In this document: piece after piece, positions 1 to 64,000 of the stretch
Layout: each line of letters starts with the position of its first letter
How positions within the stretch are numbered: the first letter of the stretch is position 1
NCBI RefSeq assembly: GCF_012974865.1
Contig: NZ_CP043633.1
Coordinates: forward strand, 3,676,083 to 3,740,082
Source of the DNA: Nonlabens sp. Ci31
GTDB lineage: Bacteria > Bacteroidota > Bacteroidia > Flavobacteriales > Flavobacteriaceae
Length of the DNA stretch: 64,000 bases
Direction: 5' to 3'
Program-made: the position numbers and the translations under genes
The notes under the pieces: generated by a model
Database searches by the model: none
The model's input: only the letters and a program-made list of their open reading frames with translations
Told to the model about the DNA's origin: nothing

Positions 1-1
1 C

Positions 2-298
2 TTTGAACGTTTAAAAGAAGAGACCCGTCTTTTATTCTCTCATGAAACTATCTATTTCAATACTGCAAACGACCTTACTTCTTCCAAAAAACTAAAAGAG
101 CAAACTAAAAATATTAACAACACCATAGCGCAGTTATCAGACATTCAAATAGCCGAAGGTCAAAGACAAATGCACGTAGGAAGAAAAGCCATGGAATCTA
201 TTGATTTATTAACTCAATTGGAAATATGGATCATGATCGTTCTAGGTGTATTGATACAATTTGTGATTCTTTACAGTCCTAAGAAGGAGAGTGAGTAA
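2..298 (+). CDS. C-terminal part of a membrane-anchored protein (partial)
   Basis: An open frame runs in from the left edge and stops with TAA at 296-298, giving about 98 visible residues. The first ~70 residues are charged and helical-looking, rich in Lys, Gln and Glu, and could form a coiled coil. They are followed by one hydrophobic segment (about residues 74-92, starting near LEIWIMIVLGVLIQF) and a short charged tail, so the C-terminus looks like a single membrane anchor. I do not recognise the family, and the start lies outside the window. The next gene begins after an unremarkable 180-bp gap that contains a short tandem repeat of AAAACTATG near 382-402. Confidence 0.6.
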   Translation, partial: FERLKEETRLLFSHETIYFNTANDLTSSKKLKEQTKNINNTIAQLSDIQIAEGQRQMHVGRKAMESIDLLTQLEIWIMIVLGVLIQFVILYSPKKESE

Positions 299-468
299 TT
301 GATGGCAACCTGTTGATTATTAGTTATAATAAGCATATTACAAGTCATCATCCCTGCCCAATCTGCTTTATGTAGCGATCAAAACTATGAAAACTATGAA
401 AACTGGTAAAGCATCATTAAACATGAGATTTTTAAGAGATATCAGTTACATTTGAGTTCATATAACCA

Positions 469-1188
469 GTTCTACACCGTTTGAAAAAAACATTCGTTAT
501 ATCATTAATATCAGTTCTGATTTTATTTAGTTCCTGTAAAAAGAACGATAAAAGTTCAGGGAAAAAAGCGAATGAAAAAACTGAAATTATTAAAGAACAA
601 CAATTTTATTTTGATTGTAAAAAACAAATGATAAACGGAGTTGAATTCGAGGCTTGTATTCAAAGACCAGGAAATTTTTTTATAAAAAGTTCTGACGGTA
701 AAATAATTTATAGTGACAAAGACAATCCTTTTGATTTTGAATTTTCAGATTTTAATGGAGATGGATATTCTGATATTAGGATGAATTATGTTTCTAACAC
801 ACCTGGAATTAAGCAATTACTTCTGTTTGATATACAATCAAATGAATTCAAAGAAGTTAAAACATTTAATAAATTTCCGAATTCTATAAGAATTGAGGAA
901 ACAAATTTTTATTACTCGTATTATGGAAGTGGATGTGCCGATAATGATTGGAAAAGTGAATTATATAAATTAAACGGAACAGAAATAACCGTGTTAGGGA
1001 AAATAAAAGGATCAGGCTGTTTAGAAAATGATACAACCGGAATTTACATATACCAAGTAAATGGGAACACTGAAAAATTATTAAATTACACCAAAAGAGA
1101 ACAAAGTTATTGGAAAGAAAAATATGAATTTATAAAAGAATATTGGACAGAAAATAAAAACCAATTCGAATAAAAAACGGTGTAGAAC
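469..1188. repeat. 14-bp inverted repeat bracketing a lipoprotein gene
   Basis: GTTCTACACCGTTT at 469-482 is exactly complementary to AAACGGTGTAGAAC at 1175-1188. The two arms lie directly against the start and stop of the lipoprotein gene at 481-1173, so the gene and its repeats form a compact cassette-like unit. Accessory genes of Bacteroidetes are often separated by short sequences of the 'cggtgt...aac' type, but I cannot assign this to a named element. The arms could also pair across the transcript. Confidence 0.6.
481..1173 (+). CDS. Putative lipoprotein with a DxNGDGxxD motif
   Basis: The 230-residue product starts at a TTG and opens with a lipoprotein signal: MKK, a hydrophobic stretch, then LFSSC with the lipidation Cys at residue 19. 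It is therefore probably anchored on the outer or inner membrane facing the periplasm. A DFNGDGYSD motif at about residues 90-98 resembles the calcium-binding loop of FG-GAP/VCBS-type repeats, as found in XAC2610-like proteins. Two later cysteines (in GSGCADND and GSGCLEND) could form a disulfide. The gene is very AT-rich and tightly enclosed by an inverted repeat, suggesting it was acquired as a unit. No function can be assigned. An ATG alternative near the start is not visible, so the TTG start is the best available. Confidence 0.6.
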   Translation: MKKTFVISLISVLILFSSCKKNDKSSGKKANEKTEIIKEQQFYFDCKKQMINGVEFEACIQRPGNFFIKSSDGKIIYSDKDNPFDFEFSDFNGDGYSDIRMNYVSNTPGIKQLLLFDIQSNEFKEVKTFNKFPNSIRIEETNFYYSYYGSGCADNDWKSELYKLNGTEITVLGKIKGSGCLENDTTGIYIYQVNGNTEKLLNYTKREQSYWKEKYEFIKEYWTENKNQFE

Positions 1189-1195
1189 AACGTTT

Positions 1196-1614
1196 AAAAA
1201 TAATAGGGCAATTGTCGCTTAACCCAATGGTAAAGGCGCTTTTGTAAGGTCGCCAAATTTTAAATTTGGCTTATTGATAAAGAAAAGACCTGCCGGCAGT
1301 TAATAAGAAAAAATAAAAAATTTGGATTGTGTTTAATCGAAAATAATTTTATAGTTTGCTCGCTACTAAACATATACAGAGAGGTTGAGCTAATGCGGAA
1401 ATCTTATTAAAATTGAACATTTGAACTAAAAAAGCCAACGCACAAACAGCACATTTATTTTTTCCAAACGCACCATCCAATCTAAAAATTAAAAGAGCTG
1501 TTTCTGCCTTTGCGCCTGAGCAAGATTATCGACAAAAGAATGTGAACAAAAAAAATACGAATTGTAGAAGTAGAAGATATCTTTTTTAAATTGTAGGGTT
1601 GAATTTGGAACGAA
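1196..1614. other. Non-coding accessory spacer containing module copy A
   Basis: I see no convincing gene in this 419-bp stretch. Positions 1251-1342 contain a module also found, diverged, at 4512-4610: an AT-rich 'ccaaatttt..' lead, AAAGACCTGCCGGCAG with a 10-bp palindrome (CTGCCGGCAG, 1290-1299), 'taataag', an A-rich run, then a 'ttgtgtttaatcga' tail. The two copies bracket the decayed restriction-modification locus. The short minus-strand open frame at 1482-1670 shows no sign of being a gene. Confidence 0.5.
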
Positions 1615-2823
1615 ATGATAAAAGAAAGAATTGATATAGACAACATTGACGGACAGCTATTTGAAATCAAAATAGTCGGGCCAGAGAACTCTAAACCAGC
1701 ATCTTTTACGCATTATTTGCACAATCATAAAAATGGAGTTTCACAATTTTACAAAAAAGATGCACTTGCATTTGTCAAAGAAATTCTTATTAAAGAATAT
1801 CCAAAAGACGAAATAACGAATAAAATAGCGGAAGAGGCTCTTCAATATTTGATTTTTGATCTCCATAAAACTGTTCCATTTCCCGCACCTGATAAACCTA
1901 AATTCAAATTTATTGACCTTTTTGCAGGAATTGGCGGATTTCGTTTGGCATTCCAAAATCTTGAAGGAAAATGTGTTTTCACAAGCGAATGGGACAAATA
2001 TTCAAAACAAACCTACAAAGCCAACTTTGGCGAAATTCCTTTTGGAGATATAACTAAACCAAAGACAAAAAGTTACATTCCAGATAACTTTGATGTGCTT
2101 TGCGCAGGTTTTCCGTGTCAAGCATTTTCGATTGCTGGAAGACGTGGCGGATTTGAAGATACTCGCGGAACACTATTTTTTGATGTTGCCGAAATTATTA
2201 AAAAGAAAAGACCAAAAGCAATTTTCCTTGAAAATGTAAAAGGCCTTCGTAATCACGATAAAGGAAAAACATTAGCTACTATCTTAAACGTACTTAGGGA
2301 AGATTTAGATTATTATGTTCCTGAACCACAAATACTAAATGCAAAAGAGTTTGGCGTTCCTCAAAATCGTGAGCGGATTTTCATTGTTGGTTTCCGAAAA
2401 GATTTAGGAATAACGGATTTCCAATATCCCGAACCTACAAACAAAGACGCAGTTTTAGATGATATTTTGGAACAAGAAGAGGTTTCAGTAAAATATTATT
2501 TATCAACAACTTACGTTCAGACTTTAAAAAATCACCGAGCAAGACACGAAAGCAAGGGAAACGGATTTGGTTATCAAATTATAGCAAATGATGGAACTGC
2601 TAATGCAGTCGTTTGTGGAGGAATGGGAAGAGAACGAAATTTAGTTTTAGATGATAGACTCACAAATTTTGTTCCTGTAACTCATATTACTGGAGAAGTC
2701 AATCGTGAAGGAATTAGAAAGATGACACCAAGAGAATGGGCAAGACTTCAAGGATTTCCAGACAATTTTAAAATCGTAGTTTCAGACTGTTTTGACCCCT
2801 ATAAAACAAGAGTATTCTTTTAA
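1615..2823 (+). pseudogene. C5-cytosine DNA methyltransferase, C-terminus lost to an IS insertion
   Basis: The product is a type II C5-cytosine methyltransferase that would transfer a methyl group from S-adenosylmethionine to cytosine. After an N-terminal extension, motif I (FIDLFAGIGGFR) starts near residue 101. The catalytic PCQ loop has Cys168, motif VI is ENV at 206-208, and motif VIII is QNRER at 250-254. A variable target-recognition region follows, then TPREWARLQGFPDNF near 370-385. Native sequence ends at about Asp391, because the IS3-family inverted repeat begins at 2789; the last ~11 residues of the 402-residue frame come from the IS. Motif X (GNSV), which closes the SAM pocket, is missing, so the enzyme is probably inactive. 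With the endonuclease remnant at 4106-4339 it looks like an HpaII-type (CCGG) system, but the specificity is inferred. Confidence 0.85.
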
Positions 2824-2838
2824 ATTTCGTTAGTTAAA

Positions 2839-3684
2839 TTATGCGGTTAATTTATTCATTAAAATTAAGTGTTTGTCAGTGTTCCATTTTTCCATTGGTG
2901 TTATTCTTCCTAATAGTCCGTGAAGTCTTTCGTTGTTGTAAAATAGAACATATTCTTTAAGGATTTTCTCTATTTCTCCAAAGGTTCTATATTCAAATCT
3001 CTGAAAAACTTCTTTCTTTAAAATTCCGTGATAAGCCTCTATGTGAGCATTTTCTTCTGGTGTTGCTATATGTGTAAACTCTTGACTTACTCCTATAAGT
3101 CCTAGATATTCTCTTACATTCTTGGCAATAAATTGACTTCCATTATCACTTCTAATCACTACATTATTAGGGTATTGATAGTTCATAAATAAGTCAGACA
3201 GCAATGTTATCACTTGAGCTTGTTTAATTGAAAAAGCAAAAAGGTCTATTAATATTCTTCGCGTATGAACATCTATTACAGATAGTAAATAAGCATTTTT
3301 ACCCGCACTAGGAATCCAAACCATCTTTATGTCCATTTCTAAACAATCAAAGGGTTTTGTAGTCTTTACTTTTCTGAATTTAACAAACTTGCGCCCAGAA
3401 CCGCTCCTGTCAATGCGGTCTTCTAACTTCAATAGGTTCGCTTCTTTCATTATTCTGTACAGCTTTTTATGGTTAATTACATAACCATCTCGTGTCAAAT
3501 AAGCAGTCATTAATCTGTAGCCACAATCTATAAAAGGATGACTTAGTATGGTCTTTACAGACTCCATAACAGAATCCTGAGTAACTAATCCATTCTTATT
3601 ATGATACGTAAATTCACTTGGCTTATTTCCTTTTCTCCCAAAGCTTGGTCTGCGATAATAACTGCTGTGAACCATTCCTACCAT
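2839..3684 (-). CDS. IS3-family transposase OrfB (DDE integrase core)
   Basis: This frame encodes the catalytic half of the transposase. After an HTH_21-like N-terminal region, an rve-type integrase core shows the three acidic residues in DIKMVWIP, IRSDNGSQF and EENAHIEAYHG, the usual DDE spacing. The internal ATG at 3684 is not the likely native start. The same frame is open upstream to a run of nine A on the coding strand, where a -1 shift from OrfA would produce the OrfAB fusion. The bridging peptide includes DVRSKKDLVDTFFNTYKISK. No frameshift or stop breaks the core, so the element may still be active. Confidence 0.9.
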   Translation of the reverse strand: MVGMVHSSYYRRPSFGRKGNKPSEFTYHNKNGLVTQDSVMESVKTILSHPFIDCGYRLMTAYLTRDGYVINHKKLYRIMKEANLLKLEDRIDRSGSGRKFVKFRKVKTTKPFDCLEMDIKMVWIPSAGKNAYLLSVIDVHTRRILIDLFAFSIKQAQVITLLSDLFMNYQYPNNVVIRSDNGSQFIAKNVREYLGLIGVSQEFTHIATPEENAHIEAYHGILKKEVFQRFEYRTFGEIEKILKEYVLFYNNERLHGLLGRITPMEKWNTDKHLILMNKLTA

Positions 3685-3734
3685 ATTGATTATGCTAGTT
3701 TTACTGATTTTATATGTGTTAAAAAAAGTATCTA

Positions 3735-4046
3735 CTAAATCTTTCTTGGATCGGACGTCCCAAACTTTTTTTTTAAAAGTTCTCGCTGGACTTCCAGCTC
3801 AATCTCTTTGTTGCTTAAAAGCTTACGAAGTATTCTATTTTCCTCTTCTGATTGCTTTAACTCTTTACTACGCGTGTCATAGGTCACTTTTAAGCCTGCT
3901 TCGCCTTGGGTATCATATTTCTTCTTCCAACTATAAAAAGTTCCCGTACTAACCTTGTATTTACGACAGGTTTCAACGATTCCTATTTCTTCAGATGTGG
4001 ATAGAATTTTTAACTTTTCTTCTAAACTCCATTTCTTGTATTTCAT
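3735..4046 (-). CDS. IS3-family transposase OrfA (helix-turn-helix)
   Basis: The 103-residue product has an HTH_Tnp_1 domain (starting KYKKWSLEEKLKIL, with the recognition region CRKYKVSTGTFYSWKKKY) followed by a leucine-zipper-like coiled coil (EENRILRKLLSNKEIELEVQ). This matches OrfA of IS3/IS150-type elements, which binds the terminal repeats and dimerises. It terminates shortly after the A9 slippery run, so most ribosomes make OrfA and a fraction shift into OrfB. It lies just inside the right-hand inverted repeat. Confidence 0.9.
   Translation of the reverse strand: MKYKKWSLEEKLKILSTSEEIGIVETCRKYKVSTGTFYSWKKKYDTQGEAGLKVTYDTRSKELKQSEEENRILRKLLSNKEIELEVQRELLKKKFGTSDPRKI
3766..3774 (-). promoter_or_regulatory. 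Slippery run for programmed -1 frameshifting (OrfA to OrfB)
   Basis: Nine consecutive A on the coding strand, followed by G, are read in the OrfA frame as TTA AAA AAA AAG. A slip of -1 here enters a frame that is open straight through to OrfB, while the zero frame stops at 3735. This is the standard way IS3 elements make the OrfAB transposase. The call rests on reading frames only. Confidence 0.7.
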
Positions 4047-4105
4047 ATCTCAAAGGTATTAATTGAAATTTAAAATATCGCTCCGAACTTATTGGGGGCT
4101 AAACT

Positions 4106-4339
4106 ACATCGCAAGTTTGGACAGGGAAATATGATGCGACAGGTGGATATTTGATTGTAAAAGAAAATGGCGATGTTCTTTGCTACCATATTTATAACAG
4201 AAACGAATTTGAGGACTATTTGCTTAATAATACCAAACTCGATACTGCAAGTTCATCGAGACACAGATTTGGGAAAGTTTATAAAAAAGATAATCAATTG
4301 TATTTCAAATTGAATTTACAAATCAGGTTCACGAAATAG
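4106..4339 (+). pseudogene. 3' remnant of an HpaII-like restriction endonuclease gene
   Basis: Immediately after the IS right end an open frame continues for about 77 codons to a TAG. It reads through VWTGKYDATGGYLIVKENG, LCYHIYNRNEFEDYLLNNTK, SSRHRFGKVY and ends LNLQIRF. I recognise this as resembling the C-terminus of HpaII-family type II restriction endonucleases; that is from memory and not a search. There is no start codon before the IS, so the 5' part of the gene has been deleted. The adjacent truncated C5 methyltransferase supports a restriction-modification origin. With both genes broken the locus should be inactive. Confidence 0.65.
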
Positions 4340-4819
4340 CTAACGCGTGAGCCATACACATTTCCAGTTGCGCCAGCCAACGCGCCGCCAAAACTGTAAA
4401 GGAGTATATCTCTGCCAAAGCTAGCAAGTTTACGGAAAAGCACTAAGGAAAAAACGTGTATAGCTATTAACTAAGTAGTTGTTTAATACAAGTTAAGGTG
4501 TATTTACGAGTCCACCAAATTTTTTGAATTTAGCTTATTGAGAAAAAAGACCTACCTGCCGGCAGGTAGGTAATAAGTAAAATTTTTAAATTGGGCTTGT
4601 GTTCAACCGAATGGAAGTCGCATTTTTCCGCCCTACTATTCTTATACAAATCCGTTGTCTATATAAAATGTCAAGCATGAAAAGTCATAAAAACTGGCAG
4701 AAATACCTTTATGACTTTATATTAAATCATTGAGCGCCTAAGGTTTCATTTTCAGCCTATAGGTATGCAGCAGTGACTATATCTTTTTAGCTTTGAAAGC
4801 CTTTATCCTCAACCGCTTT
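4340..4819. other. Non-coding spacer with module copy B and inverted repeats
   Basis: No gene is visible. The stretch begins with GC-richer sequence (about 4340-4400, 'gccagccaacgcgccgcc') of a kind I associate with intergenic repeats of Bacteroidetes accessory regions. Positions 4512-4610 are a diverged copy of the module at 1251-1342. Its centre has grown into a 22-bp perfect palindrome at 4550-4571. A further inverted repeat lies at 4681-4718, with 11-bp arms (AAAGTCATAAA and its complement) around a 16-bp loop. The DUF389 gene ends at 4820. Confidence 0.5.
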
Positions 4820-6280
4820 TTATTTAACCGGATCAACAGCTGAAGCCCCACCAATCTTCATTTCATTGATGGTTACTTGATCAGATTGGAGTCGGTAACG
4901 CAGCCAGTTGGTCATACGCGTTTTTACTTCTAAGCGGTTTTTAATGGGTAAAGTACTGTCGTTAAAAATGATATTATAAACAGCTGTGGTATCTGTCTGC
5001 TGTGTGATAAAATCCTTATTTACAGAGGGAGCATAACTCATACTAGCTATTTGTGGATAATTCAACCGCACCTCTTCACTTAAAATATCAAAATCTTTAC
5101 TCTTCTCATTAAGACTCCTCAATTGATCTTCCAGCGCTTTGATGTGTATGTCCTTATCCTGAATAAGTCGCAGCTTATCAATCAATTCTTCTTGCACTAC
5201 TTCTACACCTTCATTAGACGCCATAGGCATAGAACTGCCTTGGTAGAAACGTACACTACTTGATTCTAAGTGCTCTGTTTGTTTAAATTTCTTGCGCCAT
5301 TGCTCTACAATAAGCTCTGGTACTGGTGCCCCTAACATCACTACATCCAGTATTTGTGTATCCTTATCCCATTCATCGTTAGGTCGCATACCTTCATATT
5401 GAACAATGTCTTTAACAAAAGAGCTTGCAGCACTTCGCATTACTTGATCTTGATACAATTGATAAAACAACCATACGGATGGCAATAAAACTAAAAAACC
5501 TATCAATGAAGCTAATCGAGAAACGCGCTTGCGCTTTGCTTGATTGGCATATTTCACCATAGGAAACCGGAGTAACTTACATACTAAAAAAGTAGCCAAA
5601 GCAATAAAAACAGCATTGATACAAAACAAGTACATCGCACCACCAAAATAGGTCCACTGACCGGTTGCAATCCCATAACCTGCCGTACATAAAGGAGGCA
5701 TTAATGCCGTAGCAATAGCCACACCAGCAATAGCGTTAGAAATAGTTCCTTTTTTAGCTTTAGCAACAATAAGTGCGAGTCCCCCAAAAATAGCTATCAA
5801 CACATCCAGAATCGTAGGATAGGTTCGAGCAGCTAACTCATCTGTAATCTCTTTCATAGGAGAGATAAAAAAGTACAATGTTGCCGTAAGCAAGGACAGT
5901 CCTACCATGACGCCTAGGTTGATCAATGAACGACGCAACATCGTAGCATCATTAATTGCGGTTCCTAATCCCATACCAACTATAGGCCCCATAAGTGGCG
6001 AGATCAACATGGCTCCTATCACAACCGCAGTAGAGTCTGCATTTAACCCTATGGAAGCTACAAAAATCGAGAATATAAGAATCCACGCATTATGACCTTG
6101 AAAAGAGATGTCTTTTCTCACCGCTTCAATAGTCTCGTCACGGTCAGAATCTTCTCTAATGTCTAATAGATCATGCAAAAACGACATGATATTTTCCCAA
6201 ATACCGCTAATGCGTTGTTGGTTTGAATCCAGATTATTCTCTGCTGAAGACTGCTGGCTTTGTGATTCTTGTGGCTCCAT
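4820..6280 (-). CDS. DUF389 (TIGR00341-type) multi-pass membrane protein
   Basis: The 486-residue product has a hydrophilic N-terminus (1-65), a core of about six or seven membrane segments (about 66-285) and a long soluble C-terminal part. Conserved DUF389 signatures are GAMLISPLMGPIVGMG and IATALMPPLC. The C-terminal half contains a predicted coiled coil near 355-395. The family is widespread but its biochemical role is not established. Its ATG overlaps the TAA of the upstream manC gene by one base (TAATG), indicating translational coupling in a three-gene run SprT-like, manC, DUF389. No clear terminator follows. Confidence 0.85.
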   Translation of the reverse strand: MEPQESQSQQSSAENNLDSNQQRISGIWENIMSFLHDLLDIREDSDRDETIEAVRKDISFQGHNAWILIFSIFVASIGLNADSTAVVIGAMLISPLMGPIVGMGLGTAINDATMLRRSLINLGVMVGLSLLTATLYFFISPMKEITDELAARTYPTILDVLIAIFGGLALIVAKAKKGTISNAIAGVAIATALMPPLCTAGYGIATGQWTYFGGAMYLFCINAVFIALATFLVCKLLRFPMVKYANQAKRKRVSRLASLIGFLVLLPSVWLFYQLYQDQVMRSAASSFVKDIVQYEGMRPNDEWDKDTQILDVVMLGAPVPELIVEQWRKKFKQTEHLESSSVRFYQGSSMPMASNEGVEVVQEELIDKLRLIQDKDIHIKALEDQLRSLNEKSKDFDILSEEVRLNYPQIASMSYAPSVNKDFITQQTDTTAVYNIIFNDSTLPIKNRLEVKTRMTNWLRYRLQSDQVTINEMKIGGASAVDPVK

Positions 6281-7359
6281 TATCCTATTTCATTACCGTA
6301 TTTATCCATAGCTGCATTGCGTATTTCTTTAATTTCTTGTTCGGCAGTTTTAGGAATAATCATCAATACATCATCTTGATCTATAATAATATAGTCTTCC
6401 ATTCCTTGCAAGATGACTTTTTTTCCGGCAGCTGTTCGTACCATATTCCCATGTGAATAGATAGACGTAAGGCTGGCATTGATAACAGCATTTGCGTCTT
6501 CGTTTTTATCGAGTTTGTCATAGAGTGATCCCCAAGTCCCTAAATCGTTCCAGGAGAATCGTGCTGGCAGTACAAAAACAGCATCGCTTTTTTCCATGAT
6601 CGCATAATCCACCGATATATTCTCGACATTCGGATAGTTCTCTTCCAGCCATTGGGTTTCCTTATCTGTGTTGAAAACCGATAAGCCATTATTAAATAAG
6701 GAAATTAATTGAGGTTGCGCTTTCGCGAAAGCGGATACCACGCCAGCTACATTCCATATAAAAATCCCTGCATTCCATAAAAAATTACCTGCAGCAATAA
6801 ATTCCTGCGCCGTTTTTAAATCTGGCTTTTCTCTAAATTGAGATACTTTTTTGATCTGGTTTTCTTCCTTGTTGTATTCAATATACCCATAACCCGTATT
6901 AGGTGAAGTAGGCTGAATACCAAGGGTCATTAATGCTTGTGGATGCGCTGCACAGAAATCAAAAGCAGTAGCGAGGTCTTCATTAAAAATATCTTGTTCA
7001 GCGATGTAGTGATCACTTGGAGCGACGATCATGCTGGCCTCTGGATTCATTTTTTGAATCTTTAAAGCTGCCAGTAAAATACAAGGCGCTGTATTGCGCA
7101 TAGCAGGCTCTGCAACAATATTGCTGAAATCCATTTCTGGAAGTTGCTCCTTTACAAGGTCTACATAAGCGTCGTTAGTGAGTACCAGAATATGTTGTGA
7201 AGGAATTTGTTGCTGTAACCGGTCAAAGGTCATTTGCAACAAAGACTTCCCCATACCTAGCATGTCGTGAAACTGCTTGGGAAAAGCTTGCTTACTTACA
7301 GGCCAAAAACGAGAACCGACGCCACCGGCCATAATTACGGCATATTTATTATTACTCAT
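6280..7359 (-). CDS. manC: Mannose-1-phosphate guanylyltransferase
   Basis: This cytosolic enzyme makes GDP-mannose from mannose 1-phosphate and GTP, feeding glycan and exopolysaccharide synthesis. The nucleotidyltransferase signature MAGGVGSRFWPVSK lies at the N-terminus, and the family's APSDH and FREKPD motifs are present. At about 359 residues it is the short form without the phosphomannose-isomerase domain of bifunctional ManC/AlgA. The start at 7359 is preferred over an upstream in-frame ATG at 7428. It gives the normal family N-terminus, and its ATG overlaps the upstream TGA (ATGA), typical of coupling. The gene contains an in-frame copy of the CGCTTTCGCGAAAGCG palindrome (6718-6733, encoding AFAKA). 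Confidence 0.88.
   Translation of the reverse strand: MSNNKYAVIMAGGVGSRFWPVSKQAFPKQFHDMLGMGKSLLQMTFDRLQQQIPSQHILVLTNDAYVDLVKEQLPEMDFSNIVAEPAMRNTAPCILLAALKIQKMNPEASMIVAPSDHYIAEQDIFNEDLATAFDFCAAHPQALMTLGIQPTSPNTGYGYIEYNKEENQIKKVSQFREKPDLKTAQEFIAAGNFLWNAGIFIWNVAGVVSAFAKAQPQLISLFNNGLSVFNTDKETQWLEENYPNVENISVDYAIMEKSDAVFVLPARFSWNDLGTWGSLYDKLDKNEDANAVINASLTSIYSHGNMVRTAAGKKVILQGMEDYIIIDQDDVLMIIPKTAEQEIKEIRNAAMDKYGNEIG
6718..6733. repeat. Genome palindrome copy 1 (in manC)
   Basis: Exact CGCTTTCGCGAAAGCG, in frame, encoding AFAKA. Confidence 0.95.
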
Positions 7360-7952
7360 ATCTTTAAAACTTCTACTTGCGCATTGGGCTGAAAAAGGTA
7401 CACCTTTCCAGAGCTTATCTCTACACAACGGTAGCGCTTGCGCAACTTGTTTCCTTTTTGAAATTTCTTACCGCTAGGCCCTAAAAATATACTGCCTTGC
7501 TGCAGTTCAAATATATAGCTTTTATCAGTTTCTGGGTCGTAAGATTTTAAAGCAACACTCATCATGGCATCGGTATCGCTACTGGCTTTAGGGTTTTTAA
7601 AATGTCGCGCTAAAATGGGCAGCAAATCGTTGGGAAATATATCTGGACGCAAAAAGGGCAACATAAGCTGTTGAAAGGTGTGTTTCCACTCTACTCCGTG
7701 AGGTTTGATAAGGCGCCCATATTTTTGAAAGGCCACTAAATGAGCTATTTCATGGACAAGAGTAATTAAGAACCTGTAGGTGTTGAGATTTGCGTTTATG
7801 GTAATCGCATGGGAACCATCAGGGTTTTTACGGTAATCACCGTGTCTGGTCTTGCGCTCATCTACAATTTTGAGGTGTACGTGATACTGCTCCAGTAGTG
7901 CCGTTAATGGCGCCACAGCAAGATGTGGTAAATACTTATCTAAAACACTCAT
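7356..7952 (-). CDS. SprT-like zinc metalloprotease-family protein
   Basis: The 198-residue product carries the SprT signature HEIAH (within TLVHEIAHLVAFQKYG, about residues 66-81), a zinc-binding and catalytic motif. It is preceded by the family's N-terminal ARTRHGDYR-like segment, here KTRHGDYRKNPDG. The C-terminal part is rich in basic residues and aromatic strands but lacks the CxxC zinc-ribbon pairs of some SprT proteins. SprT-like proteins are related to the DNA-protein crosslink protease Spartan; the bacterial function is not settled. It is the first gene of the run with manC and DUF389. The 187 bp upstream separates it from the divergent LOG gene. Confidence 0.8.
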   Translation of the reverse strand: MSVLDKYLPHLAVAPLTALLEQYHVHLKIVDERKTRHGDYRKNPDGSHAITINANLNTYRFLITLVHEIAHLVAFQKYGRLIKPHGVEWKHTFQQLMLPFLRPDIFPNDLLPILARHFKNPKASSDTDAMMSVALKSYDPETDKSYIFELQQGSIFLGPSGKKFQKGNKLRKRYRCVEISSGKVYLFQPNAQVEVLKI

Positions 7953-8139
7953 AAATACTGATAAAATTCTACTGTTGCGATATTAAAAATAATTAGAGAA
8001 GTAACACCTGTTTTGAGCTATAATTATTAATTAAAAATCAAATAAACTCATTAATTATAGATGCTTTGTCAGTATGTTTGTTAGTCCGTCAACCAAATTA
8101 TAGATTTTTAATATTACTAGTAAAACTTAAAGAATTAAA

Positions 8140-8829
8140 ATGAGAAAAGAAGTAGGAGAAAAAGGTTGGAACGATTTAAAAACCAACGATAGCTGGGCGA
8201 CCTTTAAGATTTTATCTGAATTTGTAATGGGATTTGAACGCATGAGCCGTATAGGTCCTTGTGTCTCTATATTTGGTAGTGCCCGATTAAAACCAGATAA
8301 TGAATACTATCAACTCGCGACAGAAATAGCTGGAAAAATTGTAGAAAATGGTTACGGGGTGATTACCGGCGGCGGCCCTGGAATTATGGAAGCAGGTAAT
8401 AAAGGAGCGCACCTTGCTGGAGGAACTTCTGTAGGATTAAATATTGCATTGCCATTTGAGCAACATGACAACCCGTATATCGACAGCGATAAAAGTCTTG
8501 ATTTTGACTACTTTTTTGCTCGTAAAGTAATGTTTGTCAAGTATTCTCAGGGATTTGTAGTCATGCCAGGCGGATTTGGAACACTGGACGAGTTGTTTGA
8601 AGCGATCACTCTTATTCAAACTAATAAAATAGCTAAATTCCCTATCATTCTTGTAGGTACCGAATTCTGGAGCGGTTTATTGGAGTGGATAAAAGGAACA
8701 CTAGACAAGAAATTCTTTACCGTTTCTCCAAATGATATTGATCTTTTACATGTTGTAGACACCAGCGATGAAGCTGTAGCTATTATTAATGAATTTTATG
8801 AAAAGTATAGTTTGAGTCCTAATTTTTAG
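8140..8829 (+). CDS. LOG-family nucleotide phosphoribohydrolase (TIGR00730)
   Basis: The 229-residue product has the two hallmark motifs of the family: GGGPGIMEAGNKGA (about residues 85-98) and PGGFGTLDE (about 147-155), which form the nucleotide site. LOG proteins cleave nucleoside 5'-monophosphates, releasing the base and ribose 5-phosphate. In plants this activates cytokinins, while in most bacteria the substrate is a purine nucleotide. The Rossmann-like fold is complete. It is a single gene, divergent from the SprT-like gene, with an AT-rich 187-bp spacer in which no clear promoter was assigned. Confidence 0.88.
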   Translation: MRKEVGEKGWNDLKTNDSWATFKILSEFVMGFERMSRIGPCVSIFGSARLKPDNEYYQLATEIAGKIVENGYGVITGGGPGIMEAGNKGAHLAGGTSVGLNIALPFEQHDNPYIDSDKSLDFDYFFARKVMFVKYSQGFVVMPGGFGTLDELFEAITLIQTNKIAKFPIILVGTEFWSGLLEWIKGTLDKKFFTVSPNDIDLLHVVDTSDEAVAIINEFYEKYSLSPNF

Positions 8830-8960
8830 AAAAATTAAAATATAAAGCTGCATTTTGTGTTATCTATAAATACCATGCTTTAATATTTCTACAAACCGTA
8901 AAATGGAGTTTTTTTAACTGCTAATTATTCCCTAATCCAGCAAAAGCAAATCTTATATAA

Positions 8961-11786
8961 ATGATTAAAAAGCTCGCGCTCTTATTGCTTTTGTTTTCCA
9001 GTTTCCTGCACGCGCAGCACAAAACACAAATTATCGCTCATTTAGACAGCGATAAGGATGTACTTACCATAAATCAAAAACTAGAGATCTATAACAATAG
9101 TGATGTCACCTGGGATCATATCATGCTGCTGGATTGGGCAAATGCCTTTTCTTCTAATCAGACGCCACTAGCCACCAGATTTGCAGAAGATTTTAAGAAT
9201 AGATTTCAGTTTGCCATTGATGAAGATCGAGGCAGTACTACCTTTACTGCAACTGATAGTCTTACTAATGATTACCGACTGGAACGATTAAAAGGACATC
9301 AGGATATCATCAAACTTTATTTTAAAAAGCCGTTACCTGCTGGAGCGACTCGTGAGGTGGAAATCAACTACGCAGTTAAAATTCCCGAAGACGACTTTAC
9401 CGGTTATGGTAAAAGCTCCAATGGAGAGTATTCTTTAAAATATTGGTATTTACATCCTGCACCTTTTATAGAGGGTAAATGGGATTATTATTCACACAAG
9501 GATCTGGACGATTTTTATGGCGCTCCTATGGATTTCTCCGTCTCTCTTCATTTACCAGTGACCCATCGCGCCATAAGCAGCTTGACAACCGGATTAGAAA
9601 CAAAACAAACCCAGCGCAACAGCTATTTATTTACAGGAGAACAACTGGATGCTGCTGTATTACACCTAGTGCGCAACACCGATGCTTTTAAAACTTATAG
9701 CGTTCCTGGAATTAATGTTATTACCGATATAGAAGACTTGGATGTACCACTAGAAATGAAAGTCATTTTTAACGATAGAATTGCTAGCTTTTTACAAAGT
9801 AGATTAGGGAGTTTTCCTGAAAAAGATCTCTTCGTCTCCGACCGGTACTACCGTGAAAATCCAGTTTATGGATTGAGCTCTTTGCCTAGTTTTATAAATC
9901 CGTTCCCGGCTGGTTTTACTTATGAGATAAAGATGTTAAAGACCTTATCTCGTAAATGGGTGGAAAGAGGTATTCACGTAAATCCTAGAGAAGAAGCCTG
10001 GGTAAAACAATCTATCATGATTTATTTAATGATGGAATACCAGCAGTTGTATTATCCTGACCTAAAAATAGGCGGCAAACTCAGTGACGTATGGGGAATA
10101 AGAGGCTTTAATGTCGCCCAACTTAAGTTTAACGAAAGCTATCCTTTATTATATTTAAACAGCGCTAGACTTAATCTCGATGAAGCCATTAACACCCCTG
10201 CAGATCAACTTGTTAAGTACAATCAGCAATTAGGAATGCCTTTTAAGGCTGCTATAGGACTCCGCTTTTTAAACGATTACTTAGGAGATGACAGTCTGGA
10301 AAAATCGATTAGGGCCTTTTATTTAGAAAACCAACAAGGACGTACGAAGGCTTCTGTTTTCAGACATATACTGGATAAAAATGCGTCTAAAAATACCGAC
10401 TGGTTTTTTGATGACTATATCACCACTCATAAAAGGCTGGATTGGAAAATCAATCAAGTTAAAAAGACAGCCGATTCCGTATTCTTTAGAATAAAAAACA
10501 AATCCCAACTCCAGATTCCAGTACCCGTCTATTTACTGGATAAAGATAGTATTATTACTAAGAAATGGATTGAAGGAGTCAAGGAAGATAGTTTGATTTC
10601 GCTTCCGCGAAAGCGTGCTAATAGGATAGCCATCAACTATGAACAACTAATTGCAGAATTTAATCCTCGTGATAATTATAAAACATTAAAAGGTTTTCCT
10701 TCTTTAAACAGACCTTTAGAATTTAGGTTGTTCAAGGATGTGGAAGACCCAGAGCGATCACAAGTATTTTTAATGCCTGACGTAGAGTTTAATATTTATG
10801 ACGGACTTACGCTGGGAACTCGTTTTTACAATGGTAATTTACTCCCTAAACCTGCACGCTACAGTATCAAACCTGGTTATGGAACTAATTCTAATAGACT
10901 GGTTGGCTCTATAAGTTTTGGGTATGCCCATCCCGTACAGAACCGTGACGAACGTTTATACGAAGTGAAGTACGGAGTAAGTGCCAACACATTTTCCTAT
11001 GCTGACGACTTATTGTACCGACGTGCAAGTGGCTGGCTACAATTTAACTACAGGCCAAAAGACTTGCGCAAAAATAAAAGACAAAGTCTTAGCTTTAGAA
11101 ATATATATGTAGATCGCGACCGTGATCCATTAAACTCTGTAAATGAACCCGACTATAATGTCTTTTCTATAAATTATTCACAATCTGATGATAATCTCAA
11201 ACGCGTTTTTAATTACCATATAGGTACTGAAGTATCAAGTAACTTTACTAAAGCCACCTATAGATTGCGATGGCGCAAATTATTTAAAGATAACAGACAG
11301 TTAGATTTCAGAGTTTTTGGTGGTGCATTTCTAACGAACAATTCTCAGGCGAGTGGCAACTTTTTTTCCTTTGCATTGGATCGTCCAACAGATTATTTAT
11401 TTGATTATAATTATTATGGTAGATCAGAAGACAGCGGTCTTTTTTCACAACAGCTAGTCGTTGCCGAAGGAGGTTTTAAATCCCAACTAGAGCCTGCTTT
11501 TGCAAATGAATGGATAACCACTGCAAACGCTTCATACAGTATATGGAATTATATTCATGCTTATGGAGATATAGGTTTTGTAAAAAACAAAGGTCGCGAT
11601 GCAAAATTTGTTTATGATTCTGGTATAAGATTGAACTTTTTACAGGATTATTTTGAACTTTATTTCCCCATATACAGCAATAATGGATGGGAAATAGCAC
11701 AAGATAATTACGATGAAAAAATACGTTTTATTGTCACTTTGGATATCAACACTTTTGTAAAACTTTTTACCAGGCGTTGGTACTAG
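8961..11786 (+). CDS. M1-peptidase-like outer-membrane protein lacking the zinc site
   Basis: The 941-residue product starts with a signal peptide (MIKKLALLLLLFSSFLHAQ). The N-terminal ~500 residues have the layout of an M1 aminopeptidase: a beta-rich lobe, then a helical domain with YEIKMLKTLSRKWVERG and a later WVKQSIMIYLMMEYQQLYYP segment. No HExxH zinc motif is present anywhere, so peptidase activity is unlikely. The last ~330 residues alternate polar and aromatic strands and end in RRWY, consistent with an outer-membrane beta-barrel. Flavobacteria commonly carry such proteins, but I know of no defined role. A one-mismatch copy of the palindrome at 10600-10615 encodes part of SLPRKRANR. 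The gene is followed closely by a promoter for the E1 gene. Confidence 0.75.
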   Translation: MIKKLALLLLLFSSFLHAQHKTQIIAHLDSDKDVLTINQKLEIYNNSDVTWDHIMLLDWANAFSSNQTPLATRFAEDFKNRFQFAIDEDRGSTTFTATDSLTNDYRLERLKGHQDIIKLYFKKPLPAGATREVEINYAVKIPEDDFTGYGKSSNGEYSLKYWYLHPAPFIEGKWDYYSHKDLDDFYGAPMDFSVSLHLPVTHRAISSLTTGLETKQTQRNSYLFTGEQLDAAVLHLVRNTDAFKTYSVPGINVITDIEDLDVPLEMKVIFNDRIASFLQSRLGSFPEKDLFVSDRYYRENPVYGLSSLPSFINPFPAGFTYEIKMLKTLSRKWVERGIHVNPREEAWVKQSIMIYLMMEYQQLYYPDLKIGGKLSDVWGIRGFNVAQLKFNESYPLLYLNSARLNLDEAINTPADQLVKYNQQLGMPFKAAIGLRFLNDYLGDDSLEKSIRAFYLENQQGRTKASVFRHILDKNASKNTDWFFDDYITTHKRLDWKINQVKKTADSVFFRIKNKSQLQIPVPVYLLDKDSIITKKWIEGVKEDSLISLPRKRANRIAINYEQLIAEFNPRDNYKTLKGFPSLNRPLEFRLFKDVEDPERSQVFLMPDVEFNIYDGLTLGTRFYNGNLLPKPARYSIKPGYGTNSNRLVGSISFGYAHPVQNRDERLYEVKYGVSANTFSYADDLLYRRASGWLQFNYRPKDLRKNKRQSLSFRNIYVDRDRDPLNSVNEPDYNVFSINYSQSDDNLKRVFNYHIGTEVSSNFTKATYRLRWRKLFKDNRQLDFRVFGGAFLTNNSQASGNFFSFALDRPTDYLFDYNYYGRSEDSGLFSQQLVVAEGGFKSQLEPAFANEWITTANASYSIWNYIHAYGDIGFVKNKGRDAKFVYDSGIRLNFLQDYFELYFPIYSNNGWEIAQDNYDEKIRFIVTLDINTFVKLFTRRWY
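10600..10615. repeat. Genome palindrome copy 2 (one mismatch, in the M1-like gene)
   Basis: CGCTTCCGCGAAAGCG; encodes part of LPRKR, a different frame from most copies. Confidence 0.8.
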
Positions 11787-11793
11787 CTTTGCC

Positions 11794-11825
11794 TTTGTAA
11801 TTCGCAGGTTAAAAACGTACCTTTG
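11794..11825 (+). promoter_or_regulatory. Bacteroidetes-type promoter of the E1 dehydrogenase gene
   Basis: TTTG at 11794-11797 and TACCTTTG at 11818-11825 are separated by 20 bp, matching the -33/-7 consensus (TTTG, TAnnTTTG). The ATG at 11831 lies five bases beyond the box. Transcription would start at or within a few bases of the start codon, giving a leaderless or nearly leaderless mRNA. Confidence 0.7.
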
Positions 11826-11830
11826 CTATA

Positions 11831-14257
11831 ATGGAAAAAGTAATGCAAAACTCAGTAAAAGAATCGCAACAACTAGCTAAAGAAGACTTCAAAGAAGAAC
11901 TTATTAAGGATTACAAAATTGCTGTTACCAGTAGAGAATGCAGTCTGTTAGGGCGTCGTGAAGTTCTTACCGGTAAAGCAAAGTTCGGAATTTTCGGAGA
12001 CGGAAAAGAGCTGCCGCAATTAGCTTGGGCAAGATCCTTTGAAAATGGGGATTTTAGAAGTGGTTATTATCGCGATCAGACATTTATGATGGCCATAGGA
12101 GAACTTACTATACAACAGTTTTTTGCAGGACTCTACGGTAATACCGACATTAATGAGGAGCCTATGAGTGCTGGACGTCAGATGGGAGGCCATTTTTCTA
12201 CACACAGCTTAAATGAAGATGGAACCTGGAAAAGACTGATAGATCAGAAGAACTCCAGTGCAGACATCTCTCCTACCGCTGGACAAATGCCTAGATTATT
12301 AGGTCTTGCACAAGCATCTAAAGTATACCGACACAACAACCTTATTGCAGAAGATAACGGTTTCTCTAACAAAGGAAATGAAGTTGCTTGGGGAACTATA
12401 GGTAATGCCAGTACAAGTGAAGGTCATTTCTGGGAAACTTTTAATGCTGCGGGTGTACTTCAAGTACCTATGGTCATTAGTGTTTGGGATGATGATTACG
12501 GTATTTCTGTCCACGCCAAACACCAGACCACTAAAGAAAGCATCAGTAAAATTCAAGCTGGTTTTCAAAGAGATGAAGAACACGATGGTTATGAAATCAT
12601 TGTGGTTAAAGGTTGGGACTATGTTGCCCTCGTTGAGGCTTATGAAAAAGCCAGTAAAATTGCTAGAGAAGAGCACGTACCTGTTTTAATTCACGTAGAA
12701 GAACTTACACAACCACAAGGTCACAGTACTAGTGGTTCTCATGAACGATATAAAGATGAAGACCGCCTAAATTGGGAACGTCAATATGACTGTAATGTTC
12801 AATTTAGAAAATGGTTACTCGACAAGGATTTTGCTACAGAAGAAGAGCTTTCTGAAATAGAAAAAGTCATAAAAAAAGAAGTAAGAGAAGGAAAAAAGGC
12901 CGCATGGAATGCCTACCTAAACCCTATTCTTAAAGAGCGCAATGAAGCTATTGAACTCATTAATGCCGTAGCAGCAGTTTCAGAAAATGCTGTTTTTATA
13001 AAACCACTTTCCTCAAAATTGGAGAAAGAAAATGAGCTGTACCGCAAAGATATTTTAGAGGCTGTGAGAAAAACTTTAAGGTTTACTCTTAAAGAAAACC
13101 ACGCTTCTATTACGGCACTGCATACATGGTTGACCAAAAACAAGACAAAAAACCAACAAATATTCAGTAGCTTTTTATTTAGCGAGTCTAAAAGCGCCGC
13201 TATAAATATAGCTGCCGTTGCCCCTATTTATAACGACACTAGTGAAGAAGTAGATGCGCGAGTTATTATGCGCGATAACTTTGATGCTTTATTTGACGCA
13301 CATCCAGAAATCATGGTATTTGGTGAAGATGCCGGGAAAATAGGCGATGTCAACCAAGGTCTTGAAGGCATGCAAGACAAGTATGGTGAGCTACGAGTTT
13401 CTGACACAGGAATTAGAGAAGCTACTATATTAGGTCAAGGAATAGGTCTTGCCATGAGAGGCTTACGTCCTATTGCCGAGATTCAATACCTGGACTATTT
13501 ACTTTATTGCTTGCAATTAATGAGTGATGATCTGGCTACTCTACAGTATCGAAGTGCAGGAAAACAAAAAGCTCCTGTGATTATTAGAACAAGAGGTCAC
13601 AGACTGGAAGGAATATGGCATAGCGGCTCACAAATGGGCGGAATTATTAATCTTGTAAGAGGTATACACGTGCTGGTACCTAGAAATATGACACAAGCAG
13701 CAGGATTTTACAACACGCTTATGGCAAGCGATGAGCCGGCGCTGATTGTAGAATGTTTAAACGGTTATAGACTTAAAGAAAAACTGCCGGCAAATCTTGG
13801 CAAATTTAGAACTGCACTAGGAAAAGTAGAAACCTTAAGGGAAGGAACCGACATAACACTGGTTTCTTATGGCTCTACCCTAAGACTTGTGGATCAAGCG
13901 GCTACTGAATTAGAACGAGCTGGAATAAGCGTAGAGATTATTGATGTTCAATCGCTTTTACCTTTTGATTTAGATCACGAAATACTAGAAAGTGTTAAAA
14001 AAACCAATAGATTGCTTGTCATAGACGAGGATGTACCTGGAGGAGCAAGTGCTTATATTTTACATAAAACTGTAGACACGCAACATGCATGGCCGCATCT
14101 GGATAGCAAACCACAGTGTCTTACGGCACAACCTCACAGACCTGCATATGGTAGTGATGGCGATTACTTTTCTAAGCCTAGTGCAGATGATATTTTTGAT
14201 AAGGTGTATGAAATAATGCATGAAGTAAATCCTTCTAAATTCCCGAAGCACAGATAG
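11831..14257 (+). CDS. 2-oxoacid dehydrogenase E1, alpha and beta subunits fused
   Basis: The 808-residue protein joins a thiamine-diphosphate-dependent alpha domain (about 30-400) to a transketolase-like beta domain (about 465-800). The alpha part shows GYYRDQTFMMAIG, the MGGHFSTHS loop and GNASTSEGHFWETFNAAG. The beta part shows MVFGEDAGKIGDVNQG and the C-terminal DVQSLLPFD segment. Such fusions in Bacteroidetes are usually annotated as branched-chain (2-oxoisovalerate) dehydrogenase E1. This component decarboxylates the 2-oxoacid and transfers the acyl group to the lipoyl E2. No E2 or E3 gene is adjacent, so the complex partners lie elsewhere. The substrate is inferred from the family. Confidence 0.88.
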   Translation: MEKVMQNSVKESQQLAKEDFKEELIKDYKIAVTSRECSLLGRREVLTGKAKFGIFGDGKELPQLAWARSFENGDFRSGYYRDQTFMMAIGELTIQQFFAGLYGNTDINEEPMSAGRQMGGHFSTHSLNEDGTWKRLIDQKNSSADISPTAGQMPRLLGLAQASKVYRHNNLIAEDNGFSNKGNEVAWGTIGNASTSEGHFWETFNAAGVLQVPMVISVWDDDYGISVHAKHQTTKESISKIQAGFQRDEEHDGYEIIVVKGWDYVALVEAYEKASKIAREEHVPVLIHVEELTQPQGHSTSGSHERYKDEDRLNWERQYDCNVQFRKWLLDKDFATEEELSEIEKVIKKEVREGKKAAWNAYLNPILKERNEAIELINAVAAVSENAVFIKPLSSKLEKENELYRKDILEAVRKTLRFTLKENHASITALHTWLTKNKTKNQQIFSSFLFSESKSAAINIAAVAPIYNDTSEEVDARVIMRDNFDALFDAHPEIMVFGEDAGKIGDVNQGLEGMQDKYGELRVSDTGIREATILGQGIGLAMRGLRPIAEIQYLDYLLYCLQLMSDDLATLQYRSAGKQKAPVIIRTRGHRLEGIWHSGSQMGGIINLVRGIHVLVPRNMTQAAGFYNTLMASDEPALIVECLNGYRLKEKLPANLGKFRTALGKVETLREGTDITLVSYGSTLRLVDQAATELERAGISVEIIDVQSLLPFDLDHEILESVKKTNRLLVIDEDVPGGASAYILHKTVDTQHAWPHLDSKPQCLTAQPHRPAYGSDGDYFSKPSADDIFDKVYEIMHEVNPSKFPKHR

Positions 14258-14261
14258 GAAT

Positions 14262-15125
14262 ATGAGTAAAGATGACAAGCATATTTCCAGTAAATGGAGG
14301 CGTAAAATTCATGAAGTCATTTATGAAGCAGACACCTCTGCTGGTAAGCTCTTTGATATTGTTCTCTTAGTAATCATCATCATCAGCCTGGTATTAGTGA
14401 TGGTGGAAAGCGTACCGAATTTAGGAGCAAAATATGCGGAGGAATTTATCCTTGCAGAGTGGATCATTACCATCTTCTTTACCATAGAGTACGCCCTCAG
14501 AATCATATCTATTAATAAACCGGCTAAATACATTTTCAGTTTTTTCGGTATTATCGACTTATTATCTACCATACCGCTGTATCTCACATTTTTCTTTGGC
14601 GGTCTGAATGCCTTGCTAGCTGTGAGGTCTTTAAGATTACTTAGAATTTTCAGAATTTTGAAGATCACACGTTATATAGGTGAGGCAGACAAACTGACTA
14701 AAGCTATTAAATCCAGCGGCCCTAAAATTGCTGTTTTCTTATTTGCCGTATTGGTCGTTTCCATCATCATGGGAACAGTGATGTATCTCGTAGAAGGTCC
14801 AGAAAGTGGTTTTGTTAGTATCCCAGCATCTATTTACTGGTGTATTGTGACACTGACCACAGTAGGTTTTGGAGATATTGCACCAGTAACACCATTCGGA
14901 CAGTTTCTAGCTACTATAATCATGATCATGGGTTATGGAATCATAGCCGTTCCAACAGGAATCGTTAGTGCTGAGTACTCTCAGGGTAAGAAAAAAGAAG
15001 ACACTCCTCCAGAAGCTACTAATTACCATCATGTCAATACACAAACGTGTCAAAATTGTCATTCCGCAAAACATCAAGACGGTTCTCACTTTTGCCATAA
15101 CTGTGGAAATCCCTTAGATGACTAA
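14262..15125 (+). CDS. Voltage-gated-type K+ channel with C-terminal zinc ribbon
   Basis: The 287-residue product has six membrane segments. S4 carries regularly spaced Arg residues (RSLRLLRIFRILKITR), and the pore loop has the selectivity filter TVGFGD, a variant of TVGYGD. The N-terminus (about 1-22) is basic. After S6 the tail ends in a zinc ribbon with two pairs, CQNC and CHNC (about residues 262-283), perhaps for assembly or regulation. The last codons overlap the miaA start by 8 bp, so the two are probably co-transcribed. The stop of the E1 gene is only a few bases upstream, which makes a continuous E1-channel-miaA transcript likely. K+ selectivity follows from the filter. Confidence 0.88.
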   Translation: MSKDDKHISSKWRRKIHEVIYEADTSAGKLFDIVLLVIIIISLVLVMVESVPNLGAKYAEEFILAEWIITIFFTIEYALRIISINKPAKYIFSFFGIIDLLSTIPLYLTFFFGGLNALLAVRSLRLLRIFRILKITRYIGEADKLTKAIKSSGPKIAVFLFAVLVVSIIMGTVMYLVEGPESGFVSIPASIYWCIVTLTTVGFGDIAPVTPFGQFLATIIMIMGYGIIAVPTGIVSAEYSQGKKKEDTPPEATNYHHVNTQTCQNCHSAKHQDGSHFCHNCGNPLDD

Positions 15126-16035
15126 GAAAACTCTTTTATGTATTGTTGGCCCTACTGGTATAGGAAAGACAGCTTTGAGTATCGCTTTCGCGAAAGCTTA
15201 TAACACTTCCATTATCTCGTCAGATTCCAGACAGTTTTATAAAGAAATGACTATTGGGACAGCTGTTCCAGAAAAAGAAGAGCTGGAGGCGGCACCACAT
15301 TATTTTATTCAAGATAGAAGCATTCACGAAGACTATTCGGTAGGGGATTTTGAGCGAGATGTAATGAAAAAATTACCAGATCTTTTTAAAGAGAATGATC
15401 TTGTTGTCATGGTAGGAGGTAGTGCGCTATATGAAAAAGCAGTGACTCATGGCCTTGATGCGCTTCCAGACGTACCGCTTGAAATTCAAGAAGAATTGAA
15501 GGAAAAGTTAGAAATTAAAGGTGTTTTTTGGCTGCAAGAAGAATTGAAAAAAAACGATCCAGAATATTTTGAAACGGTAGACATTCACAATACACATAGA
15601 CTGCTTAGAGCGATAGGTATCTTTCGCGCAAGCGGTAAAAAGATGAGTGAATTAAGAACAGGAAAAGCCCAAGAAAGAAACTTTAATATCCTTAAAATAG
15701 GCCTAGAAGCTGATCGTGAAGATCTTTATGACCGCATCAACCATCGTGTAGATGTCATGTTGGAAAGAGGTCTTGAAAAAGAAGCCCAAGAACTCAAAGA
15801 CCACAAAGAGTTAAACGCATTACAGACCGTAGGCTATAAGGAATTCTTTGAATATTTTGCAGGAACATGCGATTTTACAGAAGCTGTAAGACTTATAAAA
15901 CGCAATACCCGTCGATTTGCAAAACGACAGCTTACTTGGTACCGCAAAGACGAGAGCGTTACTTGGTATCACTACAAAACTCGCCATACAGAGATAGTAG
16001 AGCGAGTGAGTGAACAACTTATGGATGTACGATAG
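15118..16035 (+). CDS. miaA: tRNA dimethylallyltransferase
   Basis: MiaA adds a dimethylallyl group to N6 of A37 in tRNAs reading codons that start with U. The 305-residue protein has the P-loop GPTGIGKT (residues 9-16), the family motif SSDSRQFYKEMTIGT, the GGSALYEKA segment and the C-terminal NTRRFAKRQLTWYR signature. A palindrome copy at 15183-15198 sits just after the P-loop and encodes AFAKA. Here the native family sequence is already similar (ALAK), so the motif has been accommodated. The gene converges with rprY, leaving four bases between the stops and no terminator hairpin. Confidence 0.95.
   Translation: MTKKTLLCIVGPTGIGKTALSIAFAKAYNTSIISSDSRQFYKEMTIGTAVPEKEELEAAPHYFIQDRSIHEDYSVGDFERDVMKKLPDLFKENDLVVMVGGSALYEKAVTHGLDALPDVPLEIQEELKEKLEIKGVFWLQEELKKNDPEYFETVDIHNTHRLLRAIGIFRASGKKMSELRTGKAQERNFNILKIGLEADREDLYDRINHRVDVMLERGLEKEAQELKDHKELNALQTVGYKEFFEYFAGTCDFTEAVRLIKRNTRRFAKRQLTWYRKDESVTWYHYKTRHTEIVERVSEQLMDVR
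15183..15198. repeat. Genome palindrome copy 3 (in miaA)
   Basis: Perfect 14-bp core GCTTTCGCGAAAGC at 15184-15197; encodes AFAKA. Confidence 0.95.
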
Positions 16036-16039
16036 CTAT

Positions 16040-16756
16040 TTAATAATCTACTTGATCCTTAACTAACAGACGGAATCCTTCTCCGTGAATGTTAACGATT
16101 TCTACATTATCATCTTCTTTAAGATATTTACGCAACTTTGCAATATAAACATCCATTGATCTTGAAGTGAAATAATTATCATCTCTCCATATTTTTGTAA
16201 GTGCTAATTCACGAGGCATTAAATCGTTAAGGTGTAAGGCTAGTAAACGCAGTAATTCATTTTCTTTAGGGGAAAGTTTAATAGGTGATTTATCACCTAC
16301 AGAAAGAAATCTAAGCTTAGAGTTGAGGTGAAAGTTTCCTATCTGGAATTCAAATTCCTTAGAATCAGCAATGCTGTCTTGACCTTTACGTTGCATGATC
16401 GCTCTGATCTTCATAAGAAGAACCTCACTATCAAATGGTTTATTTAGGTAATCATCTGCACCTACTTTATAACCTCTTAATACATCTTCTTTCATCGCCT
16501 TAGCAGTTAAAAAAATAATTGGCACCTCTTCATTTTTTTCTCTGATCTCTTTTGCTAGAGTAAACCCATCCTTATAAGGCATCATGACATCTAGAATACA
16601 AAGATCATAATTATCCTTTTTGAATTTCTCAAAACCTTCCATACCGTTTTTTGCATGGGTGACATCAAAGTCATTCATTAAAAGATAGTCTTTCAATACT
16701 GTTCCGAAATTCGGGTCGTCCTCTACTAAGAGTATTTTTTTGTTTTCAGTTTCCAT
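16040..16756 (-). CDS. rprY: OmpR-family response regulator, RprY-like
   Basis: The 238-residue cytoplasmic regulator has a receiver domain (about 5-120) with the acidic pocket VEDD and phospho-acceptor Asp56 in LCILDVMMP, Thr in LTAKA and Lys in LNKPFDSE. A winged-helix DNA-binding domain (about 140-233) follows, with TSRSMDVYIAKLRKYL as recognition helix region. It directly follows the histidine kinase gene, 21 bp apart, so the pair forms one operon. The pair resembles the RprX/RprY system of Bacteroides; the signal is unknown. It is convergent with miaA. Confidence 0.9.
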   Translation of the reverse strand: METENKKILLVEDDPNFGTVLKDYLLMNDFDVTHAKNGMEGFEKFKKDNYDLCILDVMMPYKDGFTLAKEIREKNEEVPIIFLTAKAMKEDVLRGYKVGADDYLNKPFDSEVLLMKIRAIMQRKGQDSIADSKEFEFQIGNFHLNSKLRFLSVGDKSPIKLSPKENELLRLLALHLNDLMPRELALTKIWRDDNYFTSRSMDVYIAKLRKYLKEDDNVEIVNIHGEGFRLLVKDQVDY

Positions 16757-16777
16757 AAGTAATTAATTAATTTAAAT

Positions 16778-18337
16778 TTATGTTATTATCGGCAGATGAA
16801 TACTAAAGGTACTACCTTTTCCCTTGATACTATCTACGTGTATTTCACCGTGGCAATCGTCTAAAATTCTTTTTGCATAAGCCAGTCCTAATCCGTGACC
16901 TTTTACGTTGTGTATATCACCTGTATGCTCTCTAAAGAATTTTTGAAAGATCTTGCGTTGGGCTTGTTTGCTCATTCCTATTCCTTGGTCACGTACTTTG
17001 ATCACCAGCTTTTCTTTTACATTTTCTGTAAATACATCAATTACAGGTGTGCCTTCTGTATATTTTATAGCATTCTCTAAAACATTTACTATAACATTAA
17101 TCATATGGCTTTCATTTACGAGAACTTCTGTTCTCAGAGCTCCTAAATGAGTTTTAATTATACCACCTTTTTCTTCTAATATAAGCTGGATGTGAGAAAT
17201 ACTATCCTCAATAATTTCATCCATGTCCATGCGCTCTTTATCTATATTGAGATCGTCTCTCTCCAGCTTTGAAATTCTCAGTACGTTTTCTACTTGACTG
17301 TGCATGCGCTTATTTTCCTCTCTAATCATTCTCAGGTAATTAGAAACTTTATCTGGATCTGATGATATTTTAGGATGTTTTAAGGAGTCCAAGGCCAGAT
17401 TTATAGTAGCAATAGGTGTTTTAAACTCATGAGTCATGTTATTGATAAAATCTGTCTTGATCTGAGAAATTTGACGTTGTTTAAAAATTTGCTTTATCGC
17501 GTTAGAATAAGCAACAACTATAACAGTGGTAAATATCAATGATAATAAAGCCATTCCAGCTACAGAAGATAGTATGTACTTCTTTCTATCGGGCATATTT
17601 AAATACAGTAGATAAGGCTCTGTCTCTAAATTGCTGTTTTTGTAAATAGGATACCCCCAAGTGGCTTCTGTTAAAAAGTCAAAATCATCAGACTGTACTC
17701 GTGTAGCAAACCCATCTTGATAAATCGCAAATTCAAAGTCTGCCTCTATTGGTCTATTATTTAATTCCTCCCGTATTATTTCTTGTAATTCAGACTTGGA
17801 AATACGTTGCGAGATGGGCAATAGACTGTTATAATTGCTTATAATTTCCCCATCTGACTTTCTGTTATATTTTTCTAAGTGTGACAGCTCTTGAAATGTC
17901 TTTTTCTTTCTTTTAGTGTTGACCTCAGCATCAAATACACTTTTTTTACTCAGTAACTTATTAAAGGTAATGCTATCTAGTTCAAGATCTAATAACTGAG
18001 GGTTTAGCTTGTAATTTTCATTAAGCAAACTATTGCTATAAGTAGAAGTCTCCTCTTGATTTTGATTGCGCCGTATAAGCATAAGCTCACTAATCGTTCT
18101 TTGATCTGGCTGTACACCTAAACTATCTCTTATTTGATCTAGAACGTTGTAGAATTTTTCTACCTCGCGGCTATCTAATTCTGTGGATACCGAAGCTAGT
18201 GTTTGCTTTACTGCAAATGAAAATTGATATTCCTTATCACTCACACTATTGATGATCCAGTAGATCTGAACCATTACAATTCCTGCAAGGGATAAACTCA
18301 TTAATCCAATAAGAAAATATAAAACTCGTTTCTGCAC
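16778..18337 (-). CDS. rprX: Sensor histidine kinase, RprX-like
   Basis: The 519-residue inner-membrane kinase has two membrane segments (about 5-28 and 253-275) flanking a periplasmic sensor region. A HisKA domain follows with the phospho-acceptor His303 in NNMTHEFKTP, then an HATPase_c domain with N, G1 (RDQGIGMS) and G2 (GHGLGLAYAK) boxes. The start is a GTG at 18337, five bases after a TAAATTTG box, which suggests a leaderless message. RprY lies just downstream. The assignment to the RprX family rests on pairing and architecture; the ligand is unknown. Confidence 0.88.
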   Translation of the reverse strand: MQKRVLYFLIGLMSLSLAGIVMVQIYWIINSVSDKEYQFSFAVKQTLASVSTELDSREVEKFYNVLDQIRDSLGVQPDQRTISELMLIRRNQNQEETSTYSNSLLNENYKLNPQLLDLELDSITFNKLLSKKSVFDAEVNTKRKKKTFQELSHLEKYNRKSDGEIISNYNSLLPISQRISKSELQEIIREELNNRPIEADFEFAIYQDGFATRVQSDDFDFLTEATWGYPIYKNSNLETEPYLLYLNMPDRKKYILSSVAGMALLSLIFTTVIVVAYSNAIKQIFKQRQISQIKTDFINNMTHEFKTPIATINLALDSLKHPKISSDPDKVSNYLRMIREENKRMHSQVENVLRISKLERDDLNIDKERMDMDEIIEDSISHIQLILEEKGGIIKTHLGALRTEVLVNESHMINVIVNVLENAIKYTEGTPVIDVFTENVKEKLVIKVRDQGIGMSKQAQRKIFQKFFREHTGDIHNVKGHGLGLAYAKRILDDCHGEIHVDSIKGKGSTFSIHLPIIT

Positions 18338-18341
18338 AATA

Positions 18342-18349
18342 CAAATTTA
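18342..18349 (-). promoter_or_regulatory. -7 box upstream of rprX
   Basis: The complement reads TAAATTTG, matching TAnnTTTG, and ends five bases before the GTG start. A TTTG -33 element at the right distance is not clear. It would give rprXY its own transcript independent of coaE. Confidence 0.45.
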
Positions 18350-18417
18350 ACATATAGAGAAAGTGTTAAAAACTCTTTAACCATATATTAACTTTGTGAA
18401 AATCCTAGAGGTAATTA

Positions 18418-19011
18418 TTATTTTAACAAAACTTCATGAATACTCCGTACAGATGCCCTTAAAAGTTGAATATCTTCATTTACTATAACAAAATCTGACA
18501 ATTCCAGTCGTTGCCCTTCAGACCATTGATGACGAAGTCTAGATACTACTTCTGCTCTACTCGCAGCGTCTCGATCCATTACTCTTCTAATTCTTTCTTC
18601 TTTACCAGCAGTTACTAAAACAACTTTATCACATAGTAGATGACTGTTACTTTCGAACAAGATAGCAGCCTCATAGATCATATAAGGGGATTTTTGTTTC
18701 TGAATCCATTCCCTAAAATAGACCCTAACCGCAGGATGCATAATTTGATTTAGTGATGTCAAAAGCGTTGTATCATTAAAGACCTTTGAAGCAATATATT
18801 TTTTATTAGGTACTACTAATCCTTTATCGTCTGGATTATAAGAATCTTTACCTAATAAATGTGTAACAGCTTCAATGACTTGTGGATCTGTAGCCAATAA
18901 TTTTTTAGAAACATCATCTGCAATAAAAACAGGAATCCCTAAATTTTCAAATTCGTGGCCAACTGTTGATTTACCACTGCCTATTCCACCTGTCAAACCA
19001 ACTATTTTCAT
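18418..19011 (-). CDS. coaE: Dephospho-CoA kinase
   Basis: CoaE phosphorylates the ribose 3'-hydroxyl of dephospho-CoA, the last step of coenzyme A synthesis. The 197-residue protein starts MKIVGLTGGIGSGKST with the P-loop at residues 8-16. It shows the family DDVSKKL segment and the YEAAILFES and RVMDRDAAS motifs. Its ATG directly abuts the stop of the YbbR-like gene, so GT2, YbbR-like and coaE form one transcript. It is normal in length. Confidence 0.93.
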   Translation of the reverse strand: MKIVGLTGGIGSGKSTVGHEFENLGIPVFIADDVSKKLLATDPQVIEAVTHLLGKDSYNPDDKGLVVPNKKYIASKVFNDTTLLTSLNQIMHPAVRVYFREWIQKQKSPYMIYEAAILFESNSHLLCDKVVLVTAGKEERIRRVMDRDAASRAEVVSRLRHQWSEGQRLELSDFVIVNEDIQLLRASVRSIHEVLLK

Positions 19012-19941
19012 TTATTTAATAGTTAAGACTTGTACTTGTTTAGGGTTGACGCGATAAGAAATAATTTTGTCATTTCTTATTTCTATCGCAGGTATCACCG
19101 CTATATTTAACTCCTCAATAAGGTCATAATTTATAGAGACACTAATATCTTGTGCTTTAATTTGATCAAAGTTAGAAACAGCCGTAGAATAAACAATTTG
19201 CACATTATCAGGTATAAGCTTTACTTGCTGACCTGTAGGTGCATTTAAAAGTCTTACAGGGATATTTATTTTACCTTCTGTCATTTGGGTGGCCTCTACA
19301 TGTAGAGTGAGCATTTGAGGCTCAAAATTCAACTCTGGATCAATTTTCTTTAAATCAATTTCTAGTGTCGTTAAGGTATCTTTAATGGTCAGTTTTGAAT
19401 CTCTGGTGATAACGAGTTCATAAAGCGCATCTACCTTTACATCATTACCAGTAATGGTAACACTGTCTTTTTGAAAATAGGGCTTTTTAACAGCAAGATA
19501 ATTTAAGGTGTAATCTAGATCTATTTTATTTACAACAGGCACCTTCTTTGATTTGAATCTCTTAAACTGGATAGGAATATCAAGATTATCTGCACTTAAG
19601 ATTTCATAAGAAAGTGTGTTAGATCTTTTGATCTTTTTGATGCTTCTTGTAGGATTAAAGAACAATGTATCGTTGCGTGAAAAGGTGTTTTCCTTAAAAT
19701 CTAATTTCACCTGATGCCCAAATATTTTTTCCCAAATAAGGGTAAAACCGGTAGCGCTTATCTCCACTGGTGTATTTAGCTGCTTAGAACTGGAATCCAA
19801 AGTAAGACTATTAGGTACGTTTATAAAGCTGATATTAAAAATAACTTCTTCCTTATAAACATCTTTATATTTGGATATAAACCACAAGCTGGCTACCACC
19901 ACCACTACAAGAAAGAAACCTATGATGCGTTTGTATTTCAT
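19012..19941 (-). CDS. YbbR-like (CdaR-related) membrane-anchored protein
   Basis: The 309-residue product has one N-terminal membrane segment (about 7-24) and an extracytoplasmic part made of beta-rich YbbR-like repeats with the IDLKKIDPELNFEP and VPAIEIRN type strands. In Firmicutes the homologue CdaR regulates a diadenylate cyclase; no cyclase gene is adjacent here, so that link is not supported. In Flavobacteriaceae this gene is typically found directly before coaE, as here. It abuts both neighbours with no spacer. Confidence 0.75.
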   Translation of the reverse strand: MKYKRIIGFFLVVVVVASLWFISKYKDVYKEEVIFNISFINVPNSLTLDSSSKQLNTPVEISATGFTLIWEKIFGHQVKLDFKENTFSRNDTLFFNPTRSIKKIKRSNTLSYEILSADNLDIPIQFKRFKSKKVPVVNKIDLDYTLNYLAVKKPYFQKDSVTITGNDVKVDALYELVITRDSKLTIKDTLTTLEIDLKKIDPELNFEPQMLTLHVEATQMTEGKINIPVRLLNAPTGQQVKLIPDNVQIVYSTAVSNFDQIKAQDISVSINYDLIEELNIAVIPAIEIRNDKIISYRVNPKQVQVLTIK

Positions 19942-20943
19942 TTATTTAAAAAATAATTTAGGAAATGCAGTTGTCTCTTCCTGTTTTAAGATTGTAATTT
20001 TTAACCAAGATTTTAAAAATCCTGTTCCATAAGCATAGAACTGAATTAGTGTTGCAAAAACAGAACTCAAGCCTATAGACACCCCATTTTTAATAGAGGA
20101 GTCAATAAACAAGATACTGAAATAAAACAGATATAAGCTCAAAAGCAACTGATTACCTAAAACAGATAAAATGACCGCTAGAAATAGAGAAACACAAAAT
20201 AAGGAAGGGAACCAATAGGTGATACGCTTAGTACTGGGGTGCCATTTGTTAAGAATTACTCTTACTTTACCAAATTTATGCACCTGTTTATAAAATAACT
20301 TCCAAGATATGCGTCTTTCATGATATACATAAGCTTCCTTAATCAATACGGTATCAAATCCGCGTTGCCACAACCTGATCGTTAAGTCTGGATCTTCCCC
20401 TGGATGAATATTTCCAAAACCCATAGTTTCTTGAAAGGCCTTTTTACTCAGTCCCATATTAAAACTACGCGGCTGGAATTTACCTAATTTTTCGCTCCCA
20501 CCTCTAATTCCTCCTGTGGTAAGAAAGGAAGTCATGGAATAGTTAATCGCCTTTTGAAGGCTACTAAAACTCTCATGAGCAGCATCTGGACCTCCGTAAC
20601 AATCTACATAATTATTTAATAAGTAGGCATCTACCACCTTGAGGTAATGACTAGGTAGCACACAGTCGCTATCCAGTATAATAAAATAATCTCCAGTAGC
20701 CTTCTTCATACCAAAATTCCTAGAGTCTCCAGGGCCCGAATTTGGTTTGTAAAAATAGTTGATGGTTAAGCTTTCGCGAAAGCGAGAACATACCATTTCA
20801 CTGCTCAATTCAGATCCATCCTCAATGATAACTACTTCAAAATCTCTTTCAAAGACTAATTGAGAAAGACTAATAAGTAATTTTTCTATCTCTTCAGGTC
20901 TGTTGAAAACCGGTATAATAAAGGAGTAATGGATTGCATTCAC
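19942..20943 (-). CDS. Family 2 glycosyltransferase with C-terminal membrane segments
   Basis: The 333-residue product has a GT-A domain (about 1-230). It shows FIIPVFNRPEEI at the N-terminus, a DSD metal motif in FIILDSDCVLP, and a GEDPDLTIRLWQRG acceptor-side motif. Two or three hydrophobic segments follow (about 240-320). It probably transfers a sugar at the inner face of the membrane; donor and acceptor are unknown. The GTG start at 20943 lies five bases after a TATTTTTG box. A palindrome copy at 20769-20784 is read in a different frame from most others and encodes RFRES. Confidence 0.85.
   Translation of the reverse strand: MNAIHYSFIIPVFNRPEEIEKLLISLSQLVFERDFEVVIIEDGSELSSEMVCSRFRESLTINYFYKPNSGPGDSRNFGMKKATGDYFIILDSDCVLPSHYLKVVDAYLLNNYVDCYGGPDAAHESFSSLQKAINYSMTSFLTTGGIRGGSEKLGKFQPRSFNMGLSKKAFQETMGFGNIHPGEDPDLTIRLWQRGFDTVLIKEAYVYHERRISWKLFYKQVHKFGKVRVILNKWHPSTKRITYWFPSLFCVSLFLAVILSVLGNQLLLSLYLFYFSILFIDSSIKNGVSIGLSSVFATLIQFYAYGTGFLKSWLKITILKQEETTAFPKLFFK
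20769..20784. repeat. Genome palindrome copy 4 (in the GT2 gene)
   Basis: Perfect 14-bp core at 20770-20783; read in the frame giving RFRES. Confidence 0.95.
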
Positions 20944-20947
20944 AGGT

Positions 20948-20955
20948 CAAAAATA
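20948..20955 (-). promoter_or_regulatory. -7 box upstream of the GT2-YbbR-coaE operon
   Basis: The complement reads TATTTTTG, matching TAnnTTTG, five bases before the GTG start. It sits next to the terminator hairpin of the neighbouring giant gene. No clear -33 element was found. Confidence 0.45.
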
Positions 20956-20961
20956 GACAAT

Positions 20962-20994
20962 AAAAAAGGCCATTCCGTAAAGAATGGCCTTTTT
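20962..20994 (-). terminator. Rho-independent terminator of the first giant gene
   Basis: A 13-bp perfect stem (AAAAAGGCCATTC and its complement) around a 6-nt loop, with A and T runs on the two sides, follows the stop at 21013 on the minus strand by about 20 bp. Confidence 0.85.
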
Positions 20995-21012
20995 ATCAAT
21001 TAGAATTCTATT

Positions 21013-24000
21013 CTAGTTGCGTATCACCTTCACCACTCTGCTCTGTTCTCCTGAGGCAACCTCAATAAGATACATTCCAGATGGGAAAGTAGATAAGTCT
21101 ATGCTAGAAGAAGTCGCATTAGGCTGAGCAACTAATAATTGCTGTCCTAATAGGTTTCTTACAATTATTCCGTCAATAACTTGCTGACCATTAAAGGTGA
21201 TCAGGTTATCTGTAGGATTAGGATAATAGCTGAATTCAAAAGAATCAGCGTCATTTACCCCTACTGTGCCATCTACCGTAAAGTTATCTACGAAGAAGTC
21301 TACATCATTACCATCTGTTACGCTACCGTTAGTAGACCAGAAAGCAAATCTAACCACACCAGAATAGGCTCCTAATGGGAAGGTTTCAAGTTGACCAGCA
21401 GCTGGTAAGTTATCTGCAGCTTCATAGGTTTTAATGATATTCCAAGTAACTCCAGAATCTGTAGTAATCAAGAATTGAACTTGATCATCACTACCAAAGT
21501 TACCGGTAGTTGTAGCTGCAAAAGCTGTTAATGCAACATCAAATGTAGCACTTAACGCAGTAGCTGGATTGGTACCTAGATCAATTTCTGGAGAAACTAA
21601 CCAGTCATTGTCCCCGCCACTATTCCAGATGTTCACACGAGCTGCCTGACCGAATACATTTGCTGTATCATTTCCAAAATCGTCAGCTTGCCAGTCACCG
21701 TTTAATCCGTTAGGACCAGTTGCAACATCTGTATTATCACCTTCCTCCCAACAAATTCCTGGAAAGGTAGCAAAATCATTACCTGGTGCGCCTGTAGTTG
21801 ATCCATAAGGAGCTATAAAAGGAGCACATGGTGTAATAAATGTGAATGGACCAGCCCATGTAGATAAATCGCCACTACCACAGTCAGCTCTAACAAAGTA
21901 ATCATAACTCGTTGAAGCTCCTAAACCGTTAGCCGTTACAGGGTTGGTAGCAGTCATATTTTCATAAACTGCACCAGCGGTTCCTTGAGCAGTACCATTA
22001 GGTTGTACCTCTACTTGCCATACTGTTGCAGAGCCATTTTCTGTCCAAGATAAATCTGCCGAGGAACCAGTAATTTGGGATGCTATTAACGCTGAAGGCG
22101 CAGTACATGTAGGTAGAGGCGCACAAGTAACGTTAGCTGACCATCCAGCTCTTTGTCCAGAGCCGTCTGAAGACCATACAAATGTTAAACATCCAGAAGC
22201 ACTTGTACCAACTAATAGTTGTTGTGTTAAATCTCCTGTACCTGATCCATTATCCCAACACCATTCTGCACCACCACCTGGTGGGTTGATTGTAGGAAAA
22301 GAAGTATCGGGACCATCATAAATGGTAAGTCCATCCCAACAACCTGCAAAAGAATCTTCCATCTCATTAAAGGTGAAATCTACAGTAACTGTATCTCCTG
22401 GGTTATCTGGACATATGTTATAGGTGATATTTTCATTATTCTGATAGTCACTCGTAGCTCCTCCTGAATCTAAGAATAGATCTCCCGCACAGTAATCTGG
22501 GGTTGTACTAAAACTAAATGGACCTATCCACAAACTAGTTTCCGTCGCGCTACAAATGGATCTTACATAATAGTCGTAAGAAGTCGCAGACGACAGTCCT
22601 GTTATAGGATTCGTCGTATTATCCATTGTAGAGACAATACCATTAGCTCCCATTCCTTGGGTAAACCCAGCTACATCAATTTCATATTCCCAAGTAGCAG
22701 CAGACCCATTTTCTGTCCAATTAAGATCGGCAGAAGAACTAGATACACCTGTCACAGCAAGTTGGGAAGGATCAGGACAAAAATTACCACAAGCGGTAAC
22801 TTCAATCAAATCTATAGACATATCTCCTTCAAAACCTGCAACAACATGACTGTTGGCAAATTCAAGATAAATCACCTGACCGTTGTAGGCAGTAAGATCA
22901 ACACCGATAGGAGCCCAAGAGGCTACATCACTAGTTTGTAATTCCCCATTCCATGTAAATAGGTTGGTAAAAGGTCCTGTTGCAGCAGTTGATACTCCTA
23001 CTTCTAAAGTACCCATATCTGCACCATAAGCATGCATATAAAAGCTTAACTCTGCTTCTCCAGTTCCTGTTGAAAGGTTAATCGCCGGAGAAATAGCAGA
23101 CGCTCGTGTATTATTTGCGCCAGACGCTTCAAACTCCATATGATTAGTAGCATCAAAAGAGGCAAAAGGACCGGTATTGAAATTATTGGTATCACCTGCG
23201 GTAATATCCCAATCTCCACCGTTACCAGCGAAGGTAGTTCCCGTCCATCCAATAGCACCACTTTCGAAGCCTTCTGTAAATACAGTAGCTGATGAGCCTG
23301 TAGTACAAGTTACTCCTTGCGGCCCTGTTGGGAATGTCCTGATTAATAAAGGATTAGTAGAAGGACTGATATCCATAGGTGCACATACAGCAAATATTCT
23401 TATTTCATATTGTGTATTAGCAATAAGCATGTCCAGTAAGTAACTCGTATTAGAAGTTACACCTGTTAGTGTTCCTAATGAACCAGCTCCACCAGGAGTA
23501 AATCCAGGAGTTCCGTATTCAACGATCCATTCTGTTTCCGTTCCACCTACTGTCCATGATAACTCCACTGAACTATCTCCTAAATTTGCAGTAGTTACAG
23601 CACTAGGTTGTGGACAACTAGGTATTTCTTCATAATTAACATCATCTAAGTACATCGCATCAAAAGTTCCTGCAGGAACAAACCTGAAAGCAACCCATCC
23701 ACCTGTAGTAGTCAAAGCAGAAAAATTAACTGTTTGTTCTGCATATTGATCGTCTGGCAAATCAGCATTTGTAAAAGTTTGAGCAACTGTAAATGTCGTT
23801 GCATCAGCAGGGTCTGTCATGGTTCCTACCTCAAGTCCACCTAAATCTCTATCGTAAGCAAAGAAACGCACTCGTTTAGTGGCATCTAGATCAGAGAATT
23901 CTGGTAAGATATAATACAACGCTGCAGTAGCTCCTGTGGAACCACTATACATATAAATATGCTGATTACCAGAGTTGGCAATTAAATCTTCTACTTCTAC

Positions 24001-27000
24001 AAGTGGTGCAGTTCCTGAACCAGAACCAACCACGATTCGATTATCACAATTATTCAATCCGTCTATAGGATCTGCATCAAAATTAGTAAAATAAGCAGCT
24101 GTAGTAGCTAAACAACGTGTTCTAAAAGAAAACGGACCAATGTAAATACTTTCGTCACCGGGAGCACAAACGGCTCTTACCCAGTAATCATAAGCAGTAT
24201 CATCTGTCAATCCTGTAGCTGTTGTTGTAGGGTTCGTCAATACATCAATAACAGTACCTACTTGTGCTCCTGTATTAGGAACAAAACCGGGTAAACCTAC
24301 TTCAACATCCCATTCTGTTTCTGTTCCACCAGCAACCCAAGAAAGATCTGCAGTAGTTGATGTTACAGCATCTAAAGCTAACATATTTGGCGAATCACAT
24401 GTAGGTGGTGGCGCGCAAGTAACACTAGCCGCCCATCCTGGTCTTTGTACTGAACTGTCTGATGAGAATACAAATGTCAAACAACCTGAAGTTGTAGTCC
24501 CTATTAAAAGTTCTTGTGTTAAATCTCCAGTACCTGAATTATTAGCAGGATCCCAGCACCATTCTGTACCACCGCCAGGGGTATTGATAGTAGGAAAAGT
24601 AGTGTCAGGACCATCATATATGGTAAGTCCATCAAAACAACCTGAAAAAGAATCTTCCATGTCATTGAATGTGAAATTTACAAAAACAACATCTCCAACA
24701 TTATCTGGACATATGTTATAAGTAATGTTTTCTCCGTTTTGATAATCCCCTGCATCTCCTCCTGAATCTAAGAACAAGTCACCCGCACAATAATCTGGCG
24801 TAGTAGTAACCGTAGCACAAGACTGAGTAGAAACATCATTTGTTGTACTATCACATATAGCAGTAACACAAACTTCATATTCTGTGGCACTATTTAATCC
24901 AGAAATAGTAACGTTAGCAGTTGTAGGGTTAGGTGCAACCGTCGTAAAGGCGGCAGCTCCAGTTTCTCTATATTCTACTATGAATTCTGATGCTGAAGAG
25001 TTATTGACCCAAGAGAAATCAACAGAAGTTGCTGCTGGAGATCCAAAAGAAAACTGAGTTGGCTCCGGACATGATAGGGATACTTCATACGTAATATCAT
25101 CAAGATACATCGCATCAAAAGTTCCTGCAGGATTAAATTTAAATGCTATAAATCCTCCAGTCGTAGTTAAGCTACTGAAGTAAACTATGTTTTCTTCATA
25201 GGTATCATCTGTAAGATCTGCATCAGCAAATGTTGCAATAGAATTAAATGTTGCTAAGTCTGCTGGATCAGTCATCGTACCTACTTCAAGACCTCCATTA
25301 TCTCTATCATAAACATTGAATCTTACTCGTTTATCAGAGGAAAGATCAGAGAATTCTGGAAGCACGTAAATAATATCTGCTGCGCCATCACTACCGCTAT
25401 ACATATAGATATGCTGAGCACCAGATAGAGAAACTAAATCTTCTACTTCAACAAGTAAGTTGGTACTTCCTGAAACAATCAAAGAACTATCACAGTTATT
25501 CAATCCATCTAAAGGATCTGATTCATAATCTGTAGTATAAGGTGCCGTAAGAGGGGCACATCTTGTTCTAAATTGAAATGGGCCAACCCAGTTACTAGTT
25601 CCATCTACACCACAGTCAGACTGTACATAAAATTCATAAGCAGTATCTGCAGATAATCCAGTTGCATTAAAAGGATTAGTAGTTGCTGCAAAGGCAAACA
25701 ACTCAGCACTGGAATCTACAACAAAACCTGGAGCTCCAACTTCAATATTCCAGTTGGTCGTACTTCCTAATTCACTCCAGCCTAAATTAGCTGAAGCACT
25801 CGTTACTGCTGAAACACTTAAAGCATATGGATCTACACATGCAGGTGATTCAGCTATTACCAAATTATCCACCGCTATATCAGATCCAAAACCATTACCT
25901 CTAGTCGCTTTAAAAACTACTTGTACCGATTGAGAGGCAAAAGCAGGTATAGGAACAATGATTGATTCATATGGTGTAGTGTCAGTAGTCTGTTGTTGAC
26001 CCGTAATAGTAAACACCGTAGTATCTGTACCACCAGCTCTTATCACTAATTCAAGAGAACCCATATTTGCACCAAACATGTGATAGTCAAAACTCACTGC
26101 TGGAGTAGTTAATGGTGTCAGGTCAACGACAGGAGAAGAAAGCTCTGCTATATCGCCTGTAGCTCCTGAAGAACCTTCTGTAATGAAATAGTTACCTGTA
26201 GCAATAGTAGGACTTGGTCCAGTTCCCCCAGATCCAGCTAAACCAGCTCCAGCAGCAACCCAATTAAATTGGTTATCTGTTCCTGCCCAACAGTTTTCGC
26301 TAACAAAACCATCAGCAGCATTAGGAAAACCAGTAGCAACTACGGTAAATCCTGTATCAAAATTTTCAGTATAAGGAGTCGTGAATGGCAAACATAAGGT
26401 AGACACGGTTAGCTGAGTTACCGAGCTATAATCTGGCAATACTGGATCGCAGACAGCTCTTACAAAAACATCGTATACCGTGGCATCAGTTAAACCTGTT
26501 ATAGGAATTGCTGGAGTTGTCATTATATTAGTAACAGTTCCTTGTGCTGGAGTAGAAAATGGAGTTGTTATAGTTCCTGCAACTGCATGTTCTACTTCCC
26601 ACTCTGTCTCTGCTCCACCAGCAGTCCAAGAAATATCAAGAGAGGAATCTGTTACGATGTCTGCTTGAAGTCCAGATATTGCTGGACAAGAAATGGAGGT
26701 AGTTGCAGTATAAGGACCAGCCCATAGACTAAAGTCCCCCATACCACAATCAATTCTTACATAGAAATCATAAGTAGTATCTGACATTAATCCACCTACA
26801 ATAGCAAAAGGAGCCGTAGCACCTGACGCAGTTAATTCACCAGGATCTCCTTGATTAAAAGGAGCTACACCGTAGGCAACTTCATAGTTGGCACTTGTAT
26901 TTCCATTAGCATCCCAAATAAATTGCACCTCAAAAGCAGACTGAGTTACAGGTCCAAAGTTAGATGGTGATGGGCAAGATTCTGCCGTTGTAAAAGTTAT

Positions 27001-27663
27001 AGGGCCTACAGAATTACTAATATCAGTTCCTGGAACACATACGGCTCTTATATAAACGTCATAAGTAGTGATGCTATTTAATCCAGGTAAGGTAAATGGA
27101 TTTGTAGTAGCTGGGACAGTAACTCCACCAGAATTAACAGTATATGGACTAATGCCATATTCTATTTCCCATTCGGTTTCAGAACCTCCATTCGTCCAAC
27201 CTAGAACCGCTTCATTTGCGGTAACGCTTGACGAAACAAAATTAGTGACTACTGGACAGGTAGGGCATGATGCCGCTCCTGTAAAAATATTCATCATGGA
27301 GGGCTGAGCAATAGGAGTTTCATAAACTAAAAGAGCTTCAGAATCGATAAATCGAAACTGACCGTCTCCAGGAAGACTGGTAGCGCGGTAGTCTATAGCT
27401 ATGCTTGATCCGTTGTTGACCGTTATTGCATAAGTCTCTGTCACTGCCGTGTTAGCCGTTGAACTTGGGTTTACAATAACATAAGTTGTGGTGACACCAT
27501 CAATTGTGACATCAACACCTGTGTTAGCGGTAGCATTTGCTCCACTATCCCAGTCATTACCGAAGAAATCTGTCAACTCTAATTGATAATCACACTGTGC
27601 TTGTGCATCAAAAGAAAGAGTTAAACAAATCAAGGCAACAAGAAAAACGTAAATTTGTTTCAT
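21013..27663 (-). CDS. Giant type IX-secreted FN3/CUB-like/MAM-like adhesin (paralogue 1)
   Basis: The 2216-residue protein has a signal peptide cut after about residue 22 (LSFDAQAQ). A PKD/CUB-like opening (about 24-133) is followed by alternating fibronectin type III domains (first at about 136-227, 231-323, 326-423) and larger jelly-roll, MAM-like blocks (for example 425-605). Two CUB-like domains begin YCAGDLFLDSGG and carry DGLTIYDGPDT. The C-terminus (about 2140-2216) is a type IX sorting domain: YYPNPT, a GQQLLVAQPN strand, SGMYLIEVASGE. It should be exported by Sec, moved across the outer membrane by the type IX system and anchored on the surface. The role is probably adhesion or gliding-related binding; no catalytic domain is visible. 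A close paralogue lies at 53116-59472 in the same orientation. Confidence 0.9.
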   Translation of the reverse strand: MKQIYVFLVALICLTLSFDAQAQCDYQLELTDFFGNDWDSGANATANTGVDVTIDGVTTTYVIVNPSSTANTAVTETYAITVNNGSSIAIDYRATSLPGDGQFRFIDSEALLVYETPIAQPSMMNIFTGAASCPTCPVVTNFVSSSVTANEAVLGWTNGGSETEWEIEYGISPYTVNSGGVTVPATTNPFTLPGLNSITTYDVYIRAVCVPGTDISNSVGPITFTTAESCPSPSNFGPVTQSAFEVQFIWDANGNTSANYEVAYGVAPFNQGDPGELTASGATAPFAIVGGLMSDTTYDFYVRIDCGMGDFSLWAGPYTATTSISCPAISGLQADIVTDSSLDISWTAGGAETEWEVEHAVAGTITTPFSTPAQGTVTNIMTTPAIPITGLTDATVYDVFVRAVCDPVLPDYSSVTQLTVSTLCLPFTTPYTENFDTGFTVVATGFPNAADGFVSENCWAGTDNQFNWVAAGAGLAGSGGTGPSPTIATGNYFITEGSSGATGDIAELSSPVVDLTPLTTPAVSFDYHMFGANMGSLELVIRAGGTDTTVFTITGQQQTTDTTPYESIIVPIPAFASQSVQVVFKATRGNGFGSDIAVDNLVIAESPACVDPYALSVSAVTSASANLGWSELGSTTNWNIEVGAPGFVVDSSAELFAFAATTNPFNATGLSADTAYEFYVQSDCGVDGTSNWVGPFQFRTRCAPLTAPYTTDYESDPLDGLNNCDSSLIVSGSTNLLVEVEDLVSLSGAQHIYMYSGSDGAADIIYVLPEFSDLSSDKRVRFNVYDRDNGGLEVGTMTDPADLATFNSIATFADADLTDDTYEENIVYFSSLTTTGGFIAFKFNPAGTFDAMYLDDITYEVSLSCPEPTQFSFGSPAATSVDFSWVNNSSASEFIVEYRETGAAAFTTVAPNPTTANVTISGLNSATEYEVCVTAICDSTTNDVSTQSCATVTTTPDYCAGDLFLDSGGDAGDYQNGENITYNICPDNVGDVVFVNFTFNDMEDSFSGCFDGLTIYDGPDTTFPTINTPGGGTEWCWDPANNSGTGDLTQELLIGTTTSGCLTFVFSSDSSVQRPGWAASVTCAPPPTCDSPNMLALDAVTSTTADLSWVAGGTETEWDVEVGLPGFVPNTGAQVGTVIDVLTNPTTTATGLTDDTAYDYWVRAVCAPGDESIYIGPFSFRTRCLATTAAYFTNFDADPIDGLNNCDNRIVVGSGSGTAPLVEVEDLIANSGNQHIYMYSGSTGATAALYYILPEFSDLDATKRVRFFAYDRDLGGLEVGTMTDPADATTFTVAQTFTNADLPDDQYAEQTVNFSALTTTGGWVAFRFVPAGTFDAMYLDDVNYEEIPSCPQPSAVTTANLGDSSVELSWTVGGTETEWIVEYGTPGFTPGGAGSLGTLTGVTSNTSYLLDMLIANTQYEIRIFAVCAPMDISPSTNPLLIRTFPTGPQGVTCTTGSSATVFTEGFESGAIGWTGTTFAGNGGDWDITAGDTNNFNTGPFASFDATNHMEFEASGANNTRASAISPAINLSTGTGEAELSFYMHAYGADMGTLEVGVSTAATGPFTNLFTWNGELQTSDVASWAPIGVDLTAYNGQVIYLEFANSHVVAGFEGDMSIDLIEVTACGNFCPDPSQLAVTGVSSSSADLNWTENGSAATWEYEIDVAGFTQGMGANGIVSTMDNTTNPITGLSSATSYDYYVRSICSATETSLWIGPFSFSTTPDYCAGDLFLDSGGATSDYQNNENITYNICPDNPGDTVTVDFTFNEMEDSFAGCWDGLTIYDGPDTSFPTINPPGGGAEWCWDNGSGTGDLTQQLLVGTSASGCLTFVWSSDGSGQRAGWSANVTCAPLPTCTAPSALIASQITGSSADLSWTENGSATVWQVEVQPNGTAQGTAGAVYENMTATNPVTANGLGASTSYDYFVRADCGSGDLSTWAGPFTFITPCAPFIAPYGSTTGAPGNDFATFPGICWEEGDNTDVATGPNGLNGDWQADDFGNDTANVFGQAARVNIWNSGGDNDWLVSPEIDLGTNPATALSATFDVALTAFAATTTGNFGSDDQVQFLITTDSGVTWNIIKTYEAADNLPAAGQLETFPLGAYSGVVRFAFWSTNGSVTDGNDVDFFVDNFTVDGTVGVNDADSFEFSYYPNPTDNLITFNGQQVIDGIIVRNLLGQQLLVAQPNATSSSIDLSTFPSGMYLIEVASGEQSRVVKVIRN

Positions 27664-28072
27664 AATAGTTGTTTAAAAAATTGTTTTAGAAGACCTTAAA
27701 TTATGACTAATAAATCATATAAAAAAATTAAACTTAATTATTCGTTAACATGCGTAAAACTGCGTTAAAAAAGAATTGAATTTTATTTTTCATTCATAGA
27801 AAGAACATCGCTGATCCAACTTAATTGTTGAAAAATAATTGAACCTTTTTTAGCTTCACTCCTCAATTTTAATTAAATGATTCTTGAAAACAAGCAATTA
27901 ATAGGACCCTAAGAATTTGAAAATAAGATACGTTTTACACAAGTATGTTATTCCGTTGTGAATAGCTCTCTTGTCAACTGAAACAACAGCACTTTTAAGT
28001 ACTTTTAGCTGTTGGATTAGGATACATGATTCAGTAAACTTCTATTTGGAAGAAAAAAAAGAAAACGGCTAC
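27664..28072. other. AT-rich spacer upstream of the first giant gene
   Basis: No gene or RNA is recognised here. The stretch presumably holds the promoter of the giant gene reading left, but no convincing TTTG/TAnnTTTG pair was found close to its start. The strongest structure, the fabI terminator, lies at its right end. Confidence 0.4.
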
Positions 28073-28102
28073 AAAAAAAAGCCTTATCCATGGATAAGGC
28101 TT
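28073..28102 (-). terminator. Terminator of the fabI operon
   Basis: A 22-bp perfect palindrome (28080-28101, arms AGCCTTATCC...) preceded on the plus strand by eight A, which read as a T-run on the minus strand, lies about 26 bp past the fabI stop. It probably ends the bamD-to-fabI transcript. Confidence 0.85.
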
Positions 28103-28127
28103 TAGAGATTTACAAAACGTAATGGTA

Positions 28128-28934
28128 CTAGAACTTCTCGATCACTTCTTGACTAACGCCAGTGCTTGAGAATCCTCCATCGTGAAAAAGGTTTTGCATG
28201 GTCACCTTTTTAGTATAATCTGAAAATAAAGTCATGGTATACTCCGCACAATCTTGGGCGGTAGCGTTCCCTAACGGGCTCATCTTTTCTGCATAACTTA
28301 AGAAACCCTCAAATCCTTTAACACCACTTCCTGCGGTTGTAGGAGTAGGTGATTGAGAAATGGTGTTTACTCTTACCTTTTTATCTTTTCCGAAGAAATA
28401 ACCAAAGCTGCGAGCAATAGACTCTAGATAGGCTTTGTTATCTGCCATATCGTTATAATCTGGAAAGGTACGTTGTGCAGCCATATAGGTTAAAGCAACA
28501 ATACTACCCCACTCATTCATGGCGTCATTTTTATGGAGTGTTTGCATTACTTTATGAAAAGATACTGCACTTACATCCCAACCTTTTTCTGTGTATTTAT
28601 AATTTTGATTGGTATAGTGATTTCCTTTACGCACGTTTACACTCATACCTATAGAGTGCAAAACAAAATCTAATTTACCTCCTAAAATCTCTACGGATTT
28701 AGTCACTAAATTTTCAAGATCTTCAATGCTCGTAGCATCTGCTGGGATTATTTCACTTCCAGTGCTCTTAGCTAATTCATTGATTTGCCCCATGCGCATT
28801 GCTACTGGAGCATTAGTAAGTACAAAGGTCGCTCCTTCTTCGTGAGCTAATTGTGCTGTTTTCCAAGCAATAGAGTTTTCATCCAACGCACCAAATATGA
28901 TTCCGCGTTTTCCTTTTAATAAATTGTAAGCCAT
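28128..28934 (-). CDS. fabI: Enoyl-[acyl-carrier-protein] reductase
   Basis: FabI reduces the trans-2-enoyl-ACP double bond with NAD(P)H in the last step of each fatty-acid elongation cycle. The 268-residue protein is a short-chain dehydrogenase-fold enzyme with an N-terminal dinucleotide-binding loop (KRGIIFGALDENSIAW), FVLHSIGMS in the core and the active-site segment YNDMADNKAYLES. FPDYNDM corresponds to the family Tyr-x6-Lys region. It is the last gene of the block starting at bamD and has its own -7 box in the 30-bp gap after recN. Confidence 0.93.
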   Translation of the reverse strand: MAYNLLKGKRGIIFGALDENSIAWKTAQLAHEEGATFVLTNAPVAMRMGQINELAKSTGSEIIPADATSIEDLENLVTKSVEILGGKLDFVLHSIGMSVNVRKGNHYTNQNYKYTEKGWDVSAVSFHKVMQTLHKNDAMNEWGSIVALTYMAAQRTFPDYNDMADNKAYLESIARSFGYFFGKDKKVRVNTISQSPTPTTAGSGVKGFEGFLSYAEKMSPLGNATAQDCAEYTMTLFSDYTKKVTMQNLFHDGGFSSTGVSQEVIEKF

Positions 28935-28951
28935 AGTTATTGATTAGGTAG

Positions 28952-28959
28952 CAAATATA
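28952..28959 (-). promoter_or_regulatory. -7 box upstream of fabI
   Basis: The complement reads TATATTTG, a perfect TAnnTTTG, 18 bases from the ATG at 28934 and inside the recN-fabI gap. It suggests separate transcription of fabI in addition to read-through. Confidence 0.5.
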
Positions 28960-28964
28960 TAAAA

Positions 28965-30644
28965 CTAATTGAGTAGCGCACGTGCATTTTCTCTTGCAGC
29001 GTTGGAAATAGTCCCGCCACTTAACATCTGTGCAATTTCTTCTAAGCGCGCCTCTTTATCCAGACGTTGTATGGTACTGTAGGTCATATGCTCATCGGTT
29101 ACTTTTTTTACGATCAGGTGATCCTTGCCTGCAGCAGCAATTTGCGGTAAGTGTGTTATGGAGATTACTTGCATTTCTTCACTCATCGACTTCATGATTT
29201 GAGCCATCTTTGTGGCTATAACACCACTCACTCCAGTGTCAATCTCGTCAAATATGATGGTAGGTAATTTTTTACATCTTGAAAGTATGGACTTGATCGC
29301 CAGCATCAGTCTAGAAAGCTCTCCACCAGAAGCGGCTTTATCCAGCGCTAGTAATTGCGATCCTTTATTTGCAGTAAAGGTGAACTGTATGAAGTCTGCT
29401 CCTGAGTGACCGTAAGCACCTAATGGCAATACTTCTATAAGGAACTGTGCGTCTGGCATCCCTAGATCATTCACTATCTTTACTACCTCAGCTTCCAGAG
29501 TTGTTTTATGTTTCATTTTTAATACCGTAAGCTCCTTACCTATTTGAAGCAACTTACTTTCAGAGTCTTGAAGTAGCTTTTCTTGAGTTTTAATTTTCTT
29601 TTCCAGACCTAGGGAAACAAAAACTTTGTCAGCCAATTCATCTCTTAACTCAACTAAGGATGCTACATCTTCTACTTGGTGTTTTCTATAAAGATTCTCT
29701 AAAAGGCTCAATGAAGTATTGATTTGAAGCAATCGCTCTGGATCTGCTTCTACCTTATCTGCTTCATTAGAAGATTCTTGATAGATATCTTCTAATTCCA
29801 GCAAGACCGAAGACAGCCTTTCCTTAAGAGCAGCATAAGTCGTTGAATAACTGCCTATGCTTTGTAGTTTATTTTGTAACTGTCTCAGTTGATCTAAGAT
29901 CCCCAAATCATCTTCAGAGAGCACTGCATTGAACTCAGTAAGCACTTCAGTGATACTCTCTACATTACTGAGCTGCTCATTTTCTTCTTCTAATGCTTGC
30001 TGATCTAATTGATCTAGTCCAGCTTCTTCCAGCTCTTCTAGTAAGAAGTTATTGTAGTCCAGTTCTTTAGACAACTCTGCTTCCTGTCCTTCTAACTTTT
30101 TCAGTTCTTTTTGAGCATTTTTAAAAATACCCAACTCCGTTCTGTAACTCTGTAATATCTTAGAAGCTGGCTTTGAATCATTCTTAGTTGCCTCTAAAAT
30201 AAAAGCGTTCAAAACATCGGTTTGAAATATATCTTTAGAAAGCTGCAAGGTTTGATGTTGGGAATGAATATCAACAAGGCGTTTGCCTATAGTATTCATT
30301 ACAGAAAGAGTTACAGGAGTATCATTAATAAATGCCCTGCTTTTTCCTGAAGGCAATATCTCCCTTCGTAAAAAGCTCAGGTCTTCATAATCCAGATCCG
30401 ATTCTTCAAACAATTCTTTTAAACCTAGACTTGAAATTTGAAATTGTGCTTCTACCACACATTTACGAGACGTATCTCTGATAGCACTTAAATCTGCTCG
30501 ATTACCTAAAATTAAACCCAAAGCTCCCAATAGGATAGATTTTCCAGCACCTGTTTCTCCAGTAATCATGGTGAGGTCTTTTTGAAGATCTAATTCTAAA
30601 GAATCGATTAGCGCAAAATTTTCTATTTGAATATGTTTAAGCAA
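28965..30644 (-). CDS. recN: DNA repair protein RecN
   Basis: RecN is an SMC-like ATPase that acts at double-strand breaks during recombinational repair. The 559-residue protein has Walker A GETGAGKS near residues 31-38, two long coiled-coil arms (about 160-370), the ABC signature in ASGGELSRL and Walker B in TIIFDEIDTG. It begins with a TTG (MLKHIQIENFALI). It follows DUF4835 by about 85 bp, a gap containing a small inverted repeat (ACAGC...GCTGT). The bamD-rpoZ-coaBC-DUF4835-recN order is typical of Flavobacteriia. Confidence 0.93.
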   Translation of the reverse strand: MLKHIQIENFALIDSLELDLQKDLTMITGETGAGKSILLGALGLILGNRADLSAIRDTSRKCVVEAQFQISSLGLKELFEESDLDYEDLSFLRREILPSGKSRAFINDTPVTLSVMNTIGKRLVDIHSQHQTLQLSKDIFQTDVLNAFILEATKNDSKPASKILQSYRTELGIFKNAQKELKKLEGQEAELSKELDYNNFLLEELEEAGLDQLDQQALEEENEQLSNVESITEVLTEFNAVLSEDDLGILDQLRQLQNKLQSIGSYSTTYAALKERLSSVLLELEDIYQESSNEADKVEADPERLLQINTSLSLLENLYRKHQVEDVASLVELRDELADKVFVSLGLEKKIKTQEKLLQDSESKLLQIGKELTVLKMKHKTTLEAEVVKIVNDLGMPDAQFLIEVLPLGAYGHSGADFIQFTFTANKGSQLLALDKAASGGELSRLMLAIKSILSRCKKLPTIIFDEIDTGVSGVIATKMAQIMKSMSEEMQVISITHLPQIAAAGKDHLIVKKVTDEHMTYSTIQRLDKEARLEEIAQMLSGGTISNAARENARALLN

Positions 30645-30729
30645 TTTATATACAGTAATTTAAACAGCCAATGAGCTGTCTGATTATAAAGTATAAAATT
30701 AGGCAAAAACTAGGTAGTAAATAAAGATA

Positions 30730-31632
30730 CTAAACTTTAATATTACGCCATTTTGAAGACTGGTTAGGAGCTAGTTTTTGTAAGGTTGATTTTAACTCTC
30801 TAATATCAACTGCTGGACCGGAAGAATAAATGCTCATGATCTCATCTGCCTTTGCATCAAAGAAGGTGCGTTGGAGCAAACTATTCGGTCTGCGGTTATG
30901 AAGTTCATCAAACTGTTGCAGGTAATTCTTTAGAATAATTTTACCAGCTTTGGAATCTTTTGAAAAAGTGTCCAATCCTTTTAGATGGTAAGAATACATC
31001 ACTTCTCTATATTCTTTATAGGTATCTGACAACATATCATCATTCAGCCTAAATCTAGAAATCAATCCATCACTTGCTTTCCATCCTTGAACTCCGAGTG
31101 ATCCTTGAGCAAGGTTCACAATGGTCTGTGCTTCTTCGTAAAAAGGCTGGCCTCCTCTAAGCTCAAACGTATCTGCGTCAATTCCTAAGACGGTATAAGC
31201 ATAAAATGAAATAAGAGAAATTAAATTATTTTCAAACCTATTGGAATTATAGAAAAACGGAGCGTACTCTGCATATTCAAAAGCGATGTCGTCATCCTTA
31301 AAGTTAAAAATGGGTGTCGTATACGAAGAATTAAAAACCGGTCTAGATGCCGAAATTTGAAAGTTTCCTCTAAATCGATCATTGTCATAACTCGTCACCA
31401 CAAAAACCAATGAGGCATTGATTTTTTCTTCATCTCTAAATTTTTGATCCGTCCATTTTGTATTGTTTAAAAACTCCTGCATAGAGGTTTCTAAAGTTTT
31501 AAAAATAGTCTGATCCGGTTGCGCGACATTTTGAGCATTTACCTGGACTGTGAAATTCAACTCTTGTGCATTTGACAGGAACAGAGCAAATAAAGCCAGT
31601 AGAAAACTATAAAATCCTTTTGATAATTTCAT
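30730..31632 (-). CDS. DUF4835 family periplasmic protein
   Basis: The 300-residue product has a signal peptide (FYSFLLALFALFLSNAQ, cleaved near residue 22). The rest is soluble, with motifs I associate with DUF4835, such as FNSSYTTPIFNFKDDD, YEYAPFFYNSNRFENNL and AYTVLGIDADTFE. The function is unknown. The gene sits between coaBC and recN in most Flavobacteriia and overlaps the coaBC 3' end by 26 bp, so it is co-transcribed. Periplasmic or outer-membrane location is inferred from the signal. Confidence 0.8.
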   Translation of the reverse strand: MKLSKGFYSFLLALFALFLSNAQELNFTVQVNAQNVAQPDQTIFKTLETSMQEFLNNTKWTDQKFRDEEKINASLVFVVTSYDNDRFRGNFQISASRPVFNSSYTTPIFNFKDDDIAFEYAEYAPFFYNSNRFENNLISLISFYAYTVLGIDADTFELRGGQPFYEEAQTIVNLAQGSLGVQGWKASDGLISRFRLNDDMLSDTYKEYREVMYSYHLKGLDTFSKDSKAGKIILKNYLQQFDELHNRRPNSLLQRTFFDAKADEIMSIYSSGPAVDIRELKSTLQKLAPNQSSKWRNIKV

Positions 31633-32818
31633 GTACTATATCTTTTGCTACTTCCGTTTTTGGTTTCGTATCAAATCTGGAAATATTTTTATCTTTATCT
31701 ATAATCGTAATTTTATTGGTATCCACACCAAATCCAGCACCTTTATCTCTCATAGAGTTCAATACGAGTAAATCGGTTTGTTTTTTTTCCGCTTTCGCAA
31801 AAGCGTGCTCCATTTCATTCTCTGTCTCTAAAGCAAAACCTACTAAAAAAGGTTTTTTATCCATCGCTCCTACACTCGCAAGAATATCTGGGTTTTTAAC
31901 CAACTCAATAGATAAGGTCTCCGACTTCTTTTTTATTTTTTGATCTACAGGATTTAAAGGTCGATAATCTGCGACAGCAGCACTGAAGATAGCGATATCT
32001 ACCTTTTGCACCACTTGGTGCACCTCATCATACATTTCCTGTGCACTTTTAATGTCTACTCGATAAATCAAAGGATGATTTGTAGCAACAGCACTAGGGC
32101 CCATAATCAAATGAACTTGAGCACCTTGACGTGCCATTTCCATGGCAATTGCAGCACCCATTTTACCGCTACTATGATTTCCTATAAATCTCACAGGATC
32201 AATAGCCTCATAAGTAGGTCCAGCGGTAATAAGACATTTTTTACCTCTTAACGGCAACTTGATTGAAATATCTTTTTCTATAAATTGAATAATCTCCTCT
32301 GGCTCTGCCATGCGTCCCTTTCCAGAAAGACCGCTTGCGAGCTCACCATCTCCAGCAGGAATCATTAGATTGCCGTAAGATGTAAGTTGATCAAAATTAT
32401 GTTGAGTAGAAGGATGTTTATACATGTCCAGATCCATTGCTGGAGCATAATAGACAGGACATTTTGCGCTACAATAGGTTGCGAGAAGCAAATTATCTAT
32501 AGCGCCACTAACCATTTTACTCATGGTATTTGCAGTCGCTGGTGCGATAATTATCAAATCTGCCCAGAGACCTAGCTCTACGTGATTATTCCAAGTATCG
32601 TTTTCATCTTCTTCATTTGTAAAATGACTCAAGACAGGGTTTTTAGAAAGAGTGGATAAGGTGAGCGGTGTCACAAAATCTCTTGCTGCAGGAGTCATAA
32701 TTACCTGAACAGCAGCGCCCGCTCTTACAAGCAGGCGCACTATATACGTAGTCTTATAAGCAGCAATACCGCCAGTGACCCCTAGCAATACGTTTTTACC
32801 ACTTAATACGGACATCAT
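31607..32818 (-). CDS. coaBC: Bifunctional phosphopantothenoylcysteine synthetase/decarboxylase
   Basis: This enzyme couples 4'-phosphopantothenate to cysteine and decarboxylates the product, two steps of coenzyme A synthesis. The N-terminal CoaC flavoprotein domain (about 1-185) shows GVTGGIAAYK, the His of NHVELGLWAD and PAMDLDMY. The C-terminal CoaB domain (about 190-400) shows ITAGPTYEAIDPVRFIGNHS and AAVADYRP. The start at 32818 (or the next codon, 32815) is preferred over an upstream in-frame ATG at 32887 that would run into rpoZ. A one-mismatch palindrome at 31790-31805 encodes AFAKA. Confidence 0.92.
   Translation of the reverse strand: MMSVLSGKNVLLGVTGGIAAYKTTYIVRLLVRAGAAVQVIMTPAARDFVTPLTLSTLSKNPVLSHFTNEEDENDTWNNHVELGLWADLIIIAPATANTMSKMVSGAIDNLLLATYCSAKCPVYYAPAMDLDMYKHPSTQHNFDQLTSYGNLMIPAGDGELASGLSGKGRMAEPEEIIQFIEKDISIKLPLRGKKCLITAGPTYEAIDPVRFIGNHSSGKMGAAIAMEMARQGAQVHLIMGPSAVATNHPLIYRVDIKSAQEMYDEVHQVVQKVDIAIFSAAVADYRPLNPVDQKIKKKSETLSIELVKNPDILASVGAMDKKPFLVGFALETENEMEHAFAKAEKKQTDLLVLNSMRDKGAGFGVDTNKITIIDKDKNISRFDTKPKTEVAKDIVHEIIKRIL
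31790..31805. repeat. Genome palindrome copy 5 (one mismatch, in coaBC)
   Basis: CGCTTTCGCAAAAGCG; encodes AFAKA. Confidence 0.85.
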
Positions 32819-32828
32819 TTTTTTTGAA

Positions 32829-33155
32829 TTACTCTTCAGCAGCTCCAGTATCTCTAAAGTAGATTTTACCTTGTAACCATTCTTCAATAGCTATTGCAGC
32901 TGGTTTAGGCAAACGCTCGTAGTACTTAGAAACTTCGATTTGTTCTTTGTTTTCAAAGATCTCTTCTAGAGAATCATTGTAAGTAGCAAATTCTTCTAGC
33001 TTTTCAATAAGCTCTTCCTTAACATCTGTATTGATTTGTTCAGCGCGTTTTGCGATGATAGAAATCGCCTCATACATATTACCTGTAGGTGCGGTTAAAG
33101 CATCGCGGTTATAGGTAATAGTCGTGTTAGGAGCGGTTAGATTTTTAGTATCCAT
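32829..33155 (-). CDS. rpoZ: RNA polymerase omega subunit, Bacteroidetes type
   Basis: The 108-residue product contains the Rpb6/omega core GNMYEAISIIAKRAEQI followed by a helical, acidic tail ending FRDTGAAEE. Omega helps assemble and stabilise RNA polymerase. It lies between bamD and coaBC, its usual place in this phylum, with short gaps on both sides (5 and about 10 bp). Confidence 0.85.
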   Translation of the reverse strand: MDTKNLTAPNTTITYNRDALTAPTGNMYEAISIIAKRAEQINTDVKEELIEKLEEFATYNDSLEEIFENKEQIEVSKYYERLPKPAAIAIEEWLQGKIYFRDTGAAEE

Positions 33156-33160
33156 TGTTA

Positions 33161-33970
33161 TTATTTACTTGTATTCTTAGAATTATAATCCTCTATTTTA
33201 GCTAGTATATCGTCGGCATCTTCTTTATACTCACTATCAGGATATCGTTTTGCAAAGGTATCATAATATTTCTTAGCTTTTGCTAGTCTTTCTGGAACTA
33301 ACTCAGGAAAGCTATTAATACCATATTCAAATTGAGATTCCAACAGATAAAACTGAGCGTCATCTTGATAATCTGACCCTGGATGATCTAGTATAAAATT
33401 CTCGAAAGCACTAATCGCCGAAATGTACCCACCTCTAAAGTTTCCAAAATGATGGTACTGTTTTGCCGTTTCGTAAGCTTTCTTATCTAGTTTATCTCGT
33501 AATTCATCTACCAGCGAGTTGGCTTGCGCTAGGTATTCACCTGAAGGATACACATTGATATACTCCTGTAGTTTTGTTAAAGCGATGTTTGTATCCGTTT
33601 GATCCTTAGAATAAATAGGAGACATTTGATAATGACTTTTTGCCGCCATAAATAAGGCCACCTCTGCATTAGGATCTTGAGGGTGTGACTGTATAAAACG
33701 TTCGTATTGGTAAGCGCTATTGATATAACTTTCATCTTCGTACAGGGCTTTTGCATATTTAATAGCCATAGGTGCAGCGCTATCTGTACCTCTGTAAGCA
33801 GGGATAATTTGTTCAAAAAGAGCTAGCGTTTTACCGTACTTCCCTTTTGCAAAGAGGCTGTCTATCATAGCTACTTTCACTGCGTTATCTTCAGATTTAA
33901 GAGCTTTTTGATAAGAACCACAACTGGCAAGAGTTGTGACGAGAATCAATACAATAACAAGGTTTTTCAT
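33161..33970 (-). CDS. bamD: Outer-membrane assembly lipoprotein BamD
   Basis: BamD is the lipoprotein component of the BAM complex that inserts beta-barrel proteins. The product of about 269 residues opens MKNLVIVLILVTTLASC with the lipidation Cys at residue 17. It continues with tetratricopeptide-like helical repeats, including GSYQKALKSED, the AKALYEDESYINSAYQYERF segment and YRGTDSAAPMAIKYA. A longer in-frame start at 34051 is rejected. It lacks a signal peptide at the N-terminus, and a TACCTTTG box lies between the two starts. The gene opens the rpoZ-coaBC-DUF4835-recN-fabI block. Confidence 0.9.
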   Translation of the reverse strand: MKNLVIVLILVTTLASCGSYQKALKSEDNAVKVAMIDSLFAKGKYGKTLALFEQIIPAYRGTDSAAPMAIKYAKALYEDESYINSAYQYERFIQSHPQDPNAEVALFMAAKSHYQMSPIYSKDQTDTNIALTKLQEYINVYPSGEYLAQANSLVDELRDKLDKKAYETAKQYHHFGNFRGGYISAISAFENFILDHPGSDYQDDAQFYLLESQFEYGINSFPELVPERLAKAKKYYDTFAKRYPDSEYKEDADDILAKIEDYNSKNTSK

Positions 33971-33989
33971 AGGTACATTTAATGGAGCA

Positions 33990-33997
33990 CAAAGGTA
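33990..33997 (-). promoter_or_regulatory. -7 box upstream of bamD
   Basis: The complement reads TACCTTTG, a perfect TAnnTTTG, 20 bases before the ATG at 33970. It supports that start and is the likely head of the bamD-fabI transcript. Confidence 0.55.
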
Positions 33998-34218
33998 ACT
34001 TTTTCTAGGGAAAAAGAAAGCGAGTTCACACTGCTTAACGCAGGAATACATTTTATCTTACAAAACGAGACTCCTAATTATTTCTATCTCGCCAATATTT
34101 GAAAATAAAATGAATCCATAACTACAGCCATGCGTTAACTTTCTATTTTATCTCCAACGGTGCTATTCAAAATTATTCCAATCTATCAAAGGCTGATTTC
34201 AACCCATAAGTACAAATC

Positions 34219-35097
34219 TTAATTCTCGTATTGCTTTAGAAAAGTTTTTAAACGACTCTGAAGACCATCATCTGCTCTTACTAATGGCAACCTTACTTCA
34301 TCGCTGCATAGTTCTAAATGCTGTAACAAGGACTTGATGCCGGCTGGATTACCTTGTTCAAAGATCATATCTATAACCGATGCCATTTTATAATGAAGCT
34401 GATAAGATTCTCCTACGTCACCGTTCAAAGCATAACGGATCATATCAGAAAACCCTTGTGCCATCGCTTGACCTATAACAGAGATAACCCCAGCGCCACC
34501 AGCAAGTGTCATGGCATTTGCAATCATGTCATCTCCAGAAATCACTAGAAAATCTTTAGGCGTGTACTGAATCATCTTCATCGCTTGTACCAGATCTCCA
34601 GCAGCTTCTTTAATGGCTACCACATTTTCAAAAGCAGCTAACCTTACAACAGTCTCTACCGACATGTTAGAAGCCGTTCTTCCGGGCACATTATACAAAA
34701 TAATGGGCAAAGGACTGGCTTCAGAAACAGCTTTAAAATGCTGGTATATCCCTTCCTGAGTAGGTTTGTTATAAGAAGGAGAAACGGATAAAATAGCAGC
34801 AAACCCATTTAAATCTGCAGTCTTCAGCTCATTTACTACCACCGCTGTATCGTTTCCACCTATTCCTATTACTAAAGGGAGACGTCCATCATTAGCCTGT
34901 TTAATAGTATGAACCACCTCTTTTTTCTCTTGTTTAGAAAGCGTCACACTTTCCCCAGTAGTTCCCAGTACCACTAAATAGTCGATACCATTTTCTACTT
35001 GATAATTCACTACACGGGCAAGTGCCTCGTGATCTACCGTTCCTTGAGCGTTGAATGGGGTTACTAGGGCAACACCAGTTCCTATTATTTCTTGCAT
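34219..35097 (-). CDS. dapA: 4-hydroxy-tetrahydrodipicolinate synthase
   Basis: DapA condenses pyruvate with aspartate semialdehyde, the first committed step of the lysine and diaminopimelate pathway. The 292-residue TIM barrel shows GTTGES (residues 45-50), Tyr135 in LYNVPGRT and the Schiff-base Lys163 in AIKEAAGD, with GGAGVISV downstream. Its ATG lies one base from the stop of the DUF6913-like gene upstream, so they are co-transcribed. The 248 bp downstream to bamD holds no gene I can see. Confidence 0.95.
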
Positions 35098-35098
35098 T

Positions 35099-35611
35099 TT
35101 ATGGATTAAGGATTTTTAAATATTTAGCAATTTCGGAGATAAAAAGCTCTTGCTTTGTTAACGGAACGTTAACAGCAAGATCATACGTATTTTCTTCATG
35201 AGTAGCATATCCCACCTTGAAATTTGCGTCCAGCTTCCTACTCACGAATGTGGTTATCTGACCAGGATGCTCATAATAATTGATTTGCAAGTCGTAGTGA
35301 GCCGTTAACAACTCTGAAAGAGGACCTTCTTTTAAACCACCAAACCATTTTACCGCACCATCATCAAATAGCATTGCTCCTTCCAAAGTTTTTTTTCTCA
35401 CATCGCTGGTATAGCCAAGAAGAGTTAAGTTTTTTAACGGAATTTGCAGGCCTGTGCACCATTTTTCAAACAACTCCACATCAGTACAATTATTTGCGTC
35501 AAACACGATCACAAGAGATTGAGGCCAGTGACTCTGGCGATCTCTAGAACGGTGCTCCAATTTATAAAACTCTTTGCGCAACCATCGCTGCTTTAAAATA
35601 TCAAAAATCAT
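35099..35611 (-). CDS. DUF6913-like conserved protein
   Basis: The 170-residue soluble product (starting [20 protein letters not shown]) has no recognised catalytic motif. It alternates strands and helices, with [13 protein letters not shown] and [15 protein letters not shown] segments. I recall this family as a Flavobacteriia-specific protein usually placed directly before dapA, as here. The role is unknown. A TACTTTTG box lies 27 bases upstream of its ATG. Confidence 0.7.
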
Positions 35612-35637
35612 GTACTTTTACTGCTTCATCTATTTCA

Positions 35638-35645
35638 CAAAAGTA
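35638..35645 (-). promoter_or_regulatory. -7 box upstream of the DUF6913-dapA pair
   Basis: The complement reads TACTTTTG (TAnnTTTG). It lies in the 53-bp gap between divergent genes, 27 bases from the ATG at 35611. Confidence 0.45.
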
Positions 35646-35664
35646 GCACAATCAAACGAGGGTT

Positions 35665-36474
35665 ATGAAAAAATATAAGTTAGAAAATTGGAGGGGCTTT
35701 TGTAGCTGTTCCGCTTTCGCGAAAGCGGTAGTATTATCCACCATCCTGCTCGTTTCCTGTAACAAAAAAGAGTACCAGTTAAAAAAAGTAGTTGGAAGTA
35801 AAACTGCCATAGACAGCAGCCTAACTAATGTGCAAGAAATAGAGGATTATATCGCTCCCTTTAAAAAGTCTTTAGATGTACAAATGAACGAGCAATTGAG
35901 TTACAATCCTGTTTCCATGAACAAAAGCGATTATAAACTCAATACCCCTATCGGAAATATGATGGCAGCTATTGTTAGGGCACAAGGAGAACCCGTTTAC
36001 AAATCTAGAACTGGAAAAAACATAGATATCGTATTACTTAATAGTGGAGGAATCAGAGCTGGTATGCCTGCTGGTCCAGTAACCATGCGTAACGCTTATG
36101 AAATCATGCCTTTTGACAATGAAATCGTTATCGCTGAGCTAACTGGAGAACAGGTAAACGAACTCATCAATTATCTTATCGAACGTAAAAGTGCACATCC
36201 TATTGACGGGCTACAAATCTTACTCCACGAAGATGGAACTGCAGCAAGCGTTCTTATTAATGGCCAGCCGCTAGACAAAGCTCACGTATATAAGGTTGCG
36301 ACAAATGATTACCTCTATACCGGTGGTGATAACATGAGCTTCTTTAAAGACACCCCGCTTACCACCATAGATTATAAAATCAGAAATGCGATGATCGATT
36401 ACTTCAAAAAGGTCGATACCTTAAAGTTTAAAAGAGACCACCGATTTGACTATGCAAACTCATTAGTTCCCTAA
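35665..36474 (+). CDS. 5'-nucleotidase C-terminal (substrate-binding) domain lipoprotein
   Basis: The 269-residue protein corresponds to the C-terminal domain of UshA/5'-nucleotidases, which binds the nucleoside. It shows LNSGGIRAGMP, the AYEIMPFDNEIV segment and YKVATNDYLYTGGDN. The N-terminus is a lipoprotein signal ending LLVSC near residue 32, and it contains an inserted palindrome copy (35712-35727, AFAKA) within or just before the hydrophobic stretch. The catalytic metallophosphatase domain is encoded separately by the next gene, 9 bp downstream. The two products probably act together in the periplasm or at the surface. Confidence 0.85.
   Translation: MKKYKLENWRGFCSCSAFAKAVVLSTILLVSCNKKEYQLKKVVGSKTAIDSSLTNVQEIEDYIAPFKKSLDVQMNEQLSYNPVSMNKSDYKLNTPIGNMMAAIVRAQGEPVYKSRTGKNIDIVLLNSGGIRAGMPAGPVTMRNAYEIMPFDNEIVIAELTGEQVNELINYLIERKSAHPIDGLQILLHEDGTAASVLINGQPLDKAHVYKVATNDYLYTGGDNMSFFKDTPLTTIDYKIRNAMIDYFKKVDTLKFKRDHRFDYANSLVP
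35711..35728. repeat. Genome palindrome copy 6 (in the 5'-nucleotidase C-domain gene)
   Basis: Extended 18-bp perfect palindrome CCGCTTTCGCGAAAGCGG within the signal-peptide coding region; encodes AFAKA. Confidence 0.95.
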
Positions 36475-36483
36475 AGCAAGAAA

Positions 36484-37410
36484 ATGGAAAGAAGAAAATT
36501 TATACGCAATACGAGCGCAGGAATAGTAGCAGGAACTGCTTTATGGTCTAATTATGCTTTGGCAAACGGAATCTTTACCGCTCCAGAGTTAGCCCTTGGA
36601 AGTAAGAAAATAACAATTCTCCATACCAATGACACACATTCTCATATAGAACCTATTTCTGGCGGTCGTAACGATGGACGTGGTGGTGTTGCTCGCAGAG
36701 CTGCATTGATAAATACGGTAAGGAAAGAAAACCCCAACACCCTATTATTAGACTGTGGCGATATCTTTCAGGGAACCCCTTATTTCAACTTTTATGGAGG
36801 TGAGCTGGAAATAAAGCTGATGAGCATGATGGGTTATGATGCTGCTACCATTGGAAATCATGACTTTGATAATAGTATTGAAGGTTTATATGCACAATTG
36901 CCTAATGCTACTTTTGATTTTGTTATTTCCAACTACGATTTTTCCAATACGATTATGGATGGTCAAATAAAATCGAGAAAAGTCATTGTTAAAGACGGCA
37001 TACGTATAGGATTGTTCGGTTTAGGAATTCATCTACAAGGATTAGTGGAGCCTAAGATGTATAAAGAAACTGTTTATAATGATCCTGTTGAAATTGCCAA
37101 AGACCAAGTGCGTTTATTAAGAGAAGAAGACCACTGTGACATCGTTATTTGCATTTCTCATTTGGGTTATTCTTACCGAGGCGATAAAGTCTCGGATGTA
37201 TCCCTAGCAGCAGCAACTTCTGGAATCGATTTAATTATAGGTGGACATACGCACACTTTTCTTGATGCACCAGTGATTGTTACAAACGCAGCTGGAAAAG
37301 AAGTTATGGTAAATCAAGTAGGTTGTTATGGAATCAACCTAGGCCGTATAGATTTTTACCTTAAAGAAGGTAAAGTGGATAAAGGTATGGATGTCGTTTA
37401 TGAGGTGTAA
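36484..37410 (+). CDS. 5'-nucleotidase N-terminal metallophosphatase domain, Tat-like signal
   Basis: The 308-residue protein is the calcineurin-like catalytic domain of 5'-nucleotidases: HTNDTHSHIEP metal-binding motif, DCGDIFQGTP, GNHDFD, CISHLGYS and GGHTHTF. It would hydrolyse nucleoside phosphates to scavenge phosphate and nucleosides. The N-terminus MERRKFIRNTSAG has twin arginines before a hydrophobic stretch, suggesting Tat export, unlike its lipoprotein partner upstream. Family proteins are normally one chain of about 550 residues with the domains in the opposite order; this split pair is familiar in flavobacteria. Confidence 0.88.
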   Translation: MERRKFIRNTSAGIVAGTALWSNYALANGIFTAPELALGSKKITILHTNDTHSHIEPISGGRNDGRGGVARRAALINTVRKENPNTLLLDCGDIFQGTPYFNFYGGELEIKLMSMMGYDAATIGNHDFDNSIEGLYAQLPNATFDFVISNYDFSNTIMDGQIKSRKVIVKDGIRIGLFGLGIHLQGLVEPKMYKETVYNDPVEIAKDQVRLLREEDHCDIVICISHLGYSYRGDKVSDVSLAAATSGIDLIIGGHTHTFLDAPVIVTNAAGKEVMVNQVGCYGINLGRIDFYLKEGKVDKGMDVVYEV

Positions 37411-37452
37411 AATTAAAAAGCGCTTACTCAGTAAGTAATTCAATAAACGAAG

Positions 37453-37848
37453 ATGGACAACAAAACTATTACTAAAGGGTTTATCGCCGCAGGAATATCC
37501 AATACCATTGGAGTTCTTGTTTTCTCAAAAGGATTTACTAATGACGTCATTCCCGAGACCGACCCTATCGTGATGTCTTATTTTGGACTATTAATGATTA
37601 TACTTTGGGGCGCTGCCTTCATTGCTGTTTCAAAAACTTTTGAAAGAGTAAAATGGTTGATTGGCATTTTTGTAATTGAAAAGCTGGCTTATGTAATCGC
37701 TTACGGATTTTGGTTTTCTGACCACAGCCTTACAGAAGTTTACGACAAAGACCTTTTAGCGGGTATATTCTATTCTATTTATGGGCTGAATGATTTTTTG
37801 TTTATGCTATTTTTTGGCTATGTTTTTATGAAAATATTAAACAAATAA
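37453..37848 (+). CDS. Small four-helix membrane protein
   Basis: I do not recognise the family of this 131-residue product. It has four hydrophobic segments (about residues 8-28, 42-62, 68-88 and 103-127) and a short lysine-rich C-terminus (MKILNK), so it should be an inner-membrane protein. It follows the nucleotidase gene after 42 bp, with a small hairpin (CTTAC...GTAAG) between them. It precedes amt, which has its own promoter. Confidence 0.6.
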   Translation: MDNKTITKGFIAAGISNTIGVLVFSKGFTNDVIPETDPIVMSYFGLLMIILWGAAFIAVSKTFERVKWLIGIFVIEKLAYVIAYGFWFSDHSLTEVYDKDLLAGIFYSIYGLNDFLFMLFFGYVFMKILNK

Positions 37849-37967
37849 TAATACATTACCCCACACTTACTTCCTCCATTTTAGATTAAAGTCTACATTA
37901 TATTATAAATACCCTAATTTATAAAGGGTTATTCATGAAATATATACGTTTTTTTAACCTCATACCC

Positions 37968-37975
37968 TATATTTG
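37968..37975 (+). promoter_or_regulatory. -7 box upstream of amt
   Basis: TATATTTG matches TAnnTTTG and lies 25 bases before the ATG at 38000. It contains the TTG at 37973 that would otherwise look like a start codon, arguing that the ATG is the true start. Confidence 0.55.
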
Positions 37976-37999
37976 AAAATTCAATCAAATGATTTCAAA

Positions 38000-39283
38000 A
38001 TGGTAAAAAAGGTCAATTTTATAGTTTTAGCAGTATTAGTTTTAATTAGCTTGCTCTATGGCAGTCCTTATACAGTAAATGGAGATATGAGCGCTATTGA
38101 TAGTGGTGATACCGCTTGGATGTTGATCGCATCTGCTTTTGTTTTATTAATGACTCCGGGACTGGCTTTCTTCTATGGTGGTATGGTGAATAAAAAATCC
38201 ATGATCTCTACCATGTTGCAAAGCTTTGTAGCTTTAGGTGTGGTGAGTATTCTGTGGGTTTTAGTAGGTTTCTCCTTAGCCTTTGGAGAAAGCTGGCACG
38301 GTATCATTGGAAACCCGATGACTTTTTTCAATTTTAGAAATGTAGGTCTAGCACCTCATCCGGATTTTGCAGAAACTGTTCCTTTTTTAGTTTTTGCTTT
38401 ATTCCAACTCAAATTTGCCATCATCACACCAGCCTTGATTACAGGTAGTTTTGCCGAACGCGTTCGTTTTAGAAGTTATATTCTTTTCATGGTATTATTT
38501 ACCTTGTTTATATATACACCATTAGCGCACATGACTTGGCATCCAGATGGGTTGTTGCGCAATCTTGGAGTACTGGATTTTGCCGGTGGGACAGTAGTTC
38601 ACATGAGCGCAGGATTTGCTGCTCTTGCCGGAGCTGTTTATTTAGGTAAACGTAAAAAAATCACCCACAATCCAGCAAATGTCCCTTATATTATTTTAGG
38701 AACTGGACTGCTTTGGTTTGGATGGTTTGGTTTTAACGCAGGTAGCGCCCTTGCTGCAAATGCTGATGCTGTTATCGCATTTGCTAACACCAATATAGCT
38801 AGTGCTACCGCCATGATTACTTGGATGTTTTATGAACGTTTCTCCAATCGTAAAATGAGCGCTATAGGTGCTTGCATAGGTGCTATAGTAGGATTAGTAG
38901 CTATAACTCCAGCAGCAGGCTTTGTTACTATTTCCCAAAGTATATTTATAGGTTTTGTAGCAGCTATTACTAGTAATTTAGCTATTTCTTGGTTCTCAAA
39001 AACAGGAATTGACGACACACTAGACGTCTTTCCTAGTCATGGTGTTGGAGGTATTGTAGGTATGATTCTAACCGCTGTATTTGCAAAAGACGTAGGTCTT
39101 GTATACGGTGAAACAGAAACCTTAATGTGGCATATTATCGCATTAGTAGGTGTTGCTATTTTCACCTTCGGTGGGAGTTTGGCTTTTTATAAACTAGTGG
39201 ATCTATTGCTTCCTATAAGAGTTACTGCTGATCAGGAAGAACGTGGTTTAGACGATAGCCAGCATGGTGAGGTTGTGAGTTAA
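38000..39283 (+). CDS. amt: Ammonium transporter
   Basis: The product of about 427 residues is an Amt/Rh-family channel for ammonium uptake. After a hydrophobic first segment it shows DTAWMLIASAFVLLMTPGLA and FFYGGMV, then the family's LITGSFAERVRF and WHPDG segments. DFAGGTVVHMSAG and SHGVGGIVGMI carry the twin pore histidines. About eleven membrane helices fit the length. No glnB/glnK gene is adjacent, which is unusual for amt. A TTG at 37973 is rejected as the start because it lies in the promoter. Confidence 0.92.
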   Translation: MVKKVNFIVLAVLVLISLLYGSPYTVNGDMSAIDSGDTAWMLIASAFVLLMTPGLAFFYGGMVNKKSMISTMLQSFVALGVVSILWVLVGFSLAFGESWHGIIGNPMTFFNFRNVGLAPHPDFAETVPFLVFALFQLKFAIITPALITGSFAERVRFRSYILFMVLFTLFIYTPLAHMTWHPDGLLRNLGVLDFAGGTVVHMSAGFAALAGAVYLGKRKKITHNPANVPYIILGTGLLWFGWFGFNAGSALAANADAVIAFANTNIASATAMITWMFYERFSNRKMSAIGACIGAIVGLVAITPAAGFVTISQSIFIGFVAAITSNLAISWFSKTGIDDTLDVFPSHGVGGIVGMILTAVFAKDVGLVYGETETLMWHIIALVGVAIFTFGGSLAFYKLVDLLLPIRVTADQEERGLDDSQHGEVVS

Positions 39284-39332
39284 TTGCAGCTTTTAAAACC
39301 CTTTTGTGGATAAGCGAGCGGTGTCATACGGT

Positions 39333-41800
<2,468 letters not shown>

Positions 41801-41811
<11 letters not shown>

Positions 41812-42043
41812 TTGCCTCGTCGCGATTAAATTTATAGCCTTCGTATTTAGCATTATCCTCAGAAACTTCTAGAAGTTCATCTACCCAATCATATTCTTTA
41901 TCTTGTTTTAGATTGCGTTGCAAAAATTCTCTAATCAATTCATTCAGAGACTTTCCTTGCTTTTTAGCATATTCTTTACTCGCCTCAATCAATTGGTCAG
42001 ACAGTCGTATGGTTAAATTTTTTGTTGCCATAGTCTTTTTCAT
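41801..42043 (-). CDS. Ribbon-helix-helix antitoxin of the PIN-domain toxin
   Basis: The 80-residue product starts MATKNLTIRLSDQL after a possible four-residue extension, giving a beta strand followed by two helices (KKQGKSLNELIREFLQ), a ribbon-helix-helix DNA-binding fold. The acidic C-terminal half (DWVDELLEVSED) probably wraps the toxin. Both ATG codons (42043 and 42031) are possible; the second gives the usual N-terminus. Palindromes directly upstream fit autoregulation. Confidence 0.8.
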
Positions 42044-42084
42044 TTACGACGTAAATATACAATTTGCACAGACTCTGTGCAAAT
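42043..42084 (-). promoter_or_regulatory. Toxin-antitoxin promoter and operator palindromes
   Basis: Reading leftwards, TTTG (complement of 42080-42083) and TATATTTA (complement of 42052-42059) are 20 bp apart, a near-consensus -33/-7 promoter. ATTTGCACAGA at 42062-42072 and its exact complement at 42074-42084 form an 11-bp palindrome around one base, overlapping the -33 element and spacer. A second repeat, TTTACG-A-CGTAAA at 42043-42055, overlaps the -7 box. This layout suits repression by the antitoxin. Confidence 0.65.
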
Positions 42085-42151
42085 CGTATATGCTGTGTTT
42101 TTCGTTTTCATACCGTATTTCCATAGCCTCCATGCCCGCTACCGAGAAAAA

Positions 42152-42248
42152 AGCGAGGTCTGAGGTTTTACAATGAGTTTATCGCAGTACTCTCGAAGAC
42201 CGCATTTCGAGAATAAAGCGAGGTCTGAGGCTCTCAAAGACCGCATTT
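42152..42248 (+). repeat. Dispersed intergenic repeat, copy A
   Basis: The core 42175-42230 (GAGTTTATCG, CTCGAAGACCGCATTTCGAG, then AATAAAGCGAGG) recurs on the opposite strand at 49912-49989. Within this copy AGCGAGGTCTGAGG occurs twice (42152-42165 and 42217-42230), and AAGACCGCATTT occurs twice (42196-42207 and 42237-42248), showing internal duplication. Confidence 0.7.
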
Positions 42249-42310
42249 AATTTTTGTTTTTATTTTTATAACCACTGTATTTGTATCTTGAACGCTTATA
42301 AATTCCATTT

Positions 42311-44608
42311 ATGAATTCGCGTTTTAAGATCCTTTTTCTAGCCCTTATTTTATTGGTAAGCTGCCATAAGCCAAAAGTAGATTTGATAAGTCCATCCATA
42401 ATCCCAGCCCCACAATCGCTGCAAGTAAATCCTGGACATTTTACCATTGATCTGTCGACCGTCATCAGCAATGGAGATGATTTCACACATTCCGTGACCT
42501 TTCTAAAGGATTTTTTAAGACAAAGAACTGGCCGAAACTGGGAAACGAAATACGCCTCTGAAAATGTCATCAGCTTTGAATATGACGGCTCCATCATCAA
42601 GCAAGAAGGATATACCCTAGATATTAATAAGCAGCACATCCTCATAAAATCTAGTGCCGACGCCGGAGCTTTTTATGCGGTGCAATCCTTGATCCAGCTG
42701 ATGCCTTTTGAGTTGGAAAAATCTGTAATCACTAACGTCATTTACCTACCAGCGGTCACTATAAAAGACGAACCCCGTTTCTCTTATCGAGGCATGCATC
42801 TCGATGTGTCGCGCCACATGTATGACGTAGAATTCATCAAAAAATATATAGACGCTATGGCCATGCTCAAGATAAATACCTTTCACTGGCATCTTACAGA
42901 CGACCAAGGCTGGCGTATTGAAATTAAGAAATACCCGAAGCTTCAAGAAATTGCAGCTTATCGCGACAGTACTTTGATAGGACATTATAACGACTCACCA
43001 CGTTTATATGATGCTACAAAGTACGGCGGTTTTTATACACAGGAAGAAATTCGTGAGGTGATCGCTTTCGCGAAAGCGAGACAGATCAACATCATCCCAG
43101 AAATAGAAATACCTGGTCACGCACAAGCCGCCATAGCTGCCTATCCAGAATTGGGCTGTACAGGGAAAAAAATAGGCGTAGCAACAGAATGGGGCGTTTT
43201 TGAAGATATTTATTGTCCGAACGAAGCAACCTTTATATTCCTTGAAAACGTACTAGACGAAGTCATGGAATTATTCCCATCGCCATACATCCACATAGGT
43301 GGTGATGAAGCGCCTAAAACACAATGGAAAACAAGTCCGGTTGCGCAACAAGTGATTCAAGAAAATGGACTAAAAGACGAGCACGAACTCCAATCCTATT
43401 TTATCCAGCGCATGGAAAACTACTTAAATTCTAAAGGCCGCAACATCATAGGATGGGATGAAATTCTAGAAGGTGGACTGGCGCCCAATGCAACGGTTAT
43501 GAGCTGGCGAGGCACGAAAGGTGCCATTGAGGCCGCAAAATCAGGTCACGATGTGATCATGACACCTACTTCGCATGCTTATTTTGACTATTATCAAAGT
43601 GAAAACAAAAACGAACCCACCGCGATAGGCGGATTCCTAGCATTAGAAAAAGTCTATCATTTTAACCCGATTCCTGAAGAACTCACTGCCGAAGAAGCAA
43701 AACACATTCTAGGCCCACAAGGAAACATCTGGACAGAATACATGACTACTAGCGAGCAAGTAGAATACATGGCTTTTCCACGTATGCTGGCTATGAGCGA
43801 GGTGGCCTGGACTAAAGCAGAAAACAAAAACTATTCTAGTTTTATAAATCGTGTGGAATATTTTCATCAAAGAATGGATGCGCTGGGTATCAATTATGCC
43901 AACCACTTATACGAAGTCAGCGGCTTTCTAAATGACCAGCAACAGTATGAATTAAGCACCGCATCTTTCGGAAAAGAAATACGTTACACCACAGATGGCT
44001 CCAAACCAACCACCTCTTCTACCCTTTATAAACAAGCTATTCCTTTTACAGAAAACCTATCCGTAAATGCAGGTGTTTTTAAAGACGGGAAACTATTAGG
44101 TAAAGTCTTTACACAAGACTTGCTCTACCATAAAGGAATAGGCGCCCTAATTACCATTAATAAAGAACCCAGTACATCTTATCAAGGCAGTGGCGCACAA
44201 GGTTTAATAAACGGAATTAAAGGAAGTGACTCGCGTTATGGAGATAGCGAGTGGCTGGGCTTTTGGGGAGAAGATATTGAGATTGACATCGAGTTTAAAG
44301 AACCTATTTTAGTTGACGAAATCAAATTGAGGTTTTATCATGCGCCGGGGCAGTGGATTTATGCTCCAGAAAAATATTATATTTTCTTAGAAACCAAAAA
44401 TGGGATTATAAGTGATTTAGTTAAATTGCCTAAAAATGATGAAACTCTAATATTATCGAATTACAATTGGAAACGCTTTAAAGGCTTTGAAGACAAAAAA
44501 ATTAATGCACTCAAAATTAATATACCCAACTATGGCATCATCCCAGACGGCAAACAAGGTGCTGGAAACAAAGCTTGGACTTTTATAGACGAAATCATCA
44601 TCAATTAA
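42311..44608 (+). CDS. GH20 beta-N-acetylhexosaminidase lipoprotein
   Basis: The 765-residue protein removes terminal N-acetylhexosamine from glycans by substrate-assisted catalysis. It has a lipoprotein signal (LALILLVSC, Cys18), a GH20b domain (about 30-155), and a catalytic TIM barrel (about 160-500) with FHWHLTDDQGWR and HIGGDEAPKTQW, where Asp332 and Glu333 are the catalytic pair. A chitobiase-type C-terminal domain (about 530-610, IRYTTDGSKPTTSS) and a probable F5/8-type C domain at the end follow. A palindrome copy at 43063-43078 encodes AFAKA. It leads a tight run ending in beta-mannosidase, suggesting shared glycan breakdown. Confidence 0.92.
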   Translation: MNSRFKILFLALILLVSCHKPKVDLISPSIIPAPQSLQVNPGHFTIDLSTVISNGDDFTHSVTFLKDFLRQRTGRNWETKYASENVISFEYDGSIIKQEGYTLDINKQHILIKSSADAGAFYAVQSLIQLMPFELEKSVITNVIYLPAVTIKDEPRFSYRGMHLDVSRHMYDVEFIKKYIDAMAMLKINTFHWHLTDDQGWRIEIKKYPKLQEIAAYRDSTLIGHYNDSPRLYDATKYGGFYTQEEIREVIAFAKARQINIIPEIEIPGHAQAAIAAYPELGCTGKKIGVATEWGVFEDIYCPNEATFIFLENVLDEVMELFPSPYIHIGGDEAPKTQWKTSPVAQQVIQENGLKDEHELQSYFIQRMENYLNSKGRNIIGWDEILEGGLAPNATVMSWRGTKGAIEAAKSGHDVIMTPTSHAYFDYYQSENKNEPTAIGGFLALEKVYHFNPIPEELTAEEAKHILGPQGNIWTEYMTTSEQVEYMAFPRMLAMSEVAWTKAENKNYSSFINRVEYFHQRMDALGINYANHLYEVSGFLNDQQQYELSTASFGKEIRYTTDGSKPTTSSTLYKQAIPFTENLSVNAGVFKDGKLLGKVFTQDLLYHKGIGALITINKEPSTSYQGSGAQGLINGIKGSDSRYGDSEWLGFWGEDIEIDIEFKEPILVDEIKLRFYHAPGQWIYAPEKYYIFLETKNGIISDLVKLPKNDETLILSNYNWKRFKGFEDKKINALKINIPNYGIIPDGKQGAGNKAWTFIDEIIIN
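43063..43078. repeat. Genome palindrome copy 7 (in the GH20 gene)
   Basis: Exact 16-bp copy, encodes AFAKA. Confidence 0.95.
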
Positions 44609-44612
44609 CCAC

Positions 44613-45227
44613 ATGAAAAATACACCCAAACTTTTACTAATCTATCTATTCTTCCTTATTGCCTTGTTGATTTGGTCAGGAATAAACCCGAACGAGCGAT
44701 TTACTTGGTTTCTGGAAGTATTGCCTGCTGTAATAGGTGTATTCGTTTTACTATTCGCTTATAAAAGTTTCCCTTTAAGCAAGCTCACCTACTTCTGGAT
44801 ATTTGTGCATTGTATTATCCTCATCATAGGTGGAAAATACACCTATGCTGATGTACCTCTTTTTGACTGGATTCAAGAGTACTTTGAGCATTCTCGTAAT
44901 AATTATGACAAGTTAGGGCATTTTATTCAAGGTTTTACACCAGCGCTCATAGTACGTGAAGTATTATTGCGCAAAGAAGTGGTTCAAGGTAAAAAGTGGC
45001 TGGCATTTATAGTGGTTTCTATTTGTCTTGCCATCAGTGCGGCTTATGAATTGATTGAGGCAATAGTCTCCATGCTAGTAAGTGATGGTGCAGATTCCTT
45101 TCTAGGCGCACAAGGCTATATTTGGGACACTCAAACCGATATGATGCTTGCCTTGATTGGCGCTTTTATTGCCGTTGCTTTTTTGAGCAAACGACAAGAC
45201 AAATCCATCCAAAAAATCATCAATTAA
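44613..45227 (+). CDS. DUF2238 (YjdF-like) membrane protein
   Basis: The 204-residue product has six hydrophobic segments and the conserved family motifs GGKYTYADVP, NNYDKLGHFIQGF, AAYELIEAIV and YIWDTQTDMMLALIGA. The His, Asp and Glu residues in the membrane suggest a metal or proton site, but the function is unknown. It starts 4 bp after the GH20 stop and ends next to cutC, so it belongs to the same transcript. Confidence 0.85.
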   Translation: MKNTPKLLLIYLFFLIALLIWSGINPNERFTWFLEVLPAVIGVFVLLFAYKSFPLSKLTYFWIFVHCIILIIGGKYTYADVPLFDWIQEYFEHSRNNYDKLGHFIQGFTPALIVREVLLRKEVVQGKKWLAFIVVSICLAISAAYELIEAIVSMLVSDGADSFLGAQGYIWDTQTDMMLALIGAFIAVAFLSKRQDKSIQKIIN

Positions 45228-45228
45228 T

Positions 45229-45984
45229 ATGCTATTAGAAATCTGCGCCTCCAACTATCAAAGTGCGATAAACGCTCAAGAAGCTGGGGCGCAACGTATT
45301 GAATTGTGCAGTGAGCTAGCTGTAGGCGGCATCACTCCTAGTTATGGAATGCTTAAAAAAGTGATGGAAGAACTCACTATTCCTGTAATGGTTTTGATAC
45401 GTCCTCGATCAGGCAATTTTGTATATTCTGATGCCGATTTTGATATCATGAAAAAAGACATTCAGTTGTGCAAAGAGCTGGGTTGTGCCGGAATAGTATC
45501 TGGGATTTTGAATGATGATTTTAGCGTTGACTTAGAATCAACAAAAGTACTGATTGAACTGGCAAAACCTATGAGTTTTACGTTCCACAGAGCTTTTGAT
45601 CAGGTATCAAATCCTGAAGAGGCCATTAAAGAATTGGCTCAAATAGGAGTTTCTAGAATACTGACTTCTGGCCAACATTCTAGAGCTATAGAAGGCCTAG
45701 AAAACTTGAAACGTTATCAAAATATCGCAGGTAACTCTTTAATCATTTTACCAGCTGGCGGAATTAATGCAGATAATTGTTCCTCTTTTACGCACCTTAA
45801 TAAGGCTCCCAAAGAAAAAGTCAGGTTCCAAGAAATTCATGCCAGCGCTACAGAGGTTATGGAACAAACTACCCGTACTTTAGTACCGATGAATTCGCCT
45901 AAATTCCTTCAAGAAAACATAGAAGTAATTTCTGACACAGACTTAATAAAAGCCATTCTTAAAAACAGCAATCATGAGGATTAG
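45229..45984 (+). CDS. cutC: CutC family protein
   Basis: The 251-residue TIM-barrel protein shows the CutC signatures LEICASNYQSAINA, GAQRIELCSELAVGG, VLIRPRSGNFVYSD and FHRAFD. It was named for copper homeostasis in E. coli, but that role is disputed and the biochemical activity is not established. It starts 1 bp after the DUF2238 stop and overlaps the beta-mannosidase gene by 11 bp. Its presence among glycosidases leaves room for a carbohydrate-related role; that is inference. Confidence 0.9.
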   Translation: MLLEICASNYQSAINAQEAGAQRIELCSELAVGGITPSYGMLKKVMEELTIPVMVLIRPRSGNFVYSDADFDIMKKDIQLCKELGCAGIVSGILNDDFSVDLESTKVLIELAKPMSFTFHRAFDQVSNPEEAIKELAQIGVSRILTSGQHSRAIEGLENLKRYQNIAGNSLIILPAGGINADNCSSFTHLNKAPKEKVRFQEIHASATEVMEQTTRTLVPMNSPKFLQENIEVISDTDLIKAILKNSNHED

Positions 45985-48472
45985 TATTCTATTACTCTTA
46001 ACGCTACTTGCCATTTCTTGTTCTGAAAAAACGGCTAATGTGGAGAGACACTATCTTGAAACGGATTGGACTCTCTTTCAAGGTGATGACGAGAAACTAA
46101 TCAGTGACAGCATCAGCTTACCTTCAACAGTTCACAGTGCTTTATTGCCACAAATAAAACATCCTTTTAAAGGGAGTAATGAAGATAGCTTGCAATGGAT
46201 CACCGAGAAAGACTGGACGTATAAAACAACATTTAAGGTGGGTAATGAAACCTTAGAGAAGGAATATGTCAATTTACATTTTAAAGGTATAGATACCTAT
46301 GCATCCATCCTACTCAATGGCATCGAAATCCTACAAACAGACAACGCTTTTAAACATTGGAAAACAGACGTAAAACCATATTTGAAAGAAGAAAACCAGC
46401 TGATTATAGCTATACAATCTCCGCTTCAAATCGAAGAAGAAAAAGCCGCTGCAAATCCATACAGCTTACCAGAAGGTAACCGGATCTACACTCGTAAGGC
46501 TCAATTTCAATACGGTTGGGACTGGGGACCACATCTCAACACTATGGGGATCGTAAAACCAGTATATCTCGAAGCTTACGATCAATTCAAAATAGAAGAT
46601 GTCTATATCAAGCAAAACTTTATACAAGATTCTATAGCAAATCTTACGGCCCAAATCAAATTTTCCAAACCTATAACAGAGCAACTCACCTACCAAATCA
46701 AGGTAAACGATAGCCTCTTCCCTATTAAGATCACAGACTCCCTATTGCAATCTAACAGTTATGCAACTCAAGAAGTTCATTTTGAAATCAATCAGGTACA
46801 GCTTTGGTGGCCGCACAATATTGGTGAACCTTATTTGTATGAGATGGAAGTTTTGGTTTCAAAAGATGGAGAATTAATGGACTCCAAAAAGCTCAAAAGA
46901 GGAATACGTACCATAGAGTTGATTAATGAGCCTGATGATGCTGGAACTTCCTTCTTTTTTAAGGTAAATGGCGTTCCTATTTTCATGAAAGGGGCTAATT
47001 ACATACCGCAAAACTCCATGCAGGATCTCGTCACAGACCAGCATTATGAAAATTTGCTAAGCGATGTAGTAGACGCCAATATGAACATGCTGCGCGTTTG
47101 GGGTGGTGGAAGTTATGAGAATGACATTTTTTATGATAAATGCGATGAAAAAGGTATTTTGATATGGCAAGACTTTATGTTTGCTTGTGCGATGTATCCT
47201 GGAGATGCACGCTTTCGCGAAAGCGTAACAGAAGAAATAACACAACAAATTACCAGATTGAGAAATCACAGCAGCATTGCCTTATGGTGTGGAAATAATG
47301 AAACTAGTGAAGCCTGGAACAATTGGGGCTGGCAAGCAGGAAGACCGCAAGCAGAACGGGATAGTATTTGGGAAGATTATCGTGCTGTTTTTCAACTAGC
47401 AATGCCTAAATATATAAGCGAACTCACCAAAGAACCTTATTGGGAAAGCACGCCAAAGTTAGGTCGTGGGAACCCGCGTTATGAATTTGAAAGCGATGCG
47501 CACGACTGGCGTGTATGGCACGATGCCTATGCGTTTGAGCATTTTGAAGAACACGTACCTCGATTTATGAGCGAATTTGGATTCCAGTCGCATCCCTCTT
47601 ATAAGACCGTAGAATACATCAATAAGGACGGAAGTCTCAACATTCATTCAGCAGATTATGCCTCGCATCAAAAACACGAACGTGGCAACGAACTCATACG
47701 AGAGTATATGGCCAGAGACTTTCCTGTTCCTACAAGCGATGAAGATTATGTGTATATGAGTCAACTCCTGCAAGCCTACGGAATGTCAAAAGGATTCCAA
47801 GCGCACCGACGCGCCAGACCTTATAATATGGGAACTTTATACTGGCAACTCAATGATTGCTGGCCTGCGGTGAGCTGGTCCAGTATTGATTATTTTGGGA
47901 ATTGGAAAGCTTTACACTATCAAGCAAAACGTGATTTTGAAAATTTGTTAATTAGCAATTATGTAAAAGACGGTGTTTTACACAGCTATGTGGTTAATGA
48001 CGATCTTTATGACCTCACTAGTGGTTACACCCTAATGATCATGGACTTTTACGGTAAAGAATTGTACCAAGAATCTTTTGTAGGAACTGCGGGAATGAAT
48101 TCTAGTAATAAATTTCACCATATCGATTTAGGTAGTTTGGATATAGACCTGTCAACTGTATATGTGTATACAGAGTTTGGCTCTAGTAGGACCATCGATG
48201 TGCTGGTCCGTCCTAAAGATTTGAAATTACCAAAGGAAGAACTATCCCTGAAAAGTCTTAAAACCAAAGATGGATATCGGGTTACTTTAAAGTCTGCTAT
48301 TTTTGTAAAAGATGTTTTTTTATATAGTAATCTAAAAGGACATTTTTCAGACAACTTTTTTGACCTAGAACCTGATATGGAAAAGACACTTTTTTTTGAG
48401 ACAGATAGTGATGTAGCGCCTGTGTTTAAATATAAAACTTTGAATGGGTTAATCAAGTCTCTCCAGCCATAG
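45974..48472 (+). CDS. GH2 beta-mannosidase lipoprotein
   Basis: The 832-residue enzyme should remove terminal beta-mannose residues. It has a lipoprotein signal (LLLTLLAISC), an N-terminal sugar-binding jelly roll (about 25-200), an Ig-like domain, and a TIM barrel. The acid/base Glu443 lies in WCGNNETSEAW and the nucleophile Glu534 in RFMSEFGFQSHPS. The motif QYGWDWGPHL is typical of beta-mannosidases. A palindrome copy at 47210-47225 encodes RFRES. Together with the GH20 enzyme four genes upstream it could dismantle the Man-GlcNAc2 core of N-glycans or related glycans. Confidence 0.92.
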   Translation: MRISILLLLTLLAISCSEKTANVERHYLETDWTLFQGDDEKLISDSISLPSTVHSALLPQIKHPFKGSNEDSLQWITEKDWTYKTTFKVGNETLEKEYVNLHFKGIDTYASILLNGIEILQTDNAFKHWKTDVKPYLKEENQLIIAIQSPLQIEEEKAAANPYSLPEGNRIYTRKAQFQYGWDWGPHLNTMGIVKPVYLEAYDQFKIEDVYIKQNFIQDSIANLTAQIKFSKPITEQLTYQIKVNDSLFPIKITDSLLQSNSYATQEVHFEINQVQLWWPHNIGEPYLYEMEVLVSKDGELMDSKKLKRGIRTIELINEPDDAGTSFFFKVNGVPIFMKGANYIPQNSMQDLVTDQHYENLLSDVVDANMNMLRVWGGGSYENDIFYDKCDEKGILIWQDFMFACAMYPGDARFRESVTEEITQQITRLRNHSSIALWCGNNETSEAWNNWGWQAGRPQAERDSIWEDYRAVFQLAMPKYISELTKEPYWESTPKLGRGNPRYEFESDAHDWRVWHDAYAFEHFEEHVPRFMSEFGFQSHPSYKTVEYINKDGSLNIHSADYASHQKHERGNELIREYMARDFPVPTSDEDYVYMSQLLQAYGMSKGFQAHRRARPYNMGTLYWQLNDCWPAVSWSSIDYFGNWKALHYQAKRDFENLLISNYVKDGVLHSYVVNDDLYDLTSGYTLMIMDFYGKELYQESFVGTAGMNSSNKFHHIDLGSLDIDLSTVYVYTEFGSSRTIDVLVRPKDLKLPKEELSLKSLKTKDGYRVTLKSAIFVKDVFLYSNLKGHFSDNFFDLEPDMEKTLFFETDSDVAPVFKYKTLNGLIKSLQP
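47210..47225. repeat. Genome palindrome copy 8 (in the beta-mannosidase gene)
   Basis: Exact 16-bp copy, read as RFRES. Confidence 0.95.
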
Positions 48473-48664
48473 TAGGTTTCAGTTATGTAAAAAACTGGAA
48501 CGCAAATTCGTTCCATATCCCGTATATATGCTCCGTTATCATCTAGATCTCGGTTTGAAATTCAAGTTCAAGTTCAAAGAAATATCCGTTCCCCAACCAA
48601 AGCTCGAGATTTGTACTCACAGCTCAAAAAAAAACTCATAGCTCACAAGCTCAAAGACTCATAA

Positions 48665-49516
48665 CTATTTTAAATTCCTCTTGCACTTCATCATTCTATA
48701 ATTACCATTCAAGTCTTTAAAAACCTCTGATTCAAAACCCAGTTCTGTGGCGAGTGCTTTCATCTCATCAGGTAAGTATTGATTGATTTCAAAGTATAAA
48801 ATTCCTTCAGCTTTTAAGGCTTTTTGAGCCAATTCTAAAATCTTACGATAAAAGATTAAGGCGTTACTGTCGTCCACAAACAAAGCTAAATAAGGCTCGT
48901 GTTCCAGTACATTTCTGTGGATTTCTTCTTTCTCTAAATTCCGCACATATGGCGGATTGCTTACGATCACATCGTAGGTATCGGGCAATTCATCTAAAAC
49001 CAAAACATCTTCAAGTATCGTTTTTACCGGGGTTTTTAAACGGATGGCATTTGATTGTGCTAATTCTAAAGCTTCTGGAGAAACATCGAGCAATGTCATA
49101 CTGCAACTAGGCATGGCTTCTTTAATAGATAAGCCTATACAACCAGTTCCTGTTCCTATATCAATTATGTTGAGATAGGTTTCTTTTTTATGATTCTCAA
49201 TAACCATATGAACCAGTTCTTCAGTCTCCTGGCGCGGTATCAATGCATGCTCATGTACTGCAAACTCATGTCCATAGAAATGTGCTGTTCTGGTGACGTA
49301 TTGCACCGGCTTTGAAGTGCGCAATTCTCTCAATGACTTATGTAGTATCTCTTCTTGAAGATGATACAACTCTTCTCTATCCTTAATTAAAAAATCAGCA
49401 CGTGACCAGTTCAACAAATCTTCACAGACGATTTGTAAAATGCTGTGAATCTCATTTTCTGGATAAAGTGGCGCCAGTTGATCTTGATAAAGAAGCTTGA
49501 ATTGGTTTAAAGTCAT
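48665..49516 (-). CDS. prmC: Release-factor glutamine N5-methyltransferase
   Basis: PrmC methylates the GGQ glutamine of peptide chain release factors using S-adenosylmethionine. The product of about 283 residues has the N-terminal helical domain with RTSKPVQYVTRTAHFYG, the SAM motif IIDIGTGTGCIGLSI and the catalytic NPPY in VIVSNPPYVRN. The ATG at 49516 is preferred to an upstream in-frame start at 49555. A TACCTTTG box ends five bases before it, making the message nearly leaderless. About 190 bp of short CTCA-rich repeats lie between it and the convergent beta-mannosidase gene. Confidence 0.92.
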   Translation of the reverse strand: MTLNQFKLLYQDQLAPLYPENEIHSILQIVCEDLLNWSRADFLIKDREELYHLQEEILHKSLRELRTSKPVQYVTRTAHFYGHEFAVHEHALIPRQETEELVHMVIENHKKETYLNIIDIGTGTGCIGLSIKEAMPSCSMTLLDVSPEALELAQSNAIRLKTPVKTILEDVLVLDELPDTYDVIVSNPPYVRNLEKEEIHRNVLEHEPYLALFVDDSNALIFYRKILELAQKALKAEGILYFEINQYLPDEMKALATELGFESEVFKDLNGNYRMMKCKRNLK

Positions 49517-49520
49517 AAGA

Positions 49521-49528
49521 CAAAGGTA
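49521..49528 (-). promoter_or_regulatory. -7 box upstream of prmC
   Basis: The complement reads TACCTTTG (perfect TAnnTTTG), five bases before the ATG at 49516. A TTTG lies about 24 bp further up, slightly far for a -33 element. Confidence 0.55.
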
Positions 49529-50081
49529 AAAGCATTTTTCAACCTTTCCGACCAAATTTCTGTAAACTCCAATTCACCCACCTTTCCTTTTCTAAAAAGA
49601 AGCTCTTGATTTAAAACTAAAATTGGAAATTTAAACTACCGCCCACTCCTTTTTTGAGCTTGTTAAAATCTACCTGCTTTCTGCGACTGATAACTAATAA
49701 TTGGGTTTATTTTTAGACTTACCATCTATACCATGCAGTAGGCTATTTTGATTTATTCCTTCTTTTACTGAGCCTCCAAAATCAAATAAACTCCACCATA
49801 AAGAAAACATCCTCGTTAAAGGCCAAAACAAGATTCTAAATATGAATTCTATAATGTTATTTCTTAATTATAAACAGACTTCAATTGCTGTTCGATAAAC
49901 TCCATGTAAAACCTCAGCCCTCGCTTTATTATCTGTAGAGAGCATTGATGCTCTCGAAATGCGGTCTTCGAGTGCACTTCGATAAACTCGGTGCAACGCT
50001 TTCGCCCAAACTGGTATGGTGAGTTGTTTTAATTTTAAATAGCCAGACTTCGAAAACCTCAATTTAGATTTAAATTGAAGT
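49529..50081. other. Non-coding spacer carrying dispersed repeat copy B
   Basis: No gene is supported in these 550 bases. Positions 49912-49989 on the minus strand are copy B of the repeat at 42175-42230. This copy has an extra hairpin of about 20 bp (AGAGCATTGATGCTCT, about 49938-49953). A half-copy of the genome palindrome, CGCTTTCGC, occurs at 49998-50006 without its second arm. Confidence 0.55.
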
Positions 50082-50558
50082 TTAAAATTTCAACAACATC
50101 TGCACAGGACAGGAGAAATGCCCGGTATCCCCTAATGGCGATTTAAGCAACTCAAAACCTACGTTTTTATACAGGCCTTGTGCGTCATACATATTATCCA
50201 TGGTTTCTAAGTAGATGCTTTCAAAACGCAATTGAGCAGCTCGTTCTAGACAAACCAAGATCATTTTTTTTCCGTATCCTTTACCTCGTACTTCTGGTTT
50301 AAAATACATTTTTTGAAGTTCGCTCACATTTCCTGTATAATTATCAAGTGGTGCAACGCCTGCGCCACCTACCACTATCCCATCCACTTCAAGAACATAA
50401 TAATCTCTACGAGGTTTTTGATAGTGCGCGTACATGGCCTGCGTGGCAGCATCGCTATAAGCCGTTCCTATTTTAGGAGCGCCGTGTTCTAAGATCGATT
50501 GCTGTATGATATTTTTGATCGCCTCATTATCTTGAGGGAGTATTTTGCGTATGTTCAT
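50082..50558 (-). CDS. GNAT-family N-acetyltransferase
   Basis: The 158-residue product has the GNAT fold: MNIRKILPQDNEAIKNII at the N-terminus, VVGGAGVAPLDN in the central strand and the acetyl-CoA loop PEVRGKGYGKKMI (motif A), then ESIYLETMDNMYDAQGLY and NVGFELL. It transfers acetyl from acetyl-CoA to an unknown amine. It is a single gene between an upstream spacer and the ribD promoter region. Confidence 0.85.
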   Translation of the reverse strand: MNIRKILPQDNEAIKNIIQQSILEHGAPKIGTAYSDAATQAMYAHYQKPRRDYYVLEVDGIVVGGAGVAPLDNYTGNVSELQKMYFKPEVRGKGYGKKMILVCLERAAQLRFESIYLETMDNMYDAQGLYKNVGFELLKSPLGDTGHFSCPVQMLLKF

Positions 50559-50774
50559 GGTGCAAATTTAGAATTCAATAGGGAGAATAAATCAGTCGTT
50601 AAGTTGTTTTTATAAACCGATTGAAAAAGTGGCCTATACTTTCACCCATGATCTCTACTATAAAATTAAATTCATTTCTCGACTCATAGATGATTCGGCA
50701 AACTCCATAAAACAAACACCTAAAGACCTGTAGCACTACTATGACTGATTACTAAAATTGTTTTTGATTTTATT

Positions 50775-50807
50775 TTTGATTTTGATTTTAAATCGTCCTT
50801 ACCTTTG
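50775..50807 (+). promoter_or_regulatory. Bacteroidetes-type promoter of ribD
   Basis: TTTG at 50775-50778 and TACCTTTG at 50800-50807 are 21 bp apart. The ATG at 50814 is six bases past the box, predicting a leaderless message. The upstream part is a low-complexity TTTTTGATTTTA run, so the -33 element is less certain. Confidence 0.6.
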
Positions 50808-50813
50808 TCCCTC

Positions 50814-51827
50814 ATGACTACGCACGAGAAATACATGCAGCGCTGTTTGCAACTGGCACAAAATGGCTTGGGAGCTACTTATCCTAATCCGCTGGTGGGG
50901 AGTGTGATCCTGTCAGATACTGGTGCAGTTCTTGGAGAGGGCTGGCATAAAAAATCTGGAGAACCGCATGCTGAAGTAAACGCAGTGCGGGATGCAGAGC
51001 AGAAGGGTTATGGTGAAGACGCTTTCGCGAAAGCGGTACTATACGTCAACCTAGAACCCTGTTCACACACTGGAAAAACACCAGCATGCGCATCCATGAT
51101 CATCAAAAAAGGCTTTAAAAAAGTAGTTGTGGGAACACTGGACCCACATGAAAAAGTAGCTGGAAAAGGTGTTGCCATGTTAGATGCAGTAGGAATAGAC
51201 GTTACTGTAGGTATTTTAGAAGAAGAATGCAACGAGCTCAACAAGAGGTTTTTTACTTTTCACAAAAAACAACGTCCTTATATTATTTTAAAATGGGCCG
51301 AAACCAGCGATGGCTTTATAGCACCAACTCAAAAGGATGAGCAAAAACCCATCTGGATCACCAACAAGCACTCGAGACAACTCGCACACCGCTTAAGAGC
51401 TGAAGAAAATGCTATTTTAGTAGGTGCCAAAACCGTTCTAGACGACAATCCATCACTCACTTGCCGCGACTGGAAAGGAGTTCACCCGACCCGCATTGTA
51501 CTGGATTCAAGAAATAGCATCTCAGCAGATTTTAAAGTTATGGACGACACTGCTCTTACCATAAAACTTGATCACTCCTCAACTGATGTGAATGAAATTA
51601 TTGAAGAACTTTATAAGAACGGCCTTCAGTCCGTAATTATTGAAGGTGGTACGGCCACGATTCAAGCTTTTATAGATGCTCAGCAATGGGATGAAGCCTA
51701 TCAATTTATGGGAACTGAAGTGTTGTTTTACCAAGGTCTAAAAGCACCTGTCTTAAAAGGAAATTACCATATCAAAGAACGCAATACCATCAAAAGTGAT
51801 GTGTTGAAAATATACAGAAACACATGA
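50814..51827 (+). CDS. ribD: Bifunctional riboflavin deaminase/reductase
   Basis: RibD carries out the deamination and side-chain reduction steps of riboflavin synthesis. The product of about 337 residues has a zinc-dependent deaminase domain (about 1-145) with TYPNPLVGSVI, the His-Ala-Glu motif PHAEVNAV and the cysteine motif NLEPCSHTGKTPAC. A reductase domain follows (about 150-337, PYIILKWAETSDGF and IIEGGTATIQAF). The ATG at 50814 is preferred over a TTG at 50805 that lies in the -7 box. A palindrome copy at 51020-51035 encodes AFAKA within the deaminase domain. The stop overlaps the next start (ATGA). Confidence 0.93.
   Translation: MTTHEKYMQRCLQLAQNGLGATYPNPLVGSVILSDTGAVLGEGWHKKSGEPHAEVNAVRDAEQKGYGEDAFAKAVLYVNLEPCSHTGKTPACASMIIKKGFKKVVVGTLDPHEKVAGKGVAMLDAVGIDVTVGILEEECNELNKRFFTFHKKQRPYIILKWAETSDGFIAPTQKDEQKPIWITNKHSRQLAHRLRAEENAILVGAKTVLDDNPSLTCRDWKGVHPTRIVLDSRNSISADFKVMDDTALTIKLDHSSTDVNEIIEELYKNGLQSVIIEGGTATIQAFIDAQQWDEAYQFMGTEVLFYQGLKAPVLKGNYHIKERNTIKSDVLKIYRNT
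51020..51035. repeat. Genome palindrome copy 9 (in ribD)
   Basis: Exact 16-bp copy, encodes AFAKA. Confidence 0.95.
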
Positions 51828-52690
51828 TTTGGTTAGTTCTAAGTATAGCTACATCGAGCTTTCTATATGTGATTTTTAAGTATTTTGAAGTATTTAAAGT
51901 ACATACACTTCACGCCATTATTGTGAATTATATCGTTGCTTGCGCAACGGGCTTTATAGCTTATGGAAGGGTGCCAGAAGTAGAAGAAATCATTTATGCC
52001 GACTGGTTGTTTTACGCTTTATTTTTGGGAGCTTTATTCATCGCCATTTTTAATGTCATGGCATTAACCAGTCAGAAAAATGGCTTATCAGTCGCTGCTG
52101 TATCCGGTAAAATGTCGCTAGTTATTCCGGTAATAGCAGGCATCTGGTTGTATGAAGAATCCATAGGATGGATGAAGGTAGCAGGGATTTTTCTCGCTTT
52201 GATATCGGTTTATCTTACTTCTGTAAAGTCCCGACAGGGCTTAAAATTTAACAAGAGCTTGTTGCTGCTTCCCATTATTTTATTCCTAGGAAGTGGCGTG
52301 ATAGATACCACCATTAAATATGCAGAGATCATGCACGTTCCCAGCGGTGACGAATCTTTATTTAGCGCGATTTGCTTTGCTATGGCTTTTGTAATCGGAA
52401 TTTTGGTCCTTATCTATGAGGCGACTCAAAAGCGTTTTTTAACGTTAAGATCTGTGATTGCCGGGCTTGTTTTAGGAGTCCCTAATTACTTCTCTATTTA
52501 CTTTATTATAAAGGCGCTCAAGAACGGAATGGAAAGCAGTGTGGTTTACCCTATCAATCACGTGGGAACCGTACTTTTCACTTCTTTCTTAGGAGTTCTC
52601 ATTTTTAAAGAAAAACTAATTCCTAAAAACTATATTGGGATTGTGGTTGCGATTGTGGCTATTGTTATGATTGCTTTCGCGAAAGCCTAA
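51824..52690 (+). CDS. EamA/DMT-family transporter
   Basis: The 288-residue product has about ten hydrophobic segments in the two-repeat EamA layout, for example NYIVACATGFIAYG and ISVYLTS in the first half and VYPINHVGTVLF and FLGVLIFKEKL in the second. The substrate is unknown. It overlaps ribD by four bases. Its last codons are supplied by a palindrome copy (52673-52686), so the protein ends AFAKA. The final 264 bp of the gene are duplicated at 61213-61476. Confidence 0.88.
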   Translation: MIWLVLSIATSSFLYVIFKYFEVFKVHTLHAIIVNYIVACATGFIAYGRVPEVEEIIYADWLFYALFLGALFIAIFNVMALTSQKNGLSVAAVSGKMSLVIPVIAGIWLYEESIGWMKVAGIFLALISVYLTSVKSRQGLKFNKSLLLLPIILFLGSGVIDTTIKYAEIMHVPSGDESLFSAICFAMAFVIGILVLIYEATQKRFLTLRSVIAGLVLGVPNYFSIYFIIKALKNGMESSVVYPINHVGTVLFTSFLGVLIFKEKLIPKNYIGIVVAIVAIVMIAFAKA

Positions 52691-52718
52691 TACAAAAAAA
52701 GCTCCTCGATTATGAGAA
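52427..52718 (+). repeat. 292-bp direct repeat, left copy (3' end of the transporter gene)
   Basis: Identical to 61213-61504 except at two positions (a C/T near 52580 and T52691/C61477), with no gaps and an offset of 8,786 bp. This copy keeps the full gene. It ends in the middle of the terminator hairpin: the right arm seen at 61500-61512 is replaced by unrelated sequence. Confidence 0.95.
52672..52687. repeat. Genome palindrome copy 10 (last codons of the EamA gene)
   Basis: Perfect 14-bp core at 52673-52686, encodes AFAKA directly before the stop. Copy 11 (61459-61472) is its duplicate in the right direct repeat. Confidence 0.95.
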
Positions 52719-53020
52719 TATCTAAGATAAATAAGCTGCCTCCTGTTGCCATAATGTTATCCTAATACAACATTTAAACACATATACCTCCACCTCTTTT
52801 ATCTTTTTTATAATCATTAAACATTTGTACTGTATTGATTTAACTTCAAAGTTTTATTATAAATTGTTTTAATAGAACAGATAGAGCGCAGTTATTTAAT
52901 TTACCATTATCAAAAAGCAACTGCAGTAAAATATCTTCTTTTGTTTTCTGTTTCCTTAAACCTAAAATGATTTTATAATAACGATTTCTTAAAATTAAAA
53001 TACATAAGAATCTGTAAATC
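52719..53020. other. AT-rich spacer at the left end of the inserted block
   Basis: No gene or RNA is recognised. The sequence begins right where the terminator hairpin of the transporter gene is broken off. Confidence 0.4.
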
Positions 53021-53054
53021 AAAAAAGCCCAAGAATGATATCATCCTTGAGCTT
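53021..53054 (-). terminator. Terminator of the second giant gene
   Basis: A 15-bp stem with two G-U type mismatches (AAGCCCAAGAATGAT against the complement of 53040-53054), followed on the minus strand by a T-run, lies about 60 bp past the stop at 53116. Confidence 0.75.
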
Positions 53055-53115
53055 CATTAACTAATTTTATGCCTTAAATAAATGCTGTTATTTAAGACGG
53101 AACATTTTTTTTATG

Positions 53116-56100
53116 CTATTTACGCATCACTTTAACTACTCTGCTCTGTTCTCCTGAGGCAACCTCAACAAGATACATTCCAGATGGGAAAGTAGATAAA
53201 TCTATGCTAGAAGAAGTCGTATTAGGCTTAGCAACTAATAATTGCTGTCCTAATAAGTTTCTTACTATTATCGCATCGATAACTTGCTGACCGTTAAAGT
53301 TCACAACGTTATCGGTAGGATTAGGATAGTAACTGAATTCAAAAGAATCAGAGTCATTTACACCTACAGTACCGTCTACCGTAAAGTTATCTACGAAGAA
53401 GTCAAAATCTTCACCATCTACAACAGTACCGTTAGTTGACCAAAAAGCAAATCTAACTACACCAGAATAGCCAGCTAATGAGAATGTTTCTAACTGACCT
53501 ACAGCCGGTACATTATCAGAAGTTTCATAAGTTTCAATTACATTCCATGTAGCCCCTGCTCCTGTACCTGATGTATCTGTATAGATTAAGAATTGAACTT
53601 GATCGTCACTACCGAAGTTAGCAGCAGCAGAGGTAGCAAAATCTGTTAAAGCAACATCAAATGTGGCAGTTAAAACAGCACTAGTTCCTAGATCAATCTC
53701 CGGAGAAACTAACCAATCATTTGCACCACCACCACTCCAGATATTAACTCGAGCAGCTTGACCAAAAACACTAGAAGTATTATTTCCAAAAGGACTATTT
53801 GTCCAGTCACCATTTAATCCATTAGGACCAGTTGCTACATCGGTATTATCCCCTTCTTCCCAACAGGCACCTGGATAAGTTGCAAAATCGTTACCAGCAG
53901 TTCCACCAGCAGTTCCATAAGGAGCTACAATAATGGCACATTCTGTTGTAAAGGTTTGAATAACTGTCCAATCGCTGTAGAAACCACCACCACAATCTGC
54001 TCTTACGTAAACTTCATAAGTAGTTGCTGGAGTTAAAGCGGTTGCTGTATAAGGATTGCTTGTCGTACTGGTACCGTTACCTGCAGGAATACCTGTTCCA
54101 GTAGCAACTACGGCTACTTCCCAAGTTGTTGCAGTACCGACTTCTGTCCAGTCTATCGTGGCAGAATCACTACCTATAGCAGAAACTGCCACTCCTGTTG
54201 GAGCAGAACAGAATGTACCACAAGTTTGAATTCTCATTAAATCAATAGCAACATCACCAAAACGTCTAAATTCAGAACCAGGGGTTTCTGTACCAGTTAT
54301 CTTGATATAAATAGTCTGACCTGCGAGCGACGCTGGTAACATAGCACCTACCGCTTGAAAAGGATCAGCTTGATTTGTTTGCAACGGGCCTGTGTAAGTA
54401 AAGACCTCAGTAAAAGGACCTACTGGGGAAGTACCATAACTTATATCAACTTGAGTAAGATCCGGACCAAATGGAACGGAATGGAAGTAAAAAGAAAGTT
54501 CTAATTCATCATTTGCTCCAGTTAAATCAATAGGAGGAGAAATGATACTAGCTGGACCTACGTTGGTACCATCAGTTTCAAAATATAAATATCCAGTTCC
54601 ATCAAAAGCACCAAGTGGACCCGTTAGAAAACCAGATGGAGTTGAACCAACTCTACCAAAGTTCCAATCACCGTTAGATGTACCTGTTCCTACATCTCCA
54701 GTCCAGTTAGTAGTAATAGTTTCAAAACTATCCTCCCATATATATCCTGGAGCTCCAGTAATACAAGAAACACCTTGAGGAGTAGGAAGAGCCGTTGAGA
54801 AAGTAAAAGGACCAGTCCATGTACTTGATGAACTAGGACTACAAACAGCTCTCACATAAAAATCGTAATCTGTTCGAGCAGCAAGACCGCTAACAGAAGT
54901 CATGGTGTTACTCATCGTATTTACGATACCATTTGCTCCCATTCCTTGTGTGAAACCAGTCACATCAAGTTCATATTCCCACTCTGTAGCAGTTCCATTT
55001 TCCAACCAGTCAAAATTTGCAGAAGAATCTGTTATGGAAGACGCCCTAACCGATGAAGGTTCTGGACAAGCTGGTGCAACATCGTAAGCCAAATCGTCAA
55101 TAAACATTCGATTATTTGCCGCACTAGGAATATATTTGAATGCTATAAAACCACCTACAGTAGTCAGTGAACTGAAATAAACTGTTTCCGATTGATACAT
55201 ATTATCAGTCATATCTGCATCTGCAAACGTTCTTACAGCGGTAAAAGTACTAGCATCTTCAGGGTTGGTAATTACACCTACTGCTAATGAGTCTCCATTA
55301 TAATCATTTACATAAAATTCTACTTGTTTATCGCTTGATAAATCTGAAAATTCTGGTAAAATATAATAGGCTACAGCAGTAGTTCCAGCCGAACCACTTT
55401 GCATGCTAATATTTCTAACTCCTGTATTTGGAATAAAGGAAGCTACACCTACTTCTACGGTAGAGCCAGACACGATACTGCTCTCACAACTATTCAGCCC
55501 ATCAAGTGGATCTGATTCATAACCTGTAACATAAGGAGCTGTAAAGGCGGTACATCGTGTTCTAAAAGTAGAAGGACCAATGTAAATACTCTCATCACCA
55601 GGAGCACAAACTGCTCTTACCCAGTATTCATAATCGGTATCAGGAGCTAATCCAGTTAGGGTTGTTGTAGGGTTAGTCAGTACATCAAATACAGCGCCTA
55701 CTTGAGCACCTGTATTAGGAACAAAACCAGGTAAACCTACTTCCACATCCCATTCTGTTTCTGTTGCTCCAACAGTCCAAGAAACATCAGCCGTGGTCGC
55801 TGTTCGAGCATCTAAAGCTAGATTATCTGGATTGGTACAAGTAGGTGCTGTCATACAAACTACAGAAGCTTCCCATCCTATTCTGGTTAGAGAACTATCT
55901 GATATAAATACAAAAGTCAAACATCCAGAAGTTGTTGTACCAATTAAAAATTCTTGTGTTAAATCTCCTGTACCATCACCGTTTGCGCTCCAACACCATT
56001 CTGATCCACCGCTTGGAGTGTTGATCGTTGGAAATGTTGCATCAGGACCGTCATGTACGGTAAGAAAATCTAAACAACCAATAGAACCTAATGGTTCCAT

Positions 56101-59100
56101 TTCAGTAAAGGAAAACCTTACAAAAACCACATCTCCTGCATTATCAGGACATATATTATAGGTAGTGTTTTCATTATTTTGATAGTTACCTTGAAGTCCA
56201 CCACTACCATCTGCAAGACCACCAGAATCTAAGAACAAATCGCCAGCACAATAATCTGGGGCAGTCTCTACCGTGATACAAGTTTGTCGAGAAACATCAT
56301 TAGGTCCACAAACAGCAGACACACATATTTCGTAAAGTGTAGCACTGTTTAATCCAGTTACCGTTGTTGCAGGAGTCATAGTAGGATTAGGGCTTACTGT
56401 TGTAAAAGCCGTAGTGCCTACTTCTCTATATTCTACCATCCATTCAACTTCATTTGTACCAGCTACCCAGTTCAAATCAACACTACTAGAACCTACAACT
56501 CCAGAGGATAGCATAGAAATAATAGGACAAGTTGGAATGTTTTCCACTCTAAAATCGTCTATAGAAATATCACCTCGAAAAGTTCCATTACTCTCAGCTC
56601 TTAACCTTACTTGAATAACCGTTCCAGTTAACGTTACAGGTGCTAGATCTATAAGTGCGTCCAACCAATCGTCTGCCTGAGCAGTTTGTTGCTGACCTAC
56701 AATCACACCCACATCATTAATCCATCCAGTACCGTCATTTACATCTACGTGTAAGGTACCTGTTTCACTACCAAACATATGGTACTTAAAATCTATAGCT
56801 GGGGCAGTTAATGTAGAAATATCAATCAAAGGAGATATCAATCTAGCTTCATCACCGGCTCCTCCTGAATTTGCTTCTACATAGAAAAAACTAGTGCCAC
56901 TAAATGCTGCTGTAGGACCAGTACTACCAGAAGGTGTAGATCCAGCAGCATCAACATTCCAATCATAAGCAGAATCTGAATTTGCTTGCCAACAATTTTC
57001 GAGTGTAAAAGAGGTGCTTGGTGTAAATGCTTCAAAATCTGAGAAGTAAGGAGCTACAAAAGTCACACAATTAGTTGTGAAGGTAGCAGGACCTATCCAG
57101 TCACTACTTCCTGACATCCCACCACATATGGTTCTTACATACACCTCATAAGAAGATGCTGGTGTAAGGCTCGTATCTGTGATAGAAGTAGACGTTGCAG
57201 CAGTTCCTGCAGTGGTAGGCACACCTGTACCTAGTGCTTGAATAGCATATTCATACGCTCCAGCGGCAGTACCGTTTGTGTCGTTAAAAGTAATATCAAC
57301 ACCTACTGTAGTTACATTACTAACCACAAGCGTTTCAGGCTTACTACAAAATGCACCGCAAGTCTGTATTCTCATTAAATCAATAGCTACATCACCTCTA
57401 AAACCGCTCTCATTACCTATTTCTTCTGTACCAGTTATTTGTATATAAACTGTGGCATTACCTAAAACAGAAGCTGGAAGACTCGCTCCAACCAACACAA
57501 ATGGATCTGCTTCAGCTGTTTGCAATTGGCCTGTATAAGAAAAAACACTTGTAAAAGGTCCAGTAGGAGAAGTTCCCACCGCTACGTCAACAATAGTTCC
57601 ATCTTGTCCAAAAGAGTGAAAGAAGAAAGATAATTCAGCCTCATCTGTAGCATTAGTTAGATCGATTGCCGGAGAGACAACTACTGCTGGAGTAGTGTTT
57701 GTTCCAGTCGTTTCAAAAAACACATAACCAGTTCCATCTTGTGCTCCAGAAGGTCCTGTACCAGAAGATCCAGTACGTCCACTTCTACCAAAGTTCCAGT
57801 TCCCATTAGTGGATCCGGTTCCTACGTCACCAGTCCAGCTAGTTGCAGTATTTTCAAAACTGTCATCCCAAGCATAAGCGCTGTCATTATTAGGACAGCT
57901 TACTCCGTTAGGAGCATTAGGTAAGACCAAAAATGTAGCGTTTACCCACAGGCTCCAATCCTGAGTTCCGGCATCACAAATAGCTCTTACATAAACGTCA
58001 TAAGATGTGGCAGATGTTAATCCAGACAAAGACACAGAAGTCGGTGCCATTTGAGTTGCGTTGGTTCCTTGACCAGTTCCAGGAGCAGTAATCACTCCCG
58101 CTACAGCATATTCTATTTCCCATTCTGTTTCAGAACCACCAGCGGCCCACGTAATATCTAGAGTAGAGTCTGTTGCGACTGCTTGTAGAGCTGATATTGC
58201 TGGACAAGAAACGGCAGTGGTAAATGAAGCGGTCACCAACTGACTAAAATCATTAGTTGATGCATCACAAATTGCTCTTATATAAACATCGTAAGTCGTA
58301 TCAGGTGTTAATCCCATCAAAGATAAAGAAGTTGGTGCCATTTGTGTAGCACTAGTTCCTTGACCTGTTCCAGGTGTTGTAATAACACCTGCTACAGCAT
58401 ATTCTACTTCCCATTGGGTTTCAGAACCACCTGCAGTCCAAATGATGTCAAGAGTAGAACTAGTAACCGTTGCTTGAAGCGCAGTTATTACTGGACAAGA
58501 AATTGTTGTAGCTGCTGTATATGCCCCTTGCCATGTGCTAAAATCTCCCATGCCGCAATCATATCTTACATAAAAATCATAAGTTGTATTAGACATTAAA
58601 TTTCCTACCGCTGCAAAACTCCCTGTGCTTCCAGTAACAGTTGTTCCACCTGCTGCTCCTTGTGCATATGGAGAAACACCATAATCAACTTCATAATTTG
58701 AGCTTGTGTTACCATTTGCATCCCATGCAAACTGAATCTCAAAAGCAGATTGAGTTATTGCAACAAAGTTAGATGGTGCTGGGCAAGACTCTGGAGTCGT
58801 AAAAGTAATAGGTCCTACAGAATTACTAATATCAGTTCCAGTAACACATACCGCTCTAACATACACATCGTAAATAGATTCACTACTTAATCCCGTCAAA
58901 GTAAATGGATTCGTTGTAACTGCCACTATAAGTCCACCGTTATTAGGAGTATAGGGACTGATACCGTATTCAATTTCCCACTCTGTTTCAGAAGCGCCAT
59001 TAGTCCATGATATTACAGCCTCATTTGCTGTGACACTGGATGAAGCAGCATTTGATACAATTAAACAGGTAGGACAGGATGCATTTCCTACATAAACGTC

Positions 59101-59472
59101 CATCATAGACGATTGTGCAATAGGACTTTCATATACTAAAAGACCTTCAGAATCGATAAATCTAAATTGTCCATCTCCAGGTAAACTGGTAGATCGGTAA
59201 TCTATATCAATAGTTGACATATCATTTACCGTTATTGTATAAATTTCTGTTACCTGCGTATTAGGCGTAGTACTTGGATTTACAATAAGATATGTTGTTA
59301 CGACACCATCTATAGTGACGTCAACACCTGTGTTAGCGGTAGCATTTGCACCACTATCCCAGTCGTTACCAAAAAAATCTATTAGCTCTAGTTGATAATT
59401 GCACTGTGCTTGTGCATTAAAAGATAAAGTTAAACAGATCAAGGCAACTAGAAAAACATAAATTTGTTTCAT
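53116..59472 (-). CDS. Giant type IX-secreted FN3/CUB-like/MAM-like adhesin (paralogue 2)
   Basis: The 2118-residue protein repeats the plan of the protein at 21013-27663. The signal peptide is nearly identical (MKQIYVFLVALICLTLSF). The opening domain (about 24-133) and runs of FN3 domains (about 136-510) follow. MAM-like jelly rolls are mixed with further FN3 domains, and there is one CUB-like domain (YCAGDLFLDSGG, about 1060-1200) where the paralogue has two. The C-terminus is a type IX sorting domain (YYPNPTDNVVNFNGQQ, SGMYLVEVASGE). The ends are more alike than the middle, which fits duplication with domain shuffling. It lies inside the inserted block bounded by 292-bp repeats. A surface-binding role is inferred. 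Confidence 0.9.
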   Translation of the reverse strand: MKQIYVFLVALICLTLSFNAQAQCNYQLELIDFFGNDWDSGANATANTGVDVTIDGVVTTYLIVNPSTTPNTQVTEIYTITVNDMSTIDIDYRSTSLPGDGQFRFIDSEGLLVYESPIAQSSMMDVYVGNASCPTCLIVSNAASSSVTANEAVISWTNGASETEWEIEYGISPYTPNNGGLIVAVTTNPFTLTGLSSESIYDVYVRAVCVTGTDISNSVGPITFTTPESCPAPSNFVAITQSAFEIQFAWDANGNTSSNYEVDYGVSPYAQGAAGGTTVTGSTGSFAAVGNLMSNTTYDFYVRYDCGMGDFSTWQGAYTAATTISCPVITALQATVTSSTLDIIWTAGGSETQWEVEYAVAGVITTPGTGQGTSATQMAPTSLSLMGLTPDTTYDVYIRAICDASTNDFSQLVTASFTTAVSCPAISALQAVATDSTLDITWAAGGSETEWEIEYAVAGVITAPGTGQGTNATQMAPTSVSLSGLTSATSYDVYVRAICDAGTQDWSLWVNATFLVLPNAPNGVSCPNNDSAYAWDDSFENTATSWTGDVGTGSTNGNWNFGRSGRTGSSGTGPSGAQDGTGYVFFETTGTNTTPAVVVSPAIDLTNATDEAELSFFFHSFGQDGTIVDVAVGTSPTGPFTSVFSYTGQLQTAEADPFVLVGASLPASVLGNATVYIQITGTEEIGNESGFRGDVAIDLMRIQTCGAFCSKPETLVVSNVTTVGVDITFNDTNGTAAGAYEYAIQALGTGVPTTAGTAATSTSITDTSLTPASSYEVYVRTICGGMSGSSDWIGPATFTTNCVTFVAPYFSDFEAFTPSTSFTLENCWQANSDSAYDWNVDAAGSTPSGSTGPTAAFSGTSFFYVEANSGGAGDEARLISPLIDISTLTAPAIDFKYHMFGSETGTLHVDVNDGTGWINDVGVIVGQQQTAQADDWLDALIDLAPVTLTGTVIQVRLRAESNGTFRGDISIDDFRVENIPTCPIISMLSSGVVGSSSVDLNWVAGTNEVEWMVEYREVGTTAFTTVSPNPTMTPATTVTGLNSATLYEICVSAVCGPNDVSRQTCITVETAPDYCAGDLFLDSGGLADGSGGLQGNYQNNENTTYNICPDNAGDVVFVRFSFTEMEPLGSIGCLDFLTVHDGPDATFPTINTPSGGSEWCWSANGDGTGDLTQEFLIGTTTSGCLTFVFISDSSLTRIGWEASVVCMTAPTCTNPDNLALDARTATTADVSWTVGATETEWDVEVGLPGFVPNTGAQVGAVFDVLTNPTTTLTGLAPDTDYEYWVRAVCAPGDESIYIGPSTFRTRCTAFTAPYVTGYESDPLDGLNSCESSIVSGSTVEVGVASFIPNTGVRNISMQSGSAGTTAVAYYILPEFSDLSSDKQVEFYVNDYNGDSLAVGVITNPEDASTFTAVRTFADADMTDNMYQSETVYFSSLTTVGGFIAFKYIPSAANNRMFIDDLAYDVAPACPEPSSVRASSITDSSANFDWLENGTATEWEYELDVTGFTQGMGANGIVNTMSNTMTSVSGLAARTDYDFYVRAVCSPSSSSTWTGPFTFSTALPTPQGVSCITGAPGYIWEDSFETITTNWTGDVGTGTSNGDWNFGRVGSTPSGFLTGPLGAFDGTGYLYFETDGTNVGPASIISPPIDLTGANDELELSFYFHSVPFGPDLTQVDISYGTSPVGPFTEVFTYTGPLQTNQADPFQAVGAMLPASLAGQTIYIKITGTETPGSEFRRFGDVAIDLMRIQTCGTFCSAPTGVAVSAIGSDSATIDWTEVGTATTWEVAVVATGTGIPAGNGTSTTSNPYTATALTPATTYEVYVRADCGGGFYSDWTVIQTFTTECAIIVAPYGTAGGTAGNDFATYPGACWEEGDNTDVATGPNGLNGDWTNSPFGNNTSSVFGQAARVNIWSGGGANDWLVSPEIDLGTSAVLTATFDVALTDFATSAAANFGSDDQVQFLIYTDTSGTGAGATWNVIETYETSDNVPAVGQLETFSLAGYSGVVRFAFWSTNGTVVDGEDFDFFVDNFTVDGTVGVNDSDSFEFSYYPNPTDNVVNFNGQQVIDAIIVRNLLGQQLLVAKPNTTSSSIDLSTFPSGMYLVEVASGEQSRVVKVMRK

Positions 59473-60423
59473 AATGCTAATTGTTTTGAGAGTTAGTTTA
59501 AGATATTGTTAAACTAGACTTAGTTCAAGAAATAATACCATTTTAAAGCAGTTATTAATTTTATTAGAATTCAATATATACACAATCGCTTACTGCTCAG
59601 ATCAATATATTATATTTATAACACATAATATTTAGAATTATTCGACATAAAAGAAGTAAAACTGATAATTATTAAGAGTAGTAAAGGGAACGTGATCTTT
59701 TTTTATGAACATTTGATAACTATATATAAGCCAAATTTAAAAAAAAATCATGTAACAATTATTTTAAGAAAAAAATGCTCCAAATAATCATCCCCGATAA
59801 TGACCTGTTTTTCTGTAAAATTCGCCCTCCTTATACTTTGTAAATGTTAGTTAATTATAACACAGAAAATTGATGGAATAATAGCGCCTGTTAAATTGTT
59901 TATTTAGGGTAAATACAGATAAAGCTACAACATATGATAGCTCCTAATGCAGATTTGAAATCATTGTTAAGAAAACTAAAATCTTATATTCGATAATTGT
60001 TCAAATAATAGTGGACAATATCATTTTGTAACTATTTATAGAAAACGCTAGTTATGCAGTAGTTAAACATTCATATATCGCATAAAATTCTTTTTTTCTC
60101 CTTTGCTCATCATAGAATATGATCAAAACTATTATTATACTATTTTTTATGACTAGGCAAATGACAATAAATAAATAAACTAAAATTTAATTTATTGTCA
60201 TTTTTTAACCAAACGCTAGCTTCAAAATTCTGTCCATATTTAAAATGCTTTTAGCTTTTCGCCCCTATTTTATTTTGATTTTAATCAGGTTTTTTTCGAT
60301 GTAAGTATATACCTGTTTTATCGTTTCATATAAATGCTATCATCACGAACAAAATCAATTTTTCTATTCTTATAATATCTTATAGGTGTTTGTTCCATAT
60401 CAAATCCACAAGATTTTAAAGAC
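59473..60423. other. AT-rich region upstream of the second giant gene
   Basis: About 950 bp with no supported gene. The composition is markedly AT-rich compared with the neighbours. It contains an inverted repeat at 60159-60203 and runs into the IS30 remnant. The promoter of the giant gene should be near 59480-59520 on the minus strand, but no good TAnnTTTG box was found. Confidence 0.5.
60159..60203. repeat. 14-bp inverted repeat, terminator-like
   Basis: AAATGACAATAAAT at 60159-60172 is exactly complementary to 60190-60203 around a 17-nt loop, and a T-run follows on the plus strand. It could be an old terminator or the end of a decayed element. Confidence 0.5.
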
Positions 60424-61200
60424 TTAAAACAAATGCTGTGTTCCACTCATAACTGCAACACACATATTATTTAGGAACTCAAAGGGGTTATTATAATTAA
60501 ACTTTATAACCGGTCTATATTTTAGTAATCGTTCTAGTTCTTTTATTCTCTTGTCTGTAAGCTTCCTAAGATCTATTTTCTTAGGCAAAACCTTTTATTG
60601 ACACCGGTTCTATTTTCTATAGTTCCTTTATCCTTAAATGTATAAGATCTAGTAAAATACGTTTTAACATTTAGGCCTCTGGCTATTTTATGATGGTAGG
60701 CAAATTTTTTTCTATTGTCATAAGTGATCGTTTTTATCCATGAAGAGTTAAAATTGGTCAGCCTGCTTTTCATTTTTTCATAAACCTCGTAAGCATTCTT
60801 GCTGCCTAATTTTTCCATCATGGTAATTAGAGTTATTCGATCGGTCATTACTAATGACAATGATTTATGTTCTTTCCCCTCATTAGGTCAACTTCTATAT
60901 CTCCAATACGAGATCGCTCTGAGACTATATCTGGTCGATATTCAACACCACCTATTCCTGTTATAACAGCTCTGATATTTTTTACGATATTAGGCTTCCG
61001 TCTGCGCCCGATATGACGTAAGTGTTCTTATAGACTTTTATAGTCAACTTGATCGCCATGATTACTATGTTTTACAGTCCAGAATCCAATTGTATATAGT
61101 TTGATGACATAAGCAGGTCTCAGATTGTTTTGTTAACCCTGCGGATATAAGTTAGGGATTCCACTTTTCGTAAATCAACAGTCCAGCTAATTGCTTTTTT
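60424..61200 (-). pseudogene. Decayed IS30-family transposase
   Basis: Translated fragments in shifting frames match the IS30 transposase plan from N- to C-terminus: HIGRRRKPNIVKNIRAVI and RSRIGDIEVDLM (about 61020-60890), then DRITLITMMEKLGSKNAYEV, TITYDNRKKFAYH and KGTIENRTGVNKRF (60860-60573). After another frameshift come KIDLRKLTDKRIKELERLL and FNYNNPFEFLN to a stop at 60424. The catalytic DDE neighbourhood is altered (TYDNRKKF for the usual TADNGKEF). Several stops and shifts show it is inactive. It lies at the right edge of the inserted block, next to the right-hand direct repeat. Confidence 0.8.
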
Positions 61201-61212
61201 AATGCATCACTC

Positions 61213-61476
61213 CAAAAGCGTTTTTTAACGTTAAGATCTGTGATTGCCGGGCTTGTTTTAGGAGTCCCTAATTACTTCTCTATTTACTTTATTATAAAGG
61301 CGCTCAAGAACGGAATGGAAAGCAGTGTGGTTTACCCTATCAATCACGTGGGAACCGTACTTTTTACTTCTTTCTTAGGAGTTCTCATTTTTAAAGAAAA
61401 ACTAATTCCTAAAAACTATATTGGGATTGTGGTTGCGATTGTGGCTATTGTTATGATTGCTTTCGCGAAAGCCTAA
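61213..61476 (+). pseudogene. Truncated duplicate of the EamA transporter gene
   Basis: The last 87 or so codons of the transporter at 51824-52690 are repeated here, in frame to the same stop, but the 5' two-thirds of the gene is missing. A start codon within the fragment (61240) would give only a 78-residue piece with three membrane segments, which is unlikely to function. It is a by-product of the event that created the direct repeats. Confidence 0.9.
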
Positions 61477-61504
61477 CACAAAAAAAGCTCCTCGATTATG
61501 AGAA
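61213..61504 (+). repeat. 292-bp direct repeat, right copy
   Basis: Second copy of the transporter 3' end (see 52427-52718). It is joined on the left to the IS30 remnant and on the right continues into an intact terminator. It contains the second copy of the terminal palindrome (61459-61472). Confidence 0.95.
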
Positions 61505-61512
61505 GCTTTTTT
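61481..61512. terminator. Bidirectional terminator between the transporter fragment and the lipoprotein gene
   Basis: A 13-bp stem with one G-T mismatch (AAAAAAGCTCCTC and GAGAAGCTTTTTT) around a 6-nt loop, with A and T runs on each side. In the left repeat copy the right arm is lost, so this is presumably the original terminator of ribD-eamA. Confidence 0.8.
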
Positions 61513-61531
61513 AAAGAAAATAAATTGATTT

Positions 61532-62110
61532 TTATTGTCTAGTAAAATCTACAAAGCCATCTACCTCTATTCTTTGAGTGGCACCATTAACATTTTGAGT
61601 AGTGTCAGAGTTAATTAGAATAACAAGATCTGTAGCAGTTAGTGTATCAATAGTAAAGTCTACATCTTGTCCAAATTGAGGGATTCCAGAACTGCTTTGA
61701 TTGGAGGAAGCAACCAGATCCAAATCGGATCCGTTTAAAACATAAGTCCCAGAATCATTGACACTTATTGTTTGATCGCCTTGTGATATTCCTTGTGAAA
61801 AGATTTCAAAAGTTTGATCGCCTATAACGGTATACGTACCATCACTATTAAATGAGAGAACTGAATTTGTACTCACTAACTCCGTTGAAGCTGTAGAAGT
61901 AATAGCATTTCCCATGACAGTGACAGTGACTGTGGTATTTGTTACATAGTCATCATAGTCCCAATCTCCTACTATAGAAGCTGTCACATTCCCTCCACCA
62001 GAACCAGAACCACCTCCTGAAGTACCTCCGTTAAGACTAGGATCTAAAGGTTCTGTTTCACAAGCAATTAAGACTGTTGCTAAAAATAATAAGCCGAGGA
62101 TGTTTTTCAT
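61532..62110 (-). CDS. Lipocalin-like lipoprotein
   Basis: The 192-residue product has a lipoprotein signal (LLFLATVLIAC, Cys17), a Gly/Ser-rich linker (about 28-42, GGTSGGGSGSGGG), and a beta-rich domain with VGDWDYDDY, VLSFNSDGTYTV and DSGTYVLNGSDL. This is the pattern of Bacteroidetes lipocalin-like proteins that sit in the periplasm or at the surface. No ligand can be proposed. It converges with the transporter fragment at a shared terminator. Confidence 0.75.
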   Translation of the reverse strand: MKNILGLLFLATVLIACETEPLDPSLNGGTSGGGSGSGGGNVTASIVGDWDYDDYVTNTTVTVTVMGNAITSTASTELVSTNSVLSFNSDGTYTVIGDQTFEIFSQGISQGDQTISVNDSGTYVLNGSDLDLVASSNQSSSGIPQFGQDVDFTIDTLTATDLVILINSDTTQNVNGATQRIEVDGFVDFTRQ

Positions 62111-62195
62111 GGTAAAGTTTAATGGTTATTTTGCTAAAATAACCCAAGCTTTCCATTTTACAAAGTTTTAAGATTGCATAAATAATTTTTTACCA

Positions 62196-62801
62196 TTGAC
62201 TGATTCTTATAAAACCATCATTAAACCCTGCGAAGAGATTCTTTATAAAGATAGAGGTAGTAAGTTCTATGGGAATGCGTTTCCTTTAACAGATCCTGAA
62301 GAAGTAACTGATCTTATCGCGGCCTTACGCAATACACACCCTAAAGCTGGACACCACTGTTATGCCTGGAAACTTGGTCCCAGCAATGATCATTACAGAG
62401 CAAATGATGATGGAGAACCTAGTCACAGTGCTGGAGACCCTATATTAGGACAACTAGTTGCACATGAATTAAGCGATGTGTTAGTGGTGGTTTCTAGAAT
62501 CTTCGGCGGGACCAAATTAGGAGTAGGAGGTTTGATAAGTGCTTACCGAGAAACGGCCAAACTAGCCCTATCCAATTCAAAAATAGTAACAAGAACAATT
62601 ACCGCTGATGTCGATATTTATTTTGAGTACCCTCAAATGAGCCAAGTCATGAGGTTTATAGAGGAACAGCATTTTAAAATAAAAAAACAAGAAATGACTA
62701 CTTCCTGCACGATTACCATTGCCGTACCTGAATCCAGACAACAAGAAGTTGCCGACACTCTTAATACCATGTACCCAATCACATCAAAACCTGTAATCTA
62801 A
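62196..62801 (+). CDS. YigZ/IMPACT family protein
   Basis: The 201-residue product has the UPF0029 N-terminal domain: KDRGSKFYGNAFPL, the HHCYAWKLG segment and DDGEPSHSAGDPILGQL, then VVVSRIFGGTKLGVGGLI. The C-terminal domain is of the DUF1949 type (about 135-200). The family is linked to translation control in eukaryotes (IMPACT), but the bacterial role is unclear. The start is TTG at 62196; no better in-frame start is visible. The 3' end overlaps the convergent PNPOx-like gene by four bases. Confidence 0.9.
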   Translation: MTDSYKTIIKPCEEILYKDRGSKFYGNAFPLTDPEEVTDLIAALRNTHPKAGHHCYAWKLGPSNDHYRANDDGEPSHSAGDPILGQLVAHELSDVLVVVSRIFGGTKLGVGGLISAYRETAKLALSNSKIVTRTITADVDIYFEYPQMSQVMRFIEEQHFKIKKQEMTTSCTITIAVPESRQQEVADTLNTMYPITSKPVI

Positions 62802-63343
62802 GGAACCAGCCACTGCCCTTTCCAATCGTCTTCAGCTTTAAAAACTGCTCGTAAGTGATTGGGCCTTTTAAGTCTTAAATATTCAATGGTATGAGGAACA
62901 AACTTTAAAGCTACAAAATTATTTTCTGATCTGGGAACATAATCGACTTGATCAGGATTATCAATAGCACTCCCGGGAGGAACGGATGTGGTATAATCTT
63001 TTATAGACTTTTCAGAAACTTTTTGAAACAACCTTTTGACCTCTTTTTCATCTTGCACCACTTTTAATGTGCCATCTAATCTTATTTGCAGCAACTTTTT
63101 AGGGTGATACGCCAGCATACAGGCATTATCATTGGTCGTTACATAAGACATCTTCTGTGATCTTGCATCAGTAAAAATGACACACTCTAAAGACTCTGAC
63201 ACTTCTCTTAACACTACCGTGCGGGATCTGGGTGATTTTTGTTCATTAACGGTTGATAAGGTGACATATTTGAATGGATGCCTTCTCATGGAGATCGCAC
63301 CCCTTAGTTCGTGTTTTAAGTCTGAAAATAACTCTTGCAACAT
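62798..63343 (-). CDS. Pyridoxamine 5'-phosphate oxidase-like flavin-binding protein
   Basis: The 181-residue product has the PNPOx-like split barrel. It shows RRHPFKYVTLSTV, SPRSRTVVLREV and the FMN-binding FTDARSQKMSYV, followed by MLAYHPKKLLQIRLDGTL, and ends LRAVFKAEDDWKGQWLVP. Short relatives of PdxH of this type are often only predicted oxidoreductases. The usual PdxH C-terminal active-site residues are not evident, so I do not assign vitamin B6 synthesis. Its start lies 64 bp from the end of the thioesterase gene, with a hairpin in between. Confidence 0.85.
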   Translation of the reverse strand: MLQELFSDLKHELRGAISMRRHPFKYVTLSTVNEQKSPRSRTVVLREVSESLECVIFTDARSQKMSYVTTNDNACMLAYHPKKLLQIRLDGTLKVVQDEKEVKRLFQKVSEKSIKDYTTSVPPGSAIDNPDQVDYVPRSENNFVALKFVPHTIEYLRLKRPNHLRAVFKAEDDWKGQWLVP

Positions 63344-63365
63344 TTTTCTAGCTGTTTTTTGTTTG

Positions 63366-63393
63366 AAATTTCGCTTTCACTAAAGCGAAATTT
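63366..63393 (-). terminator. Hairpin after the thioesterase gene, containing a variant genome palindrome
   Basis: Twelve-base perfect arms (AAATTTCGCTTT and complement) around CACT follow the stop at 63408 by about 15 bp. The core CGCTTTCACTAAAGCG (63372-63387) differs from the genome palindrome only in its three central bases. It may end the thioesterase transcript, although the U-run is short. Confidence 0.6.
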
Positions 63394-63407
63394 ATAATTA
63401 TCATTTG

Positions 63408-63812
63408 TTAAAAAAGCTTACTACAAGCTTCTAAAAATTCTGGAATAGGCTTTCTAGGTCTAAAAGTTTGTGCATCAGTGAACACCAAAGTCAGCTCACA
63501 AACGGCACAAATTTGATTCTTTTGATTAACTATTTCATAATCAAAAACTACCCTAGTAGTAGGCTTAGATTGGAGAGAAATTCTGACATAAATTTCCTCC
63601 CCGAATTTGATCGGGTTTTTATACTTTATATCGATATTATACACAGGTAGAAGAACACCTTCCTCTTCCATTTTAACATAAGAGAAACCTAGCTGGCTCA
63701 ACCATTCCAGCCTGGCCTGTTCTAAGTAGATCAAATAGTTAGCATGGTGAATGATTCCCATCTGATCAGTTTCTGAATATCTAGGTGTGATGTTAATAGT
63801 AACTGGAGACAT
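63408..63812 (-). CDS. 4HBT-family acyl-CoA thioesterase
   Basis: The 134-residue hot-dog fold protein shows RYSETDQMGIIHHANYLIY, in which the Asp of TDQMG is the typical catalytic residue of the 4-hydroxybenzoyl-CoA thioesterase/YbgC group. EQARLEWLSQLGFSY and a central IDIKYKNPIKFGEEI strand follow. It probably hydrolyses acyl-CoA. The rest of the window to the right is AT-rich with no gene visible. Confidence 0.88.
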   Translation of the reverse strand: MSPVTINITPRYSETDQMGIIHHANYLIYLEQARLEWLSQLGFSYVKMEEEGVLLPVYNIDIKYKNPIKFGEEIYVRISLQSKPTTRVVFDYEIVNQKNQICAVCELTLVFTDAQTFRPRKPIPEFLEACSKLF

Positions 63813-64000
63813 GATATTTATAAATAATTATTAGTTTTATAAGAATTCAAGATTTGTGCAACTTTTTTTTAAGAAATCAAACCTTAAATAAATTTTTTTT
63901 AAGATTTTTTATACACATATTTGTCATCGATTTCAGCAACAGTATTTCTTTGTGAATTGTAGTTCTTAATCGACCCAACACTAACTAAAAAAAGTAACTT

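Follow-up and report, generated by a model that had tools for sequence, protein, structure and literature searches.

A palindromic word recurs within unrelated genes

The window, the whole 64,000-nucleotide stretch of Nonlabens sp. Ci31 DNA analysed here, carries scattered copies of GCTTTCGCGAAAGC, a perfect 14-letter DNA palindrome whose best form is CGCTTTCGCGAAAGCG, with a T-rich left and an A-rich right flank. At two or fewer mismatches, 13 matches were present where 0.12 were expected: nine perfect, two differing at one position (10601 and 31791) and a further two differing at two positions (15620 and 63373). This confirmed an earlier note on this DNA, which had reported the nine perfect and two one-mismatch copies against a chance expectation far below one and had placed them correctly to within 0-2 bases. 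The eleven sites are listed below; counts include only orthologues whose alignment spans the site.

6719..6732, perfect site read as AFAKA, nucleotidyltransferase-family gene, minus strand; perfect in 5/5 aligned Nonlabens orthologues
10601..10614, one-mismatch site read as SLPRK, ORF 8961-11786 without a Pfam match; perfect (SLSRK/TLSRK) in 8/9 aligned Nonlabens orthologues
15184..15197, perfect site read as AFAKA, miaA (IPP transferase); perfect in 18/20 Nonlabens genomes
20770..20783, perfect site read as RFRES, glycosyltransferase family 2 gene, minus strand; perfect in 9/9 aligned Nonlabens orthologues
31791..31804, one-mismatch site read as AFAKA, CoaBC-like gene, minus strand; perfect in 6/6 aligned Nonlabens orthologues
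35713..35726, perfect site read as AFAKA, close to the N-terminus of a protein with a 5'-nucleotidase C domain; perfect in 4/4 aligned orthologues
43064..43077, perfect site read as AFAKA, GH20 family gene; perfect in 3/3 aligned orthologues
47211..47224, perfect site read as RFRES, GH2 family gene; perfect in 3/3 aligned orthologues
51021..51034, perfect site read as AFAKA, ribD-like gene; perfect in 3/4 aligned orthologues
52673..52686, perfect site read as AFAKA, EamA-family gene, of which it makes up the last codons; perfect in 3/3 aligned orthologues
61459..61472, perfect site, in a fragment duplicating part of the 52673 region; flanking sequence the same as at 52673

The site at 10601..10614 is probably a decayed one, since G010 carries the identical mismatch.

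Across the whole Nonlabens genome (G000), we counted 487 copies of GCTTTCGCGAAAGC and none of a reversed control, while base composition predicts approximately 0.005 copies per genome by our own arithmetic; the genome-wide count proposed in the earlier note thus came out far above expectation. Chance and codon usage were ruled out: in a sample of G000 spanning 864 kb of 3,740 kb (23%), the motif was the only one of 60 palindromes sharing its half-site letters to have any perfect copy, the other 59 having none. Neither the 14-mer nor the 12-mer was found in the literature searched.

The sites had been described as lying entirely in coding sequence, which held for the window except for the duplicated fragment but failed genome-wide, as 28/111 sampled G000 sites fell outside ORFs of at least 80 aa. 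With ORFs called at 100 aa or more in the other genomes, and base fractions computed at 100 aa throughout, sites outside ORFs were over-represented in G000 (28/111 vs 16% of bases, P 0.013) and in G227 (13/30 vs 7.4% of bases, P 7e-8), showed a nominal excess in other Nonlabens (10/89 vs 5.9%) and were not enriched in G211 (2/23 vs 8.4%).

Sites arose by substitution

Substitution of codons at the sites kept the register, and only 2/208 comparisons between six Nonlabens genomes showed a gap. At the miaA site, AFAKA was present in 19/20 Nonlabens genomes, compared with 0/75 named motif-less relatives and 0/8 further low-count genomes; this check, which the earlier note had suggested, did not refute its reading. 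Moreover, spacing to the GKT motif is identical for the site and for the other residues that occupy its place in 75/75 named motif-less relatives. This residue check on motif-less genera covered miaA, and three more sites were compared outside Nonlabens with G211 and G227 alone. The idea that the sites were acquired therefore stands in the sense that they were gained; insertion does not, since substitution made them. A self-spreading palindromic element, akin to Rickettsia palindromic elements or REP sequences, would account for the high copy number and for copies inside coding genes, and had been entertained previously. However, in-register codon replacement rules out an insertion element and already contradicts this explanation, as does the unchanged spacing to the GKT motif, and we regard it as very improbable.

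The core is conserved as DNA within a symmetric footprint

The core was perfect in 183/208 ordered, and hence not independent, comparisons among the six Nonlabens genomes. Fourfold-degenerate identity between Nonlabens species was 0.993 in the core versus 0.419 beyond 60 bp; it was raised out to approximately 13 bp from the core and returned to background by 14-22 bp. Ordinary windows encoding the same residues kept all 14 bases in only 11.6% of cases. A set of 65 Nonlabens comparisons comprised 13 sites with several Nonlabens stretches each, restricted to open frames of at least 300 bases. Synonymous identity around the sites was not clearly raised: in one 64-kb region it increased slightly, and then only at 100-300 bp. 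A symmetric T/A-rich flank, weaker than the core, extended to approximately 13 bp, giving a footprint of approximately 40 bp, and its consensus was present in all three reading frames and outside ORFs. Such letter-by-letter conservation amid changing surrounding DNA suggests that GCTTTCGCGAAAGC is probably a previously unrecognised address label read by some protein.

At coding sites, left and right flanks did not covary at positions 1-4, 5-13 or 14-30, and the first flanking base alone covaried (0.72 vs 0.63). An RNA hairpin or cruciform was rejected because these flanks vary independently beyond the first base, which argues for reading of the duplex. Flanks of sites outside ORFs covaried at positions 1-4 (P 0.017) and at position 13 (P 0.003), so a hairpin may still play a part at those sites.

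Copies of GCTTTCGCGAAAGC with one mismatch were few. Singly mismatched forms of known uptake words are likewise unexpectedly rare, according to a passage of PMC1939737, so this rarity is evidence neither way. Among 32 one-mismatch sites, T3 and T4 were never changed and G7 was changed once. The commonest single change was C6>T in the outer CpG (11/32, 9 of them in G000), as deamination of 5-methylcytosine would give. Together with the high iteration of the palindrome, this excess fits a by-product in which DNA methylation and biased mismatch repair create and maintain the word. Usual methylase targets, however, are shorter than a 14-16 bp core with a 40-bp footprint, and in G000 the inner words showed no excess outside the motif (TCGCGA, 72 vs 67 expected; CGCG, 659 vs 872). 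This explanation, which follows a model of HIP1 outlined in part of PMC4390886, is unlikely.

Sites avoid one another along the chromosome

Sites were unusually evenly spaced and avoided each other within approximately 1.5 kb. Gaps below 1.5 kb numbered 2 vs 17.5 expected in G000, 3 vs 18.2 in G211, 16 vs 32.1 in G319 and 6 vs 26.0 in G001, based on the first 100/487, 100/408, 100/899 and 94/762 sites, respectively; in G001, six of 100 rows were dropped, representing three places on two short contigs, on both strands. Even spacing is a trait of uptake sequences but has been argued both ways, Karlin having linked it to replication, repair or compaction (sections of PMC1939737). The earlier proposal of a site for uptake, chromosome organisation, methylation or repair, with HIP1-like behaviour, fits the excess of copies, the DNA-level conservation of the core and this spacing; overall, that note's interpretation was partly supported, and the self-spreading element was not.

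A homodimeric chromosome-organising or division-coupled protein, resembling Noc, SlmA or MatP but acting chromosome-wide with direct selection on each site, would be consistent with the perfect palindrome, symmetric footprint, duplex reading implied by independent coding-site flanks (except the first base), strict core among the 32 one-mismatch sites, strong conservation and mutual avoidance. On the other hand, the 23% sample of G000 showed no origin-terminus trend with any of the four candidate origins tried, whereas the approximately 70 Noc sites and 24-52 SlmA sites are both scarcer near the terminus (as summarised in part of PMC4726725). Stretches of 20-34 kb without any site also speak against an organiser. 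Of 40 sampled stretches, three were siteless; two of these three carry genes for IS110, TIR, HipA or the reverse transcriptase of a group II intron and look acquired, and two Nonlabens phages (71 kb) likewise held no GCTTTCGCGAAAGC site. Furthermore, copy number was not clearly tied to genome size (Spearman 0.40, P 0.18, 13 g206 genomes; 0.19, P 0.42, 20 Nonlabens genomes; genomes below 90% completeness excluded, 5/18 and 3/23), although a weak positive link may exist. Finally, 13/15 motif genomes held one ParB-family protein each; the remaining two held a second, of 616 aa and of a kind also present in non-motif genera. No extra ParB or Noc was found as a reader in these 15 genomes, and the search for a protein reading GCTTTCGCGAAAGC, ParB-family proteins included, found none; a binder from another protein family may still exist. 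We consider the organiser less likely than not. It is nevertheless the main rival to uptake-like reading.

Two clades accumulated the same word

GCTTTCGCGAAAGC occurred at 288-857 copies per genome in 23/23 Nonlabens genomes, at 369-905 in 18/18 genomes of a second genus and at 408 in the single genome of a third (G211), whereas, of 299 Flavobacteriaceae genomes sampled, the other 294 held 0-19 copies. Nonlabens and the other two motif genera formed separate clades in an RpoB tree, and their site positions were not shared except for a spot after rpoB; therefore, one word has accumulated twice. A search for dialects in other genera detected no dispersed 12-mer palindrome in 75 stretches from named motif-less relatives (4.6-20.9 kb each, 51/75 of 20 kb or more).

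A possible uptake-like self-DNA signal

We tentatively favor, at slightly less than even confidence, a self-DNA signal read by a protein and accumulated by drive, which would work like an uptake signal sequence despite being palindromic. A symmetric DNA reader common to Nonlabens and the second clade of two genera would recognise GCTTTCGCGAAAGC and favor word-bearing DNA, most plausibly while DNA from kin is taken up. Homologous replacement would then drive the word upward wherever protein function permits, so that drive rather than selection on each site would maintain it, and the outcome would be approximately one word per fragment length, 4-8 kb. Uptake sequences typically originate by point mutation, are scarce both in coding DNA and in DNA acquired recently, and have AT-rich flanks (from portions of PMC7811141). 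ComEC and DprA domains were present in 30/30 motif genomes tested and also in 10/10 non-motif genomes (DprA in two pieces in G331) and therefore do not discriminate. Competence is not universal in Flavobacteriaceae, as stated in part of PMC7965970, and a literature search on competence in Nonlabens and several other genera listed no report of Nonlabens transformation among the best 10 of 919 matches. Against uptake, the 14-16 bp palindrome and its mirror-image footprint suit a homodimer inside the cell, and the known uptake words treated in an excerpt of PMC1939737 are not palindromes. The missing enrichment outside ORFs in G211 and the absence of a clear rise in synonymous identity around the sites also count against uptake. 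A bolder version, which we hold to be less probable, is a palindromic self-DNA code in Bacteroidota: a homodimeric receptor would have passed between the two clades, and its strict word would have filled the genomes of both as a uniformly spaced address system without a known counterpart.

Comparison with known iterated words

Like USS of Pasteurellaceae and DUS of Neisseriaceae, GCTTTCGCGAAAGC combines hundreds of copies, even spacing and point-mutation origin with AT-rich flanking support and a probable scarcity in newly acquired DNA. In contrast to them, it is palindromic with a 14-16 bp core, belongs to another phylum, is spaced at 4-8 kb rather than approximately 1 kb, and its uptake is only predicted. 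It shares with cyanobacterial HIP1 (GCGATCGC) a highly iterated, lineage-wide palindrome within genes, but is longer, has a footprint of approximately 40 bp and lacks a known cognate methyltransferase. Noc and SlmA sites are also palindromic, with a dimeric reader such as may exist for GCTTTCGCGAAAGC, and the Noc consensus is likewise 14 bp; GCTTTCGCGAAAGC differs in being approximately 4-40 times more numerous, in showing no depletion near the terminus and in that no ParB paralogue was found. Its density resembles that of Chi, at about one per 5 kb, but Chi is non-palindromic and oriented whereas GCTTTCGCGAAAGC has no orientation.

Most knowledge of uptake-type genome signals comes from two bacterial families, and how HIP1 arose is still debated. 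GCTTTCGCGAAAGC adds another iterated word in another phylum, and its sharp core, measurable footprint and two separate accumulations make genome-filling by a short word directly testable. It may also flag the donor lineage of islands in other genera; in low-count family genomes, where examined, copies mostly clustered in apparent transferred islands. Viral contigs carried GCTTTCGCGAAAGC as well, in at least 120 stretches; among the 80 stretches listed, four, which were the ones examined further, held two or three copies and most held one.

Abundance and distribution of the word

The earlier note had reported nine perfect and two one-mismatch copies of the palindromic 14-bp word GCTTTCGCGAAAGC in the window, and this tally was borne out against an expectation of 0.12 with two mismatches allowed. 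Extending the count to the whole Nonlabens sp. Ci31 genome (G000; a single 3.74-Mb contig, of which the window is the final 64 kb), as that note had proposed, yielded 487 copies against none of a reversed control, with approximately 0.005 expected from base composition alone. Within the window, the end of an EamA gene, including the site at 52673, is duplicated approximately 8.8 kb away, at 61459.

All 23 Nonlabens genomes carried 288-857 copies. Among 299 Flavobacteriaceae genomes from 236 genera, 61 contained at least one copy, and the only filled genomes besides the three Nonlabens of this sample were G211 (genus g190, 408 copies) and G227 (genus g206, 857 copies); the remaining 294 held 0-19. 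The g206 count extended to 369-905 copies in 18 of 18 genomes searched, while g190 is represented by one genome. Across the phylum, the 16-mer that is the word's best form was present in 11 of 395 genomes and exceeded two copies only in G000, in a count whose rows lack g190 and g206. Around miaA, 80 named stretches contained the word only in the five from Nonlabens, at similar positions; Nonlabens also supplied the nearest named relatives of a window protein. Copy number showed no significant tie with genome size, and two Nonlabens phages contained no sites in 71 kb.

Conservation at the DNA level

Comparison of ten window sites with their Nonlabens orthologues gave perfect matches in 52 of 55 cases, including the site that forms a gene's last codons and sites in three frames. 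Of 20 Nonlabens genomes, 18 carry the miaA site in perfect form; of the two others, one encodes AFSKA and one AFAKA through other codons. All 75 named relatives that lack the motif, and likewise 10 of 10 further non-Nonlabens genomes, have other residues at this place in miaA, with the distance from the GKT motif unchanged. Across six genomes, 208 ordered comparisons comprised 183 perfect matches, 13 with one mismatch, 10 with three or more and 2 with a gap. Fourfold sites had an identity of 0.993 within the core; moving outward, it was 0.66 for the base next to the core, 0.80 over 2-5 bp, 0.57 over 6-13 bp and 0.36 over 14-22 bp, with 0.42 at distances above 60 bp.

A footprint around the core

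The base at -1 was C at 86-90% of sites in Nonlabens, 77% in g206 and 52% in g190. Outward of the core, T occupied -3 and -4, followed by a T-rich, C-poor tract to about -13 to -18; the opposite flank mirrored this pattern, which was weaker in g190 and was present in every reading frame and at sites outside ORFs. In coding sites, the left and right flanks were independent except at the first base, which argues that the word would be read as a duplex through two half-site contacts by a putative reader, rather than as a hairpin. Sites outside ORFs showed some left-right covariation at positions 1-4 and 13.

The pooled sample contained 244 perfect and 32 one-mismatch copies, the single changes falling at positions 1, 2, 5 and 6 with a lone exception at 7; the commonest was C6>T (11 of 32). 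Because the one-mismatch copies retained the flank pattern (score 6.3 versus 6.7 for perfect copies and 0.26 at random in the G000 sample), they represent decayed or still-used sites. Three-mismatch copies did not keep the pattern. Outside the motif, TTCG was strongly depleted (1248 versus 2180 expected in the G000 sample, 434 versus 860 in other Nonlabens stretches), and more mildly so in g206, g190 and motif-less genera.

Spacing and chromosomal place

Neighbouring sampled sites avoided each other below approximately 1.5 kb in all four genomes analysed, and the coefficient of variation of spacing was below random in three of them, the fourth, G001, being non-significant (P 0.24). Sites per 20 kb had a mean of 2.56 and a variance of 1.49. 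The 111 sampled G000 sites read AFAKA in 48 cases, LSRK in 19 and RFRES in 16, and the 28 outside ORFs compare with 16% of bases. Such sites were also in excess in G227 (13 of 30 versus 7.4% of bases) and nominally so in other Nonlabens (10 of 89 versus 5.9%), unlike G211 (2 of 23 versus 8.4%).

Three of 40 sampled G000 stretches were siteless. Transposase, intron, TIR or HipA genes occur on two of these, and an aminotransferase gene, a CheB/CheR-kinase gene and unknowns on the remaining one. One siteless stretch, L270 (G000 C1:2050001-2070000), adjoins tmRNA, carries TIR, HipA and ABC/SMC-like genes, and looks like a defence-type island.

Two accumulations

An RpoB tree of 30 genomes split the motif genomes into two clades, Nonlabens and g190 plus g206, which were united in 0% of 200 bootstrap trees. 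Among g190 and g206 sites aligning to Nonlabens stretches, 0 of 13 were common to Nonlabens, and G211 and G227 lacked the Nonlabens sites at each of the 8 places that aligned; g206 and g190 had 2 of 6 sites in common, or 2 of 7 in the reverse direction. The separate clades and unshared positions make one early origin, followed by turnover of the places occupied, less probable than two accumulations. A site 7-40 bp past the rpoB stop was nevertheless present in 13 of 13 motif genomes and 0 of 17 others (L336-L365), and may be either an ancestral shared site or a favoured place. Past rpoB, G165, sister to g190 plus g206, carries the palindrome with three mismatches (L340:1463-1476), possibly a relic of a lost system. 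At the same spot, some non-motif genera carry other inverted repeats containing GCGAAAGC.

Candidate roles

The analysis establishes the word together with its footprint, conservation, spacing and two accumulations, whereas the reader protein and the drive behind the word are inferred. The combination of traits resembles that reported for uptake sequences in PMC7811141 and PMC1939737, from which the present word departs as a palindrome. On even spacing, PMC1939737 gives arguments in both directions. ComEC and DprA domains do not discriminate, since all 40 genomes tested have them, and increased exchange near sites gave no clear signal. A chromosome-organising dimer, for which Noc and SlmA offer comparison (PMC4726725), would account for the symmetry better than uptake would; against it stand the siteless stretches, a missing ParB paralogue and the lack of an origin-terminus trend with four candidate origins (Spearman -0.15 to 0.12, P 0.35-0.64), two placed by cumulative skew and two at or near the parB gene, from which the true origin may differ. 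Methylation after the HIP1 model (PMC4390886) is possible but unsupported. None of the papers listed in literature searches described GCTTTCGCGAAAGC, and its letters occurred in no paper of the collection searched, which covered few subscription-journal papers.

Clusters in low-count genera

A single 78-kb region of G097 (C3:32331-110029; L379-L383) contained every one of its 16 copies, and copies in G307 and G072 were clustered on three contigs each. Genes of the G097 region recur in several other genera, and two of these genes are at least 80% identical across every genus matched; the region looks like mobile DNA out of a motif-bearing lineage. Copies in G165 and G063 were more scattered, so mobile islands do not account for every low-count genome. 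Word density in the G097 region is host-like, and the region is common to Flavobacteriaceae genera at high identity; related genes occur in G072, G307, G236 and G108. Its plasmid-record matches were classed 'efflux RND transporter permease subunit', the substrate presumably being metal. Besides RND-efflux genes, the region encodes a helicase of the Strawberry-notch type and an N6-methylase-like protein, and it contains a series of small ORFs that, where scanned, have no Pfam name.
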